Source: Sedimentisphaerales bacterium
Lineage (GTDB): Bacteria > Planctomycetota > Phycisphaerae > Sedimentisphaerales > SG8-4
Direction: 5' to 3'
NCBI GenBank assembly: GCA_016928975.1
Contig: JAFGJR010000250.1
Coordinates: 1-53,014 of the forward strand
DNA length: 53,014 bases
In this document: piece by piece, positions 1-53,014 of the stretch
Layout: every line of letters begins with the position of its first letter
Numbering within the stretch: position 1 is the first letter of the stretch
Notes under the pieces: generated by a model
The model's input: only the letters and a program-made list of their open reading frames with translations
Database searches by the model: none
What the model was told of the DNA's origin: nothing
Program-made: the position numbers and the translations under genes

Positions 1-184
1 AAGCTCCCGGCAAACCTCTACACTATACTGCTTCGCCATGCACACCATCCGTGGCCATGCCAACTGCCCCCCAAGACGCACCCATGCACGGCCAAGACAC
101 TACCTTAGGAATTGCCGCAGGTCAAAGAGAAACGATGGAGCAGGTCGTCGATATCGTGAGGAAAGCACACGGCCTCGCGGCGGC

Positions 185-361
185 TCAGTCTTTCAACCTG
201 GCAAGAATGTGCCGTGACAAGTGCTCATTGATTTCGCGATGGCGAGGTACGGGCTGACACATGCCGGTTCGGGGATTCTGATACCAATCGTGGCGACCAC
301 CATGGCGAAGCAGGATACATCCCTCATCCTCCAGACGCCGGATCAGATCCGCTCGCTTCAT
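185..361 (-). CDS. hicA: HicA-family mRNA interferase toxin
   Basis: This 58-residue protein is read directly from the minus strand. It begins MKRADLIRRLEDEGC and continues through RHGGRHDWYQNPRTG and CQPVPRHREI to a C-terminal LSRHILARLKD. This is the small double-stranded RNA-binding fold of HicA: an N-terminal helix, a G-x-H segment carrying the predicted catalytic histidine, a strand with a P-R-H turn, and a final helix. Known HicA proteins cleave mRNA and are neutralised by HicB. Its ATG overlaps the stop codon of the upstream hicB by four bases (ATGA), so translation is probably coupled. The order hicB then hicA is the less common one. The frame is intact and the length is normal for the family. 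Confidence 0.87.
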   Translation of the reverse strand: MKRADLIRRLEDEGCILLRHGGRHDWYQNPRTGMCQPVPRHREINEHLSRHILARLKD

Positions 362-549
362 GCGATCTCCAGCTCCGCCACTCGCCGTACGCCAGGTATC
401 CGTCCGCTCGTCAACTCCTCATGGAGATCCTTGAGATTCTCCTGAAGCTCGTCGACCGTTTCCCCCTGGGTCATATAATCCGGATACTCCTCCAGGTACC
501 CCAACCACATTTCTCCGTCCTGCCAATAGATGTAACGAACTGTCTTCAT
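358..549 (-). CDS. hicB: HicB-family antitoxin
   Basis: The protein is 63 residues from MKTVRYIYWQDGEMWLGYLE, followed by EYPDYMTQGETVDELQENLKD. That is the typical HicB partial RNase H-like fold (strand, strand with YLEEYP, then a T-x-G-x-T/S-x-x-E-L helix). No separate DNA-binding domain follows, so any autoregulation would rely on the core or on the complex. A longer in-frame start upstream exists at 654, but the conserved domain and a promoter ending six bases before the ATG at 549 favour the short form. It overlaps hicA by four bases. Known HicB proteins bind HicA and block its active site. Confidence 0.85.
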   Translation of the reverse strand: MKTVRYIYWQDGEMWLGYLEEYPDYMTQGETVDELQENLKDLHEELTSGRIPGVRRVAELEIA

Positions 550-555
550 GACCGT

Positions 556-585
556 AGTATACCATCCAGGCAGTACCCAAATCAA
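556..585 (-). promoter_or_regulatory. Predicted leaderless promoter of hicBA
   Basis: On the minus strand TTGATT, an 18-base spacer and TATACT are followed by only six bases (ACGGTC) and then the hicB ATG. Transcription would start at or within a base or two of the start codon, and no Shine-Dalgarno sequence is present. The same spacing recurs at several other genes in this window, which raises confidence. Confidence 0.6.
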
Positions 586-665
586 CGAGTCTCCGCGACG
601 ATCAGACCCGTACTCTGCACGAGGTAGCTCGCGTTCCCGTATGCGAACTGGCATCGCGTGGCCGA

Positions 666-1166
666 TCAGGTCCGGACGATGAAGTAGATGGTAAGCTCCA
701 GGACGATCGTGGAGAAAACTCCCGCCGCCACGTCGTCCAGCAGGATGCCCCAGCCGCCAGGGAAGGACTCCAACTTTCTTATGGGCCAGGGTTTGACAAT
801 ATCGAAAGCCCGAAACAGGAGGAATCCGAACAGGGCGATCCAGAGGCCCTCCCCGCCGGACACATCTCGTGGCAACAACAGCGGAATCGCCAGGAGCGTG
901 AGCGCCTGCCCGGCGAATTCATCCATCACGACCTCGCCGGGATCGTCCTTTCCTACCGCCGCCACCGATGCCGGCGCACAGCAAAGACAAGCGACCGACC
1001 CCAGCACGATCATCGCACCCATGATGACTGTGGTCCCGCCGGGCGGCACGTCGATGTACATGAGCAAGCCGAACATGATTACCGGCGGAAGCGACCCCCA
1101 GGTCCCCGGCGCCACCGGCAGCCACCCCAACCCAAAACACACTGCGATCCATCGTTTCACAGTCAT
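666..1166 (-). CDS. pgpA: Phosphatidylglycerophosphatase A
   Basis: This 166-residue membrane enzyme dephosphorylates phosphatidylglycerol phosphate to phosphatidylglycerol. The family hallmarks are visible: FGLGWLPVAPGTWGSL at residues 11-26, DEFAGQ at 82-87 with the acidic catalytic residues, and FDIVKPWPI followed by GGWGILLDDVAAG near the end. Hydrophobic segments lie between these motifs. I chose MTVKRW as the start; an in-frame start 14 codons upstream would run into the preceding gene. It begins one base after the stop of the TOPRIM-like gene at 1168, so it may be transcribed from the defence-like cassette upstream. Length and motifs are normal. Confidence 0.9.
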   Translation of the reverse strand: MTVKRWIAVCFGLGWLPVAPGTWGSLPPVIMFGLLMYIDVPPGGTTVIMGAMIVLGSVACLCCAPASVAAVGKDDPGEVVMDEFAGQALTLLAIPLLLPRDVSGGEGLWIALFGFLLFRAFDIVKPWPIRKLESFPGGWGILLDDVAAGVFSTIVLELTIYFIVRT

Positions 1167-1167
1167 A

Positions 1168-1749
1168 TCACGTGCTCTGGGCAAAGAAGGTTCGCAGGCG
1201 GTCCTCAAGATCAGCGAGCTCCGGACAAACCGACAGAAGCCCCCGGTAGTTGGCCAGCGTCTCGCGGGTCAAGCGCTCTCGACCACCGCCAGGGCTGCGG
1301 CTATCCCCAAATTGATTGAGAAACGGCTCGAACACGTTCTCCTTCAAATGTGGGTGTTGGCGCACATCTCCCCAGGAGAGTGTCAGCTTGTCCCGGTGAC
1401 CAGCCAATAACCACGCCTCGACTTCAGGCGTCGCGGCACAGCAAAAGAGATGAATGCCTTGCCCAGTCAATTCGGTCTCCAGAGCCGCCAAGCCGCTTGC
1501 GCGGTCGCCATCGGGCAGAAACAGCCACAGATGCAAATGCTTGTAGCGGTCGACGAGGTCGCCCCGGATCGCACTGATTGCGTGAGCGTAGCCATTCAGT
1601 TTGGGGTTGGTCAGCACCGTCACGTCCGCGTTTGGCTTGCCCAGTTCCGTCAGCATCCGCTCAACGATAGGCTTGAGAATGTAGCCATTATAGGTCGGGT
1701 CTTCGGGAATGATAAGCACCCGAAAGCTCACAGGGCGGTCTCCATCCAA
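1168..1749 (-). CDS. TOPRIM-like partner of an SMC-type ATPase (uncharacterised)
   Basis: This 193-residue protein has no name I can give with certainty. Three acidic signatures resemble a TOPRIM/OLD-type nuclease core: an N-terminal strand ending in IIPEDPTYNGYI (Glu15), a WLFLPDGDRA strand with a D-x-D (about residues 75-84), and AATPEVEAWLLAG (about 104-116) with a conserved E-x-W. The first 22 bases overlap the 3' end of the ATPase gene, so the two are co-translated. Pairs of an ABC/SMC-like ATPase and a TOPRIM-like effector are the architecture of PARIS (AriA/AriB) and related defence modules. That parallel is by layout and motifs only. The protein could instead be a DUF4276-, DUF3226- or RloB-like member. 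Confidence 0.6.
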   Translation of the reverse strand: MDGDRPVSFRVLIIPEDPTYNGYILKPIVERMLTELGKPNADVTVLTNPKLNGYAHAISAIRGDLVDRYKHLHLWLFLPDGDRASGLAALETELTGQGIHLFCCAATPEVEAWLLAGHRDKLTLSWGDVRQHPHLKENVFEPFLNQFGDSRSPGGGRERLTRETLANYRGLLSVCPELADLEDRLRTFFAQST

Positions 1750-2903
1750 CCTTCCGCAAACAGGTCGCTGATCGGCTGCTTGCTCACGATCTCATTGAAC
1801 CGAGGAATCTCGTTCAGAGGAACGATCCGCGACTCGCCGGTCTCCTCCTCGCGCCTGCAATAGAATGTGGTGGCGTACTCCTCCGGCTTGAGCCACGCCA
1901 ACACGATTGGTGAATGCGTCGTGACCATGACCTGAGTCTTACCGGCCGCGGCTCGACTTCGGAGCAACTCGACCAGCAACCGCAACCGGCTGGCATGAAT
2001 GCCATTCTCGATTTCCTCTATCGTGAGGATGCCCGGCATGTCCGGCTGAAAGAACGCCGCCGCAATCGCCGCAAAGCGGAGCGTCCCGTCCGAGAGAGCC
2101 GGCGCAGGCCATTCACGGCCTCTCTCTTTCATCATCACCATCGGCTCACCCAGCGCGCCCTTCAATACGCCGACATCATCCACGTCACGAGGCCGCAGCT
2201 CTCGTAGCCAACTCAGGTACGCTTCCTTGATCGCGGGGTCATTACAGATCATCCGAATCAACGCGGCGAAGTTCTCCCCATGCTCACCCATCCGCTTGAT
2301 TTCATAGGCCTGCGAGTACGCACGCAACAGCACCGGCGAAGGGTCGATCCGTTGCATATCAGCTAAGAGACGCGGTAAGAGTTCGACTCTCCGATCAGCC
2401 CTGCGAGCGATTTGCGTCAAGACCGGACGGTCGTCGTCGATATCAGCCCACTCCTCCTTATGGGTCTGGCTGAAGTAATGGACCTGCCTGTGTGGGAGCA
2501 CCCTCGTCGGCCCAGCCGAGTAGATGAATTGCCCGGGGATAGACAAAGACTCCTGGCAAAACTGCCCCTCCTTTGGCGAGAAGGTAATCGACAACCCAAG
2601 CTCTTCTGGGAGTCTCCAATCAACCCGGAAGGACGTAGGTTTGTTCGCCTCCTCAGGGGCAAATCCAATTCTTTCGCTTCCGCCACGGATGCCTTCCCAG
2701 ACCTCGCTTGTGGCGCTTTTGGGTTTGCCGTCGAGGATCTCAGAGAGTGTGAAGCCGTAGCCGATGCCTTGGAGGACGCGAAGGGCGTCGAAGAAGTTAG
2801 ACTTGCCGCTGGCGTTTGGGCCAATGAAGATATTCAGAGGCCCCAGCTTGAGGGTCACGTCCTTGAAGCTCTTGAAGTTCTTAATCGTTATCCGTTCGAT
2901 CAT
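1728..2903 (-). CDS. SMC/RecF-like AAA ATPase of a two-gene cassette
   Basis: From MIERITIKNFKSFKDV the protein is 391 residues. Walker A GPNASGKS lies at residues 28-35, an ABC-like signature LSDGTLRFAAIA precedes Walker B ILTIEEIENGIH, and a TTHSPIVL switch histidine follows. This is the AAA_21/AAA_15 group of stand-alone SMC-type ATPases that act with a nuclease or other effector. The next gene, overlapping by 22 bases, is the TOPRIM-like protein. A sigma70-like promoter lies just upstream. Its -10 box ends seven bases before an in-frame GTG at 2912 (GTG AGC CCT ATG), so a leaderless GTG start adding three residues is a real alternative to the ATG used here. The specific biological target is unknown. 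Confidence 0.85.
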   Translation of the reverse strand: MIERITIKNFKSFKDVTLKLGPLNIFIGPNASGKSNFFDALRVLQGIGYGFTLSEILDGKPKSATSEVWEGIRGGSERIGFAPEEANKPTSFRVDWRLPEELGLSITFSPKEGQFCQESLSIPGQFIYSAGPTRVLPHRQVHYFSQTHKEEWADIDDDRPVLTQIARRADRRVELLPRLLADMQRIDPSPVLLRAYSQAYEIKRMGEHGENFAALIRMICNDPAIKEAYLSWLRELRPRDVDDVGVLKGALGEPMVMMKERGREWPAPALSDGTLRFAAIAAAFFQPDMPGILTIEEIENGIHASRLRLLVELLRSRAAAGKTQVMVTTHSPIVLAWLKPEEYATTFYCRREEETGESRIVPLNEIPRFNEIVSKQPISDLFAEGWMETAL

Positions 2904-2919
2904 AGGGCTCACCGACACG

Positions 2920-2948
2920 AGTGTACCGCAGGGAGAGTAACCCTGCAA
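2920..2948 (-). promoter_or_regulatory. Predicted promoter of the ATPase/TOPRIM cassette
   Basis: Minus strand TTGCAG, a 17-base spacer and TACACT, then seven bases to an in-frame GTG at 2912 and 16 to the ATG at 2903. The cassette therefore has its own promoter, immediately after the stop codon of the dGTPase-like gene. Confidence 0.55.
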
Positions 2949-2956
2949 CAGATAGT

Positions 2957-4057
2957 CTACGAAGCCGTGACGCCGAGGCGCTTGAGGCAGTAGCGGTCGG
3001 TCATGCCGGCGATGTAGTCGCAGACGACCCGGTGCAGGCCGTGCTCGGGGATGAAGTCACGGAAGTAACCGGGCATCCGCTGAGGGTCGCGACAGAGCTG
3101 CTCAAAAAGCTCGGTCAGCCAGCCTCTTGCCCTCTGTGCGGCCGTCACCAGCTTCTCGTGGTGATAGAAGTCCGCGTACAGGAATCGTTCGAGCTCCGCC
3201 AGCAACCCGTCGCTCTCATCTGAGAGTCTGACTAGGTCCTCCGCTCGGTCGCAGGCCTGGCAAGGGGTCTGGATGCCGGCGTCGGCGATCTGTCTGTGGC
3301 TGGTGTCGATGCAATCGCTGACGAGCCGGTCCGTGATGGTCTTGGCCGTGCGGGTCCGCCGGATCGTCCAGTCCGGGATACGCTCGACACCGACTTTCTT
3401 CGTCGCGTCGGTATAGATCTGCACGTGCCGCATCTGGTTGCCGTCGATCAGCCGGGCACGAAGGCCGTCCTCCAGGTCGTGACAATTGTATGCGATACGG
3501 TCGGCCACGTCGGCCACCTGGCCTTCCAGCGTGCAGTTGGCCTCGGCGAAGCTGCGGTCCTCGGACAGATCGTACGGACTGTTGTGCTTGGCCAGGCCCA
3601 GCCGGGTCTCGTACATCAGGTTCAGTCCCAGGAACGCGGGGTACGGATGCTCGAGCAACGTCACGATGCGCAGCGTCTGGGCATTGTGCTCGAATCCGCC
3701 GTAGCCGGCCATCAGCTCGTTGAGCACTTGCTCGCCACTATGCCCGAATGGCGGATGCCCAAGATCGTGGCCGAGGCAAATCGCCTCCGTGAGGTTCTCG
3801 TTGAGTCCGAGCACTTTGGCGATGGTCCTGCCGATCTGGGCGACCTCGATGCTGTGCGTCAGGCGGGACCGGTAGTAGTCGTCGAGTCCGGGAGAGAGGA
3901 CCTGGGTCTTGCCCTCGAGGCGCCGGAACGCCGAGCTGTGGATGATCCGGTCGCGGTCCCGCTCGAAATCCGAGCGGTATGGATGGGGCGGCTCAGAGAA
4001 GGCTCGGCCCTTGCTCACCGCCTCCTTGACAGCATAGGATTGAAGTCCATCCGACAT
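2957..4057 (-). CDS. dgt: dGTPase-like HD-domain dNTP triphosphohydrolase
   Basis: The 366-residue protein matches the deoxyguanosinetriphosphate triphosphohydrolase-like family (type 2, shorter than the roughly 500-residue E. coli Dgt). It starts with PHPYRSDFERDRDRIIHSSAF and carries the HD metal site: RLTHS (His68), CLGHDLGHPPFGHSG (His97, Asp98) and the later AYNCHDLEDGL. Family members remove triphosphate from dNTPs and help control pool balance; some protect against phage by depleting dNTPs. The upstream region carries a short tandem repeat and no clear promoter that I can see. The gene ends nine bases before the promoter of the ATPase cassette, so the two are adjacent but probably separate units. 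Confidence 0.9.
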   Translation of the reverse strand: MSDGLQSYAVKEAVSKGRAFSEPPHPYRSDFERDRDRIIHSSAFRRLEGKTQVLSPGLDDYYRSRLTHSIEVAQIGRTIAKVLGLNENLTEAICLGHDLGHPPFGHSGEQVLNELMAGYGGFEHNAQTLRIVTLLEHPYPAFLGLNLMYETRLGLAKHNSPYDLSEDRSFAEANCTLEGQVADVADRIAYNCHDLEDGLRARLIDGNQMRHVQIYTDATKKVGVERIPDWTIRRTRTAKTITDRLVSDCIDTSHRQIADAGIQTPCQACDRAEDLVRLSDESDGLLAELERFLYADFYHHEKLVTAAQRARGWLTELFEQLCRDPQRMPGYFRDFIPEHGLHRVVCDYIAGMTDRYCLKRLGVTAS

Positions 4058-4077
4058 CGAGACTCACTCTGCGATAC

Positions 4078-4113
4078 GTCCTATCCGTCTCATTCGTCCT
4101 GTGGGTCCTATAC
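4078..4113. repeat. Imperfect 9-bp tandem repeat upstream of dgt
   Basis: Four consecutive 9-base units, GTCCTATCC, GTCTCATTC, GTCCTGTGG and GTCCTATAC, share the pattern GTCYYRTNN. They lie in the 100-base gap between the HIT gene and dgt. Such degenerate tandem motifs look like a dispersed genomic repeat rather than an operator. Confidence 0.6.
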
Positions 4114-4157
4114 GCCCCCCAAGACTCACAGGATGGATGAGGCGTTTCGTCCCGCTC

Positions 4158-4667
4158 TCACACACTCGGCAGATTCTGCTCCGCACTCACCTTTTTCAGC
4201 TCCGCCAGCAGATCATCCAGCGACTGGCTGATGACCTTGGTATCGCTACAGACCGCCATGAAATTCGTATCTCCATCCCAGCGCGGCACGACGTGGACGT
4301 GCATGTGCCCGGGCAGGCCCGCCCCGGCGCAGCGCCCGAAGTTCAATCCCACGTTGAAGCCGTGCGGGCCAATGGCCAGCGACAGCGCCCTCTGCGATTC
4401 GCGCACCAGCTTGATCAGCTCCAGCATCTCGTCCTCCGACGTCTGGCCGAGCTCGGCGATGTGCCGCGCCGGGGCCACGAGCAGATGCCCGTTGTTGTAC
4501 GGGAAGCGATTCAGGACCACGAGGCTCCTGTCGGTCCGCCACAGGACCAGGTTCTCCTGGTCCTTCTCGGGATGCGCGTAGTTGTGGCAGAGAAAACAGT
4601 CACTGGTCTTCTCGATCGCCCGGATATAGGGAATTCTCCACGGAGCCCACAGGTTGTTCTGTTTCAA
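4158..4667 (-). CDS. HIT-family nucleotide hydrolase/phosphorylase
   Basis: The protein has the C-terminal histidine triad HMHVHVVPRW (about residues 121-130) and an N-terminal LWAPWRIPYI typical of the Ap4A phosphorylase/HIT group found beside lipid genes in actinobacteria and planctomycetes. Two cysteines in DCFLCHN (residues 24 and 27) may bind zinc together with later histidines. Members act on dinucleoside polyphosphates or nucleotide-AMP adducts. Start choice: an in-frame GTG at 4685 is followed directly by GGGAGG, which looks like the ribosome-binding site itself. The TTG at 4667, ten bases after that site and giving MKQNNLWAPW, is therefore preferred. The exact substrate is not determined. 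Confidence 0.85.
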   Translation of the reverse strand: MKQNNLWAPWRIPYIRAIEKTSDCFLCHNYAHPEKDQENLVLWRTDRSLVVLNRFPYNNGHLLVAPARHIAELGQTSEDEMLELIKLVRESQRALSLAIGPHGFNVGLNFGRCAGAGLPGHMHVHVVPRWDGDTNFMAVCSDTKVISQSLDDLLAELKKVSAEQNLPSV

Positions 4668-4689
4668 GATGCCGTTACCTCCCACTCAC

Positions 4690-4832
4690 AAGAAATACGA
4701 AGCACGAAATCCGAAACCACGAAATCCAAAGGCCCCAAACGCGATCACCGCTCGCCCGACCCGTTTCGAATTTTCGGTTCTCCTTCAGTTGAGCCTGTTT
4801 CAAATTCCGATATTCGTATTTCGCATTTCCGA
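4690..4832. repeat. Degenerate inverted repeat rich in GAAATNCGAA motifs
   Basis: The left arm holds GAAATACGAAGCACGAAATC and CACGAAATCC. The right arm holds the complementary pattern TTTCGAATTTTCGG and ATTCGTATTTCGCATTTC. About 35 bases of unrelated sequence separate the arms. The right arm runs into the 3' end of the next gene and supplies its last codons and stop. Confidence 0.6.
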
Positions 4833-5843
4833 GTCCAACAATTCCATCGTCAGGGTCTGGTCGATCCGGATGTGCGGGCTCGCCCGAATCCCGATGGGCG
4901 GCAGCGAGGCATCCATCTCTACCGTATATCTCTGCTGATAGCTCTCCACCCGGCCGACGTCGACGTTGAACAGCTCCTGCCCCTCGCCCACCAGGCTCGA
5001 CGGCTGATACGCGCCGAGGAAGCCGAACGTGCCGCTCATCTGGAATCGGCCGGAATAGGGCACCGGCCAGCTCGTCGGCGCCTGCTCGGCCAGACGGTAC
5101 GTGCTCCGAATGACCGCCACGCGCCCCTTGTCCGTCTGGCGGATCTCATCGAGTCGATAGGCGACGTCCCGGGCCGCGCGCATCACCATCGGCGTCGGCA
5201 CTGAGAGTTGAGACGACCACGCCCGTCCGAGGGGCACACCGCCGGCAGGCCGCTCGATGCTCGATTCCGCATCCCACAGAAACCACTGGCCGGCGACGAA
5301 ATCGCCGATCATGTCGGGCTCCTTGATCCGCCGGCCCTCGGTGCCGCCCCGGAATGCGCGCTCGCCCATTTCCTGAATCAGCGATTGAAGCTCTGCATTA
5401 TCTACGATGCGGCCGCGAGGGTCCGCCTTGAGGACGAAGGTCTTGCCCTGCGCGGTCTCTGCGGCGTCGGCCGCGGCGACCCGGCGGCCGGGCCCGCCGC
5501 CTCGCGTCGCCTTCACGGACTCACACACTGCACGGATCGTGCTGATCCCGTACGGGTCCACCTCGACCGGCGTGTAGGCGACGACCACCTCCAGTTGCTC
5601 CCACTGCTCCTGCACCCTGTCGGCACGGGATTGCGTGCGGGGGTCCCAGTCCAACGTGATCTTGCGGCTCGAGACGAACTTGTAGCGCAGCGTCTGTCCC
5701 GGCTGGAAATCCACCGTGAACAGCACAGCCTTGCGAGAGAGCGCTCCGCCGGGGGACGAACACCCGCCCAGCAGCATCAGGACCGCCAGGGTCCCAGCCG
5801 TACATGCTATCTTCAAGCTCTGTCTCCTCCACGCCATCGTCAC
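4800..5843 (-). CDS. Lipoprotein, DUF6263-like, copy 2 of a tandem pair
   Basis: This 347-residue exported protein has an N-terminal basic stretch, a hydrophobic segment and a lipobox LMLLGGCSSP with the lipidated cysteine at about residue 28. The mature part begins FTVDFQPGQTLRYKFVSSRK, the opening strand pattern of DUF6263-type proteins, and is mostly predicted beta structure; no catalytic motif is apparent. It overlaps the upstream paralogue by four bases (ATGA) and shares its layout, so the pair probably arose by duplication and is co-transcribed. The last residues (MRNTNIGI) are encoded by the dispersed repeat, suggesting that an ancestral stop codon was lost when the repeat arrived. Function is unknown. 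Confidence 0.8.
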   Translation of the reverse strand: MTMAWRRQSLKIACTAGTLAVLMLLGGCSSPGGALSRKAVLFTVDFQPGQTLRYKFVSSRKITLDWDPRTQSRADRVQEQWEQLEVVVAYTPVEVDPYGISTIRAVCESVKATRGGGPGRRVAAADAAETAQGKTFVLKADPRGRIVDNAELQSLIQEMGERAFRGGTEGRRIKEPDMIGDFVAGQWFLWDAESSIERPAGGVPLGRAWSSQLSVPTPMVMRAARDVAYRLDEIRQTDKGRVAVIRSTYRLAEQAPTSWPVPYSGRFQMSGTFGFLGAYQPSSLVGEGQELFNVDVGRVESYQQRYTVEMDASLPPIGIRASPHIRIDQTLTMELLDSEMRNTNIGI

Positions 5844-6862
5844 TTCACCAGCTCAAGCCGTCGAAGCCAATTGGCCGCCATCTTCACCGCCGCCGGGTCG
5901 GCTTCGCCCTGGGCCGCCTCCGGGCTCAGCATCAGCCATTCCGTGCGCATCTGCTCGCTGCATTCGCGGACCCGCCCGTTCTCAAGCTCGAATACGCACC
6001 GGCCGCTGTAGTTGCTCGTGGTGTCGAGCGATGCGCCAAACGGGCCCATCGCCTGTGGCCCTGGCGTCTGCCCGGCAGCGGGGATTGCCTTCATATCCAC
6101 TATGGCCAGCCGTCCGTCATCACCCTCGGAAACCTCACGGAGCGTGTATACCCGCTCGAACGATTTCGAGCCCATCATGGAGAAGGAGAAGCTCTTCACG
6201 CTCGTCCAGCTCTGGCCGGGACGCACCGTGTCTTCCGTCAAGGCAGCCAACGGCGGCAGGGTGTGCCGCTCCTTGATTCCCTCGTCGGACAGAAGTCTCT
6301 GAGCCGTCGAATGGGCGGGGGAATCCGCCGGGATCGCAGAGCGAGCCTCAGCCGCGTCTACGACCTCCAGCATGTCGCCACGGCGGGAAAGCTTGATCCG
6401 GTAACTCTGACCGATGAGTCTGGCCAGCGGATTGGCCCGGCTCGCCTCGTTCTCGCTGTCGAAATCGAGAGTCAGCCGGTTGTGGATACGATTCGAGTAC
6501 TTCAGGGCCCGGATGGTGATCCGGACGATCGCGTCGCCGGACGCATCGATGCTCTCGACCTCCTGTTCGAACGTCATCTCAATCCGGTTGTCCGAGCGCC
6601 CGTCTTCAAAGCCGGCCGGCCTCGTCGATTCCGCCCCCTGCCAGGTCACGCTCTTTTCCTGCTCCAGGGTGGTCCTGTAGGTGGCGGTTGTCTTTGGCGT
6701 CAGTCGCAGTGTCAGGTCCACCGCCGATTTCGATTCGTCGGCTTGTGGCTCCGTTTGAACCCTTGGGCCCGAACCACTGCCGCTCCCGCACCCGCAGACC
6801 ATCAGCATCAAACCGGCAAAGCCCCCGCAGACGATGATATCGATTCTAAGCTCTCGTGCCAT
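5840..6862 (-). CDS. Lipoprotein, DUF6263-like, copy 1 of a tandem pair
   Basis: From MARELRIDII the protein is 340 residues, with a signal sequence ending in a lipobox (LMVCGCGSGSG). The mature region opens with VDLTLRLTPKTTATYRTTLE, the same motif pattern as its downstream neighbour. It also contains an RPGQSWTSVKSF segment that corresponds to FVAGQWFLWD in the paralogue. A further in-frame start 12 codons upstream is possible but would put charged residues before the signal. The two genes overlap by four bases. Both are likely outer- or inner-membrane-anchored periplasmic proteins of unknown role. Confidence 0.8.
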   Translation of the reverse strand: MARELRIDIIVCGGFAGLMLMVCGCGSGSGSGPRVQTEPQADESKSAVDLTLRLTPKTTATYRTTLEQEKSVTWQGAESTRPAGFEDGRSDNRIEMTFEQEVESIDASGDAIVRITIRALKYSNRIHNRLTLDFDSENEASRANPLARLIGQSYRIKLSRRGDMLEVVDAAEARSAIPADSPAHSTAQRLLSDEGIKERHTLPPLAALTEDTVRPGQSWTSVKSFSFSMMGSKSFERVYTLREVSEGDDGRLAIVDMKAIPAAGQTPGPQAMGPFGASLDTTSNYSGRCVFELENGRVRECSEQMRTEWLMLSPEAAQGEADPAAVKMAANWLRRLELVK

Positions 6863-7013
6863 ATAGCCTTCCTGCCCATTCACATGATCCTGCGGCATAC
6901 CCTCCCCGCCTGGGGCAATTATACGCCCGCCTTCCGGAGGAACAATGATTTTCCTTTGTCCGGTCCCCCGCCGGGTGCTAAACTCGGCGTTTTGGGTTGA
7001 ATGGGTTTGAGTA

Positions 7014-7109
7014 TGTCACCCCCGCGTAGGCGGGGGTCCAGGAAGACCCGATACGCAACTGGATTCCCGCCCCCCGAGCAGGTCGAGGGCAAGCTTCGCG
7101 GGAATGACA
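7014..7109. repeat. Palindromic interspersed repeat with TGTCA/TGACA ends
   Basis: The 96-base element starts TGTCACCCCCGCG and ends CGCGGGAATGACA, so its termini are inverted repeats. An internal hairpin CCCCCGCGTAGGCGGGGG lies at its left end. It sits 30 bases upstream of the ilvD start. No transposase is present. It resembles the GC-rich TGTCA...TGACA miniature elements found dispersed in many bacteria. Confidence 0.65.
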
Positions 7110-7139
7110 AGTCCGTGCATTTTTCGGAGAAGTTCGACA

Positions 7140-8810
7140 ATGAGAAGTGACGCAGTCAAGAAGGGTTTCCAGCGTGCGCCTCACAGGGCGTTGCTTCACG
7201 CATGCGGCTTGAGCGACGCGGATATCGACAAGCCGTTCATCGGGATCGCCAACAGCTTCTGCGAGGTCGTTCCGGGCCACGTCCACCTGAACAAGGTCGG
7301 CCAGGTCGTCAAGGACGCCGTCCGCCAGGCCGGCGGCACGCCCTTCGAGTTCAATACCATTGCCATCTGTGACGGCGTCGCCATGGGCCACACCGGGATG
7401 AAATACTCGCTGGCCTCCCGCGAGATCGTCGCCGATTCGGTCGAGGCGATGGTCCGCGCCCACTGCTTCGATGGTCTGGTCTGCATCGCCAACTGCGACA
7501 AGATCGTCCCTGGCATGCTCATGGCCTCCGTGCGCCTGAACATCCCGACGATCTACGTCTCCGGCGGACCGATGCTGGCCGGCAAGACCGCCGACGGACG
7601 GCCCGTCGATTTGATCAGCATCTTTGAAGGCGTCGCCCAGTTCAAGATGGGCAAAATCACCCAGGCCCAGCTTGACGAACTCGAAGCGACCGGCTGCCCC
7701 ACATGCGGCAGTTGCTCCGGCATGTTCACCGCCAACTCGATGAACTGCCTGGCCGAGGCCATCGGCATGGCCCTGCCTGGCAATGGCACGATCCCCGCCG
7801 TCGACCCGAAGCGCCAGGATCTGTACAAGGCGGTCGGCAGGCAGATCATGGAGCTGGTCAGGAAGGACATCAAGCCGCTGGATATCATCAGCCTCAAGTC
7901 CATGGATAACGCCCTGGCCCTCGACATGGCGATGGGCGGCTCGACCAACACCGTCTTGCATACGCTCGCCATCGCCAGCGAGGCGGGCATTCAGTACGAC
8001 CTCGACCGGATCAACGCGATCTCCACGCGTTGCCCGAACATCTGCAAGGTCTCGCCGTCCACGAATAAAGTCCACGTCGAGGACGTCGATGCGGCCGGCG
8101 GCATCAGCGCGATCCTCAACGAGATCAGCAAGATCCCGAACCTGCTGAACCTCGATTGTCCCACGGTGACCGGCAAGACCCTTGGCCAGAACATTGCCAA
8201 AGCCACGATCAAGAACGCCGAGGTGATCCACCCGCTCGACAATCCCTACTCCAAGACCGGAGGCCTGGCTGTCTTACGCGGCAATCTCGCCCCCGACGGC
8301 GCGGTGATCAAGACCGCCGGCGTGGCGCCGAATATGCTCACCCATACCGGCCCCGCGATCATCTTCGACAGCCAGGAAGAGGCCGGGGAAGGCATCCTGG
8401 CCGGCAAGGTCAAGGCCGGAGATGTCGTGGTCATCCGCTACGAAGGTCCCAAGGGCGGCCCCGGCATGCAGGAGATGCTCAGCCCCACGAGCTACATCAT
8501 GGGCGCCGGCCTCGGCGAATCGGTCGCCCTGATCACGGATGGCCGCTTCAGCGGCGGCACGCGCGGCGCCTGCATCGGCCACATCAGTCCCGAGGCTGCC
8601 GTCGGCGGTCCCATCGCCCTGCTCAAGGACGGCGACATCATCGAGATCGACATCCCCGCCAACAAGATCAACGTCAAGCTGTCGGATGACGAAATGGCCA
8701 AGCGAAAGAAGTCCTGGAAGCCGCCCGAGCCCCGGATCAAGACCGGTTGCCTGGCGAAATACGCCGCGATGGCCACCAGCGCCGACACCGGCGCCGTCCT
8801 CAAGTGGTAG
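7140..8810 (+). CDS. ilvD: Dihydroxy-acid dehydratase
   Basis: The 556-residue enzyme catalyses the third step of valine, leucine and isoleucine synthesis, dehydrating 2,3-dihydroxy acids to 2-keto acids. Conserved motifs are [13 protein letters not shown] (about 38-50), [26 protein letters not shown] (Cys119), [19 protein letters not shown] (Cys186/189/192), EGPKGGPGM and TDGRFSGGT. The first and fourth motifs follow the E. coli-type iron-sulfur enzyme more closely than the PCN-containing [2Fe-2S] type. The start at [10 protein letters not shown] is preceded by GGAGAAG; an upstream in-frame start falls within the repeat-derived region. No other ilv or leu genes are next to it. Confidence 0.96.
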
Positions 8811-8850
8811 GCAGTCGGCAATCTGGGACAGGAGAAAACGGAGTACGCAC

Positions 8851-9084
8851 ATGAACCAGCGAATTACGATTGATCCGGACATCTGCCACGGCCAAGCGTG
8901 CGTCAACGGTACACGTATTCCCGTCCACCAGATCGTACACATGCTTGCCAATGGTGACTCCATTGAAGATCTCCTGCGGGAATACCCGTCGCTGACGCGT
9001 GAGGATATTCTCGCTTGTCTCGACTATGCCGCCTCTCTGGCCGAGGAGCAGGTCACTCCCATTGGAGACGCAACATGGGAGTAG
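8851..9084 (+). CDS. DUF433 family protein (putative antitoxin, orphan)
   Basis: A 77-residue protein with the full DUF433 signature: ITIDPDICHGQACVNGTRIP, VHMLANGDSIEDLLREYPSL, then TREDILACLDYA. These proteins are usually antitoxins (VapB45-like fold) for a DUF5615 PIN-like toxin encoded directly downstream. Here only 57 bases separate its stop from a convergent gene, and no toxin frame is visible. It is preceded by GGAG-rich sequence and lies 40 bases after ilvD. It is most likely a solitary remnant of a toxin-antitoxin pair or a stand-alone regulator. Confidence 0.85.
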   Translation: MNQRITIDPDICHGQACVNGTRIPVHQIVHMLANGDSIEDLLREYPSLTREDILACLDYAASLAEEQVTPIGDATWE

Positions 9085-9141
9085 TCATAAGAACCTTGGG
9101 TGGGCCTCTTCCCATAGTCGTTCCCGACTTGAGCTTCTTCA

Positions 9142-9918
9142 TCACTGTGGGATGCCATCTACGTATCTGAAATAGTGCTCTATCATTGTCTGGGCGATGG
9201 CCATAGCTTCGTTCCGTTCCTCCCCGGTGGCATCGCGCAGCCCCGATAGGTGCTGGCCACGATGTCGGCTCTGCTTCAAGGGCTTGGTGCTGGATAGGAT
9301 ACCAAGACGGCTCCACTGTGCTTCCGTGATCTTCAATGCGCCCTTTGCCTTCTTCTTGCTGCCGAAGTGCGTTTGCAGGGCATCTCTGATTTCATACAAG
9401 TGAACGAGTAGGTTATTCGGATCGTCTATCGCGTTATTGTAGCTCTGAAGAATCCTCTTAGCTACGACATCGCTACGAGCGCACTTGGCCGCAAGATCAG
9501 CCAAGAAGCGCGCCCGCCTGACTCTCTCCGCGCGACCATCACTGATGACAGTGCCATCCCTGCTCGTCAACGTGACTTCTGCATGAGCGGAGGCCATGCC
9601 AACGACTTCCACGAATTCGATGAAGGTGTTCTGGCCTCCACTGGGATGTTGGTTGCGGATGGAGGCACGCGAAAGTGTGAAGGGCTTGGGAGACAAAAGC
9701 TGAACACCCATGAACCGGCTACTCAACTCCGCGTGCAGTTCGTCACAGAGTGAGGGCCGAGGGTCACCATATCCAAGGTCAACTTTGGCCGTGATCTTCC
9801 CATGCTCAATGGTCAAGTCACAATGCTCATGCCGGATCTGCACCGGCTCATCGAAGAAATTAGCAGGCGAGTATATCCACTCGATGAACCATTGCACCTG
9901 GTCGTTCTCGTGAGTCAT
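9142..9918 (-). CDS. Uncharacterised protein with C-terminal LYEIRDAL/RHRG-H domain
   Basis: This 258-residue protein is not one I can name. The N-terminal half (to about 110) is mixed strand and helix. The C-terminal half has DPNNLLVHLYEIRDALQTHF, then TKPLKQSRHRGQHLSGLRD and a final helix with ERNEAMAIAQTMIEHYFRYV. The R-x4-H in SRHRGQH and the surrounding helices resemble a HEPN-type RNase motif, which is suggestive only. The same C-terminal pattern is familiar from hypothetical proteins in accessory regions. It lies convergent to the DUF433 gene and beside two small toxin-antitoxin-type loci, which fits a defence or persistence neighbourhood. Confidence 0.6.
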   Translation of the reverse strand: MTHENDQVQWFIEWIYSPANFFDEPVQIRHEHCDLTIEHGKITAKVDLGYGDPRPSLCDELHAELSSRFMGVQLLSPKPFTLSRASIRNQHPSGGQNTFIEFVEVVGMASAHAEVTLTSRDGTVISDGRAERVRRARFLADLAAKCARSDVVAKRILQSYNNAIDDPNNLLVHLYEIRDALQTHFGSKKKAKGALKITEAQWSRLGILSSTKPLKQSRHRGQHLSGLRDATGEERNEAMAIAQTMIEHYFRYVDGIPQ

Positions 9919-10005
9919 GATGCACTTGCTCGCTGACAGCTCCAGGGAACAGACACCGGCCTTCGGCCGTCACATATGGGCACGACAAGCAACTGGCCTG
10001 AACGC

Positions 10006-10206
10006 TCACTTCTTGGCCTTCTTCCGCGTCGCTTTGCCCACTCGCTTGGTACGGCGCAGAGCAGCCTCGAAACGCCCAGGCACTGCCGCACGATCAAAGT
10101 AGGCCGTCGTTTCCTCAGGGGTTATTCCCTCGGTTTCCTTGGCGACAGCCCCGTTCCATTTCCGCGACTCGGCCACGGCACCGGACTACTTCATCCCGGG
10201 TTTCAT
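10006..10206 (-). pseudogene. Small gene interrupted by an in-frame TAG at codon 7
   Basis: A clear promoter ends six bases before an ATG at 10206. That ATG opens MKPGMK and hits TAG at codon 7. The same frame continues without a stop as SGAVAESRKWNGAVAKE, TEGITPEETTAYFDRAA and a lysine-rich tail ending at 10008. The KETEGITPEE-x-x-AYFDRA pattern resembles small antitoxin-like proteins. Either the gene is newly inactivated, or translation restarts at the GTG at 10176 to give 56 residues. It is too short for ordinary ORF lists. Real coding potential is inferred from the frame continuity and the promoter match. Confidence 0.45.
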
Positions 10207-10212
10207 GGATGA

Positions 10213-10240
10213 ATCATAGCACGTTTTGGGGGATCTACAA
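10213..10240 (-). promoter_or_regulatory. Predicted leaderless promoter of the small interrupted gene
   Basis: Minus strand TTGTAG, a 16-base spacer and TATGAT, then six bases (TCATCC) before the ATG at 10206. The geometry is the same as at hicB, brnT, smpB and ruvB. Confidence 0.5.
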
Positions 10241-10307
10241 GCGACGAGGGTACAGGCCGTCAGCGAGAATCTCACTGGAATCGTCCCAACTGCTTTGCTG
10301 ACAACGG

Positions 10308-10337
10308 TTTATCTGCGTCCATCGTCGTTCATCCGCG
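10308..10337. repeat. Degenerate decamer repeat (CGCNGATNNA)3
   Basis: On the minus strand three consecutive 10-mers read CGCGGATGAA, CGACGATGGA and CGCAGATAAA. The family resembles the CGCAGAT-type short repeats dispersed in many environmental genomes. The surrounding 10241-10486 stretch otherwise shows no supported gene. Confidence 0.55.
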
Positions 10338-10486
10338 GTTGTGTTACCTTGGCGATCCTCTGCGTCCTCGGCGGCACAGGGAGTCCGGGGTCGTGTGTTC
10401 ATTACTCACTATTCTGCGGCCTACGTTGCAGGCAGTCCAAGTCCTTGGGCGGAAGTGACCGGACGGCTTGCTCATCTGCGGCTCGG

Positions 10487-10705
10487 TTAGGAGGCCCAGG
10501 TGAGAGCGGGTCTCTTGCCGGTCTGGGCGCACTCGCGAAGATAGAGGTTGATCAGGTTCTGGTACGGGATGCCGGTCTCTCTGGACAAAGCCTTGAAGTA
10601 GTCGATCACATCCACGCCGAGACGCAGCGTCACCTGCTTTTTGAGGCGTTTGGCGTAGGGGTTCTTCCGGCCTTTCATGCTTGCGAAGTCGTACTCTTTT
10701 CTCAT
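10487..10705 (-). CDS. brnA: BrnA-family antitoxin
   Basis: The 72-residue protein starts MRKEYDFASMKGRKNPYA and then has KKQVTLRLGVDVIDYFKALS with IPYQNLINLYLRECA. This is a ribbon-helix-helix DNA-binding protein: the strand KQVTLRL pairs in the dimer and the following helices form the core. BrnA neutralises BrnT and represses the operon. Its ATG overlaps the 3' end of brnT by four bases. The C-terminus is short and complete. Confidence 0.88.
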   Translation of the reverse strand: MRKEYDFASMKGRKNPYAKRLKKQVTLRLGVDVIDYFKALSRETGIPYQNLINLYLRECAQTGKRPALTWAS

Positions 10706-10995
10706 GGCTCTTCCCGTGTATATCTCTTGGACTCGTTCTTCGTCGGCTTTCTGGCGGAGATGATCCGAATCCGAGTTCCATTCGCGCGTACGGCGTAATG
10801 GACAACCAGCCGCCGCAGACGCGAACTGATTCCTAACATCAGGAAACGGTCTTCGTCCGCCGAATGGTCGGGATCGAAGAATTCCGTGGCTCTCTCATCA
10901 AAGAACACCGTCATCGCCTCTTCGAAAGACACGCCGTGCTTCCTGACGTTCTGTGCCGCCTTGCGTTCATCCCACGAGAAGCGAATGTCCTTCAT
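10702..10995 (-). CDS. brnT: BrnT-family ribonuclease toxin
   Basis: This 97-residue toxin begins MKDIRFSWDERKAAQNVRKH, followed by GVSFEEAMTVFFDERA, RFLMLGISS, LVVHYAVRANGTRIRIISAR and KPTKNESKRYTREE. The RIISARKPTKNE-x-x-x-Y block is the BrnT signature with residues of the RelE-like active site. The gene order brnT then brnA and the overlap are standard. The promoter reads TTGACG-N17-TATAAT and stops six bases before the ATG, predicting a leaderless transcript. The system appears intact. Confidence 0.9.
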   Translation of the reverse strand: MKDIRFSWDERKAAQNVRKHGVSFEEAMTVFFDERATEFFDPDHSADEDRFLMLGISSRLRRLVVHYAVRANGTRIRIISARKPTKNESKRYTREEP

Positions 10996-11001
10996 AATTA
11001 C

Positions 11002-11030
11002 ATTATATTGCTTTGAGCATTATGCGTCAA
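11002..11030 (-). promoter_or_regulatory. Strong leaderless promoter of brnTA
   Basis: Minus strand TTGACG, a 17-base spacer and a consensus TATAAT, then GTAATT and the ATG of brnT. This is the closest consensus sigma70-type promoter in the window, and no ribosome-binding site could fit between it and the start codon. Confidence 0.75.
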
Positions 11031-11229
11031 CAGAGTTCTTCACGTTCTGCTTCACGCGGGGAGATGAGATTCGATTCTCGCCTGGTGTTGAAATCGATGA
11101 TCGTCTGAGATATGGTATGAGCGACCTTCTCCCTCCCTGAAAGAAGCAGGCGGGTGTCGAAGATGTCGATTGTGCAGGCATGGCCGTAGGCGGTTGCGGC
11201 GCCTGACTGCGGATGGTTGACGATTTGAT

Positions 11230-11258
11230 TTGACCGGGGGCGGGGGAGGCGGTAGGGT
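11230..11258 (+). promoter_or_regulatory. Candidate promoter of the purA block
   Basis: TTGACC, a 17-base G-rich spacer and TAGGGT lie 47 bases upstream of the purA ATG. The -10 is weak. The 11031-11229 stretch before it shows no gene. Confidence 0.35.
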
Positions 11259-11305
11259 AATGAGGTTTTGTGTTGAGATCGGTTGGTGGTTATAGGTACG
11301 TGCGC

Positions 11306-12586
11306 ATGAATATCTGTGTGGTCGGGTTGCAGTGGGGCGATGAAGGCAAGGGCAAGATCGTCGACATTCTCGCCGAGAAGAGCGATATCGTCGTTCGGTA
11401 CGGCGGGGGCTCCAATGCCGGCCACACGGTCGTGATCGGCGACGAGCGGTTTGCCCTGCACCTGCTGCCCAGCGGGTCGATCCGGCCGAACGTCGCGTGC
11501 GTGATCGCCAACGCTGTGGTCGTGGACCCCGATGTCCTCATCCACGAGATCGACGGCCTGGCCCAGCGGGGCATCTCGCTCGACGGCAGGCTCTATATCA
11601 GCGAGAACGCGCACGTCGTGCTCGAGTACCACAAGCGCGAGGACCAGCTTCGTGAGGAATCGCTGGGCAAGCAGAAGATCGGCACGACGATCCGCGGCAT
11701 CGGGCCATGCTACGCGGACAAGGTCGGCCGGAGCTATGCGATCCGCATGAGCGACTTTCGCAACCTCGACCAACTGAACGGCAAGCTGCGGACCATCCTC
11801 GACTACAAGAACAAGCTGTTCACGGCACTCTACGGCGCGGCGCCGATGAGCGTCGATGAGATCATGGCCAAGTGCAGGACGTATGCCCGGCGGCTTGCGC
11901 CACTCGTTACCGATACCACCGAGCTGCTGCACAACGCCATCTCCCAGGGCAAATCGCTTCTGTTCGAGGGCGCCCAGGGCTCGCTGCTGGACCTGGACCA
12001 CGGGACGTTCCCCTATGTGACGAGCTCGAATTCCAGCTCGCTGGGTTTGCCCTCCGGTTGCGGCGTCCCGGCGAGGATGGTGGACAAGTACATCGGCGTC
12101 GTCAAGGCCTACACGACGCGAGTGGGGGCGGGTCCGTTCCCGACGGAACTGGACGACGACATCGGCCAGTACATCCGCGAGCGGGGTCACGAGTACGGCA
12201 CGACGACCGGCCGGCCCCGGCGGTGCGGCTGGTTCGACGGCGTGGCGGCGGCGTACAGCATCAAGATCGGCTCGGTGGATTCAGTGGCCTTGCTCCATCT
12301 GGATACCCTGACCGGGCTGAAGGACCTGAGCATCTGCCGGGCCTACGAGATCGACGGCAAGGAGACGACGTTCTTCCCGGCCAATATCGACCGGCTTGCC
12401 CGAGCCAGGCCGATCTTCGACCGCTTGCCGGGCTGGCAGGAAGACCTTGGCGACGCGACGAGCTTCGGCGATTTGCCGGTCACCGCGAGGGATTACATCC
12501 GGCGCGTCGAGCAGGTCATCGGAAAGCCGATCGAGATGATCGGCGTCGGTCCCAAACGGACCCAGACAATCATGAGGACGGACTGA
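11306..12586 (+). CDS. purA: Adenylosuccinate synthetase
   Basis: The 426-residue enzyme joins IMP and aspartate with GTP hydrolysis in AMP synthesis. The N-terminal GLQWGDEGKGK (catalytic Asp12) and GGSNAGHTVV (His40) motifs, GTTIRGIGPCYADK, the QGSLLDLDHGTFPYVTSSN segment and EYGTTTGRPRRCGWFD are all present at the usual places. The start MNICVVGLQWG is typical; a TTG 12 codons upstream is less likely. It opens a co-directional plus-strand series running to recO, with uppS 39 bases downstream. Length is normal. Confidence 0.97.
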   Translation: MNICVVGLQWGDEGKGKIVDILAEKSDIVVRYGGGSNAGHTVVIGDERFALHLLPSGSIRPNVACVIANAVVVDPDVLIHEIDGLAQRGISLDGRLYISENAHVVLEYHKREDQLREESLGKQKIGTTIRGIGPCYADKVGRSYAIRMSDFRNLDQLNGKLRTILDYKNKLFTALYGAAPMSVDEIMAKCRTYARRLAPLVTDTTELLHNAISQGKSLLFEGAQGSLLDLDHGTFPYVTSSNSSSLGLPSGCGVPARMVDKYIGVVKAYTTRVGAGPFPTELDDDIGQYIRERGHEYGTTTGRPRRCGWFDGVAAAYSIKIGSVDSVALLHLDTLTGLKDLSICRAYEIDGKETTFFPANIDRLARARPIFDRLPGWQEDLGDATSFGDLPVTARDYIRRVEQVIGKPIEMIGVGPKRTQTIMRTD

Positions 12587-12625
12587 TTCACCGGGTCGTC
12601 CCCGCCTTCGTTGGGGAGGCAGATC

Positions 12626-13435
12626 GTGCCTATGCAAGGAATAGATCCCAGACTGGAAGCCACGGCGAAACGGCTGGAGGTGCCGGTTGAGCAGATGCCG
12701 CGGCATATCGCGATCATCATGGACGGCAACGGCCGCTGGGCCCAGCGAAAGGGATTGCCTCGCTACGAGGGTCACCGGGAGGGGGCCAAGACCGCCGAGA
12801 AGATCGCCCAGTGCTGCGTCGATTTCGGGATGCAGTCACTGACGCTGTATTCGTTCAGCATGGAGAACTGGAAGCGGCCTATGGCGGAAGTGAACGCCCT
12901 GATGCACCTGTATGCCGAGTATCTCGGCGCCATCCGGCCGCGCCTGATGAGGAACGATGTACGGCTGATCCATCTGGGCCGCTTGACCGGCCTGCCCGGG
13001 ATGGTCAGCAGCTCGCTGCTGGAGACGATGGACGAAACCCGGGCCAATACGGGCATGCAACTTGCAATGGCGCTGAACTACAGCGGGCGTGCAGAGATCG
13101 TCGACGCCGCCAGAGCGATCGCGCGGGCGCACAAGGAGGACCGGCTGTCACTGGACGAGATCGACGAGGACTGCATCAGTCAACACCTGTACACGGCCGA
13201 GATGGCAGATCCGGACCTGCTGATCCGGACGGCCAGTGAGCTTCGCGTCAGCAACTTCCTGCTGTGGCAGATCTCGTACAGCGAATTCTACGTGACGGAG
13301 ACGCTCTGGCCGGACTTCACGGAGCAATCGCTCGACAAGGCGATTCTGGCTTATGCCCACAGGGATCGCCGCTTTGGCGCCGTCAACGCCGATGTGCAGT
13401 CTCGCGGCCCCGCGGTCGATGTTGCCAGGCCGTGA
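12626..13435 (+). CDS. uppS: Undecaprenyl diphosphate synthase
   Basis: The enzyme condenses isopentenyl diphosphate units onto farnesyl diphosphate to build the C55 lipid carrier for peptidoglycan. HIAIIMDGNGRWAQRKGLPR with the catalytic Asp, TLYSFSMENWKRP, and DPDLLIRTASELRVSNFLLW with the basic binding residues are visible. The usual SGE of the last motif reads ASE here. GGAGG at 12615-12619 sits six bases before a GTG at 12626 and twelve before the ATG at 12632; I use the GTG. cdsA follows 50 bases downstream. UppS and CdsA are often neighbours. Confidence 0.95.
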   Translation: MPMQGIDPRLEATAKRLEVPVEQMPRHIAIIMDGNGRWAQRKGLPRYEGHREGAKTAEKIAQCCVDFGMQSLTLYSFSMENWKRPMAEVNALMHLYAEYLGAIRPRLMRNDVRLIHLGRLTGLPGMVSSSLLETMDETRANTGMQLAMALNYSGRAEIVDAARAIARAHKEDRLSLDEIDEDCISQHLYTAEMADPDLLIRTASELRVSNFLLWQISYSEFYVTETLWPDFTEQSLDKAILAYAHRDRRFGAVNADVQSRGPAVDVARP

Positions 13436-13485
13436 TCGGGTCGTTCTGATGGGGCGGCTCCGAGGGCCACCCTGGTAAAGATGCC

Positions 13486-14346
13486 ATGCTGAAATACAGG
13501 CTGCTCTTCGGGACGCTGATGATCGTACTGGTCACCGCCCTGATCATTCTCGACGGTTGGCTCGACGGCTCGCTGACTGCCTCCCCGGCCGACGACTGGC
13601 AGATCAAGGCGACTGTGCTGACGATCCTGCTGGCGGTCATTGTCGGCCTTGGCGGCTTTGAAATGTCTTCGCTGGCAGCGGCCAGAGGGCTCTTTATCCT
13701 GAATCCAGCCTCGATTATAGGACTAATTCTCCTGGCGACGACCTGGTATTGGACCCAGCTTCTCCATGTCTCCAACGGTTCGTATCTTCTGACTGTGGCA
13801 GCCTTTACGCTCGCCGGCATATTCGTTCAGCAGCACGCCAGGTTCGGCACGGACGGCGCCTTGGCCAACTGCGGGATCAGTTGTCTTATGCTGGCGTATC
13901 TGGGGGTGTTGACGGCGTTCGTGCTGGGCATCCGAATCAACTGGGGCGTCTGGCCGACGTTGCTGTTCCTGTTTGCTGTAAAGTGTTCTGATATCGGGGC
14001 TTACACACTCGGCAGACTGCTTGGCAGGCACAAGCTGGCCCCTCGAGTCAGTCCGGGCAAGACCTGGGAAGGGATGGCGGGGGCCGTACTGGTTGCCGCT
14101 ATCATAAGTCTCGCGTTTTCGCGCGTTCTGGGTATAATGGGGGTTTGGCCGGCATTGGTTTTCGGTGTGTGTATTGGCGTTGTGGGACAGTTGAGTGATC
14201 TGACGGAGTCGATGTTGAAACGCGATGCCGGGCAGAAGGACTCCTCGAACCAGGTGCCGGGGTACGGGGGTATACTGGACGTCATTGATTCGCCGTTGTT
14301 TGCGGCGCCGTTTGCGTATTGGTTTCTTGCGCTCGTGATGCGATAG
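13486..14346 (+). CDS. cdsA: Phosphatidate cytidylyltransferase
   Basis: This 286-residue integral membrane enzyme makes CDP-diacylglycerol from phosphatidate and CTP. It has about seven to eight hydrophobic segments. The CDP-diglyceride synthase signature is in the C-terminal third: SPGKTWEGMAGA, then LTESMLKRDAGQKDSSN and PGYGGILDVIDSPLF, with the metal-binding aspartates. It follows uppS on the same strand. The product feeds the pathway that includes PgpA encoded elsewhere in the window. Nothing is unusual in length or motifs. Confidence 0.94.
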   Translation: MLKYRLLFGTLMIVLVTALIILDGWLDGSLTASPADDWQIKATVLTILLAVIVGLGGFEMSSLAAARGLFILNPASIIGLILLATTWYWTQLLHVSNGSYLLTVAAFTLAGIFVQQHARFGTDGALANCGISCLMLAYLGVLTAFVLGIRINWGVWPTLLFLFAVKCSDIGAYTLGRLLGRHKLAPRVSPGKTWEGMAGAVLVAAIISLAFSRVLGIMGVWPALVFGVCIGVVGQLSDLTESMLKRDAGQKDSSNQVPGYGGILDVIDSPLFAAPFAYWFLALVMR

Positions 14347-14389
14347 GAGAGTCAAGAGCGAGACAAGAAGCGTTGTTGCGAGAGGTCAT

Positions 14390-15352
14390 TTGGAAGTCAC
14401 GGTACAACTGGATCCGGACAGACAACTGGAGTTGTTTGGTCCTGCCGACAGTCATCTTCGGCTGCTGCGCCGGTCTCTCGGCGTTCAGATCACGGCCCGT
14501 CACTCGGATCTGCACATTAGCGGCACGGACGTCAACGTGAGCCGGGCCACGGAGGTCATTGACCGGATGCAGAAGCACCTTCTCAAGCACCGGCAATTGA
14601 CACAGGACGACGTAACGGACTTCATTGAGGAAGAAGGGGCGCCGAGCGAAGGGGATAGCGAGCAGGCGATCAGCGTCTTCTCGAACAAGGTGGTCGAGCC
14701 CTCCACGGAGGGGCAGTTGAGATACATCGAGACAATGCGCAACAACGACATCACCTTCTGCACCGGCCCGGCAGGCACGGGCAAGACCTATCTGGCGGTG
14801 GCGGTGGCCGTGTCGATGCTCAAGAGGAAGCGGATTCGGCGGATCGTGCTGGCGCGACCCGCCGTGGAAGCCGGGGAGAAGCTGGGCTTTCTGCCCGGCG
14901 ACATCGCCGCCAAGGTGAACCCTTATCTTCGGCCTCTCTTCGACGCTATTGAAGACATGATGGACTTCGCCCAGATGCGCAAGTTCATGGAGTTGGACAT
15001 CATTGAGATCATCCCGCTGGCGTTCATGCGGGGTCGGACCCTCAACGAGGCCGCCATCATCTGCGACGAGGCTCAGAACACCTCCGGCTTGCAGATGCTG
15101 ATGGTGCTGACCCGCCTCGGACACGGCTCGAAGATGATCATCACCGGGGATATCACGCAGGTGGACTTGGCGGACAACCAGAGAAGCGGCATGGTCGAAG
15201 CGATGCAAATCCTCCAGCAGATCCACGGCATCGGAATCGTCGAGCTCAGCCAGCAGGACATCGTGCGGCATCGCTTGGTGCAGGACATCGTCGAGGCCTA
15301 CAAGACCCGACAGGACGTCCAGAGCCGCCGGCGGCGAGGGGAGATATCATGA
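14390..15352 (+). CDS. phoH: PhoH-family ATPase
   Basis: The 320-residue protein has an N-terminal KH-like region and a PhoH ATPase domain with Walker A GPAGTGKT (126-133) and Walker B IICDEAQN (223-230). LARPAVEAGEKLGFLPGD and TGDITQVDL are further family motifs. PhoH proteins are linked to RNA metabolism together with YbeY. The start is a TTG (LEVTVQLDPD) just after AGAGG. The order phoH, HD hydrolase, ybeY, corC is conserved across several phyla and supports a shared role in ribosome quality control or RNA maturation. Confidence 0.94.
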   Translation: MEVTVQLDPDRQLELFGPADSHLRLLRRSLGVQITARHSDLHISGTDVNVSRATEVIDRMQKHLLKHRQLTQDDVTDFIEEEGAPSEGDSEQAISVFSNKVVEPSTEGQLRYIETMRNNDITFCTGPAGTGKTYLAVAVAVSMLKRKRIRRIVLARPAVEAGEKLGFLPGDIAAKVNPYLRPLFDAIEDMMDFAQMRKFMELDIIEIIPLAFMRGRTLNEAAIICDEAQNTSGLQMLMVLTRLGHGSKMIITGDITQVDLADNQRSGMVEAMQILQQIHGIGIVELSQQDIVRHRLVQDIVEAYKTRQDVQSRRRRGEIS

Positions 15353-15430
15353 GCCACTTCGGACGGATCTCGGCAGGTTTTCGGCCGGCCGGATGTGCGG
15401 CAGGCGGGCTCTGTTTGCAGGATCGGCGCT

Positions 15431-17017
15431 ATGGCGTTTCGTAATAAGAAGACCAATCCGCGGCGAGATCAAGTCCGCCGGAATATCTCCAGCGACCGCG
15501 CCGGGTGGGTCGCCTATCTGGCCGATGCGGACCTGATCATCTCCTTGCTGTTGTGGCTGCTGTTTGTAGTCGGCTGCGTTGCGGTGTTGTCTTTTGGGCT
15601 GGTGGAGCGGCGAGGGTACCGGGCGCTGGTCGCCACGGCAGCCATGGTGGTGCTTCTGACCACGGGGGCCAGTTTCTACGCCTATCGCTGGCAGCCTCGC
15701 ACGGTCCGCAACCACGCGAGAGGGTTCTCGCTGATTTGCCTGTACGTGCTGCTTCTGGCGGTGGCACGGTTTGGCTCCCTGTCCAGCCGCGGAGCCCTGT
15801 GGGGGCCGAGCTGGGGGACGGGCACCGCGATCCTGGCGGCCATCGTTCTGGTCATCGCCTACGACCAGCGATTTGCGACCGGAATGAGCGCCCTGTACTG
15901 TATCTTCGCCGTGCTGGCGGTGGGGCCCAGGCCCGACCAGGGGCTTCAGTTGCAGGGCGTCGGGCTGTTCCTGACGATGTTCTCCGGGGCGGCCGTCTGC
16001 TGCTTCTCCCTCCAGGACATCCGCACGCGCATGAAACTCCTGGAAGTCGGCGCCTTGACCGCGGCGGTCGTCTTTCTCACGTCCCTGTCGGCCGTCTATC
16101 TGAATTTCCGGGGCGAGCCTCCGGGGTGGACTACGGTCCTGGCAGGGGGCGGCTATCATGCAATGGCGGCGTTTGCGGCGGGGTTGCTGGCTCAGAGTCT
16201 GCTGCCGCTGATCGAGAAGCTGTTTCATATCGCCACGAGCATGACCCTGCTGGACTACTCCGACGCCAATCAGCCGTTGCTGAAGAAGCTGGCGATGGAA
16301 GCGCCGGGGACGTTCAGTCACAGCCTTCTGATCGGGTCCATCGCTGAGGCGGCGGCCGAAGCCATCGGCTGCAACGGACTGCTGTGTCGCGTCGGAGCGT
16401 ACTATCACGACATCGGCAAGATCAACAAGCCCAAGTACTTCACCGAGAACGAGATGGGCTCGGCCAGCCGGCACAAGGAGCTGTCGCCGGCGATGAGCCA
16501 GTTGATCATCGTTGGTCACGTCAAGGACGGCGTGGAGATGGCCAGAGAGTTTGGCCTGCCGAGCGTCCTGCACCAGTTCATTCAAACGCATCACGGCACC
16601 ACGCTGGTCGAGCCGTTCTACCACGAGGCGAAGAAGAAGTACGAGGACGGCAAGAAGCTCATCGAGCCGCCCCCGTCGGAGAGCGAGTTCCGTTACGCGG
16701 GCCCGAAACCGAAGTCGAAGGAAGCGGCGATCATCATGCTCGCCGATGCGGTCGAGGGAGCCGTGCGCTCGCTCACGGAAGTGACGCTGGGCAGGGTCGA
16801 GACGGTCGTGCACAACATCGCGATGAGGCGGTTGCAGGATGGTCAGCTCGACGACTGTGACCTGACGCTGCGAGAGCTCAGCCAGATTGAAGCGAGCATG
16901 TCGAAGTCGCTCGCTGCCCATTATCACGGGCGCATCGCCTATCCCACGGCCCCGGACATCCCGTTGGACGAGGATCGCCCGTCGAAGTCAGGCGTTCCCC
17001 GGGTCGTTGGGGCATAG
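15431..17017 (+). CDS. Membrane HD-domain hydrolase (PgpH/7TM-HD family), short form
   Basis: From MAFRNKKTNP the protein is 528 residues: about seven hydrophobic segments (35-265), then an HD domain with TFSHSLLIGS (His297), YYHDIGKINKP (His326, Asp327), QTHHGTT and MLADAVEGAVRS. Family members such as PgpH hydrolyse cyclic di-AMP. The usual 250-residue extracellular 7TMR-HDED sensor between the first membrane helix and the 7TM block is missing here, so ligand sensing must differ. It lies between phoH and ybeY as in many bacteria. The start at 15431 is preferred to 15395 because the upstream residues look non-coding. Confidence 0.88.
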   Translation: MAFRNKKTNPRRDQVRRNISSDRAGWVAYLADADLIISLLLWLLFVVGCVAVLSFGLVERRGYRALVATAAMVVLLTTGASFYAYRWQPRTVRNHARGFSLICLYVLLLAVARFGSLSSRGALWGPSWGTGTAILAAIVLVIAYDQRFATGMSALYCIFAVLAVGPRPDQGLQLQGVGLFLTMFSGAAVCCFSLQDIRTRMKLLEVGALTAAVVFLTSLSAVYLNFRGEPPGWTTVLAGGGYHAMAAFAAGLLAQSLLPLIEKLFHIATSMTLLDYSDANQPLLKKLAMEAPGTFSHSLLIGSIAEAAAEAIGCNGLLCRVGAYYHDIGKINKPKYFTENEMGSASRHKELSPAMSQLIIVGHVKDGVEMAREFGLPSVLHQFIQTHHGTTLVEPFYHEAKKKYEDGKKLIEPPPSESEFRYAGPKPKSKEAAIIMLADAVEGAVRSLTEVTLGRVETVVHNIAMRRLQDGQLDDCDLTLRELSQIEASMSKSLAAHYHGRIAYPTAPDIPLDEDRPSKSGVPRVVGA

Positions 17018-17029
17018 GTCTTCACAGAG

Positions 17030-17491
17030 ATGATTGCCGTCGACGTCAAAACACATTTCGCAGACGCGCCGGTGAATCCGTCGAAGCTCGCAGCGCTGGT
17101 GCGTGCCATCGGCAGGCGTTTCGCCGTTCGACGGGCCGTCGTCAGCATAGGCGTGGTCGGTGACGCCGAGATGCGGAGGCTCAACAGGAGGTTCCTCCAA
17201 CGGGGGGCGAACACGGATTGCCTGAGCTTCGATCTGTCCGACGGGGCCGACTCAGAGCAGCCGCGTGTGCTCGAGGTGGTCGTCAATGCCGAGATGGCGA
17301 TTCGGGAAGCCGCCCGGCGCAGGCACGCCGCGGAAGCGGAGCTGGCTCTGTATGTGGCGCACGGCCTGCTTCACCAACTGGGCTTCGACGATGTCACGAC
17401 CGAGGCAGCCGACCGGATGCATCGGATGGAGGATGAAATTTTGCAGGATTTAGGCTACGGATTGGTGTATAATCCGGAGGCGCCGAAATAG
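17030..17491 (+). CDS. ybeY: Endoribonuclease YbeY
   Basis: The 153-residue enzyme takes part in 16S rRNA maturation and ribosome quality control. GVVGDAEMRRLNRRFL, NTDCLSFDL and the zinc motif HGLLHQLGFDD are visible. In the standard H-x3-H-x5-H site the first two ligands are His111 and His115, but the third position is Asp121 instead of His. Aspartate can serve as a ligand, so activity may persist. The gene begins 12 bases after the HD hydrolase stop and is followed by corC, the canonical neighbour order. Confidence 0.9.
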   Translation: MIAVDVKTHFADAPVNPSKLAALVRAIGRRFAVRRAVVSIGVVGDAEMRRLNRRFLQRGANTDCLSFDLSDGADSEQPRVLEVVVNAEMAIREAARRRHAAEAELALYVAHGLLHQLGFDDVTTEAADRMHRMEDEILQDLGYGLVYNPEAPK

Positions 17492-17554
17492 CGGATCGGG
17501 CGTCCGTGGCCGGGCATTCCGCGTGGGTGCAGGATATTGAAAGGATGACGGAAC

Positions 17555-18838
17555 GTGGGCTTCACCGGTGGGGCCGTGTTGTTGCTATGCCTGTTCGCTG
17601 GGGCGACCCTGTTCTTCTCGGTCGACGCGATCACCCTGCGGACGTTCTCGCTCGTGCGGTTGCAGGAGGCGTTCGCGCGGGCCGGCCGGGGGGATGCCGA
17701 CGAGCGCGTCGAGCGTCTGGTCGAGAAGGCGGAGAGACTCGCGCTCACCTGCGCGTTTTATCGCCTGGTGTTCAATCTCGGCGGTTTGCTGCTGCTCGTG
17801 GCGCTGCTCTCGCAGCTCGAAGGGCCGCTGCGCGCGATTACGTACGTGCTCGCCTTCGTCATCGCCATCGCGATCTTCTCCGTGTTCAGTCTGGCCATTC
17901 CGGATGCCCTGGCGAGGTATGCCGGTGAGCGGGTGCTTGCCCGCACGTACGGCATCCTGATTGTCTGCTCCCTTCTGGCGAGCCCGGTCGTCCACGTGTT
18001 GCAGCTCTATGACGGCTTTGTCCGCCGCCTGGTGGGTGTGGCCGCCGCCACCGAGGAACAACAACAGGAAGAGAGGCAGGAGGAGTTTCTCGAAGACTTG
18101 GAGCAGCACCGCATGGAAGGGGCGGTGGATGCGGAGGAGCAGGAGATGATCGAGAACGTGCTGGACCTGCGCGACCGGATGGCCGACGAGATCATGACGC
18201 CGCGGACAGACCTGATCGCCGTGGATGTCCACGCCGACCTGCCGACGGTCCTGGAGACGATCAAGAAGGCCGGCCATTCTCGGCTTCCCGTCTATCAGGA
18301 CAGTATCGACAACATCGTCGGGCTCATCTATGCCAAGGATCTGCTGAGGGAAATCGGCCAGGACCCCGCCCAGTTCCGGCTTCGCGACCGGATGCGAGAG
18401 GTGTATTTCGTTCCCGAGACGAAGTCTCTGCGTGCCCTGCTTCACGAGTTCCAGGAGCAGAAGCTGCACATCGCCGTGGTGCTTGATGAGTACGGCGGCA
18501 CGGCGGGCATCGTTACTCTCGAGGACATCCTCGAAGAGCTGGTCGGGGAGATCGCCGACGAGTATGAGAAGACCCCGCCGGAATCGGTGAAGAGGATCGA
18601 TGAGAACACGATCGAGGTGGATGCCCGGACCTACGTGGAGGACCTGAACGAGGAGTACTCGCTGGACCTGCCCGAGGATGAGGACTACGACACGGTCGGC
18701 GGGTTTGTCCTGTCCCGGCTGGGATATGTTCCGAAGGCGGGGGAGGATTTCGATTATAAGGATATCAAGGTTACGATTGCGTCCGCCGAACCCCGGCGTG
18801 TCAAACGCGTCCGAATTCAGAAGGCCGTCGAGCGATAG
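17555..18838 (+). CDS. CNNM/CorC-type membrane protein with CBS pair
   Basis: The 427-residue protein has an N-terminal DUF21/CNNM transmembrane domain (about 1-165), a glutamine/glutamate-rich linker, two CBS domains (VLDLRDRMADEIMTPRTDLI opens the first; LHIAVVLDEYGGTAGIVTLE closes the second) and a CorC_HlyC domain ending in DYDTVGGFVLSRLGYVPKAG. Such proteins are associated with magnesium or cobalt efflux. Start is GTG at 17555, nine bases after AAGGA. It abuts recO, which begins two bases after its stop, so the two are co-transcribed. Confidence 0.92.
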   Translation: MGFTGGAVLLLCLFAGATLFFSVDAITLRTFSLVRLQEAFARAGRGDADERVERLVEKAERLALTCAFYRLVFNLGGLLLLVALLSQLEGPLRAITYVLAFVIAIAIFSVFSLAIPDALARYAGERVLARTYGILIVCSLLASPVVHVLQLYDGFVRRLVGVAAATEEQQQEERQEEFLEDLEQHRMEGAVDAEEQEMIENVLDLRDRMADEIMTPRTDLIAVDVHADLPTVLETIKKAGHSRLPVYQDSIDNIVGLIYAKDLLREIGQDPAQFRLRDRMREVYFVPETKSLRALLHEFQEQKLHIAVVLDEYGGTAGIVTLEDILEELVGEIADEYEKTPPESVKRIDENTIEVDARTYVEDLNEEYSLDLPEDEDYDTVGGFVLSRLGYVPKAGEDFDYKDIKVTIASAEPRRVKRVRIQKAVER

Positions 18839-18840
18839 CG

Positions 18841-19587
18841 ATGTTGACCAAGGATTGCGCGGTGTGCATCCGCGCTTCGGACTATTCGGAGACTTCACAG
18901 GTCGTGACCCTGTTCGCTCGCCAGTCGGGCAAGGTCCGGGCGATTGCCAAAGGGTCCAAGCGGCCCAAATCCGCCTTTGACGGGCCCATCGAAGTGCTCT
19001 CGCTCGGTGACATCGTCTTCTCCGCCGTTCACAAGGACACGCTCGCCACCTTGACGGAGTTCCAGGCGCAGCCGACTCGCGGGGGACTGCGCCGAACCCT
19101 GTTCTCGCTGCATAGCGCCTTGTTCGCCGCGGAGCTGCTGGATTCGCTCACCGACGATCTCGATCCGCACCCCGCGCTGTTCGATCACTTCGCGCAGCTC
19201 TTGCAGGACATGGACAATCAGGAGTTGATCAGCGAGCGACGAGACGTCCTGATCCGGCTGATCCTGTTTCAACGGGTCCTGCTGGGAGAGACCGGCGTGC
19301 ATCCGGTCCTGCACACCTGCGCCAACTGCAGGCGTCCCCTCGCGGCCGACTGGCGCGAAGGCTACTTCAGCAGCGCCGCCAACGGGCTGATCTGTCGTGA
19401 CTGCGAGATGAGCTTCCCGGATAAAGTCCGGTTCGGCATTGAAGCCCTCCACACTCTGTCTGATCTGAAGCAGATCGCACAAGTTGATGAGAAGACACTC
19501 GACGAGATCGAGCATCTGATGATCCATCACTTCACCCACCTTCTCGGCCGCTCCCCCAAGCTGGCCAAGCACATCCTGCCGGCGTGA
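18841..19587 (+). CDS. recO: DNA repair protein RecO
   Basis: The 248-residue protein loads RecA with RecF/RecR and anneals single strands. It has the N-terminal OB fold (DCAVCIRASDYSETSQVVTL, then GKVRAIAKGSKRPKS), a helical core, and a zinc site CANC...CRDC (Cys160, 163, 185, 188). It starts immediately after corC. It is the last gene of the plus-strand block; the next gene is convergent. Confidence 0.93.
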   Translation: MLTKDCAVCIRASDYSETSQVVTLFARQSGKVRAIAKGSKRPKSAFDGPIEVLSLGDIVFSAVHKDTLATLTEFQAQPTRGGLRRTLFSLHSALFAAELLDSLTDDLDPHPALFDHFAQLLQDMDNQELISERRDVLIRLILFQRVLLGETGVHPVLHTCANCRRPLAADWREGYFSSAANGLICRDCEMSFPDKVRFGIEALHTLSDLKQIAQVDEKTLDEIEHLMIHHFTHLLGRSPKLAKHILPA

Positions 19588-19622
19588 CCGGCTCTCTTGC
19601 AGGCAGAGACTGCGCCGAAATC

Positions 19623-20816
19623 TCAGGTCTCGCGTTTAGCCCGTAGAGATTCCATATAGAAATACAGCGCATGAAGCTGATTCTGAAAGCGGTAGGCACC
19701 GCGTCCGCTCTGATCATCCGAGACAATTGCCCCAAGCTCCTTCATGCGTCTGAGGAAGTTGTCCATCACCTTCTTCTCATCCGCCGTCAGCTTGGCGATC
19801 AGGTCTTTCCGTCGGAACTGTAGTCCTGTTGGTCGGTCTGCCATCTTCCGCACGATAGATCGGTAACGGTCACTGCGGAGAGCCTGAAAGACCTGAGGTT
19901 CAAGGAGTTTGCGGCCGACGACCTCGGCGGCGTTGAGTATTCCGTCCGTCACCTCATCTACGCCAATCGTCCTCCCTGAGGCTGCTCTCCACACAGCGTC
20001 CCCAATCTCGTGAGCCAACACGGGCAGTCCACCGGTGAACCGAACCATCTGATCCAAATGTTCGGGCGCTACCACCGCCGCAGATGCTTCAAACGCATGG
20101 GAGTAGAAGTCATGTACTTCCTGATCTGACCAAGGCTTGATCTCGACCAATTCGAAAACCCTTGCCAGGGAGGGTTGGAGGGCCACCAGTTCCCGGCGTC
20201 TGTCTTCAAGACCCACGACAAGCAGACAGAGCGCCAGCTTCTGTCCACTTGTGGCGATCTCATCTACGACACTCTTGAGCCAGTTCGCGAACTCCTCCGA
20301 GGAGGCCAATCCATTTATGTCGTCCAGGATCAGGAGCAGCGCACGTCGGTCGCCCGAGAGCTTGTCCAGCAATCTATGGATGGATGGGACGAAGTCATGC
20401 GCAATCGTGGCGAGATCTTGCTGTGGAATGCTCAGTTCTACGGAGACCCCAAACAGCCCGACCTCGCGGACATGCTGTCCGAAGAACTCTCGAACCTTGG
20501 CATGCCAGGGCTTCTCGATGCTGTCTTTCAGGATACGATCGAAGGTCCGTCGGATCATCTCCGGCAGGTCCCGCACACCCCCGAGAAACACGTGACAGCC
20601 GGCTACATCTCGCTCTCGAGCGACAAGGTGCCGGATGAATGACACAAGTGAACTCTTTCCAATCCCTCGCTCTCCTGAAACGAATCCCACTCTAAGGCGT
20701 TTCTGGAGCGATGCTTCGACCATGCTTCGCAGCCGCTCGATCTCCTGGATGCGGCCGACAAAGAATTCAATCGGCACGGGTTGGCCCGGACAGAATGGGC
20801 TGGACTCTGGATTCAT
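19623..20816 (-). CDS. Stand-alone AAA/STAND-like ATPase with C-terminal winged helix
   Basis: From MNPESSPFCPGQ the protein is 397 residues. FVGRIQEIERL and Walker A GERGIGKSS (48-56) open an Orc1/Cdc6- or AAA_16-like P-loop domain. Walker B LLLILDD (160-166) and a GGLPVLAHEIGDAVW motif (STAND-type GxP) follow. The last 100 residues (RSIVRKMADRPTG...MKELGAIVSDD...YRFQNQLHALYFY) look like a winged helix. There is no recognisable effector domain. It lies just downstream of ruvB, separated by 69 bases, in the same direction. Its role is unknown; such ATPases are found in defence, plasmid and replication contexts. Confidence 0.75.
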   Translation of the reverse strand: MNPESSPFCPGQPVPIEFFVGRIQEIERLRSMVEASLQKRLRVGFVSGERGIGKSSLVSFIRHLVARERDVAGCHVFLGGVRDLPEMIRRTFDRILKDSIEKPWHAKVREFFGQHVREVGLFGVSVELSIPQQDLATIAHDFVPSIHRLLDKLSGDRRALLLILDDINGLASSEEFANWLKSVVDEIATSGQKLALCLLVVGLEDRRRELVALQPSLARVFELVEIKPWSDQEVHDFYSHAFEASAAVVAPEHLDQMVRFTGGLPVLAHEIGDAVWRAASGRTIGVDEVTDGILNAAEVVGRKLLEPQVFQALRSDRYRSIVRKMADRPTGLQFRRKDLIAKLTADEKKVMDNFLRRMKELGAIVSDDQSGRGAYRFQNQLHALYFYMESLRAKRET

Positions 20817-20885
20817 ATCTGTGCCCTCATGTGCTACCAACCGACTTCAGCTTGCTCGATGTCCTCCATCAATAATCGGGCATGA

Positions 20886-21959
20886 CTACTGTAGTCCGGA
20901 CGCCGGCAGTTGGTCAAGATTGAATAGGTCTGGCTGACCGGTCTGGCTTTCTTTTCGAGGCCGCACCTTGAGGCCGAGATGGTCGCAGGCTTGCTTGGTG
21001 ATCTCCCGGCCTCGCTTGGTCCGCCGCACGAAACCGATTTGCAGGAGGTAGGGCTCGACGACGTCTTCGAGGGTGTCTCGTTCCTCGCCGAGCGTGGCGG
21101 CGATCGCCTCGATGCCGGCCGGACCGCCCTCGTAGACGGTCGCCAGCGCTCGCAGGACGGACCTGTCCAGCTCATCCAGACCCAGCGGATCGATCTGCTC
21201 CATGTCCAGCGCGTTGTCCACGATCGTCGCACTGAGGATGCCGGAGCCTTTGACCTGGGCATAATCGCGAACGCGCTTCAGCAGGCGGTTGGCGATGCGA
21301 GGCGTCCCCCGCGAGCGTGCGGCGATCCGTTCCAACGTGCCGTTCTCGCAGTGCAGCTTGAGCAGTTGTGCGGAGCGCCGCAAGATCTGCGTCAGCTCGT
21401 CCGGGCCGTAGAAGTCGAAATGGTAGAGCATGCCGAACCGGCTGCGAAGCGGGGCGCTGAGCAGGCCGGCACGCGTGGTTGCCCCGATCAGGGTGAATCG
21501 CTTGAGCGGGAAGTTGATCGTCTTGGCGTGCAGGCCGCTATCGACCGTGTAATCGACGCGGAAGTCCTCCATCGCCGGGTAGATGAACTCCTCGACCGGG
21601 GTGCTGAGCCGGTGAATCTCGTCGATGAACAGCACGTCGCCGGCGCCGACGTTGGTGAGCAGGCCCATCACGTCGCCGGCCTTGACCAGGGCCGGACCCG
21701 ACGAGCAGCGGATGCGCGCGCCCATCTCATTGGCGACGACGTGCGCGAGGGTGGTCTTGCCCAGGCCGGGCGGGCCGTAGAACAGGATATGCTCCAGGGG
21801 TTCGCCACGCTTTTGGGCCGCTTCGATGGCGATGACGAGCTTGTCCCGCATATTCTGCTGGCCGATGCACTCGTCCAGAAGCCTCGGACGCAGCGATACG
21901 TTGAAGCTCTCTTCGGCCTCATTCAACGATTGTCCACTTATAACTCTACCGATCGGCAT
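20886..21959 (-). CDS. ruvB: Holliday junction branch migration ATPase RuvB
   Basis: The 357-residue motor has FNVSLRPRLLDECIGQQ, Walker A GPPGLGKT (62-69), Walker B LFIDEIHRLS (111-120), sensor IGATTRAGLLSAPLRSRF, and a winged-helix C-terminus. It drives branch migration with RuvA, with RuvC resolving the junction. Unlike the usual adjacent ruvAB, it is separated from ruvA by a 2.4-kb exported-protein gene. It has its own predicted leaderless promoter (TTGCAG-N16-TAGTCT-N6-ATG), which fits the split arrangement. Confidence 0.97.
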   Translation of the reverse strand: MPIGRVISGQSLNEAEESFNVSLRPRLLDECIGQQNMRDKLVIAIEAAQKRGEPLEHILFYGPPGLGKTTLAHVVANEMGARIRCSSGPALVKAGDVMGLLTNVGAGDVLFIDEIHRLSTPVEEFIYPAMEDFRVDYTVDSGLHAKTINFPLKRFTLIGATTRAGLLSAPLRSRFGMLYHFDFYGPDELTQILRRSAQLLKLHCENGTLERIAARSRGTPRIANRLLKRVRDYAQVKGSGILSATIVDNALDMEQIDPLGLDELDRSVLRALATVYEGGPAGIEAIAATLGEERDTLEDVVEPYLLQIGFVRRTKRGREITKQACDHLGLKVRPRKESQTGQPDLFNLDQLPASGLQ

Positions 21960-21965
21960 GGCACC

Positions 21966-21993
21966 AGACTACCCGATTTCTGCCCCACTGCAA
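21966..21993 (-). promoter_or_regulatory. Predicted leaderless promoter of ruvB
   Basis: Minus strand TTGCAG, a 16-base spacer and TAGTCT, then GGTGCC and the ruvB ATG at 21959. No ribosome-binding site lies between. Confidence 0.5.
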
Positions 21994-22074
21994 GGCGAAC
22001 CTGCGGCAGGTCCTGCAAACGAGGAGCATCTGCCGGCCCACGCGCGTTCCACCGAGCGCTGCACGGCGGGCCTG

Positions 22075-24435
22075 TTACTGCGGGTTCGCGATGTACTGCT
22101 CGTATTCGGCGCGGGTGTCCACCAGTTCGAGATCGCCGCCGCCCCAGGGATTCTGGCCGGTGAAGTTGGTCGTGTTGTAGGCAGGACTGTCGATTCTGCT
22201 CTCGGGGCCTTCAATGCCCCACGAGTCGGTCTGGTAGACTCTGGCTCCTTCGTTTTCCGCGACCCATGTGCCTTGTCCGAGCGTGGTCTGGCTCCACATG
22301 TGGGCGGTGTAATCGCGGCTGCGGCTGGCGTCCTGGAGGCTGCCCAGGTAGTCGTCGAATGCCTGGTTCGATTCAGCGATCGACCTTTGCAGATTGCGGT
22401 TCGCTTGCTGCTGCGCGACGGCGCGGCTCTGCATCTCCTGACCCATCCACTGCTGGTTCACCTGTACGGTCTTCTCCAGCCGCACGTAGAGAGGCAGCCA
22501 CTCGTCGTATTCGTTGTCCGGCGCCCAACTGCCGGCTACGCTCACCTGCCAGACCGGGGTCATGGATCGGACTGAGCACTGGACGGTGAATAGCCCGCGC
22601 AGCGTTGCGCCCGTCGGGACGTTGCGGAACCGCACGTGCATCAGGCGGGCATCCACCTGGAAGCCCTGGGCACGCATCTGCTGGACCGATTGTGCGATCT
22701 CCGGCGAGAGCGGCTCCGCGGGGCACTCCGCGAGGATCTGCAAGTCCGTGCCCGTCCGCCCGAACTGAAGCACGAGGTTCAGCGCCTGCGGCGGCGGCTG
22801 GTACGGCGCGTTGATGACGCCCTGGACGGGCATGTTCATCGGGATGATCGTATGACACACGTAGCCCATTCCATGCGTTCTCGTCTGTGGATTGTCGATC
22901 ATGATGTACTGGATTTTCTGCCCTTCGAGGGTCCAGCCCTGGGGGATCTGGAGCGCCAGGGACTGGTCCGGCAACGCCGTCATCTGGAGGGGGACTTGCT
23001 TTCCGGGCTGCTGGGAGGCTCGCTTGATCATGGCGGCCGGCGAGGAAATCGGGCCCTCGGTCGCCGTTCGCGCGACAGGCGTCTGCGAGGCGAGCTGCCG
23101 GCCTTGCTCCTGCACCGTCGCAGCGCCCTGCGGGGCGTACGCGAGGTTCGCGGCCACGGTCACCAGGGCCGGGCGAAGCTCGGTCCACCTCGGTGCTTTG
23201 GCCAGCAGGATGTAGACGGTCCCGATGTTCTGAGTACGGAAGAAATAGGCGTGTCCGATCCCCTTTTCGCCCTCGTCGGTCAGAGTGATATCGGCGATCG
23301 TCCGCTCGCGCTCGGGCGTCGAGCTCATGTTCGTGGCCTGCAGGTCGGGAAACTCCTCGCGCAGGGCCGCAACGCACCTGGCGGCCAGCACGACGGAGTC
23401 TTTGATCACGTCTGTCACAGGGAACGTGATGAACAGTACGATCGCGGCCTCCTGTGGCTCCATCACGCTCACCCCGTAGGTGCCCTGGCCGAACATCTCG
23501 CCCTGGTTCACGACCCAGCCCTTCGGCTTGTACAGCAGGACCCTGCCGTCGGGGGACTGATACTTCTCGAGTGCCGGTTGACCGGTCGCCGCTGCCGGCG
23601 CGGATTGAGTCGGCTCGGCTGCCACAGATGTCATAGCGCCGCCGGTGATCTTCTCGCCGCACGCCGGGCAGAACTTCGCGCCGGCCGGGAGTTTCGCGTG
23701 GCACTTCGGACAATTCGTCGGCGTCGTCGGCTCGACGAGCTTGCCCCCGCATTGCGGGCAGAACTTCGCGTCGGCATCGACGAGAGTGCCGCACTTGGGG
23801 CAACGGACCTTTGCAGATACCGGGACCGGCGATGCCGCCGGCGTCTCCTGCGCAGGCTTGACGTTGGTGGAGGCGAGCGTGGCGGTCAACTCCTGCCCGC
23901 CCATTTGCAGGATCTGGTGCACCGGCCCGACCCCCTCGGCATAATACACGGTCGACGCCATCGGCGGCTGGCCCGGCATGGCCGTCGTCGTCGCGCGCAC
24001 CTTGATGCAGTCGAACGTGCCCACCGGCGTCTGGATCTGCTCTTTGCCGGCCGACTCGAACGTCGTACTCACGGCCATGCCGAATTGATTCACCGTAGCC
24101 GTCCAGGTGTCGCCTTCCTTGTAGGGCAGCTTGACTCGCGACAACGGCGGATCGTAGCGAAACTCCTGGCCCTGGGCTTGTCCCAGGAATGTCTTGACCC
24201 CGTCGGCATCGACGGCCACGCACTCACGGCTGGTTTGGCCGGCCATGGTCGTCTCGACGATGGCGCAGCGGACAGTCCCCACTTCGGCAAAGCCGGCGAT
24301 CCTCGTGCTCATCGGTGTCCCGGTGGACATCGTGTACGTCCATTGGTTGCCTTCCTTCAGGGGAAAGTAATCCGCCGCACAAACGACTGAGGTGAGAATG
24401 ATCGAGCAGGCAATCCCGATTCCGTTCGCACGCAT
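22075..24435 (-). CDS. Exported protein with double zinc ribbon, between ruvA and ruvB
   Basis: This 786-residue protein has a signal peptide (residues 1-21) and an N-terminal domain of YFPLKEGNQWTYTM type (to about 190). Two zinc ribbons follow: CPKC...CPQC (Cys212/215/226/229) and CPKC...CPAC (Cys242/245/256/259). A large C-terminal part follows with segments beginning YQSPDGRVLLYKPKGW and LALQIPQGWTLEG that look like two related domains. Tandem zinc ribbons (DZANK type) are usually cytoplasmic, so their presence behind a signal peptide is odd. GATAAGGAGAG precedes the ATG. No enzyme motif is visible and the function is unknown; it may be a surface or periplasmic adaptor. Confidence 0.8.
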   Translation of the reverse strand: MRANGIGIACSIILTSVVCAADYFPLKEGNQWTYTMSTGTPMSTRIAGFAEVGTVRCAIVETTMAGQTSRECVAVDADGVKTFLGQAQGQEFRYDPPLSRVKLPYKEGDTWTATVNQFGMAVSTTFESAGKEQIQTPVGTFDCIKVRATTTAMPGQPPMASTVYYAEGVGPVHQILQMGGQELTATLASTNVKPAQETPAASPVPVSAKVRCPKCGTLVDADAKFCPQCGGKLVEPTTPTNCPKCHAKLPAGAKFCPACGEKITGGAMTSVAAEPTQSAPAAATGQPALEKYQSPDGRVLLYKPKGWVVNQGEMFGQGTYGVSVMEPQEAAIVLFITFPVTDVIKDSVVLAARCVAALREEFPDLQATNMSSTPERERTIADITLTDEGEKGIGHAYFFRTQNIGTVYILLAKAPRWTELRPALVTVAANLAYAPQGAATVQEQGRQLASQTPVARTATEGPISSPAAMIKRASQQPGKQVPLQMTALPDQSLALQIPQGWTLEGQKIQYIMIDNPQTRTHGMGYVCHTIIPMNMPVQGVINAPYQPPPQALNLVLQFGRTGTDLQILAECPAEPLSPEIAQSVQQMRAQGFQVDARLMHVRFRNVPTGATLRGLFTVQCSVRSMTPVWQVSVAGSWAPDNEYDEWLPLYVRLEKTVQVNQQWMGQEMQSRAVAQQQANRNLQRSIAESNQAFDDYLGSLQDASRSRDYTAHMWSQTTLGQGTWVAENEGARVYQTDSWGIEGPESRIDSPAYNTTNFTGQNPWGGGDLELVDTRAEYEQYIANPQ

Positions 24436-24454
24436 GATGCTCTCCTTATCAACG

Positions 24455-25084
24455 TCAGGCTTCGACGCCTTGCTTGAGGCGGTAGACGAGCGGGACGAGC
24501 GCCTCGGCGGTCTGGACCTCAGGGTGTTTCTGGCCGGCCAGATCGATCAGCTCCATCGCTTCGTTGCGTTTCTCGCCCCAGGCGACGAGGATCTCCAGAG
24601 CCTCGGCCTGGAACGGCTTGAATTTCGTGGCGGGTGTCCTGGCCGACTCGGCCCCGGCGGCGAACCCCTGTAGCTTGCCTTTGAGCTCCGCGATGATCTG
24701 CTGGGCCATTCGCCGGCCGACCGCCGGCAGGGTCATCAGCATCTTCTCGTCGCCGGCTTCGATCGCGCCGGCGATGTCCGCGATGGGCATGCTCAGCGCC
24801 CGCAGGCCCTTGCGGATGCCAAGCCCCTTGACGCTGATGAACGTGGCGAAGAACTCCCGCTCGGTCGGACTGAGGAACCCGACCATGCGCGGGACCAGAT
24901 TGCCCCCGCCCAGGCTGCCCTCGTAATACTCCATCGTGCACAATGCGATGCTGGAGTCGATCAGCCCCGACAGCGCACTGACGCAATAGCCGGGCAGCAT
25001 GACCTCATAGGTGACGGCCCCGACCTGCACCAGGGCCCTCTCTTCGTTCAACTTGACGAGTTTTCCTTCAATCCCTGCGATCAT
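24455..25084 (-). CDS. ruvA: Holliday junction DNA-binding protein RuvA
   Basis: The 209-residue protein shows the three RuvA domains: the OB fold from MIAGIEGKLVKLNEERALVQ, the tandem helix-hairpin-helix region (FISVKGLGIRKGL and LMTLPAVGRRMAQQIIAELK), and a C-terminal three-helix domain (FKPFQAEALEILVAWG) that contacts RuvB. Some positions differ from consensus (IRKGLRAL where GPKxAL is usual) but the fold markers are clear. It begins 41 bases downstream of the DUF4276 gene, so the ATPase/DUF4276 cassette separates it from ruvC. Confidence 0.94.
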   Translation of the reverse strand: MIAGIEGKLVKLNEERALVQVGAVTYEVMLPGYCVSALSGLIDSSIALCTMEYYEGSLGGGNLVPRMVGFLSPTEREFFATFISVKGLGIRKGLRALSMPIADIAGAIEAGDEKMLMTLPAVGRRMAQQIIAELKGKLQGFAAGAESARTPATKFKPFQAEALEILVAWGEKRNEAMELIDLAGQKHPEVQTAEALVPLVYRLKQGVEA

Positions 25085-25125
25085 ATGGAATTGTCATTAG
25101 CCGTTGATTCCTCTCTTGTTCAATG

Positions 25126-25821
25126 TCACGTATGGTGGCAGAGTCCCTCCAGTTCAACCAGCCACGCATTGAAATGCGAGCATTTCTCGCGGAGGGTCGG
25201 GACACCTATGGTCTCGGCGATGGCCTTGCCCATGGCCACCTTTCGATAGCCGTTGTTAAGTGCCATCATCTGCTTGGAAGGGGCTTGTAACGGATCGTCA
25301 TTGATTTCTTCGGGCTCGCCATGTTCGTCCAGGATCCGATTGATGGCTGAGATGGCAATGTTCGCCTTTTCGGCAAGGATACGAGCGTCGTTGAAGAGCA
25401 GGGCCTCGAATTCGTGCATTTCGATGTAGGGGATGAAACGTTGCCGGGCATTGGTATTGGGGCATGCATCCTCAATCACATCCAGAGTAGCGACTTCTAG
25501 GATCGCTGCCTTCTGTTCAGCAGTCAGGGAGACTCCACCTTTGACCTGACGGGATACGTCCACTCGCCCCGGCCAGTCTGGGTCGATGCGGAAGTAGTCG
25601 AACATGGTCGAGACATAAGTATCTGGTCGTTGTTCGAGAAAGAGGCGAATGTCCTTCATTGCCCGGTCGAAACGGACATCACCGCCTTTGTGGCCCGGCT
25701 TGCCAATCAGGGCCGGATAGAGACAGACGCCTTGACATGACATCGTCGGGGCCAGAACGTCACGCACAAAAGTCTGCTCGGTGTGGCCTTCCACGACGAT
25801 GTAGACCTCCGCACTACTCAT
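25126..25821 (-). CDS. DUF4276 family TOPRIM-like protein
   Basis: The 231-residue protein carries the family hallmarks: YIVVEGHTEQTFVRDVLAP with the first acidic residues, STMFDYFRIDPDWPG (the D-Y-F/Y block), and FIPYIEMHEFEALLFNDARI, the H-E-F-E-A-L-L-F signature. DUF4276 proteins are encoded next to SMC-like ATPases and are thought to be nuclease-like TOPRIM-fold effectors. The biochemical activity has not been settled to my knowledge. It overlaps the upstream ATPase by eight bases, so the two form one unit. The pair interrupts the ruvC-ruvA order. Confidence 0.85.
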   Translation of the reverse strand: MSSAEVYIVVEGHTEQTFVRDVLAPTMSCQGVCLYPALIGKPGHKGGDVRFDRAMKDIRLFLEQRPDTYVSTMFDYFRIDPDWPGRVDVSRQVKGGVSLTAEQKAAILEVATLDVIEDACPNTNARQRFIPYIEMHEFEALLFNDARILAEKANIAISAINRILDEHGEPEEINDDPLQAPSKQMMALNNGYRKVAMGKAIAETIGVPTLREKCSHFNAWLVELEGLCHHT

Positions 25822-26938
25822 GCGTCGGTCCCCCGGCGAGGATGTTCTTCCGCCACAGCTCGCCCAACGAATAGTCCTTCAGCCACGCAGCCAAGCGTCT
25901 GGCGTCGAGACGCTCAAAGCAGGAAGTCCCGTCCTTGCGGTTTACGACGACAATGTCCGCTGGCTCAAAGCAATCCACGAGAGCCTCCGACTGCGTCGAG
26001 ATGATCAACTGGGTCCTCTTCGCGACTGCCTGAATCAACTCCGCCAGGATCTCAATGGCGTAAGGATGGAGGCCCAGTTCAGGCTCGTCGATGATGATCG
26101 TGGAGGGTAAATCAGGTTGGAGCAGAGCCGTGACTAGGCAGATGAAACGGATCGTACCATCGGAAAGGTGATAGGGCTTGAGGGGATAGTCCGAGCCCTT
26201 CTGCCGCCACAGGAGGCGAACCTTGTCCTGGCCGTTTGGATCCAGGATGAAGTCATCAAGAAAAGGAGCGACCAGGCGGATTGTCTCAACGATCCTCGGA
26301 TAGGAGTTTCGTCTATGCTTCTGCAATGACAGGAGAAAGGGGGCGATGTTCGCAGCGTCAAATCTAAGATATCGCGAGTCGTCTACGGATTCCGAGCGAC
26401 GCATCGGCGCAAGGCTGCTGGTGTCGTGGAAATGGTAGATCTTCCAGGATGCGATCGATTGGTAGACATGATAGGCAACACTCTCCTGTCCAGCCACACC
26501 TTTCTCGTCACGCTCTCCAAGCAACTCCGGGGTGGTGTGCCCACTGCCCATCTCCCACCAACCAACCCTTCCGCCACTGAAGAATCGAGCTTCGTCATTT
26601 ATCATGAAGGTCTCGTTGGCTGTGGGAACAAGTTTGAAACGGTAGCCATTCACGCCGAAGTACAACTCGGCTTCAATGCAACTAGTGACCTTGGGGCCGT
26701 TGAAGAGGAAATCATCGCTGCCGCCGCAGTCGGCGATGTAGGCTTTGAGGCTGGAGTTCTGCAGGTGCGGCAGCGGCAGTTCCATCATGGCCCGCAGCAA
26801 ACGAAAGAAGTCCACGAGGTTGCTCTTGCCTGCGCCATTGCCACCAATCAGGATGTTGAGGCTGCGCAACTCAAAGTCTTCAAGGGATTGGATCGACTTG
26901 AAGCCCTTGATGGTCAGTCTGTCTAATGCCTGGGGCAT
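25814..26938 (-). CDS. SMC-like AAA ATPase paired with DUF4276
   Basis: The 374-residue protein has LDRLTIKGFKSIQSLEDF, Walker A GGNGAGKS (32-39), the signature YHLSDGTIRFICLVTALLQ, Walker B STIIIDEPELGLHP and an IISTQSEALVDCF switch. It belongs to the same broad AAA_21 group as the ATPase at 1728 but is not closely similar. GAGG nine bases before the ATG serves as ribosome-binding site. A diverged ruvC 3' fragment lies directly upstream, in a frame that runs into this gene's start region. The likely role is NTP-dependent sensing coupled to the DUF4276 effector, by analogy with PARIS- and OLD-type systems. Confidence 0.88.
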   Translation of the reverse strand: MPQALDRLTIKGFKSIQSLEDFELRSLNILIGGNGAGKSNLVDFFRLLRAMMELPLPHLQNSSLKAYIADCGGSDDFLFNGPKVTSCIEAELYFGVNGYRFKLVPTANETFMINDEARFFSGGRVGWWEMGSGHTTPELLGERDEKGVAGQESVAYHVYQSIASWKIYHFHDTSSLAPMRRSESVDDSRYLRFDAANIAPFLLSLQKHRRNSYPRIVETIRLVAPFLDDFILDPNGQDKVRLLWRQKGSDYPLKPYHLSDGTIRFICLVTALLQPDLPSTIIIDEPELGLHPYAIEILAELIQAVAKRTQLIISTQSEALVDCFEPADIVVVNRKDGTSCFERLDARRLAAWLKDYSLGELWRKNILAGGPTHE

Positions 26939-26987
26939 AATGCTTGCCTCTCAACAGCAAAACGAACATTCCTTGGGGGGTTACGTC

Positions 26988-27101
26988 CCATAGCGCCACG
27001 CCAATCGCATCCGCCACATCGTGGGGTCCGAACAGATCTGGCAGGCCCATGATAGCCTGCATGGTTTGCTGAATCGGCTTTTGGGAGGCCCAGCCGTTGC
27101 C
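26988..27101 (-). pseudogene. Diverged remnant of a ruvC 3' end
   Basis: The translated fragment GNGWASQKPIQQTMQAIMGL continues DLFGPHDVADAIGVALW. It aligns over its whole length with GNGRASKEQMQRTMQTILGL...PDVADAMAAAL of the intact ruvC 124 bases further on, including the DVADA block that carries the catalytic aspartates. No start, N-terminal catalytic Asp or Glu is present, so it cannot be a functional resolvase. The sequence is clearly diverged from the local ruvC, so it is not a recent duplication of it. Confidence 0.75.
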
Positions 27102-27224
27102 AGGCCGTATGTGTATGTGACTATTCCGACCGGCGACAGCGTCCTCACCATTCGGGCTTTCCTTTTTCTGAAATTGCCTTGGATTTGTCCATTGTCTCAA
27201 TTACGTGCGCCTTACCATTCTCAC

Positions 27225-27713
27225 TCACGCCGGCGCAACCCTGCTGATCGTGTTGGCACAGCACAGCGCGGCGGCCATGGCGTCGGCCACGTCGGGCGGC
27301 TTGGGCAGCTCGCTCAGGCCGAGAATGGTCTGCATCGTCCTTTGCATCTGTTCCTTCGAGGCCCTGCCATTGCCGGTGATCGATTTCTTGATCCGCGTGG
27401 CGGCAAAGCTCTTCACTTCGATGTGCGCCTTGGCGCACTTCTGGAGTATAACGCCGCGGGCATGGCCCATCAAGATGGCCGTGCGCGGGTGCGCGTAGTG
27501 CGAGTAGAGCTCTTCGACCGCCACGACATCGGGTGAGAACTTCGCCAGCACGGTCTCGATGTCTTCGGCGATCTGGTTCAACCGGGCTTCGATGGGCAGC
27601 TCTTCGCTCGTCTTGAAGATCCCGGCCTCGACGATCACTTCCCGGTCGCCGTCGGTCTCCAGGCACGCATAACCGCAGACCTGCAATCCCGGGTCGATGC
27701 CGAGGACTCTCAC
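27225..27713 (-). CDS. ruvC: Holliday junction endonuclease RuvC
   Basis: From GTG at 27713 the enzyme is 162 residues: MRVLGIDPGLQVCGYA (Asp7), VVAVEELY (Glu67/68), then ITGNGRASKEQMQRTM and KPPDVADAMAAALC (Asp141, Asp144). All four catalytic acidic residues of the RNase H-like fold are present. GGAGG lies five bases before this GTG, and the start overlaps the cysS stop as GTGA, which decides the start over GTG codons 6 and 12 bases upstream. RuvC resolves Holliday junctions made by RuvAB. ruvA is 2.1 kb away because of the intervening cassette. Confidence 0.95.
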   Translation of the reverse strand: MRVLGIDPGLQVCGYACLETDGDREVIVEAGIFKTSEELPIEARLNQIAEDIETVLAKFSPDVVAVEELYSHYAHPRTAILMGHARGVILQKCAKAHIEVKSFAATRIKKSITGNGRASKEQMQRTMQTILGLSELPKPPDVADAMAAALCCANTISRVAPA

Positions 27714-29188
27714 TTCCACCTCCACTGTGTGCCTTCCGGTTTGTCTTCGAGCACGATCCCGGCTTCCTCCAGCTTGGCTCGGACGGCATCGGCTCGAGCG
27801 AAGTCCTTGGCCTTTCGAGCTTCCGCCCGCTGGGCGATCAGAATCGCGACCAGTTTGTCGATCGCTGCTTCGTCCACGCCGGCGGCCCTGGTCTCTTCAT
27901 CCGTCACGACACCCAACACCGCACCGCCGAGATCGACGAACATCTGATTGACAGCGGCAAGCGTTTGCTGCGAGGTCTTCTTGTTCTCAAGCAGGCCGTT
28001 GGTCAATCGCACAAGATCGAACAGCACGGACAACGCAACCGACGTGTTCAAGTCATCGTTCATGGCCTGCTCGAACCTGGCTCTGGCCTGGTCAAGCTGC
28101 GTGAGGACGTTCTTATCGGCCTCGCCTTGCGGCGCCGATTCGAGCTGCTTTCGCAGGGCGCGGACCGCCTCGCTGATCTTCTGATGCCCGCTGTGCGCGG
28201 CGAACAGGGCGGCGTCGGAAAAGTCCAGCGGGCTGCGATAGTGGCTGTTCAAGACCAGTTGCCGAACCGCCAGAGGTTCGTAGGCCCGTGTCAATCGCTC
28301 GTGAGTCCCAGCGAAGACCTGCTTGAGCGTGATGAAGTTGCCGAGGCTCTTGCCCATCTTCTGGCCATCGACGGTGACCATGTTGTTGTGGACCCAGGAG
28401 CGGACGAACTGCGCGCCGTAGGCGGCCTCGGATTGTGCGATCTCACACTCGTGGTGCGGAAACTTGTTCTCCATGCCGCCGCCGTGAATGTCGAAGGGTT
28501 GGCCCAGGTACTTCGTGCTCATGGCCGAGCATTCCAGGTGCCAACCCGGGTAGCCCATGCCCCAGGGACTGGGCCATTGCATGATATGGTTGGGCTCGGC
28601 CTTCTTCCACAGTGCGAAATCGACGGGATTCCTCTTCTCCTGCGAGACCTCCACGCGTGCTCCGGCCATCATCTCCTCGGTGTTGCGGCCGGAAAGCTTG
28701 CCGTAGTCGGGGAACTTGGCGACATCGAAATACACGGACCCGTTGACCTCGTAGGCGAACCCCTTGTCCAGCAGGGTCTTGACGAGCGCGATCTGCTCGA
28801 CAATGTGGCCGCTGGCCCGCGGGCTGATGTCCGGCCGGACACAGTTGAGCTTGTCCATGTCCTCAAAGTAGCTGCGGGTGTAGTACTCCGCCAGCGCCAT
28901 CGGGTGTTTATGCTCCTTCAAGGCTGCCTTGGCGATCTTGTCCTCGCCCGCGTCCGCATCGTCGGTCAGATGCCCCACGTCCGTGATGTTCTGCACGTAC
29001 GTGACGCTGTAGCCGAGGTATCGCAGATACCGCACGAGCACGTCGAAACTGATGTAGCTCTTGGCATGCCCCAGGTGCGCATGTCCATACACTGTCGGCC
29101 CGCAAACATAGATGCCGACCCGCCCCTCCACCAACGGCTTGGACTCCTCCGTCCGCCTCGTCAAACTGTTATAGAGCTGTAATGCCAT
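27710..29188 (-). CDS. cysS: Cysteinyl-tRNA synthetase
   Basis: The 492-residue class I synthetase starts MALQLYNSLTRRTEESKPLV. It has VCGPTVYGHAHLGHAKSY (zinc-binding Cys29 and the HIGH-equivalent H-L-G-H), the zinc ligands of LECSAM, GGGMENKFPHHECEIAQSEA, and KMGKSLGNF, a KMSKS variant. AAGGAACC precedes the ATG. The long in-frame extension upstream to 29524 overlaps an MNT gene and is not coding. Its stop overlaps the ruvC start by four bases, so the two are co-translated. Confidence 0.97.
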   Translation of the reverse strand: MALQLYNSLTRRTEESKPLVEGRVGIYVCGPTVYGHAHLGHAKSYISFDVLVRYLRYLGYSVTYVQNITDVGHLTDDADAGEDKIAKAALKEHKHPMALAEYYTRSYFEDMDKLNCVRPDISPRASGHIVEQIALVKTLLDKGFAYEVNGSVYFDVAKFPDYGKLSGRNTEEMMAGARVEVSQEKRNPVDFALWKKAEPNHIMQWPSPWGMGYPGWHLECSAMSTKYLGQPFDIHGGGMENKFPHHECEIAQSEAAYGAQFVRSWVHNNMVTVDGQKMGKSLGNFITLKQVFAGTHERLTRAYEPLAVRQLVLNSHYRSPLDFSDAALFAAHSGHQKISEAVRALRKQLESAPQGEADKNVLTQLDQARARFEQAMNDDLNTSVALSVLFDLVRLTNGLLENKKTSQQTLAAVNQMFVDLGGAVLGVVTDEETRAAGVDEAAIDKLVAILIAQRAEARKAKDFARADAVRAKLEEAGIVLEDKPEGTQWRWK

Positions 29189-29214
29189 AGGTTCCTTTTC
29201 AACATTGTTCGTGT

Positions 29215-29286
29215 CTATGAGGCGAAGCCCTTGCTCTTGATGTAGACCTCGACCTCCTGAATGAATGCCTGAGCTTCGTCGATCAT
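29215..29286 (-). pseudogene. HEPN-domain C-terminal remnant after MNT gene
   Basis: An ATG overlapping the MNT stop (ATGA) opens a 23-residue frame, IDEAQAFIQEVEVYIKSKGF, ending in TAG. This resembles the last helix of HEPN partners of MNT nucleotidyltransferases. The first hundred or so residues of the expected HEPN protein are missing, so an internal deletion probably joined its start to its end. Confidence 0.5.
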
Positions 29287-29603
29287 AGCCGGATGCCCTC
29301 TTTCTCGATCTTACGGACAATTGGGCTGACCCCCATTGGGCCATGCTCAAGTTGCTCGGCGGCGACGACGAACGTCGACAACACCACGTCGTTCTCGAAT
29401 CCAACCTCCCAGGCGACTTCCGAAATCTTCTCGCGAAGGTCGGCATCGATATGGTCCACCACGAGGAACACGTCCAAGTCCGACTCATCAGTCGCGTCCC
29501 CCCTGGCTCTGGAGCCAAAGACACAGAACTCCAGGACGGGCACCAAATCGGCTATGCGTCTCTTGAATTCCAGAGCCGTTTGTCTATCGCTCAGTGCTAT
29601 CAT
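29283..29603 (-). CDS. MNT-type minimal nucleotidyltransferase
   Basis: The 106-residue protein has the nucleotidyltransferase core CVFGSRARGDATDESDLDVF (GSRARG at 30-35, acidic pair in SDLDVF) and a third acidic strand region (FENDVVLSTFVV). MntA-type antitoxins AMPylate their HEPN toxin partner, which is normally encoded immediately downstream. Here only a 23-codon HEPN-like remnant remains, so the gene is probably orphaned. A 13-codon leader ORF overlaps its ATG by four bases and has its own promoter, which suggests translational coupling. Confidence 0.85.
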   Translation of the reverse strand: MIALSDRQTALEFKRRIADLVPVLEFCVFGSRARGDATDESDLDVFLVVDHIDADLREKISEVAWEVGFENDVVLSTFVVAAEQLEHGPMGVSPIVRKIEKEGIRL

Positions 29604-29641
29604 AACAACTCATCCGAGAGTCCTGTGGCATCGCTAAGCAT
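29600..29641 (-). CDS. Short leader ORF overlapping the MNT start
   Basis: ATG at 29641 opens MLSDATGLSDELL and stops with TGA overlapping the MNT ATG (ATGA). The ATG is exactly six bases after the -10 box, so this would be a leaderless leader peptide that couples ribosomes onto the MNT start. It could also be the remnant of an upstream gene. Confidence 0.35.
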   Translation of the reverse strand: MLSDATGLSDELL

Positions 29642-29647
29642 GGCCGT

Positions 29648-29676
29648 ATTCTACCGGTAGAACTGCCGTCGGTCAA
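29648..29676 (-). promoter_or_regulatory. Leaderless promoter of the MNT locus
   Basis: Minus strand TTGACC, a 17-base spacer and TAGAAT, then ACGGCC and the ATG of the leader ORF at 29641. Confidence 0.6.
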
Positions 29677-29688
29677 CGTTCGTGTGGA

Positions 29689-29709
29689 GGACAGGAATCA
29701 GTCCTGTCC
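29689..29709. repeat. Perfect 7-bp inverted repeat
   Basis: GGACAGG, a seven-base loop and CCTGTCC lie between the divergent MNT genes. There is no T-tract, so it is not a standard terminator. It lies upstream of the minus-strand promoter and could be an operator or a dispersed repeat. Confidence 0.45.
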
Positions 29710-29803
29710 GCCGTAATCGCTGTCCGCAATCGCGCGTTCAGCCTGTTCCGTTCGGTCACAGGTTGACTTGCCATGTCATGGCGGCTGTGATGACAATACA
29801 GGC

Positions 29804-30106
29804 ATGAAGACTCACCTGCAACTGGACCGTAGCGTATTGGCCGAGTTCTGCCGCAGGTGGCGGATACGGGAGTTGTCTGTCTTCGGTTCAGCGCTGCGGG
29901 ACGATTTCAACCCGAACAGCGATCTGGATTTCCTTGTGAGCTTCGAGCCGGGAACGCCGTTGGATATTGACCGGCTGGTGGACATGAAAGAGGAGCTGGA
30001 AGCTCGCTTTGGGCGCCCCGTTGACCTCGTGGAAAAAAAGGCGATGCGAAACCCCTGGAGAAAACACGAAATCCTCAAGACCCGCCAGGTGATCTATGCG
30101 GCTTGA
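29804..30106 (+). CDS. Second MNT-type nucleotidyltransferase
   Basis: From MKTHLQLDRSVLAEFCRRW the protein is 100 residues, with LSVFGSALRDDFNPNSDLDF (active-site G-S and the S-D-L-D acidic pair) and PVDLVEKKAM. It is an MntA/DUF86-associated type. The expected HEPN partner is absent: an overlapping ATG at 30096 gives only MRLDSNDEV before a stop, which may be the first codons of the lost partner. A YgiT zinc-finger gene follows nine bases after the stop. It is divergent from the other MNT gene. Confidence 0.87.
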   Translation: MKTHLQLDRSVLAEFCRRWRIRELSVFGSALRDDFNPNSDLDFLVSFEPGTPLDIDRLVDMKEELEARFGRPVDLVEKKAMRNPWRKHEILKTRQVIYAA

Positions 30107-30114
30107 TAGCAATG

Positions 30115-30678
30115 ATGAAGTGTGAATTCTGCAATTCGGAAACCAGCTCGAGAGAGGTCAGGAAGCAACACTGGTTCCAGGGCAAGCTCTACATCGTCGA
30201 GAACGTCGATGCGGAGGTGTGCGATCAGTGTGGCGAGCGGTATTTCCACGCTGCGTCGCTCGATGCGATAGACAAGCTCATCACGGGCGACCATGCGATC
30301 AAAGAGGTGCTATCGGTCGAAGTCCTCTCCGCCGACGATGCCTGGAGCACGGCAAGAATCATGGCCGTGCAGGCAATGCCGTCCGGAATTAGGGAAGCGT
30401 CCCCGGAATTCGGCTACTCATGGTTTGGAAACCGCCCTGTTAAAGTCGGCGATGAAACTCCTGACAATATCATCCTTGTTAACCCCGTCGCCACACAGCT
30501 CTCTGGACAGAAGGACGCCACCCGGTCGCTCTATCTCGACCTTCTGCGCTGGTATGTCCGTCCCGCTGGCCTTTACCACGATTCCCGATGCTGTCGGGAT
30601 TGCTTCTACCCTCCAATCAAAGCCCCCGGTTGCCGTTGGCAGGTCCTCTCCCGGCTTGGTAACGTGGATGGTAATTGA
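30115..30678 (+). CDS. YgiT-type zinc-finger protein with doubtful C-terminal readthrough
   Basis: The first 75-80 residues match the YgiT/MqsA N-terminal zinc finger: MKCEFCNSETSSREVRKQHW, then YIVENVDAEVCDQCGERYFH with two C-x-x-C pairs, and SLDAIDKLI. Such proteins are antitoxins or transcriptional regulators and normally end soon after this point. The frame stays open to 30678, but from about 30418 it is antisense to a better-supported gene, so the tail of about 110 residues is probably not natural. A lost stop or small rearrangement near 30330-30417 is likely. An ATG one codon upstream (30112) is equally possible. Confidence 0.6.
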   Translation: MKCEFCNSETSSREVRKQHWFQGKLYIVENVDAEVCDQCGERYFHAASLDAIDKLITGDHAIKEVLSVEVLSADDAWSTARIMAVQAMPSGIREASPEFGYSWFGNRPVKVGDETPDNIILVNPVATQLSGQKDATRSLYLDLLRWYVRPAGLYHDSRCCRDCFYPPIKAPGCRWQVLSRLGNVDGN

Positions 30679-30894
30679 CGAGCCTTTGAGGACGGTTTCA
30701 CCTTTCATGCCTCGCTTTTGCAGCTCTCCCTCTATTTCGCGGAACGCCGGCTGGGCGATGTTACTCACGAACTCAATTGCCTTCCGTTCGCTCTGGTTCA
30801 TATTCGCCTTCTTCTGTTGCTCTGCTTTCTCTTGCTCCTGTCGCCGCTGCTGGGCCTGCCGGAGCGTCTCGTCGAGTTGTTTCCAGTCGTCCAT
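30418..30894 (-). CDS. Uncharacterised soluble protein
   Basis: This 158-residue protein is not recognised. It has a charged, probably coiled-coil N-terminus (LDETLRQAQQRRQEQEKAEQ), then a mixed region with GMKGETVLKGSSITIHVTKP and SGIVVKASG strands, and a helical C-terminus (KDDIVRSFIADFNRAV). AGGAGG eight bases before the ATG supports it over the opposite-strand extension of the YgiT gene. It is the last of three small minus-strand genes in this patch. No function can be assigned. Confidence 0.65.
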   Translation of the reverse strand: MDDWKQLDETLRQAQQRRQEQEKAEQQKKANMNQSERKAIEFVSNIAQPAFREIEGELQKRGMKGETVLKGSSITIHVTKPGEDLPTATGGFDWRVEAIPTASGIVVKASGTDIPAQKVEIERPGGVLLSRELCGDGVNKDDIVRSFIADFNRAVSKP

Positions 30895-31024
30895 GTTCTG
30901 CCTCCTGATTCAAAAAGGTCTCTTGCGTCGCCTGTCATTGTGTCATGGCGGGCCGACGCCCGTCAAGCTCTCGTGCGGCCCGCCGCCCGGCGATGGGACC
31001 TGCGTAGGGAAAGCGTCCTACAAC

Positions 31025-31339
31025 TCAGCTATTGTCCAGTGATACGCCAAGTAAGGCTCCCGCGCCAACGCAGGCGGCGACCTTGCCTATCTCCTTGAAG
31101 GTCTCAGAATTCCTGATAGCAAACCGCCGTGCCTTGCGCCAGAGGGGTTCCACCTGTCTCAGATCGTGTTCCCTGCCGAGCATCATCAGCATCATGGCCA
31201 CGCCTTTAGCGTCAGGGTGGTGTTCGTCCGATAGATGCTTGAAGGTTGTTATCAGGCCATTGCCGACTTGTTCCAAAAGGTCCGTCGGCGCTAAGCTCAG
31301 AAATCTGATATACTGGTCTATGGTAAACGTCTCTTGCAT
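31025..31339 (-). CDS. Uncharacterised small helical protein
   Basis: The 104-residue protein starts MQETFTIDQYIRFLSLAPTD after GGAGG eight bases upstream. It is mainly helical (LLEQVGNGLITTFKHL, GVAMMLMMLGREHDL, WRKARRFAIRNSETFKEIG) and ends in a glycine/alanine-rich hydrophobic stretch, CVGAGALLGVSL, that could be a weak membrane segment. Five codons upstream an alternative ATG lies within the ribosome-binding site. It resembles no family I can name. Confidence 0.55.
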   Translation of the reverse strand: MQETFTIDQYIRFLSLAPTDLLEQVGNGLITTFKHLSDEHHPDAKGVAMMLMMLGREHDLRQVEPLWRKARRFAIRNSETFKEIGKVAACVGAGALLGVSLDNS

Positions 31340-31582
31340 CGCCCATGCCTCCATAGAATTGAAATCAGAACCCCCGCAAAGTATGCACAATGAATCAAGA
31401 AAGCACAAATAGAGACTCTTGAAGGAATGGAATCTGCATCTGTTGGGTAGCCCTAACGAGAGGGTTTTGAGTGAATTTCGCTCGGATATTGAGTGAGGAA
31501 TGTAGGGGGCTTGCGCCTTTTTGAGAAGCGCAGAAAGCCCCGGTCCTGTGGAGACACAGCGGCTTCCCTTGCGGCGCTATCG

Positions 31583-31948
31583 CTATCGATAACTGATACC
31601 GTCGTCACCCTTCTGCCGGGTCCACCGCTTTCCGTCCTTCTCGAATTCCACCGTGTCTTTGTGTATCTTGACCACCGTCGCGCCGTTAATAACACCTCCT
31701 TCACGGACTAATTGCTTCTCAATGATCTCCCCATATACTTCCTTTGGAAATGCTATCACGGCTTGCTCGTCGTCCGCACTCGGAATGACTTCAGGGCTGT
31801 CTTGACGCAAGCGAATTGAATCAGCCTCCGAATAGTCATCATCTGATAGAAGTGTCCACTGTAGCGCAACGGGCGTCGAAGGTCGAGGGCTTAACTTGAT
31901 ACGCTCTTCAATAACATAATGATAGGTCTTGTCCTCTTTGGTTTTCAT
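31583..31948 (-). CDS. Uncharacterised protein with GATVVKI-type beta motif
   Basis: The 121-residue protein begins MKTKEDKTYHYVIEERIKLS after AAAGGGCGAG. Its last 40 residues contain GGVINGATVVKIHKDTVEFE and KDGKRWTRQ, a pair of strands like those seen in PilP- or GspC-type homology regions, though the rest does not match them. No signal peptide or membrane segment is present. It is the first gene of the small minus-strand group at 30418-31948, but gaps of more than 130 bases separate the members. Function unknown. Confidence 0.55.
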   Translation of the reverse strand: MKTKEDKTYHYVIEERIKLSPRPSTPVALQWTLLSDDDYSEADSIRLRQDSPEVIPSADDEQAVIAFPKEVYGEIIEKQLVREGGVINGATVVKIHKDTVEFEKDGKRWTRQKGDDGISYR

Positions 31949-32503
31949 AATCTCGCCCTTTCAGAAGTCTGTCAAATAGGCCCGTTCACTTGCCCCATCC
32001 TGATATCGGCAGATTTGCGGGGGACTAGCAGAAAACGCCGGCACTGAGAAGACAACGGGTCTGTGTTCGCATTGCCGCCGTACGTGTGATGTGTCAACGT
32101 TCGATAATGTGCGCCGGAAGCCCCCCAGTCGGTCCCCCTGAGAGAGTCCGGCAACACTATGCGTTCTGGATTCCACATCTCTGTGTCGAGCCCACAGAGT
32201 CCGGCGAGGTTTCTTGCGGAGCAGGGCGATGGCGGCGAATCTGGCCTTTCATCGGGGCCGGTCTTGGGGCCTCCGCGTGGATCGTCAGGTCCAGGTCGCC
32301 GTTGCTGTAGCCGAGCAGGCCCGCCGGGCGCAAGACCACCCTGCAAGACAATCCGTGTCGGGCCGCATGGATTCGTGTCGAACGAAATGAGAATTTCCTG
32401 TAACCATTCCCGGGGGCTGACCACTATCAGGGTAGATGTAACTGGAGAATTAAACTACGTAGTTGAGATAGGGTTTGCGGTCGTGACAGGAAAGGGCGTA
32501 GGG
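31949..32503. other. Intergenic region upstream of the efflux operon
   Basis: This 555-base stretch has only mutually overlapping short frames on both strands with no domain I recognise, apart from the palindrome near its right end. It is the divergent control region between a small minus-strand gene and the TetR-led efflux operon. Confidence 0.5.
32453..32464. promoter_or_regulatory. Perfect 12-bp palindrome, candidate TetR operator
   Basis: AACTACGTAGTT is self-complementary. It lies 39 bases before the ATG of the TetR gene (18 before an in-frame GTG). Position and symmetry fit autoregulation by a dimeric TetR repressor. Confidence 0.5.
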
Positions 32504-33211
32504 ATGAGGAGGAAGCTACGAAAGGATGCGGCGGAGACGCGGCGGCGGCTGCTCGCGGCGGCGGCCGAGGCGTTTGCGGAGAAGGGCTTCTGGGAGGCCA
32601 CCCACGCGGAAATCTGCCAAACGGCCCAGGCCAATACGGCGGCGGTCAACTATCACTTCGGCAGCAAGGAGAACCTATACGTCGAGGCGTGGAAGTACTC
32701 GTTTGAGGAATCGGTCAAGGCCCATCCGCCGGATGGTGGGGTCGGGCCGGAGGCGCCGGCGGCGGAGCGGCTGCGTGGGCGGATTCTGGCGTTCATGCAG
32801 CGTATGGCCGACCCGAACAACCACGAGGTCGAGATCCTGCACAGGGAAATGGCGAACCCGACGGGACTGCTCACCGAAGTCCTGACGCCGGCCCTGGAAC
32901 CGCAGCGGCAGGCCCTTCGTGCGATCATCCGGGAGTTGTTGGGAGGCCAGGCAAGCGAACAGCAGGTGTTCTTCAGCGAGATGAGCCTCATGGGGCAGTG
33001 TTTCGGCCCGATGCTGCACCTGCGTCAGGGATGCTCGGGCTCCCGTGTCCTGCACCCACCGGGGCCGCCTTTGGAGTTCGACGTCGAGGATCTGGTCGAT
33101 CATATCGTCCAGTTCACTCTGGCAGGTATCGAGGCCATCCGCACGGAAGCCCAGAAAGGCCGCAAGGTCTCTGAGAAGCAGCACCGGCGCGGGCATGGCT
33201 TGAAGAAATAG
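32504..33211 (+). CDS. TetR-family transcriptional regulator (CecR-like)
   Basis: From MRRKLRKDAAETRRRLLAAA the protein is 235 residues. The N-terminal helix-turn-helix (FWEATHAEICQTAQANTAAV, then NYHFGSKENLY) is classic TetR. The C-terminal region, with HREMANPTGLLTEVLTPALE, resembles the CecR/YbiH group (DUF1956) that controls MacAB- or YbhG-type export. It leads a five-gene operon with tolC-, macA- and macB-like genes and begins just downstream of a perfect palindrome. GTG at 32483 is an alternative start adding seven residues. The in-frame extension to 32159 is not coding. Confidence 0.9.
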   Translation: MRRKLRKDAAETRRRLLAAAAEAFAEKGFWEATHAEICQTAQANTAAVNYHFGSKENLYVEAWKYSFEESVKAHPPDGGVGPEAPAAERLRGRILAFMQRMADPNNHEVEILHREMANPTGLLTEVLTPALEPQRQALRAIIRELLGGQASEQQVFFSEMSLMGQCFGPMLHLRQGCSGSRVLHPPGPPLEFDVEDLVDHIVQFTLAGIEAIRTEAQKGRKVSEKQHRRGHGLKK

Positions 33212-33220
33212 GAGCGACTC

Positions 33221-34687
33221 ATGAGTGTTTGGCAGGGGACAGCGCGGATGAGAAAGGCCTTGTGGTTGTGCACGTTGCCGGCGGCTCTGGCGATGGCCGG
33301 GTGCGTGGTGGGACCGAATTACGTCCCGCCGAAAGCGCCGACACCCGACACGTGGCACAGCCAGTTGCAGGACGGGCTGGTGGGCGGCGAGGTGGACGCC
33401 GAAGCGTTGACCTCGTGGTGGGCCACACTTGATGATCCGGTGCTGTCGGGCCTGATCGAGCGAGCTGTGGCGGGCAACCTGGACCTCAAGCAAGCGTGGG
33501 CGAGGGTGCGCGAGGCGCGGGCGCGACGGAAGGGCGCTCAAGGCGCGTTCTTCCCGACGCTCGATTCGGCTGCTTCCGCCACGTGGAGCACCAGCGGCGC
33601 GGAGGGCGTGCGAACCGTCAACAATGAGACCTACGCGGCGAACTTCGATGCCGGTTGGGAGTTGGACCTCTTCGGCGGCATTCGCCGCTCGGTGGAGGCA
33701 GCCCAGGCCAATCTGGAGGCCAGCGATGAGGACCTGCGTGACACGCTGGTGTCCCTGCTGGCCGAGACCGCCCTGAACTACGTCGAGGTGCGGACGTTCC
33801 AGGCCCGGCTGGCGGCGGCCGAAGCGAGCCTGAAGACGCAGGAGGAAACCTACCAGTTGACTGTGTGGCGGTCCCAGGCCGGCCTGGGCGACGAGTTGGC
33901 CGCACAGCAGGCGAAGTACAACCTGGAAAACACGCGTTCGCAGGTCCCCTCGTTGCAGACCGGATTGGAGGAAGCGATGAATCGCGTCGCCGTGCTGCTT
34001 GGAGAGCCGCCGGGGCAGGTGCACGCGGAGCTCGCGCGGGCGCAGGCCATCCCGGTTCCGCCGGCGGAGGTGGCCGTGGGTGTCCCGGCAGACGTAATAC
34101 GCCGGCGTCCTGACATCCGGCGCGCCGAACGCAACCTGGCGGCCCAGAATGCCCGCGTCGGCGTAGCCACGGCAGACCTCTATCCTCAGCTCCGGTTGAG
34201 CGGCTCGATCGGCCTGGAAGCTCTGTCATTGGAGGACCTGGCCTCCGGCTCCTGGTTCCTCAGTGGCGGGCCGCGATTGACCCTGCCGCTTTTCAATACG
34301 ACGATTCGGCCCAATATCGAGGTGCAATCGGCCTTGCAGGAGCAGGCGCTGCTCCAGTACGAGGCCGCCGTCCTCAACGCGCTGGAGGAGGTGGAGAATG
34401 CCCTTGTGGCATACGCGCAGGAGCAGCGAAGGAGAGAGAATCTACGCGAGGCGACGAAGGCCGCTCAGGCGGCGGCCGAGCTGGCGCAGTACAAGTACCA
34501 GGCGGGTCTGACGGATTTCAGCAATGTCCTGGACGCGGAGCGGTCGCTCCTGTCGTTCCAGGATCAGTTGCAGCAAAGCGACGGGACGGTGACCTCCAAC
34601 CTGATTCGGCTCTACAAGGCCCTGGGAGGCGGATGGACTTCAACGGCGGTCGCCTCGGCTTCGGGCGAGGCCGGGCAACAGCATTGA
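33221..34687 (+). CDS. Outer membrane efflux lipoprotein (TolC/NodT family)
   Basis: The 488-residue protein has a lipobox (LAMAGCVVG) and the NodT-type opening VGPNYVPPKAPTPDTWHS. It then has two outer-membrane efflux repeats with the long helices and the conserved RRRPDIRRAERNLAAQNARVG, LYPQLRLSGSIG and NALEEVENALVAYAQE. It would form the trimeric outer channel for the MacAB-like pump encoded next. AGGAG seven bases before the ATG supports this start. The gap to the TetR gene is nine bases and to macA 15. Confidence 0.94.
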   Translation: MSVWQGTARMRKALWLCTLPAALAMAGCVVGPNYVPPKAPTPDTWHSQLQDGLVGGEVDAEALTSWWATLDDPVLSGLIERAVAGNLDLKQAWARVREARARRKGAQGAFFPTLDSAASATWSTSGAEGVRTVNNETYAANFDAGWELDLFGGIRRSVEAAQANLEASDEDLRDTLVSLLAETALNYVEVRTFQARLAAAEASLKTQEETYQLTVWRSQAGLGDELAAQQAKYNLENTRSQVPSLQTGLEEAMNRVAVLLGEPPGQVHAELARAQAIPVPPAEVAVGVPADVIRRRPDIRRAERNLAAQNARVGVATADLYPQLRLSGSIGLEALSLEDLASGSWFLSGGPRLTLPLFNTTIRPNIEVQSALQEQALLQYEAAVLNALEEVENALVAYAQEQRRRENLREATKAAQAAAELAQYKYQAGLTDFSNVLDAERSLLSFQDQLQQSDGTVTSNLIRLYKALGGGWTSTAVASASGEAGQQH

Positions 34688-34702
34688 GATATGGAGAAAC
34701 CA

Positions 34703-35992
34703 ATGAGTGCGAAACCACATGCGGAATCGGATATTGCCAAAACCCTCGGCGTTGCCGACGGGGCCGGTCGGCGCCGGCGTCTGAAGCGCTGGCTTGTTCC
34801 TCTGCTGCTGATCGTGGCGCTGGTAGGCTTCCTGGCCCTGCGCAAGAGCCCTGGCGGGTCGAAAGTGGTACAGTATAAGACCCAGGAGGCCAAACGCGGC
34901 GATCTCGTTGTTCGCGTCACGGCCACGGGCACCCTCGAGCCCACTAATGAGGTCGAGGTCGGCAGCGAGATCTCCGGCATCGTCAAAGCGGTCGAGGCGG
35001 ACTACAACGATGAAGTCAGGGTCGGGCAGGTCCTGGCGCGGATCGACACCTCCAAGTACGAGGCTCAGGAGACGCAGTTGAAGGCGGCCCTCGAGTCGGC
35101 CCAGGCCAGGGTCTTGCAGGCCAAGGCGACCCTGAACGAGACGCAGACCAAGCTGGCGCAGCTCCAGCGGGTGCGGGAGCTGAGCGATGGGAAGGTGCCG
35201 TCGCAGACCGAGTTCGATGCGGCCCAGGCGGCGTTGGAGCGGGCCAAAGCCGATGACGCCAGCGCCGCGGCAGCCGTTGCCCAGGCTCAGGCCACTCTCA
35301 AGGCCACGCAGACCGATATCGCCAAGGCGGTCATTCGCTCGCCGATCGATGGCGTCGTTCTGACTCGCCAGATCGAGCCCGGTCAGACCGTGGCCGCCGC
35401 GTTTCAGGCGCCGGTGCTGTTCACTCTCGCCGAGGACCTGACTCAGATGGAGTTGCACGTGGACGTGGACGAGGCGGACATCGGTCAGGTGGGGGACGGC
35501 CAGGAGGCGGAGTTCACCGTAGCGGCATACCTGGATCGGACCTTCAAGGCCAAGATCGTGCAGACCCGCTTTGGCTCCCAGACCGTGGACGGCGTGGTCA
35601 CATATGAGACCGTGCTGAAGGTGGACAACACGGACCTGGCGCTGCGCCCGGGGATGACCGCGACGGCCGATATCACGGTCCAGAAAGTGGAAAATGCCCT
35701 GCTGGTCCCCAACGCGGCCCTGCGGTTCTCGCCGCCGATGCAGGGGCAAAAGAGGGCCTCCCGCGGACTGGTGGGCATGATGCTTCCGGGCCCGCCTCGC
35801 TTCAACGCGCCGCAGGAAGCGGTGGTGGACACGAACAAGAGACAACAGACCCTGTGGGTCCTGAAGGACGGTCTCCCGACGGCGGTTCCCGTGACTATCG
35901 GCGTCTCGGATGGTGCGATGACTGAGGTCGTCTCGGGCGACATTCAGCCGGGCACGCCGGTCGTCGTCGATACCATGGCGACGGGGAGGTGA
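34703..35992 (+). CDS. MacA-like periplasmic adaptor (membrane fusion protein)
   Basis: From MSAKPHAESD the protein is 429 residues. It has one membrane segment (LVPLLLIVALVGFLAL), a split biotinyl-lipoyl domain (ATGTLEPTNEVEVGSEISG and IRSPIDGVVLTRQIEPGQTV), a long coiled-coil hairpin between them, and beta-barrel and membrane-proximal domains. It bridges the MacB permease and the TolC channel. GGAG six bases before this ATG favours it over the ATG four codons earlier. Its stop is two bases before the ATPase start, so the genes are tightly coupled. Confidence 0.92.
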   Translation: MSAKPHAESDIAKTLGVADGAGRRRRLKRWLVPLLLIVALVGFLALRKSPGGSKVVQYKTQEAKRGDLVVRVTATGTLEPTNEVEVGSEISGIVKAVEADYNDEVRVGQVLARIDTSKYEAQETQLKAALESAQARVLQAKATLNETQTKLAQLQRVRELSDGKVPSQTEFDAAQAALERAKADDASAAAAVAQAQATLKATQTDIAKAVIRSPIDGVVLTRQIEPGQTVAAAFQAPVLFTLAEDLTQMELHVDVDEADIGQVGDGQEAEFTVAAYLDRTFKAKIVQTRFGSQTVDGVVTYETVLKVDNTDLALRPGMTATADITVQKVENALLVPNAALRFSPPMQGQKRASRGLVGMMLPGPPRFNAPQEAVVDTNKRQQTLWVLKDGLPTAVPVTIGVSDGAMTEVVSGDIQPGTPVVVDTMATGR

Positions 35993-35994
35993 GT

Positions 35995-36717
35995 ATGATC
36001 GCCTCTACCCAGACAGAAACAACGCCTCTGATCGAGCTGACCGGTGTGACGAAGGTCTATGGTACGGGCCAGGCCGCCATGCAGGCGCTGGCCGGGATCG
36101 ACTTGCGCATCGAAGAAAGGGACTTCGTGGCGATCATGGGCCACAGCGGATCGGGCAAGTCCACGTGCCTGAACATCCTCGGGTGTCTGGACTCGCCTAC
36201 CTCGGGATCCTATCGCTTCCAGGGCGTCGAGGTATCGCAGTTGACCCGCGACCAGCGGGCCAGGTTGCGCCGTTACTACCTGGGATTCGTCTTTCAGGGC
36301 TACAACCTCCTGAAACGGACTTCTGCCATTGAGAACGTGGAACTGCCCTTGATCTATCGCCGGGTGCCCGCCCGGCAGCGTCACCGAATCGCCCGCCAGA
36401 CCCTCGCGTCCGTGGGCCTGGAGGGTTGGGAATCGCACAATCCGAACGAGCTGTCCGGCGGCCAGCAGCAACGGGTGGCGATTGCGCGCGCGATCGTCAC
36501 AGGTCCCTCGGTCCTCATGGCCGATGAGCCCACGGGCAACCTGGACTCTGCCCGCAGCCAGGAAATCATGGAGCTGCTCTCCGGACTCAACCGCGAGCAG
36601 GGGATCACCATCGTCATGGTCACGCACGAGCCGGACATGGCCGCATATGCCAAACGCATCGTCCATTTCAAGGACGGCAGAATCGAATCCGATGAGAAGA
36701 ATGGGAGGGCACACTGA
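35995..36717 (+). CDS. MacB-type ABC transporter ATPase
   Basis: The 240-residue ATPase has Walker A GHSGSGKST, the Q-loop FVFQGYNLLKR, signature LSGGQQQRVAIARAI, Walker B VLMADEPTGNLDS and switch VTHEPDMAA, typical of the LolD/MacB class. GGAGG six bases upstream decides the ATG at 35995 over the GTG at 35989. The permease is a separate gene that starts on the last base of this stop codon, so the transporter is a split MacB. Substrate (macrolide, lipid or peptide) cannot be told from sequence. Confidence 0.95.
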   Translation: MIASTQTETTPLIELTGVTKVYGTGQAAMQALAGIDLRIEERDFVAIMGHSGSGKSTCLNILGCLDSPTSGSYRFQGVEVSQLTRDQRARLRRYYLGFVFQGYNLLKRTSAIENVELPLIYRRVPARQRHRIARQTLASVGLEGWESHNPNELSGGQQQRVAIARAIVTGPSVLMADEPTGNLDSARSQEIMELLSGLNREQGITIVMVTHEPDMAAYAKRIVHFKDGRIESDEKNGRAH

Positions 36718-37922
36718 TGGTCTGGAACACGCTGCTGCTGGCCCTGCGCGAGATTCGCCGCAACGTCATGCGGTCGTTCCTGACCGTGCTGGGCATCGTC
36801 ATCGGCGTGGCGTCGGTGATCACCATGGTGACCCTGGGCAAGGGGGCCACCCAGCAGGTGACCACCTCGATCGCCAGCATGGGCAGCAACCTGTTGATGC
36901 TCAGCCCCGGCAAGCGGATGGGCCCGGGTTCGATGGGATCGGCCCCCGCCTTCAAGGCCGAAGACGGCGAGGCCATTGCCCGCGAGATCGGCGGTATTGC
37001 CCTGGTTGTCCCTGTGGCGAGTCGATCCATCAGCGCGATCTACGGCCATGAGAACTGGTCGACCTCAGTGACGGGCACCACCAGCGCGTTCCTGAGCCTT
37101 CGGAACATGCGACTGGGCAGCGGGCGGTCTTTCAGCGACAGCGAGGCCCGCGCCGGAGCCGCGGTCTGCGTTATCGGACAGACCGTCCGCGAGAAGCTCT
37201 TCGGCGCCCAGGACCCGCTGAACAATCGAATTCGTCTGGGGGCGCTGTCGTTCCAGGTCATCGGCCTGTTGGAGGCCAAGGGCCAGAACAGCATGGGCAT
37301 GGACCAGGACGACATCGTGCTGCTGCCCCTGCGGACCTTCCAGCGAAGGATCGCGGGCAATCACGACGTTAGCCTGATCCAGGTCTCCGTCCAGGACGGC
37401 GTCTCCACGGAAAAGGTCCAGCGGGACATCCGCCTGCTGATGCGGAGTCGTCGCCGTCTGGCCACCAGCGAGGACGACAACTTCAACGTGATGGATACCA
37501 AGGAGATCTCCAGGATGCTCACGGGTACCACCACGATGCTCACCGGCCTGCTCGGAGCCGTCGCGGCCGTCAGCCTCCTGGTCGGCGGCATCGGCATTAT
37601 GAACATCATGCTGGTGTCGGTCACCGAGCGGACGCAGGAGGTCGGCACCCGCCTCGCCATCGGCGCTCTGGAACGAGAGGTGCTCATGCAGTTTCTCGTC
37701 GAGGCGGTGGTGCTGTCATCTTCCGGCGGCCTCTTCGGAATCCTCCTGGGTCTGAGCGCGTCCTTTGCCCTCAAGAACGCGCTGATGGTCCCGTTCGTCT
37801 TCGATCCGACGATCGTCCTGATCGCCTTTGTCTTCTCGGCGGCCGTAGGCGTCGTCTTCGGCTATTTCCCCGCTCTCAAAGCCGCCCGCCTCGACCCCAT
37901 CGACGCCCTCCGCCACGAGTGA
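36717..37922 (+). CDS. MacB-type FtsX-like permease
   Basis: The 401-residue permease has an N-terminal membrane helix (FLTVLGIVIGVASVITMVTL), a large MacB periplasmic core domain (to about 270), and three C-terminal helices. LLVGGIGIMNIMLVSVTERT is the FtsX family signature. It completes the four-part efflux assembly with the outer channel, the adaptor and the ATPase. It ends with KAARLDPIDALRHE, the usual C-terminus. It is the last gene of the operon; smpB follows with its own promoter. Confidence 0.95.
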   Translation: MVWNTLLLALREIRRNVMRSFLTVLGIVIGVASVITMVTLGKGATQQVTTSIASMGSNLLMLSPGKRMGPGSMGSAPAFKAEDGEAIAREIGGIALVVPVASRSISAIYGHENWSTSVTGTTSAFLSLRNMRLGSGRSFSDSEARAGAAVCVIGQTVREKLFGAQDPLNNRIRLGALSFQVIGLLEAKGQNSMGMDQDDIVLLPLRTFQRRIAGNHDVSLIQVSVQDGVSTEKVQRDIRLLMRSRRRLATSEDDNFNVMDTKEISRMLTGTTTMLTGLLGAVAAVSLLVGGIGIMNIMLVSVTERTQEVGTRLAIGALEREVLMQFLVEAVVLSSSGGLFGILLGLSASFALKNALMVPFVFDPTIVLIAFVFSAAVGVVFGYFPALKAARLDPIDALRHE

Positions 37923-37974
37923 CGCGGCTCGGCAGAGACGACCAAGGCAGCCTGTCCCATGGTGCAAACTCGGC

Positions 37975-38003
37975 TTGCAGAAGGGATTCGTTGCGGCTAT
38001 GAT
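37975..38003 (+). promoter_or_regulatory. Leaderless promoter of smpB
   Basis: TTGCAG, a 17-base spacer and TATGAT, then GAGGCG and the ATG at 38010. The six-base gap includes GAGG, but at that position it would lie at or upstream of the transcript start. Confidence 0.6.
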
Positions 38004-38009
38004 GAGGCG

Positions 38010-38492
38010 ATGGCGAACAAATCCTGGAAAAAGGACGAAAGCCCTGTGGCCGTGAACAAGAAGGCCTACCACGACTTCGAGCTGGTGGACAAGTTCGAGG
38101 CGGGGATCGAGCTTCGCGGCAGCGAGGTGAAATCACTTCGAGCGGCCGCCGCGGACCTGACCGGGTCGTACGCCAGGATGCAGGATGGGGAGTGCTGGCT
38201 GGTCGGCACGAAGATCGCCGCCTACCAGCAGGCGGGGAATATGGGCCACGATCCGGCCCGCAAGAGAAAGCTGCTCCTGCACAAAGCGGAGCTGCACCGG
38301 ATCTGGAACAAGCTCGAACAGCGGGGCTTTGCCCTGGTCCCGTTGCGGATCTATTTCACGAAGAAAGGCCTCGCCAAGGTGGAGCTGGCTCTGGCGCGGG
38401 GCAAGCGGCAGTACGACAAGCGCCGGACGATCACCGAGCGCGATCAGAAACGGGATATCGACCGAAGCATGAAGAAGTACAGGGGAAGGTAG
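38010..38492 (+). CDS. smpB: SsrA-binding protein SmpB
   Basis: The 160-residue protein partners tmRNA in rescue of stalled ribosomes. NKKAYHDFELVDKFEAGIEL, RGSEVKSLRAAAADLTGSYA, GNMGHDPARKRKLLLHKAEL and the basic C-terminal tail KRQYDKRRTITERDQKRDID are the family blocks. MANKSWKKDES is the start; the in-frame extension to 37959 covers the promoter. No tmRNA gene is seen in the window. The DUF1844 gene follows five bases after its stop. Confidence 0.95.
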   Translation: MANKSWKKDESPVAVNKKAYHDFELVDKFEAGIELRGSEVKSLRAAAADLTGSYARMQDGECWLVGTKIAAYQQAGNMGHDPARKRKLLLHKAELHRIWNKLEQRGFALVPLRIYFTKKGLAKVELALARGKRQYDKRRTITERDQKRDIDRSMKKYRGR

Positions 38493-38497
38493 ACGAT

Positions 38498-38899
38498 ATG
38501 GCGGACGAAGAGAAGAAGATCATCGTCGATGAAGATTGGAAACGCGAGGCGCAGCAGGAGAAGGAGCGACTGGCGGCTCAGGAGGCCGAGGAGAAGGCGA
38601 AAGCCGCCGCGGAGGGACGCAAGCGAGACCGCGAGCTGCCCCGCGGGGACCTGGCGGGATTGGTCAATATGCTGACGACGCAGGCGCTCTTCGCTCTGGG
38701 TCTGATTCAGATCAAAGGCGAGGAGGACCGCGGGCCCGATCTCGAGCTGGCGCGGTACAACATCGACATACTCGAGGCGATCGAACAGAAGACGAAAGGG
38801 AACCTGACGCCAGAGGAGCAGGAATTGCTGAAGAACACGCTCAACGACCTGCGCATGGGGTACGTGAACATCACGAATCAGCCTGGCTCGCAGCAATGA
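38498..38899 (+). CDS. DUF1844 domain protein
   Basis: The 133-residue protein has a charged N-terminal coiled-coil half (KREAQQEKERLAAQEAEEKA) and the DUF1844 C-terminal domain (LAGLVNMLTTQALFALGLIQ, LARYNIDILEAIEQKTKGNL, LTPEEQELLKNTLNDLRMGY). The family is widespread and uncharacterised, found in planctomycetes, deltaproteobacteria and Chlorobi. It is probably co-transcribed with smpB. No catalytic motif is visible. Confidence 0.88.
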   Translation: MADEEKKIIVDEDWKREAQQEKERLAAQEAEEKAKAAAEGRKRDRELPRGDLAGLVNMLTTQALFALGLIQIKGEEDRGPDLELARYNIDILEAIEQKTKGNLTPEEQELLKNTLNDLRMGYVNITNQPGSQQ

Positions 38900-38948
38900 T
38901 CGTAGGGCGGATAAGTGGAGTCCTGGAAAATGGAGGTCAGGCTTGTCG

Positions 38949-38980
38949 TTCAAGGAAATCGGTTTTGCGATTTCCCTGAA
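38949..38980. other. Long hairpin upstream of trpC
   Basis: TTCA-A-GGAAATCG, a six-base loop GTTTTG and CGATTTCC-C-TGAA form a 12-bp stem with one mismatch. It lies 50 bases after the DUF1844 stop and 91 bases before trpC. There is no T-run, so intrinsic termination is doubtful. An attenuator, an RNA-processing site or a protein-binding site is possible. Confidence 0.5.
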
Positions 38981-39070
38981 TGATTCGCACAAGTGGCTGT
39001 GTGCCACGACCACCTCTTAGGGAGCCTGGGGGCGGGCGATGGCGCCTGCCTGTGGATAGGACGCACTGCG

Positions 39071-39874
39071 TTGGCTACCATTCTGGATGATATTATCGCC
39101 AATAAGCGGGAGGAAGTGGAACGACGGCGGTCGCAGATCAGCCTGGAGCAGCTCCGCGAGCAGGCGATGAGCAAGCCGCGATGCCGCAACTTCTTCAAGG
39201 CGGTCACCGGGCGCAACCCACGGGGCATCAACGTCATTGCGGAGATCAAGAAGGCCTCGCCGTCCGCCGGCCTGATCTGCAAGGACTTCGATCCGGTCCG
39301 GATCGCCAAGGTTTACGAGCACTGCGGCGCCGACGCGATCAGCGTCCTGACTGACGAGAAGTATTTCCAGGGCAAGCTGGAATACCTGGAGCAGGTGAAG
39401 CAGGCGGTGTCCGTGCCGATCCTTCGTAAGGATTTCATCATCGACATCTGGCAGGTGTACGAGTCCCGCGTCGCCGGGGCTGACGCGATTCTGCTGATCG
39501 CCGAGGCGCTGCGACCGGGCGACAGGATGGACCTGATGATCGCGGCGGCGGAGCTGGGCCTGACTGTGCTGCTGGAGGTCCACGAGGCCGATTCGCTCCT
39601 GGCCGTTCGCAGCCTGATCGGGTTCCCCAAGAGGGGCTACAGCGTCCTGGGTGTCAACAATCGCGACCTGACCACGATGAAGGTGGACCTGGGCACGACG
39701 ATCCGGCTGGCCGGGCTGCTGGACACCGACAGCGAGCTGGTCTCCGAGAGCGGCGTCCGGACACGGGCCGACGTCAACAGACTCAAGTCAGCCGGCGTCC
39801 GGGCCGTGCTCATCGGCCAGACCCTGTGCGAGCAGCCCAACATCGAAGCGAAATTCACGGAACTGTTCGAGTGA
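39071..39874 (+). CDS. trpC: Indole-3-glycerol phosphate synthase
   Basis: The enzyme closes the indole ring in tryptophan synthesis. The (beta/alpha)8 barrel motifs are present: NVIAEIKKASPSAGLI, YEHCGADAISVLTDEKYFQG, VPILRKDFIIDIWQVYES, LGVNNRDLTTMKVDL, LVSESGVRTRADVNRL and AVLIGQTL. The best start is a TTG at 39071 giving MATILDDIIANKREEVE, 267 residues; the frame is open to 38993, but the upstream part is not family-like. It is isolated from other trp genes and preceded by a strong hairpin. Confidence 0.95.
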   Translation: MATILDDIIANKREEVERRRSQISLEQLREQAMSKPRCRNFFKAVTGRNPRGINVIAEIKKASPSAGLICKDFDPVRIAKVYEHCGADAISVLTDEKYFQGKLEYLEQVKQAVSVPILRKDFIIDIWQVYESRVAGADAILLIAEALRPGDRMDLMIAAAELGLTVLLEVHEADSLLAVRSLIGFPKRGYSVLGVNNRDLTTMKVDLGTTIRLAGLLDTDSELVSESGVRTRADVNRLKSAGVRAVLIGQTLCEQPNIEAKFTELFE

Positions 39875-39901
39875 GCCGTCCGACGGCTGAGGGACGATAC
39901 A

Positions 39902-40273
39902 ATGGACATGGTTCTTCATGCAGCGCCGCTGTTGATTCTGGGTCTTCTGGCCGGGACTCTTAGTGGTCTGCTCGGCATCGGCGGCGGCGTCATCATCATA
40001 CCGATCCTGGTCTTTGTGTTCGGGCTGACCCAGCACGAGGCGCAGGGCACGACGTTGGCCCTGATGGTGCCGCCCATCGGCCTGCTGGCCGCCTGGACCT
40101 ACTACAAGCACGGCCACGTGAACGTTGGGATGGCCGCGCTCATCTGCCTGGGCTTCTTCTTTGGCGGCCTGCTCGGCGCCCGACTCGCGAGCGTTATCAG
40201 CGGCGTCCTGCTCAAACGCCTCTTCGGCATCGCTCTCCTGATTACCGCCCTGAAGATGATCCTGGCGAAATAG
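39902..40273 (+). CDS. TauE/SafE-family membrane protein, half-size
   Basis: The 123-residue protein has four membrane segments and the first-half signature LAGTLSGLLGIGGGVIIIPI, followed by LGFFFGGLLGARLASVISGV. TauE/SafE anion exporters are usually about 250 residues made of two such halves; this is a single half, which may work as a dimer. GAGGGA precedes the ATG. It follows trpC by 27 bases. The substrate is unknown, possibly sulfite or an organosulfonate by family. Confidence 0.88.
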   Translation: MDMVLHAAPLLILGLLAGTLSGLLGIGGGVIIIPILVFVFGLTQHEAQGTTLALMVPPIGLLAAWTYYKHGHVNVGMAALICLGFFFGGLLGARLASVISGVLLKRLFGIALLITALKMILAK

Positions 40274-40323
40274 CCGCACCGACCTGTCTTCTCGTACAGT
40301 GGCGCGACCCCCCAAAACACAAC

Positions 40324-40410
40324 GGAGAGGGCGGGATTCGAACCCGCGGTAGGGATAAACCCTACACGGCCTTTCCAAGACCGCTCGATAAGCCACTCTG
40401 ACACCTCTCC
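40324..40410 (-). tRNA. tRNA-Ser (anticodon GGA)
   Basis: The 87-base gene folds as a class II tRNA on the minus strand. The acceptor stem pairs GGAGAGG with CCTCTCC, the anticodon loop reads CTTGGAAA with GGA, a long variable arm GTAGGG...CCCTAC follows, and the T-loop is GGTTCGAATCC. The 3' CCA is not encoded. It reads UCC and UCU serine codons. Confidence 0.96.
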
Positions 40411-40440
40411 AACGGCTCACGGAAACCGTGTGGCTCACTG

Positions 40441-40470
40441 ATTCTACGAGATTGGCCGCGGAAAAGACAA
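40441..40470 (-). promoter_or_regulatory. Promoter of tRNA-Ser
   Basis: Minus strand TTGTCT, an 18-base spacer and TAGAAT, 30 bases upstream of the mature tRNA 5' end. Confidence 0.5.
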
Positions 40471-40571
40471 GCCCAAAATGGGCTCTGGAAACGCAGAGAC
40501 GGGCCGATCTCACGGAGGTTCTTTCGCGTAGTAATGAACCAGGAGGGTGCTGACCGAGACTAATTTATAGA

Positions 40572-41132
40572 ATGGCCGGCCACGCAGAACAGATCGTTGA
40601 CGAATTGTTGGTCATGGAGTGCCAGGACGGCAGTGTCCGGGCCATGGACCGCCTGGTCGAACGCTGGCAGAAGCGTCTCTGGCGATACGCCTACCGGCTG
40701 ACGGGCGATCCAGAGGCCGCGTGGGACATTACGCAAGAGAGCTGGCTGGCGATCGTGCGAGGCATCCTGCATCTGGACGACCCGGCGCGTTTCCCGTCCT
40801 GGGCGTATCGGATCGTCACGAACAAAGCTCGCGACTGGATGGCCGGGGCGGTCAAAGCCAGACAGATGCCTGCCGGGCATGTGGGCAATGAGGCTGGGGT
40901 GAGCGGGGTGGACGACCGCGGGATTCATGACGATCTACACGCCCTGATGAGCCGGCTTTCGGAACCGAGCAGGACCGTGCTGACCCTCTGCTACCTGGAG
41001 GGCTTTGCCGTCGTGGAGATCGCGGCCATCCTGCGCGTCCCGCCGGGCACGGTGAAATCCCGGCTTCACTCGGCAAGGAAGGAATTGAAAACCCTGTGGA
41101 TACAGGAATCTGAGCAAAGGAGAGAACCATGA
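40572..41132 (+). CDS. ECF sigma factor, module 1
   Basis: The 186-residue protein has sigma region 2 (RLTGDPEAAWDITQESWLAI, then SWAYRIVTNKARDWM) and region 4 (LSEPSRTVLTLCYLEGFAVV and EIAAILRVPPGTVKSRLHSA). There is no region 3, so it is an ECF-type factor. The stop overlaps the start of a two-helix membrane protein by four bases. This pairing is common in planctomycetes and the partner is presumed to be its anti-sigma or sensor. An AGGAGG 25 bases upstream of the ATG is too far to serve it. Confidence 0.93.
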   Translation: MAGHAEQIVDELLVMECQDGSVRAMDRLVERWQKRLWRYAYRLTGDPEAAWDITQESWLAIVRGILHLDDPARFPSWAYRIVTNKARDWMAGAVKARQMPAGHVGNEAGVSGVDDRGIHDDLHALMSRLSEPSRTVLTLCYLEGFAVVEIAAILRVPPGTVKSRLHSARKELKTLWIQESEQRREP

Positions 41133-41491
41133 AGAGCGAAGAGATCAGAAAGATAGTCGACGACGTGTACGATGACTCCAGAGAAGACTCCATCCGCGCA
41201 ATGATCGGCGAGTTCTACAACCGGCGGATGCTCTCCACCGCGGTTGTCATCTGGATCGCGGGTCTGCTGCTTCTCGGGGGCAGCGTCTACAGTGCCATAC
41301 GATTCTTCGGCGTTGTCGAGACCAGGGACCAGATCATGTACGCCGCGATCTTCATCGTCTGCGCGTACATGCTCGGCCTGATGAAGATCTTCGCCTGGCA
41401 GATGATTCACAGAAACAGCATCAAGCGGGAGATCAAACGCGTGGAACTGCGGATCGCAGAGCTAGTCGGGTCGATGAATAAGACCGCCTGA
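41129..41491 (+). CDS. DUF6768-like membrane partner of ECF sigma 1
   Basis: The 120-residue protein has a charged N-terminus (MKSEEIRKIVDDVYDDSRED, then SIRAMIGEFYNRRM), two membrane helices (about 37-58 and 68-90) and a cytoplasmic C-terminal helix (HRNSIKREIKRVELRIAELV). This layout is that of DUF6768 proteins encoded with ECF sigma factors. It lacks a zinc H-x3-C-x2-C anti-sigma motif. The four-base overlap with the sigma gene supports a functional pair. Anti-sigma activity is inferred. Confidence 0.8.
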   Translation: MKSEEIRKIVDDVYDDSREDSIRAMIGEFYNRRMLSTAVVIWIAGLLLLGGSVYSAIRFFGVVETRDQIMYAAIFIVCAYMLGLMKIFAWQMIHRNSIKREIKRVELRIAELVGSMNKTA

Positions 41492-41571
41492 TTCTCGCCC
41501 TGTCAGCGATGCGGAATCGCCGACCTTGCCACATTTGCGAGATCCGTGTGCAGTATTGCCGATGTGTGATC

Positions 41572-41600
41572 GTGACGTCGACGTGCTCCTGTGGTAGGAT
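41572..41600 (+). promoter_or_regulatory. Candidate promoter of the YdjC-type deacetylase
   Basis: GTGACG, a 17-base spacer and TAGGAT, 80 bases upstream of the ATG. The -35 is a moderate match only. Confidence 0.3.
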
Positions 41601-41680
41601 ACATCCCGGACCGATGGAAGGCTGCCGTTCTGCACGCGCGGCAAGCGAACAATCCGGGCTCTGGATAGAAGGAGAACTCG

Positions 41681-42664
41681 ATGTCGCTGAGGAAGATACT
41701 CTGGACCGTTCTGGTTCTGGCGTCCATGACGATGAAGCTGGTCTCGGGGGCCGAGGGAGTCACGTATGCCGAGCGGCTGGGCTGGCCTGCCGGCACGCGG
41801 GTTGTCCTCTTCCACGTGGATGACGCGGGCATGTCGTACGACTCGAACCGAGGGGCGATCCTCGCCCTGGAAGGCGGCATCGCGACGTCCGCCAGTGTCA
41901 TGATGCCGTGCCCGTGGGTGCCGCAGTTCGCCGCATATCTCAAGGAGCATCCGGAGGTGGACGCGGGCCTTCATCTGACGCTCAATGCCGAATGGAAGGA
42001 TTACCGCTGGGGTCCCGTCGCCGGCAAGCCGGCGGTCCCTGGTCTCGTGGATGAGCAGGGCTGCCTCTGGGATGATGTGGCCGACGTGGCTCGTCACGCC
42101 TCCGCGCAGGAGTTCGAGACGGAAATCCGCGCCCAGATCGACAAGGCCCTGACCATGGGCTTGCATCCAACCCACCTGGATACGCACATGGGCACGTGCT
42201 TCCAGCAGCCGTTCACGGAGCGGTACATACGAGTGGGCATCGAGCTGGGCATTCCGATCCTGGTGATCGGCGGACACATGCAGTACCTCAGCGCCGAATA
42301 CGGCCAGTTCAAGCCGCTGATCCAATTGTTGGCGGAGGGGGTCTGGAAGGCGGGACTGCCCGTGATCGACGACCTCGTGACCCAGCCGACAAAAGGCCCG
42401 GCGTACGAGCAGAGGAAGCAGGAACTGTTCAGACTGCTCCGTGACATGAAACCGGGCGTCACGCAGATCATCGTGCATTGCACCGCGCCGACGGAGGTCT
42501 TCCGGCATATCTCCGGTTCAGGCCCGGCTCGGGAGGCGGAGCTTCGACTCATGACGGATCCCGAGGTGCGGACATTCATCGCGGATCAGGGCATCGTCCT
42601 GACGACCTGGCGCGAGCTCAAACAGCGTCGCGACGCAGCAGACGGCGCCAGTTGTCAGCCATGA
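41681..42664 (+). CDS. Exported YdjC/ChbG-type carbohydrate deacetylase
   Basis: This 327-residue protein has a signal sequence (to about residue 24) and a YdjC/ChbG fold: TRVVLFHVDDAGMSYDSNRG (metal-binding Asp pair), VDAGLHLTLNAEW, LHPTHLDTHMGTCF with the two further histidine ligands, and QIIVHCTAPTEV. Members remove acetyl groups from chito-oligosaccharides or related amino sugars. AGGAG precedes the ATG. Export suggests it acts on extracytoplasmic sugars. It lies between ECF modules 1 and 2 and could be a target of either, which is untested. Confidence 0.85.
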   Translation: MSLRKILWTVLVLASMTMKLVSGAEGVTYAERLGWPAGTRVVLFHVDDAGMSYDSNRGAILALEGGIATSASVMMPCPWVPQFAAYLKEHPEVDAGLHLTLNAEWKDYRWGPVAGKPAVPGLVDEQGCLWDDVADVARHASAQEFETEIRAQIDKALTMGLHPTHLDTHMGTCFQQPFTERYIRVGIELGIPILVIGGHMQYLSAEYGQFKPLIQLLAEGVWKAGLPVIDDLVTQPTKGPAYEQRKQELFRLLRDMKPGVTQIIVHCTAPTEVFRHISGSGPAREAELRLMTDPEVRTFIADQGIVLTTWRELKQRRDAADGASCQP

Positions 42665-42900
42665 CTCCTGTTCCGCCAGGTGCACGCTGCGGACGGCTGT
42701 GAACGACTCCTCGGGCGGCGCTGTCTTGAGCAGGTAGCGCTTCCACCCCTGCGTTGTGCATCTTCCTGGACATCCGGGGCTCGTCGAACGTCGATGGTGC
42801 GATAATACGGATGCCCGGCAGGTAGAGTCCTTCGGCCGTGCGGCGTGTCTCGCGCAACGACGCCTGGCATCACCCCAGGACCATCGAAGAAGCCCAGAAG
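42661..42900 (-). pseudogene. Frameshifted remnant of a response-regulator receiver domain
   Basis: One minus-strand frame reads LPGIRIIAPSTFDEPRMSRK followed by MHNAG. After a shift the next frame reads KRYLLKTAPPEESFTAVRSV. Together these are the alpha4-beta5-alpha5 part of a CheY-like receiver, including the conserved K-T. Stops and frame changes remove the phospho-acceptor half and there is no output domain. The remnant fills the gap between the deacetylase and phosphodiesterase genes. Confidence 0.65.
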
Positions 42901-42925
42901 CATCGCTGCTCGTTCCTGACCGTGT

Positions 42926-43393
42926 TCACGCGGGGATCTCAATCAGCTCCGGTCGGATGCCGTCCGGCCGTATGTGCAGCAGGGCCATGCTGACGGGGAG
43001 ACTGAACCGCCGGGGGCCGGCGCTGCCCGGGTTGAGGTACAGGACGCCGTCGACGTACTCCACATGCGGCCTGTGCGAATGGCCACAGACCACGACATTC
43101 GTTCCAACCGGCAGCGCGTGCGCATTGAGCCTGCTCCTGTCGTGAATCACGTAGATTCCCCGGCCGTCCACATCCAGGTATTCCACCTCGTCCAACTTCT
43201 GTGCCCAGCTTGCCCGATCCATGTTCCCGCGCACAGCCACCACCGGGGCGATCTCACGAAGGTTCGCCAGAACACCGGGGTCGTCCACGTCGCCTGCATG
43301 GATGATCCGTTCGCAGCCGCGCAGCCTGTCCTTCACCGGCTCCCTGAGCAATCCGTGCGTATCTGAGAGAACGCCGATGCATCGTGTCGCCAT
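42926..43393 (-). CDS. YfcE/MJ0936-type phosphodiesterase
   Basis: From MATRCIGVLSDTHGLLREPV the protein is 155 residues, with the calcineurin-like metal motifs SDTHG (10-14), IHAGDVDDP, VRGNMD, VCGHSHRPH and LNPGSAG. Such enzymes are small manganese-dependent phosphodiesterases. The frame is open upstream to 43504 but the SDTHG motif fixes the start close to the N-terminus. It is convergent with the deacetylase and divergent from the DUF4185 gene. Confidence 0.92.
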   Translation of the reverse strand: MATRCIGVLSDTHGLLREPVKDRLRGCERIIHAGDVDDPGVLANLREIAPVVAVRGNMDRASWAQKLDEVEYLDVDGRGIYVIHDRSRLNAHALPVGTNVVVCGHSHRPHVEYVDGVLYLNPGSAGPRRFSLPVSMALLHIRPDGIRPELIEIPA

Positions 43394-43519
43394 TGGTCGA
43401 GAGACTCCAAGCCCAGGGTGGAAACGTCCGGTCATTATAACCCATGTCGCATGGGAATCATCTCCAACCTGCAAGGCAACTTCACTCCTGAACCGGTCCC
43501 TCATTCATGACTCATCTTG

Positions 43520-43548
43520 GTGACTTCAGTCGCCCGATTTGGTATAAT
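43520..43548 (+). promoter_or_regulatory. Candidate promoter of the DUF4185 gene
   Basis: A consensus TATAAT (43543-43548) is preceded by a weak GTGACT at 17 bases spacing. It lies 68 bases before the ATG. Confidence 0.45.
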
Positions 43549-43616
43549 CCGGATTGGCGGTCCTGGCCGACCGGGTGTCTCGGTGAAGGGCTGGTGTTGG
43601 ATGAGGAGGTACGACC

Positions 43617-45233
43617 ATGTGCATGTTCCTTGCCGCGATCCAGAGCTTGACGTTATGTCTTCTGTCCGCGCCGCAGGCTGCCCCGCAGTTCCTGGCCGGC
43701 ACCACTCGGGTGATCGCCCAGGTCACCGGTGACTACGATACCTACCTGTTGCGGCAGACCCTCAGCAAGACACAGACGCGGGCCTCGGTCATCGGCACGG
43801 ACCTGGGCAGCTCGTTCGAGCACGACGGCAAGCTGTGCTTGCTGTTCGGCGATACCCAGGGCGGCATACGCCAGGATGCAGACTCATTCGCCTGGTCCGA
43901 TTCCACCGACCCGCAACACTTGGTGCTCGATTTCCCCACGGATGCCCGGGGCCAGTTTGTGCCCATCACGATTCCGGGGATTCCGCAAGGTTCCATGTGC
44001 GTGCCCAGCGGAGGCATCTCCTTGAACGGCCGCATGTACATCGTCTACGGCACCGACTGGTACAATCCGAACGGCAGCATCGACAGCAACGGGAATCTCG
44101 AGCGTTCCGTGCTTGCCCGCTCCGACGATCGCGGGCTGACCTGGCGGGTGATCTACGAGCTGGCCAAGGCCCGCGACCATGACATGGACCCGGTGAGGTT
44201 CGTCAACGTATGCCCTCGCCGCATCGCGGCCGGCTCTTGCGAGGGCCTTCCCTTCCTGGACCGTGACATGGTGTTGCTCTGGGGCAGCGGCGCGTATCGC
44301 AAGAGCGATCTCTACCTGGCGTGCGTGCCCGTCGCTCAGATCGAGGACAAAGCCGCCATTCGCTACTTCGCCGGACTGAGTCGCACGGGCCGGCCGGTCT
44401 GGGAAGCCGACTCCACCGCCGCCGCTCCGCTGTTCTTCGACAATCGCATTGGCGAGCTTTCCGTCGCCCGGATCGAGCCCATCCGCCGGTGGGTCTTGCT
44501 CTACAACGCTGGTCTCCAGGGGGTGTGTCTGCGCATGGCGGAGCAGCCCTGGGGGCCCTGGACGCCGGCGAGCTACGTGCTCGACAGGGACTTCATGACC
44601 GAGCAGGACTGGGCGGGGGCCTATGGGCCGTACATAGTCGAGCGATTCACCAGCGGCGACCCGAACCGATGCACGATCCGGTACATGATGTCCGCGTGGA
44701 ATCCCTACCAGGCCTTCCTCCTACAGTCTGACTTGGGCCGGCCTGTTGCGCCGCCGGCGCATCTGGAAACGGTTTGTCTCATGCCCGCCGATGAGGATTG
44801 GCACACAAGTTCCCAGGATGTGTTCCGGTCCTTCGAGCGGCGGGGCTGGCCCTACGTGACGACCTACGCACAAGGCGGCGACGCGGCCAAAGGACTGACC
44901 TGGACGTGGCTGCCGCAGGACACGAACAACGTGAATCTGGAGTTCCGGCTGCACGGCGGCCACGGCGAAGTCCTGCTCGTCGAAGGCGATGCTCCAATCC
45001 CCACGCAAGGCGATCCCGCCATCCTGTACCCGTTGATCCGCGGGGGGCAGTACGGCCCGGTTCTGCACCGGGCCAAGGGCCGAGACAGCAACGAGACGGA
45101 GGTCACCGTATTGTGGGACCTGTCCGGCTGCAACGACCGCTGGCTGAAGGTCCTCATAATCGATTGGCTGACCGAGCCCTGGGGCTTCCTCAGCGTCTCC
45201 CAGATGCGCCTGCTCCGCGCTGCGTTGCCGTGA
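43617..45233 (+). CDS. Exported DUF4185 domain protein
   Basis: The 538-residue protein has a hydrophobic N-terminus consistent with a signal peptide (to about residue 22). SVIGTDLGSSFEHDGKLCLL, FGDTQGG, SMCVPSGGISLNGRMYIVYG, LARSDDRGLTWRVIYE and LFFDNRIGELSVARIEPIRR show the repeated blades of a five-bladed propeller. DUF4185 proteins resemble glycoside hydrolase propellers of the GH43/GH117 kind. No catalytic assignment is safe. It has its own promoter and no close operon partner; export and fold suggest a role in polysaccharide use. Confidence 0.75.
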   Translation: MCMFLAAIQSLTLCLLSAPQAAPQFLAGTTRVIAQVTGDYDTYLLRQTLSKTQTRASVIGTDLGSSFEHDGKLCLLFGDTQGGIRQDADSFAWSDSTDPQHLVLDFPTDARGQFVPITIPGIPQGSMCVPSGGISLNGRMYIVYGTDWYNPNGSIDSNGNLERSVLARSDDRGLTWRVIYELAKARDHDMDPVRFVNVCPRRIAAGSCEGLPFLDRDMVLLWGSGAYRKSDLYLACVPVAQIEDKAAIRYFAGLSRTGRPVWEADSTAAAPLFFDNRIGELSVARIEPIRRWVLLYNAGLQGVCLRMAEQPWGPWTPASYVLDRDFMTEQDWAGAYGPYIVERFTSGDPNRCTIRYMMSAWNPYQAFLLQSDLGRPVAPPAHLETVCLMPADEDWHTSSQDVFRSFERRGWPYVTTYAQGGDAAKGLTWTWLPQDTNNVNLEFRLHGGHGEVLLVEGDAPIPTQGDPAILYPLIRGGQYGPVLHRAKGRDSNETEVTVLWDLSGCNDRWLKVLIIDWLTEPWGFLSVSQMRLLRAALP

Positions 45234-45339
45234 GACCGTCGCAGACGGCAGAATAGGGGGGATTCCCTGTAAACGCGGCGGCGGGTAAGGGCCTTCATAA
45301 TAGTAGAGATCTCAAGTTGCATGCAGCTCGGACGCCGTG

Positions 45340-45369
45340 TTTACACTTGTGCGGGCGGGTCGCTATGAT
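45340..45369 (+). promoter_or_regulatory. Promoter of ECF module 2
   Basis: TTTACA, an 18-base spacer and TATGAT, 47 bases before the sigma gene ATG. This is a sigma70-type promoter rather than an ECF-type one. Confidence 0.55.
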
Positions 45370-45416
45370 CAGGTGCAGCATGTCTACGTGAGCGTAGTCA
45401 TGGCGTCCGTTCAGGA

Positions 45417-45965
45417 ATGTTTCTGTTGCCGGGTAGTACGACAGTGTCGGATCGAGACTTTGAAAACTTGGTGAACGAGCACGGCGGTCGAGTCCTTCGC
45501 ACGGCCATGCGAGTCCTGCGCGACGCCAGCCTGGCACACGATGTGCACCAGGAGGTTTTCCTGGCCATCTGGCGGCGCTGGCACAAGTACGATGGCCAGG
45601 TGAACTGGACGGCGTACCTGTATCGTGCCACCGTGCGAAAGGCCCTGGACCTGGCCCGGCGTCGAGCTCGACATGGCATGCCGGTCGGGACCGTAGAGAC
45701 GCAGGATTCTGCGTCTCTACACGCGGTCACTACGAACGGCCCTGACGGCGCCTTGGCGGCCGATGAGTTGGAGCAACGGTTGGCATCCGTTCTGGCCCGG
45801 CTGCCTCGGCGCGAGGCGGACGCGTTCATCCTGTCTCGGTTGGAACGATTGGAGACGGCGGAGATCGCCGGAATCATGGGCTGTGCGGAGTCTACCGTAC
45901 GCGTCCATCTGCACCGTGCAGTGGCCAAGCTGGCCTGCCAACTCCGCGAGTACCTGGATCAATGA
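45417..45965 (+). CDS. ECF sigma factor, module 2
   Basis: The 182-residue protein has region 2 (VLRDASLAHDVHQEVFLAIW, then WTAYLYRATVRKALDLARRR) and region 4 (LPRREADAFILSRLERLETA and EIAGIMGCAESTVRVHLHRA). AGGA lies directly before the ATG; a GTG nine codons later (SDRDFENLVNEHG) is an alternative start. The gene is followed 12 bases downstream by a zinc-finger anti-sigma protein on the same strand, giving a complete sigma/anti-sigma pair. Confidence 0.93.
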   Translation: MFLLPGSTTVSDRDFENLVNEHGGRVLRTAMRVLRDASLAHDVHQEVFLAIWRRWHKYDGQVNWTAYLYRATVRKALDLARRRARHGMPVGTVETQDSASLHAVTTNGPDGALAADELEQRLASVLARLPRREADAFILSRLERLETAEIAGIMGCAESTVRVHLHRAVAKLACQLREYLDQ

Positions 45966-45977
45966 AGAAGGTGAGCG

Positions 45978-47297
45978 ATGAGTTCCCATAATGTGACTGA
46001 TGAGCAGCTCGTTCAATTCGTGCTTGGGGACTTGCCTCCTCAGAGGGTCCACGAGATCGAAGCGCACCTGGGGCAGTGCGAGCCATGCCGGCAGGCGGTC
46101 AGGCGGCTTCAGTCGCTGCTCGACTGTGCCGGCCGTATAGGCAGCATACCGGAGGATGAACACATCGTGCAGTCAACGAATCGAGAGGTTCTACTGGCTG
46201 CGAGAATGCAGGATAAAGACCAATCGCGCCATGGGGTTCGATCCGTGGTGCTTCTCGGGAGAACGATCATGAGCAATCGGATAGCGAAACTGGCGGTGGC
46301 AGCCGTGGTCTGCCTGGCCGCGATCGCAGGTCTGAGCACATTCACGGGCGGCGCCGGTAGGGTTTACGCTCGCGCAATCAGCCAGTTGCACAAGGCGCAG
46401 ACTCTGACCTACAGCATCATCACGAAGACGGGCATGGAGGACATGCCTACAGTGCGCATGGACATTGCCTTCAAGAGCGTCGGAGACACGGGCTTCCTTC
46501 GTACGGCCACCCACGATGGTTATATCACCGTGGCACAAGCCACAGGCAACGGAATGAAGGGGCTTACCATCGTCCCGGTCGCGAAGAACTTCGTGAGATT
46601 CGAACTGGAGAACGTCCCGGACGACCCTGCCAAGGACCCGTGGGCCATGATCGACACGCTTCGGGCCCTGCCGGAACAGGCAGATGAAGTGCTGGGACGC
46701 AGAGAGGTGGACGGACGGCCGCTCGATGGCTTCCGCGTCCGCGAAGCGGATCTGGTGACAACGGTATGGATCGACCCGGCAACGGGGCGTCTCACCCGCG
46801 TGGAGCTGGAGGTCCCCAGTGCGCCTGGGATGAATGTGATCATGAGTGACTTCCAGCTTGACATACCGTTAGAGGACTCGTTCTTCAGTCTCGAGGCGCC
46901 GGAGGGATATGTGCAGCTCGAGATCCAGGAGGACGCTGGCAGGGTTGGCGAGCAGGATTTCATCGAGTTCCTGCGTGCCTGGTCACAATGGACGGTGGAC
47001 GGAACGTTCCCGCCAATGGTGACCGGAACGGAGATCGCCAAAGTGATCATTCAGATGGCTCAGGAAGGCAAGTTCAAGCCGGGCTGGGACTTCGGCCGTC
47101 AACAAGTGATGTATCGCGGGCTGGCCTTCATCGGGACCCTGCGAGCGGGCATGTGGCGCTACGCCGGCCAGAACGTCCCCTTCGGCGACCCGGCCGTGCC
47201 GATCTTCTGGTATCAGTCCCAGGGCTCCCCTACGTGGCGAGTCATCCACGCCGACCTGCACGTTGTGGACACGGCCCCGGAGAACCTGCCGAAATAG
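45978..47297 (+). CDS. ZAS-type anti-sigma factor with exported C-terminal domain
   Basis: The 439-residue protein has a cytoplasmic N-terminal zinc anti-sigma domain (LPPQRVHEIEAHLGQCEPCR, H-x3-C-x2-C), one membrane helix (about 105-122, AVAAVVCLAAIAGLSTF), and a large extracytoplasmic part starting AISQLHKAQTLTYSIITKTG. That part looks like a LolA/LolB- or MucB-like half-barrel. A tail (FLRAWSQWTVDGTFPPMVTG) resembles the end of other planctomycete sigma-partner proteins. It would sequester the module 2 sigma factor and sense an envelope signal. A terminator follows the stop. Confidence 0.85.
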   Translation: MSSHNVTDEQLVQFVLGDLPPQRVHEIEAHLGQCEPCRQAVRRLQSLLDCAGRIGSIPEDEHIVQSTNREVLLAARMQDKDQSRHGVRSVVLLGRTIMSNRIAKLAVAAVVCLAAIAGLSTFTGGAGRVYARAISQLHKAQTLTYSIITKTGMEDMPTVRMDIAFKSVGDTGFLRTATHDGYITVAQATGNGMKGLTIVPVAKNFVRFELENVPDDPAKDPWAMIDTLRALPEQADEVLGRREVDGRPLDGFRVREADLVTTVWIDPATGRLTRVELEVPSAPGMNVIMSDFQLDIPLEDSFFSLEAPEGYVQLEIQEDAGRVGEQDFIEFLRAWSQWTVDGTFPPMVTGTEIAKVIIQMAQEGKFKPGWDFGRQQVMYRGLAFIGTLRAGMWRYAGQNVPFGDPAVPIFWYQSQGSPTWRVIHADLHVVDTAPENLPK

Positions 47298-47325
47298 ACC
47301 TCCCGTTGGCCTTGACAACGCACAG

Positions 47326-47353
47326 AGCCGGGCCCCCGCGCCCGGCTTTCTCG
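47326..47353 (+). terminator. Intrinsic terminator after ECF module 2
   Basis: AGCCGGG, an eight-base loop and CCCGGCT form a GC-rich stem followed by TTCTCG, 29 bases after the anti-sigma stop. The T-tract is short. Confidence 0.6.
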
Positions 47354-47515
47354 TGTGTATGCTCCGTCTGGTGTCCTGGGTGAAATGGTGATACAATTGG
47401 CCGACGTATGGCCAGCAAGAAGAAGACTACCGAACATCCCCTGACCAACCATGCCGAAGAAGAAATGCGTCGCCGGTGGCTGCGAGCTACGGGATGTGCC
47501 CAGATCGGGCCCGTG

Positions 47516-48742
47516 TCACGGACCCATGCCGATGTCGCGAATGCGCCAGCGGCCCTTGGAGTACTGGCTCACGTGCGTCCTGAGAGGCATCAGTGTCTTC
47601 TGTCCGTTCTCTTCGCACTCCACCTCGCTGGGCACGAACAGGCCTCGTAGCGGCTCTTCCGCGCGGATGGGCGGCCCGATGGAGACCACGTGCAGGATGC
47701 TCCTTCTGCCGAGGACCCTGGCAAGGCTTTCCGGCTCGCGTGCGGCCGTGTAGCCGTAGATCTGTGCGGCCCTGTCGTAGTCCCTGGCCGTCCAGGCATC
47801 GAGGAACTTGCGCACGAGCTCGACCGCAACCTCCTCATCGGAGAGCGGTCCCTGCTCGATGCCCATGGCGATCCCCGTCGTGTCCGACCAGTTCGCATCG
47901 GCGGGAGCCTCGGCCCGGAGATCGAACGTCCTGGGATCGAAGGGACGGTTGTAATCGATGTACTCCCAGGTCCCCTTGCTTACGTAGCGGCCCTCAAGGA
48001 ACGCCTCGACGTCCGTGCTCACGATCAGCTTCGTCAGAGGATCGATGTGATAGAATTCACGCATGCGGGGTTGCATCTTGCCGATCAGGTAGGTATTGGG
48101 ATCGTACTCGACGGTGACGGTGATCGGGTCCGCGCCCGCCTGCGGCTGGGCGATGTTGATTTGGATGCCGTTTTGCATCCCACGTGCCTGAAGATAGGCG
48201 ATGGCTTGACGCGGATCGTGCCGCTGGACGAAGTAGAGGACCTTCTCCGTGTACTCATCATCCCTGAATACCCACATGTTACCGTTGTCCCGGTTCCAGT
48301 ACTGGGTCGCCTCCCGGCTCCAGACCATGACGGAGTTCTGATCGTAGAAGTTGACTCGTACGTTGCGGATCGCGTCGCAAGGGTCATACTCGATCCACGC
48401 CTCTCGGGCCGGCTCTTTCGGGCGAGCGACGAATTGGAAGTGAAAATACCGGATCTTGTTGACGGCATCGGCGGTTTGTGCCAGGGCATATGCAGAGCCT
48501 GTCGTCCGATCAATCATCGCGATCCAGACGGCCGCCACAATCAGCAGCAACGCGACAAACGCCACTCTGGGCAGCCTGGCCACAGCTTCTCCGCCGAGGC
48601 CAAGCCTCACCAATACGCCGCGACTCGCCATGCGACGCCGCCATGTCTCATCCAGGTGAGCGAGAATCTCCCGACGGACGGAAGCGCTGCTCCTGTATCG
48701 CACGTTGGCAATGTGTTCCTCTATTCTCTCGTCCCGTTTCAT
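47516..48742 (-). CDS. Membrane-anchored partner of ECF sigma 3
   Basis: The 408-residue protein has a cytoplasmic N-terminus (MKRDERIEEHIANVRYRSSA), one membrane helix (about 60-75, AFVALLLIVAAVWIAM), and an extracytoplasmic region beginning TADAVNKIRYFHFQFVARPK. The end (VELVRKFLDAWTARDYDRAA through YSKGRWRIRDIGMG) looks like an NTF2/SnoaL-type domain. There is no zinc H-x3-C-x2-C motif. It overlaps the upstream sigma gene by four bases. By position it is the anti-sigma or sensor for that factor; activity is inferred. Confidence 0.75.
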   Translation of the reverse strand: MKRDERIEEHIANVRYRSSASVRREILAHLDETWRRRMASRGVLVRLGLGGEAVARLPRVAFVALLLIVAAVWIAMIDRTTGSAYALAQTADAVNKIRYFHFQFVARPKEPAREAWIEYDPCDAIRNVRVNFYDQNSVMVWSREATQYWNRDNGNMWVFRDDEYTEKVLYFVQRHDPRQAIAYLQARGMQNGIQINIAQPQAGADPITVTVEYDPNTYLIGKMQPRMREFYHIDPLTKLIVSTDVEAFLEGRYVSKGTWEYIDYNRPFDPRTFDLRAEAPADANWSDTTGIAMGIEQGPLSDEEVAVELVRKFLDAWTARDYDRAAQIYGYTAAREPESLARVLGRRSILHVVSIGPPIRAEEPLRGLFVPSEVECEENGQKTLMPLRTHVSQYSKGRWRIRDIGMGP

Positions 48743-49278
48743 GTCTGGCTCTCTCCATTGAGTGCCGCTTTCACGTTGCTCAGTCCGTAACGATACCGGC
48801 TCTGCACCGTCCCCAGAGAGACATTCAGAGCCCGGGCCATGGCCCGGAAGGTCAACCCGGCGTGGACGTGCAGCGTGATCACCTCCCGCTGCTCGTAAGG
48901 CAATCGCGCCAATGCGTCCACGAGACGATGGACCTGCTCGTTGTGAGTCACGAGTTCGAGTGTCTCGGGGGCCTCGGACGGCGGCGTCGGACCATTGGGG
49001 TCTGCAAGAGGCCGGTTTCGTCTTCGCAGCATGTCCCGGCTCTTGTTGGCGACGCAGACGGCCAGGAAGTTGCGGAGGCTGCTGCGGAGCGTGATCTTGT
49101 CGAGCGATTCAACGATGGATGCGAACACCTCCTGCACCGCGTCCTCCGCATCGCTGGCGTTGCTCAGCAGATTCATTGCCACCGTGAGCAACGTGTCGAC
49201 GTGTCTCTCATAGAGCAGGTCGAACGCCTTGCGGTCGCCACGCTTCGATCTCCACAGGAGTATCGGATCGTCCAGCAT
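48739..49278 (-). CDS. ECF sigma factor, module 3
   Basis: From MLDDPILLWRSKRGDRKAFD the protein is 179 residues with region 2 (NASDAEDAVQEVFASIVESL, then SSLRNFLAVCVANKSRDMLR) and region 4 (LPYEQREVITLHVHAGLTFR and AMARALNVSLGTVQSRYRYG). AGGAAGG just upstream of this ATG favours it over in-frame starts at 49437 and 49362. The stop overlaps the start of the membrane partner by four bases. Confidence 0.92.
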   Translation of the reverse strand: MLDDPILLWRSKRGDRKAFDLLYERHVDTLLTVAMNLLSNASDAEDAVQEVFASIVESLDKITLRSSLRNFLAVCVANKSRDMLRRRNRPLADPNGPTPPSEAPETLELVTHNEQVHRLVDALARLPYEQREVITLHVHAGLTFRAMARALNVSLGTVQSRYRYGLSNVKAALNGESQT

Positions 49279-49433
49279 CGCCTTCCTGTCGCCAAATCTT
49301 CGGATACCGTACCCACTCTTGAGACGAACGAGCCAGCCCGTTGCACTCGTCCAAAATGGCATCTTACCGTAAGGGGTGGTTGCGCAGGAAGGAGGCGGTT
49401 CGGCCGCGATAGGGAGGCGCAAGCCGACTACGA

Positions 49434-50969
49434 TCACATCGGTTGCTTTGGGGTGTCAGGAATTCGGGTTCGTATCTCCACCTCCGGATACCGGGAGCAG
49501 GGGCCATCCAGCAGGTCCACGTCGCGTCCTCGGAGGTGCCTGTCGAGAAACGCGCGCACATAGTCGCACACGATTCTGTGGCAGCGCCGGCCGTCGATCT
49601 GGCCAACGGGTGACATCCATCGGAACAGGCTGGTCCTGCCGTAGAACGAGACATCGGTGAAACTCAGGTGCCCGGAGCCTTCGATGGTCAGGAGATACGC
49701 CGGAGCTCTCGCCCTCTCGAAGAAGGGCCGATTGGGCGTCTTGTTGGATGCTCCAACATTGTCATGGTGTATGAACAGGAATGGTTGCGACAGGTCCTTG
49801 TCCAGCATATCTCCCAGTTGAAGGCCGTCGAGGTTGATGCCTGCCTTGCACCGGGCATCGTCGAGGCATGCCTGGCCCGCCGCGGCGCCACCGAAAGAAT
49901 GGCCCATTACCGCGATCCGCTCCAGGTCGAGCCGTCCCGCCAATGGTCCGTTGCCGAGGTCGATCCTTTCGAGCTCATCGATTGTGGAGCTGATGTCCCG
50001 GGCCCAGATGTGGACGCTCTCTACGGTCTTGGGGCGCAGCCGGGCAATCTCGCGTATCAGGGCTTCCAGCTCGGCCGGGTCCCGCGTTCGATTGAGTTGT
50101 TGTTGGGCGGCGAGGGCGGCTGTGCGTTCGACGCCCCGGAGGCGAAATTCCTCATTCCGAGGATCGAAGGCCCGGATGTGGCCGTCGGGCTGGATCAGGT
50201 ATGGTGTCTCGTATGAATGCCCGACGCTGACGGCTACGTACCCATGGCTGGCGAGCTCTTCCATGAGAGCGGTGCACTGTGAGACGGTGCCCCAGTAGGC
50301 GTGCGAGAAGAGGACGATGGGAAATCGCTCGTTGTCCCCCGCGACGGCCGCTTCTCGGAACGAGTGGGTTTTCACCAGACCAAGGTGGTCGAACAGAAAC
50401 GAGGGCATGGCGGTGGGACCAGTCAGCGCTCGGCTTATCTCGCGTGCGTTCTCGCAGTAGCTGATGGGCCTCTGGCCGGCCGGGCGCTCCGCGGGGTACC
50501 ACACGCGTGCGAAAAGCTCGCGGCGGTCCTGCGGAGCGCGGGTGAACGTCTCCGAACGTTCCTCATCAGCGAAGTACAGGTTCGTCGTCCCGATGGCGTA
50601 CGGCCCTGACGGTTCCGGCAATCGCAGGTGAGGAAATAGGAGCGTGAGTGCTGCCCCCAGCGTGATGGCAGACAGGCTGAGAATCGCCCCAAGCCGCCAC
50701 GGCCATCGTCTTTGCTGCCGGCCGGAGGGAGTCTGATCCGCACGCACGAGTCTCAGATTCGATGCCGTCACGAGCACCAGGATGACCGTGACGCAATACA
50801 CCGGCGCCATTTGCCAACGATAGCCTTCGAGCCACCAGTGCACTGCGAGCAGCACCATCGCGAAGGACGGGAGGAGATGTACCCACCGGCATCTGCGCGC
50901 CGGCGAAACGAAGAGAGAGACAGCCGCAAGCGTCGCCAGGATGGTAACGAGTGTTTCCAAGGGCCTCAT
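49434..50969 (-). CDS. PAF-acetylhydrolase-like alpha/beta hydrolase with membrane N-terminus
   Basis: The 511-residue protein has about four hydrophobic segments in the first 115 residues. A platelet-activating-factor acetylhydrolase-type domain follows: FPIVLFSHAYWGTVSQCTAL, YVAVSVGHSYETPY, the nucleophile elbow AVMGHSFGG (Ser358) and SGHLSFTD with the likely catalytic His. Such esterases cleave short acyl chains from lipids or other esters. The gene overlaps a small membrane protein gene upstream by four bases. It could serve in envelope lipid turnover; substrate unknown. Confidence 0.85.
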   Translation of the reverse strand: MRPLETLVTILATLAAVSLFVSPARRCRWVHLLPSFAMVLLAVHWWLEGYRWQMAPVYCVTVILVLVTASNLRLVRADQTPSGRQQRRWPWRLGAILSLSAITLGAALTLLFPHLRLPEPSGPYAIGTTNLYFADEERSETFTRAPQDRRELFARVWYPAERPAGQRPISYCENAREISRALTGPTAMPSFLFDHLGLVKTHSFREAAVAGDNERFPIVLFSHAYWGTVSQCTALMEELASHGYVAVSVGHSYETPYLIQPDGHIRAFDPRNEEFRLRGVERTAALAAQQQLNRTRDPAELEALIREIARLRPKTVESVHIWARDISSTIDELERIDLGNGPLAGRLDLERIAVMGHSFGGAAAGQACLDDARCKAGINLDGLQLGDMLDKDLSQPFLFIHHDNVGASNKTPNRPFFERARAPAYLLTIEGSGHLSFTDVSFYGRTSLFRWMSPVGQIDGRRCHRIVCDYVRAFLDRHLRGRDVDLLDGPCSRYPEVEIRTRIPDTPKQPM

Positions 50970-51199
50970 GGGCAGCCTCCACGGTTTCCTGTCCGTCGCT
51001 CAGGTCCTCGTCTTGCGAAGATCGCGTACTCGACGAGCAGCGAGAAGAGTGGGAACATCACGCTCAACAGAATCCTGGTGTCCAGACCGATGACACCTGC
51101 GCCGCCGATGGAGTTCAGGGATCGCAGGATCAGAAACAGAATCACTCCGAGGGAAGCACATTGAAGGATGCCGAATATCCAGAAGACTCTTGCGTTCAT
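50966..51199 (-). CDS. Small two-helix membrane protein
   Basis: From MNARVFWIFGILQCASLGVI the protein is 77 residues with two hydrophobic helices and a short basic tail. AGGAG nine bases upstream supports this start; the frame is open further but without coding character. It overlaps the hydrolase gene by four bases (ATGA), so the two are co-translated. No family recognised. It shares a divergent promoter region with ECF module 4. Confidence 0.7.
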   Translation of the reverse strand: MNARVFWIFGILQCASLGVILFLILRSLNSIGGAGVIGLDTRILLSVMFPLFSLLVEYAIFARRGPERRTGNRGGCP

Positions 51200-51355
51200 T
51201 ACGTTGGCTCCTATTCCAGTTTCTGCATGACAGGACAGTTGACCATCTCCAAGACGTCTGTCCCAGCCGGGCGCAACCTTCAGTTCACACATCTCCATCA
51301 TAGTCAGACGCATGTGCACGACGAGTCTTCAAGGATTTTCGCGCTCGAATGCCGG

Positions 51356-51385
51356 TTGCGCTGAACGCAGGCCCGCGTCTATAAT
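51356..51385 (+). promoter_or_regulatory. Promoter of ECF module 4
   Basis: TTGCGC, an 18-base spacer and a consensus TATAAT, 39 bases before the GTG start of the sigma gene. Confidence 0.6.
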
Positions 51386-51424
51386 GGTGATGTTCTGAGG
51401 CACGAGTCGAAATAGGAGCCTGGA

Positions 51425-51970
51425 GTGAGTGATCGGCAAACAGAGCTGCTCGATCTTTTGGAAACATCGGGGGCAAGGCTTCATGCCCTGCTGGCCAGGC
51501 TCACCTTGCGCGAGGATGTAGCCGAGGAGCTCATGCAGGACCTGTTCCTCAAGCTCCATGGCGCCAGGGACCAGGGCGGGATCGAATGCTGGTATGCCTA
51601 TGCCCGTCGCACGGCCATCAACCTGGCCTTCGACTGGCGGCGCCGGCAGGCGACCCGCCGGATGTGCTCGCTCGATGTGGCGTCGGAACGTGCCTCAGAC
51701 AATCCGGCGCCGTTGAGCCGGCTCATCGAGTTCGAGGAGCTCGAACAGGTTCTAAGTGCGATCGATCAGCTCCACGGCGCCTCGCGCGAGGTTCTTGTCA
51801 TGCGGTACATCCAGCAGGATTCCTATGAGGAGATCGCCGAGCAGCTTGGCAAGACGGTGCACCAGGCTCGCGCCTTGTGTTTCAAGGCCATGAGCGCACT
51901 GCGTGACGTGCTCGGATGCGATCATTCCCCGGCCGGCGGAAAGGAGGTTCAGCATGTCGAAGATGAATGA
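51425..51970 (+). CDS. ECF sigma factor, module 4
   Basis: The 181-residue protein starts GTG (VSDRQTELLDLLETSG) after AGGAG. Region 2 is LREDVAEELMQDLFLKLHGA with WYAYARRTAINLAFDWRRRQ. Region 4 is LHGASREVLVMRYIQQDSYE with EIAEQLGKTVHQARALCFKA. The 3' end overlaps the partner gene by 17 bases, and AAGGAGG within the sigma gene serves the partner. The C-terminal extension AGGKEVQHVEDE is a by-product of that overlap. Confidence 0.92.
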   Translation: MSDRQTELLDLLETSGARLHALLARLTLREDVAEELMQDLFLKLHGARDQGGIECWYAYARRTAINLAFDWRRRQATRRMCSLDVASERASDNPAPLSRLIEFEELEQVLSAIDQLHGASREVLVMRYIQQDSYEEIAEQLGKTVHQARALCFKAMSALRDVLGCDHSPAGGKEVQHVEDE

Positions 51971-53014
51971 TGCGGAACTCCACCGTCGACTGGAGCTGCT
52001 CGCCGGCGTGCAGCCGTCGCCCGAGGCCACTCGCCGGGCGGTGGATCGCGTCCGGCAGACCCTTTTGAGTTATCCGAATCTGCCGGCTCGCAAGAGCCTC
52101 TGGAGAATAATCATGGAAAGCAGGTGGAGCAAACTGGCTGCCGTGGCCGCCGTGATTCTGGCGGTGGTCGTTGGTCTCAATCTCACGGGCAGTCGCCACA
52201 TGGGCGGCGTCGCCTGGTCGCAAGTCCTGCAAAACGTCAAACAAGCCCGATCGTGTATTCACCGGGCCTTCTTCACCATCTCGCGGGACAATCAGCCGGA
52301 CGCCACGTATGAGTTCGTCATCTATCGCTCCTCCGACTACGGCATTCGGCGGGACGCCTATCGTGGCGGCAAGCTGGTCACTCAGTTGTATATCCCGCGC
52401 AACGCTGAGAACTGCGTCGAGATCGTGCCCGACGAGAAGAAGTACGTGAAAGTGAAACTCACAGAGGAGCAGCTCGCTGAAATGATCGACGCGAAGCAGT
52501 TGACCGAATTGATTCTGTCCTTGCAGTATGTCGATCTCGAACGCAGGATCATCGAGGGCAAGACATGCGCCGGGATTGAAGTGGATGATCCGAGGTTCGC
52601 CAAGAACCTCTTCGAAGAGGGCAAAGGGCGTCTGTGGATGGACGTTGCGACCGACTGGCCGGTCCTGATGGAGTTCGAGGGCACCTCCGCGGGGGGCGCG
52701 ATTCGCACGCGCATCGTGATCGATCAGTTCCGGTGGGACCCGCCGTTGACGCCGGCCGACTTCGAGCCGAACATCCCGGCGGACTACACGATAATCGCCG
52801 AGGTGGACCTGTCGCCCGGCGAGCAGATGCTCGTCAAGGCGTTTGGCAGCTTCGCCAGAATCACGGGCGGCAAATACCCGAGCAGTCTTGCCGTGATGAC
52901 GGCGATGAGCGAGGCCCAGTCGGTGTTCCTCATTGAACGGCGCAAACAAGGGATCTCCATCGAGCAGCAACCGACGAAGGACGAACTCAGTGATCTGCTC
53001 GCCATCCAGGGTGC
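51954..53014 (+). CDS. Membrane-anchored partner of ECF sigma 4 (partial)
   Basis: The gene runs off the right edge: 353 codons are visible with no stop. It has a cytoplasmic N-terminus (NDAELHRRLELLAGVQPSPE), one membrane helix (about 62-77, LAAVAAVILAVVVGLNL), and an extracytoplasmic domain from VAWSQVLQNVKQARSCIHRA. Later parts are GKTCAGIEVDDPRFAKNLFE and a C-terminal AFGSFARITGGKYPSSLAVM, a motif shared in general form with other planctomycete sigma-partner proteins. AAGGAGG lies six bases upstream of the ATG. No zinc anti-sigma motif is present. It is presumed to control the overlapping sigma factor. Confidence 0.82.
   Translation, partial: MSKMNDAELHRRLELLAGVQPSPEATRRAVDRVRQTLLSYPNLPARKSLWRIIMESRWSKLAAVAAVILAVVVGLNLTGSRHMGGVAWSQVLQNVKQARSCIHRAFFTISRDNQPDATYEFVIYRSSDYGIRRDAYRGGKLVTQLYIPRNAENCVEIVPDEKKYVKVKLTEEQLAEMIDAKQLTELILSLQYVDLERRIIEGKTCAGIEVDDPRFAKNLFEEGKGRLWMDVATDWPVLMEFEGTSAGGAIRTRIVIDQFRWDPPLTPADFEPNIPADYTIIAEVDLSPGEQMLVKAFGSFARITGGKYPSSLAVMTAMSEAQSVFLIERRKQGISIEQQPTKDELSDLLAIQG

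Follow-up and report, generated by a model that had tools for sequence, protein, structure and literature searches.

A TANNNT hexamer located ~12 bp ahead of the start codon has been interpreted as the Pribnow box of leaderless mRNAs in ~206 of 953 bacterial genomes, with shares of such TA-led genes of 4-5% in Chloroflexi or Firmicutes and 39% in Deinococcus-Thermus; Planctomycetes are unnamed in the available portion of the main text (Zheng et al., 2011; PMC3160421). In Mycobacterium tuberculosis, transcripts of this type start at the codon behind a TANNNT -10 without a -35 motif; according to the available part of that study, toxin-antitoxin pairs are mostly leaderless (32 of 37), and none of the ribosomal proteins, initiation factors or elongation factors is (Cortes et al., 2013; PMC3898074). 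In Deinococcus-Thermus, the accessible sections of another report place a -10 a few bases before ~30% of ORFs and describe increased expression upon addition of a -35 (Zhong et al., 2025; PMC12340547). Our literature search found no report dedicated to leaderless transcription in Phycisphaerae. The geometry described below, which the original prediction did not know as described in this lineage, is not foreign to it: one planctomycete genome had already been flagged for a leaderless and/or S1 signal, as the available extract of PMC5397173 indicates.

The window studied here, the whole stretch of 53,014 nt that was analysed, stems from an uncultured planctomycete of Phycisphaerae type and contains seven start codons placed immediately behind a promoter-like sequence. 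These most probably represent ordinary sigma70-type promoters that drive transcription of a small gene set from the start codon itself or from within ~2 bases of it. The TANNNT-type placement is that of the TA-led genes of Zheng et al. (2011), but the window cases carry a -35. The -10 and its use by toxin-antitoxin genes are common to the window and M. tuberculosis, whereas a -35 is present only here; moreover, the best conserved case here is the ribosome-rescue gene smpB, a contrast that applies to the classes named in the available part of Cortes et al. (2013), namely ribosomal proteins and initiation and elongation factors.

Promoter-adjacent start codons in the window

The window was re-read at all seven reported starts, which comprise the following elements:

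547-585, minus strand: hicB-like start; ATG 549-547, gap 550-555, -10 TATACT 556-561, -35 TTGATT 580-585, spacer 18
2910-2948, minus strand: ATPase (AAA_21) start; GTG 2912-2910, gap 7, -10 TACACT 2920-2925, -35 TTGCAG 2943-2948, spacer 17
10204-10240, minus strand: interrupted small gene; ATG 10206-10204, gap 6, -10 TATGAT 10213-10218, -35 TTGTAG 10235-10240, spacer 16
10993-11030, minus strand: brnT start; ATG 10995-10993, gap 6, -10 TATAAT 11002-11007, -35 TTGACG 11025-11030, spacer 17
21957-21993, minus strand: ruvB start; ATG 21959-21957, gap 6, -10 TAGTCT 21966-21971, -35 TTGCAG 21988-21993, spacer 16
29600-29676, minus strand: MNT leader ORF; ATG 29641, gap 6, -10 TAGAAT 29648-29653, -35 TTGACC 29671-29676, spacer 17
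37975-38012, plus strand: smpB start; -35 TTGCAG 37975-37980, spacer 17, -10 TATGAT 37998-38003, gap 38004-38009, ATG 38010-38012

As the original prediction had it, the last base of a TANNNT -10 lies 6 nt ahead of the ATG at six starts (549, 10206, 10995, 21959 and 29641 on the minus strand, 38010 on the plus strand), 7 nt separate the -10 from the GTG at 2912 (minus strand), and a TTG-type -35 is found at all seven sites with a spacer of 16-18 bases. The description of the small gene at 10206 as interrupted also holds, as a TAG closes its frame after six codons. The label hicB stands less firmly: the product matches the UPF0150 family, but weakly (20.4 bits, below the cut-off of 27.3).

Scanning all 1,579 ATGs on both strands, with the 60 other gaps between 0 and 60 and 300 dinucleotide shuffles as comparison, revealed six occurrences of TTG-(16-18)-TANNNT at gap 6, which are the six reported sites, since all of these fit the pattern. 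The other gaps average 0.72 occurrences (Poisson P = 1e-4 for the gap-6 count), and the shuffles 0.26, with a maximum of 3. When the -35 requirement is lifted, the excess becomes weak (12 vs 5.45, P = 0.01, shuffle maximum 14). The tetramers GGAG, GAGG and AGGA are absent at six of six candidate genes, three of them scored at their called starts (2903, 21926 and 29603) instead of the candidate starts, and at 24 of 50 other genes. As in TA-led genes, a Pribnow-type hexamer keeps a fixed distance to the start codon, being centred ~10 nt ahead of it, and an excess over shuffled or off-register sequence is found in the window and in 12 relatives, being modest in stretches of two genomes and unclear for ATG in 68 other ruvB loci.

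Conservation of the promoter-start distance in relatives

The clearest case is smpB. Fifty genomes, all reached through ruvB, were searched; five have no smpB match, and three (L107, L164 and L165) were left out because their 5' region lies beyond the contig end. The gap is 6-8 in each of the 42 relatives whose 5' end is readable, and in 41 this is also the best gap in a search over gaps 0-30; the remaining locus (L113) has an in-frame ATG at gap 7, two codons past the chosen one. By a near-identical procedure that allowed ties, 113 of 561 control genes from two genomes gave a gap of 6-8. The hexamer is TANNNT in 41 of the 42 loci and a TTG-type -35 is present in 38. No TANNNT occurs at gap 6-8 before E. 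coli smpB. Among the 28 loci with gap 7, identity reaches 88% in the -10 and 81% in the -35 but just 36% in the discriminator. Because the gap is conserved while the intervening bases change, leaderless-type promoters are well supported by sequence comparison.

At ruvB, the geometry (gap 6, TTG at 16-17) is kept in 12 of 80 loci, all from one clade, with a discriminator identity of 48% among them. All but two of the 14 loci with a GC content of at least 0.60 belong to this set, whose members group together in the RuvB tree (support 0.84), a grouping made after the promoters had been seen. In that tree the window itself falls outside this group, beside a locus that has no promoter (L042; support 0.92), the nodes placing that pair being weak (0.39-0.55). 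SmpB of the window is most similar (82-84% identity) to that of five members of the 12-locus clade, in a comparison that did not extend to the L042 genome. Of the 68 loci outside the clade, 67 have no -10 with a TTG -35 placed 6-8 nt ahead of ruvB; L011 has such a pair at gap 7.

Close orthologs of several other candidates keep the arrangement as well. All three hicB-like orthologs with 84-86% identity (L222, L223 and L224) show TANNNT-N6-ATG, preceded in two cases by a TTG -35, and four of four remote homologs lack the full promoter at gap 6-8. The only ATPase ortholog found (L221) shows TACACT-N6-ATG, its start codon being equivalent to an alternative start in the window, ATG 2903. Of 15 brnT matches, two could not be aligned and were left out; TTG-TANNNT-N6-ATG is kept in all three with at least 70% identity (L166, L167 and L175) and is also present in the distant homologs L176 and L177, whereas 8 of the 13 aligned homologs are without the full promoter at gap 6-8.

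The ORF at 29641 comprises 13 codons in a frame different from that of the MNT nucleotidyltransferase gene, and its TGA, ending at 29600, shares four bases (ATGA) with the MNT ATG (29603-29601). Among 37 MNT matches, seven of which have no locus, the leader is kept in five of seven close orthologs; in L181 the small ORF is missing and a -10-like hexamer, TAAAAG (not TANNNT), lies 6 nt from the MNT ATG, and L182 lacks a full promoter at gap 6-8. The full promoter at this gap is absent from 20 of the 23 remote homologs examined. Mycobacteria reportedly possess leaderless small ORFs, short reading frames that precede another gene and are translated from a 5'-terminal AUG; the candidate described here ends in the four-base overlap. 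Coupling is suggested, in which the small ORF could pass ribosomes to MNT through termination-reinitiation.

Extent among genomes and alternative explanations

Twelve whole genomes of the ruvB clade, picked because their ruvB carries the promoter, were searched for TTG-N20-TANNNT-Nd-ATG. The totals are 546 for d=6, 395 for d=7, 178 for d=5 and 250 for d=12, and d=6 exceeds both d=5 and d=12 in all 12 genomes, so that the genome-wide excess of TANNNT-N6-ATG implied by the original prediction is present in these relatives. One genome (G006) contributes 117 of the d=6 matches, largely from one repeated element that often lies close to contig ends; the other eleven give 429, 355, 152 and 223, respectively. 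A stricter -35 (TTGAC, spacer 18) yields 30 matches on both strands of eight genomes against 5 for the reversed pattern. Since gap 7 likewise shows enrichment across genomes and prevails at smpB, the originally proposed distance of exactly six is too strict; that rule was dropped in favor of a class with gaps of 6-8.

Two relatives, sampled over 794 kb, show a small excess when every ATG is considered (gap 6 occurs 15 times, other gaps ~6 times), and of the ATG starts among 577 called genes in these stretches, three lie at gap 6 and seven at gaps 6-8. Two rough counts thus put the leaderless-type share at ~1-3% of genes in these two relatives, which rules out a Deinococcus-like share (~20-40%) for them: the likeness to Deinococcus and actinobacteria drawn earlier applies to the kind of gene start, known from Zheng et al. 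(2011), but not to its frequency. The latter is closer to the 4-5% than to the 39% in the available text of that study, and at a few per cent at most, estimated here from sequence alone, it differs from the experimentally studied Deinococcus-Thermus described in the accessible part of Zhong et al. (2025), although the -10 adjoins the ORF in both. Across the 969 kb covered by the 68 non-clade ruvB loci, ATG shows no peak at gap 6 (37 occurrences; the highest count, 41, falls at gap 22), whereas GTG is highest at gap 6 (41).

RNA polymerase usually starts ~7 bases past the -10 hexamer. A gap of 6 would therefore place +1 at the A of the ATG, and gaps of 7-8 would leave a one- or two-base leader. 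Candidate mRNAs are thus predicted to start at the start codon, to have no space for a Shine-Dalgarno sequence and to be initiated at a 5'-terminal AUG. The users would be smpB in the sampled Phycisphaerae-type genomes, ruvB in one GC-rich clade, several toxin-antitoxin-type genes and the small ORF that overlaps MNT.

Alternatively, the main transcripts might begin farther upstream and include 5' leaders; the ATG-adjacent hexamers would then be secondary promoters or AT-rich stretches that prevent structure at the start codon or bind protein S1. AT-rich signals at -20 to -10 of non-SD genes have indeed been ascribed to S1 or leaderless mRNA, including in one planctomycete genome (available extract of PMC5397173), and 24 of 50 non-candidate window genes likewise lack a simple SD tetramer. 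However, smpB keeps a full -35 and -10 in 38 of 42 loci around a poorly conserved discriminator, gaps 6 and 7 but not 5 are raised in the 12 clade genomes, and the strong promoters of 619 genes, sorted by gap to an in-frame ATG, almost avoid gaps 0-5 (1) and are few at 10-24 (5), compared with 11 at 6-9 and 28 at 25-40. This explanation is therefore improbable. Misplaced start codons, which would make the promoters merely look adjacent, are a good deal less probable still, even though longer upstream ORFs exist for hicB (ATG 654) and smpB (ATG 37959) and the gene caller placed the ruvB start at an internal TTG (21926): similarity to RuvB starts with residue 1 in 80 of 80 loci, the open frames of close hicB orthologs measure just 60-72 aa, and the promoter-linked ATG of most smpB orthologs coincides with the aligned window start or lies at most three codons from it. 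The least probable explanation is that chance matches were chosen while scanning 53 kb. The weak enrichment of gap-6 TANNNT alone, which shuffles reach, speaks for it, as does a window richer in sites than two relatives predict from 15 per 794 kb; against it stands the strong excess obtained once a -35 is required. For six of the seven sites, the gap is preserved in some or all of the orthologs, so chance is rejected for these, whereas it stands at 10206.

A possible leaderless set and its biological context

Beyond the preferred reading of sigma70-type promoters at a few start codons, Phycisphaerae might maintain a few genes reserved for leaderless expression, with SmpB fixed in this mode class-wide; combined with RNase toxin-antitoxin genes, these would act as a stress set translated when canonical 30S/Shine-Dalgarno initiation fails. 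We regard this extension as speculative and rather unlikely.

Although this type of gene start is already known (Zheng et al., 2011), no dedicated report was found for the lineage, and a deep, mostly uncultured branch of the Planctomycetota would be added to the bacterial groups in which some gene starts are probably leaderless. The standout cases are smpB and the leaderless-type small ORF overlapping MNT by four bases, the former offering an unusually clean comparative example, in which 42 genomes hold the promoter-ATG distance at 6-8 despite turnover of the intervening bases. The promoter gap may also serve as a practical guide to start-codon choice when genomes of this kind are annotated, and the genes involved suggest that leaderless expression is linked to ribosome rescue and to toxin-antitoxin genes in ways that can be tested.

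Promoter spacing in the window and in relatives' genomes

The original prediction of a recurrent promoter ending just before the start codon was borne out when its seven window sites were read directly, each matching its description. Six of them (the hicB-like gene, an interrupted small gene, brnT, ruvB, the leader ORF ahead of the nucleotidyltransferase gene MNT, and smpB) carry TANNNT, six bases and ATG, the ATPase gene carries TACACT, seven bases and GTG, with a TTG-type -35 at a spacing of 16-18 bases in all seven. TTG-(16-18)-TANNNT at a gap of 6 bases before ATG occurs six times in the window, exactly at the reported sites, against a mean of 0.72 over the other 60 gaps and a mean of 0.26 (maximum 3) at gap 6 in 300 shuffles. 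When the -35 was not required, the excess of TANNNT at gap 6 in the window was weak (12 versus 5.45, with shuffles reaching 14). Because of a TAG after six codons, followed by ~60 open codons, one of these genes looks like a broken small gene:

Window 10006-10206, minus strand: interrupted small gene with a good promoter

The genome-wide excess at gap 6 that had been predicted is present, with the TTG -35, in 12 relatives, each of which has more matches at d=6 than at d=5 or d=12. Counts are also given without G006, the genome containing locus L019, since its count is inflated by one repeat.

Counts of TTG-N20-TANNNT-Nd-ATG in 12 relatives, all bearing the ruvB promoter
Pattern: d=5; d=6; d=7; d=12
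As written: 178; 546; 395; 250
Reversed: 54; 75; 108; 62
As written, without G006: 152; 429; 355; 223

The G006 element has the promoter TTGACACC...TAGGCT-N6-ATG (e.g., L213-L217), and lies in many places ~55 bases from a contig's first base. It is probably a mobile repeat that was left unassembled and has a leaderless-type start of its own.

In 794 kb of two of the 12 genomes, ATGs with a -35 number 15 at gap 6 versus ~6 at other gaps, gaps 7-9 being slightly elevated too; among the ATG starts of 577 called genes there, three lie at gap 6 and seven at gaps 6-8. Across 68 ruvB loci lacking the gap-6 promoter before ruvB, the ATG count at gap 6 is unremarkable (37, the maximum being 41, at gap 22), and for GTG gap 6 has the highest count (41). 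Strong promoters in 619 genes, including the window's, lie 0-5 bases from an in-frame ATG in 1 case, 6-9 in 11, 10-24 in 5 and 25-40 in 28, the two-humped distribution expected of leaderless plus leadered genes. A rough estimate puts the leaderless-type share of genes at ~1-3%; such sites are denser in the window.

Conservation at smpB and ruvB

smpB was found in 45 of 50 genomes searched, with a readable 5' region in 42, where the best promoter was taken over in-frame starts and gaps of 0-30. The promoter-ATG spacing is conserved: the best gap is 6 in 7 genomes, 7 in 28 and 8 in 6, and in the 42nd (L113) scoring picked an ATG at gap 1, with an in-frame ATG at gap 7 two codons downstream. A near-identical control procedure on 561 genes placed the best gap at 6-8 in 113, ties allowed. 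The -35 is of TTG type in 38/42 (typically TTGCAA or TTGCCA) and the -10 is TANNNT in 41/42 (typically TATNAT); among gap-7 cases, identity is 88% in the -10, 81% in the -35 and 36% in the discriminator (the bases between -10 and start codon), while SmpB protein identity ranges from 84% down to 55%. A spacing of exactly six bases holds for the six window sites and a ruvB clade (see below); in the smpB genes of relatives, seven bases are the commonest. ARAGORN found no tmRNA within the window, despite smpB there; a tRNA gene lies at the following position:

Window 40322-40411, minus strand: tRNA-Ser (GGA)

The window RuvB shares 84% identity with its counterpart in Phycisphaerales bacterium UBA2218. 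Of the best 80 ruvB loci, two are titled 'uncultured bacterium' alone, and all others carry titles of Phycisphaerae, Sedimentisphaerales or other Planctomycetota. TTG-(16-17)-TANNNT-N6-ATG is kept in 12 of these 80, which form one clade in the RuvB tree (support 0.84); the ruvB discriminator has a mean identity of 48%. The window itself pairs with L042, which lacks the promoter, and the deeper nodes that place this pair are weak. Of the remaining 68 loci, L011 alone shows a -35/-10 pair, at gap 7; another seven place TANNNT 6-7 bases ahead of the ruvB ATG but lack the TTG -35, and the rest have neither before ruvB. Additionally, a ~185-codon gene 2-3.5 kb downstream of ruvB bears TTG-TANNNT-N6-ATG in five lower-GC loci and is apparently another conserved leaderless gene:

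L053:13055
L059:4648
L060:8686
L066:13882
L068:13837

Toxin-antitoxin genes, ATPase and the MNT leader

For the hicB-like gene, TANNNT-N6-ATG is kept in 3/3 close orthologs (two with a TTG -35) and in 0/4 remote homologs. Of 15 brnT matches, 13 were alignable; the full promoter at gap 6 is present in five and absent in eight. Among the five is every match of at least 70% identity, namely L166, L167 and the partial match L175. In the single ATPase ortholog found (E < 1e-20), TACACT-N6-ATG stands at the codon that corresponds to window ATG 2903.

Five of seven close MNT orthologs carry TTG-TAGAAT-N6-(A/G)TG and a small ORF, whose stop overlaps the MNT ATG by four bases in four of them, as in the window, and lies 6 bases ahead of it in L184. 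In the window, as in L183 and L184, the leader comprises 10-13 codons; in L185, L186 and L187 it has 46 codons and a partly conserved sequence. The leader may be what is left of a genuine small protein. L181 lacks the leader and has a -10-like TAAAAG 6 bases from the MNT ATG itself; L182 has neither a leader nor a -10-like hexamer near that ATG. Among 23 remote homologs examined, three (L193, L197 and L208) carry a full promoter immediately upstream of their own in-frame ATG, at gap 6-7, so leaderless starts may be more widespread in the MNT-type nucleotidyltransferase family.

Expected mode of expression

At gap 6 the hexamer would make the A of the ATG the first transcribed base, and at gaps 7-8 transcription would start one or two bases before it. 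Since such a start leaves the mRNA no room for a Shine-Dalgarno site, we infer from the sequence that translation would begin at a 5'-terminal AUG. The present signal corresponds to the TA-led gene class, which has already been described (Zheng et al., 2011; PMC3160421). M. tuberculosis is an established case of leaderless toxin-antitoxin genes (PMC3898074), and a leaderless and/or S1 signal has been noted for one planctomycete genome (PMC5397173). Our literature searches listed no report on Phycisphaerae leaderless starts or on a conserved leaderless smpB. At MNT, the leaderless ORF may deliver ribosomes to the overlapping MNT start. The promoter class itself being known, smpB and the MNT leader are the points worth following.
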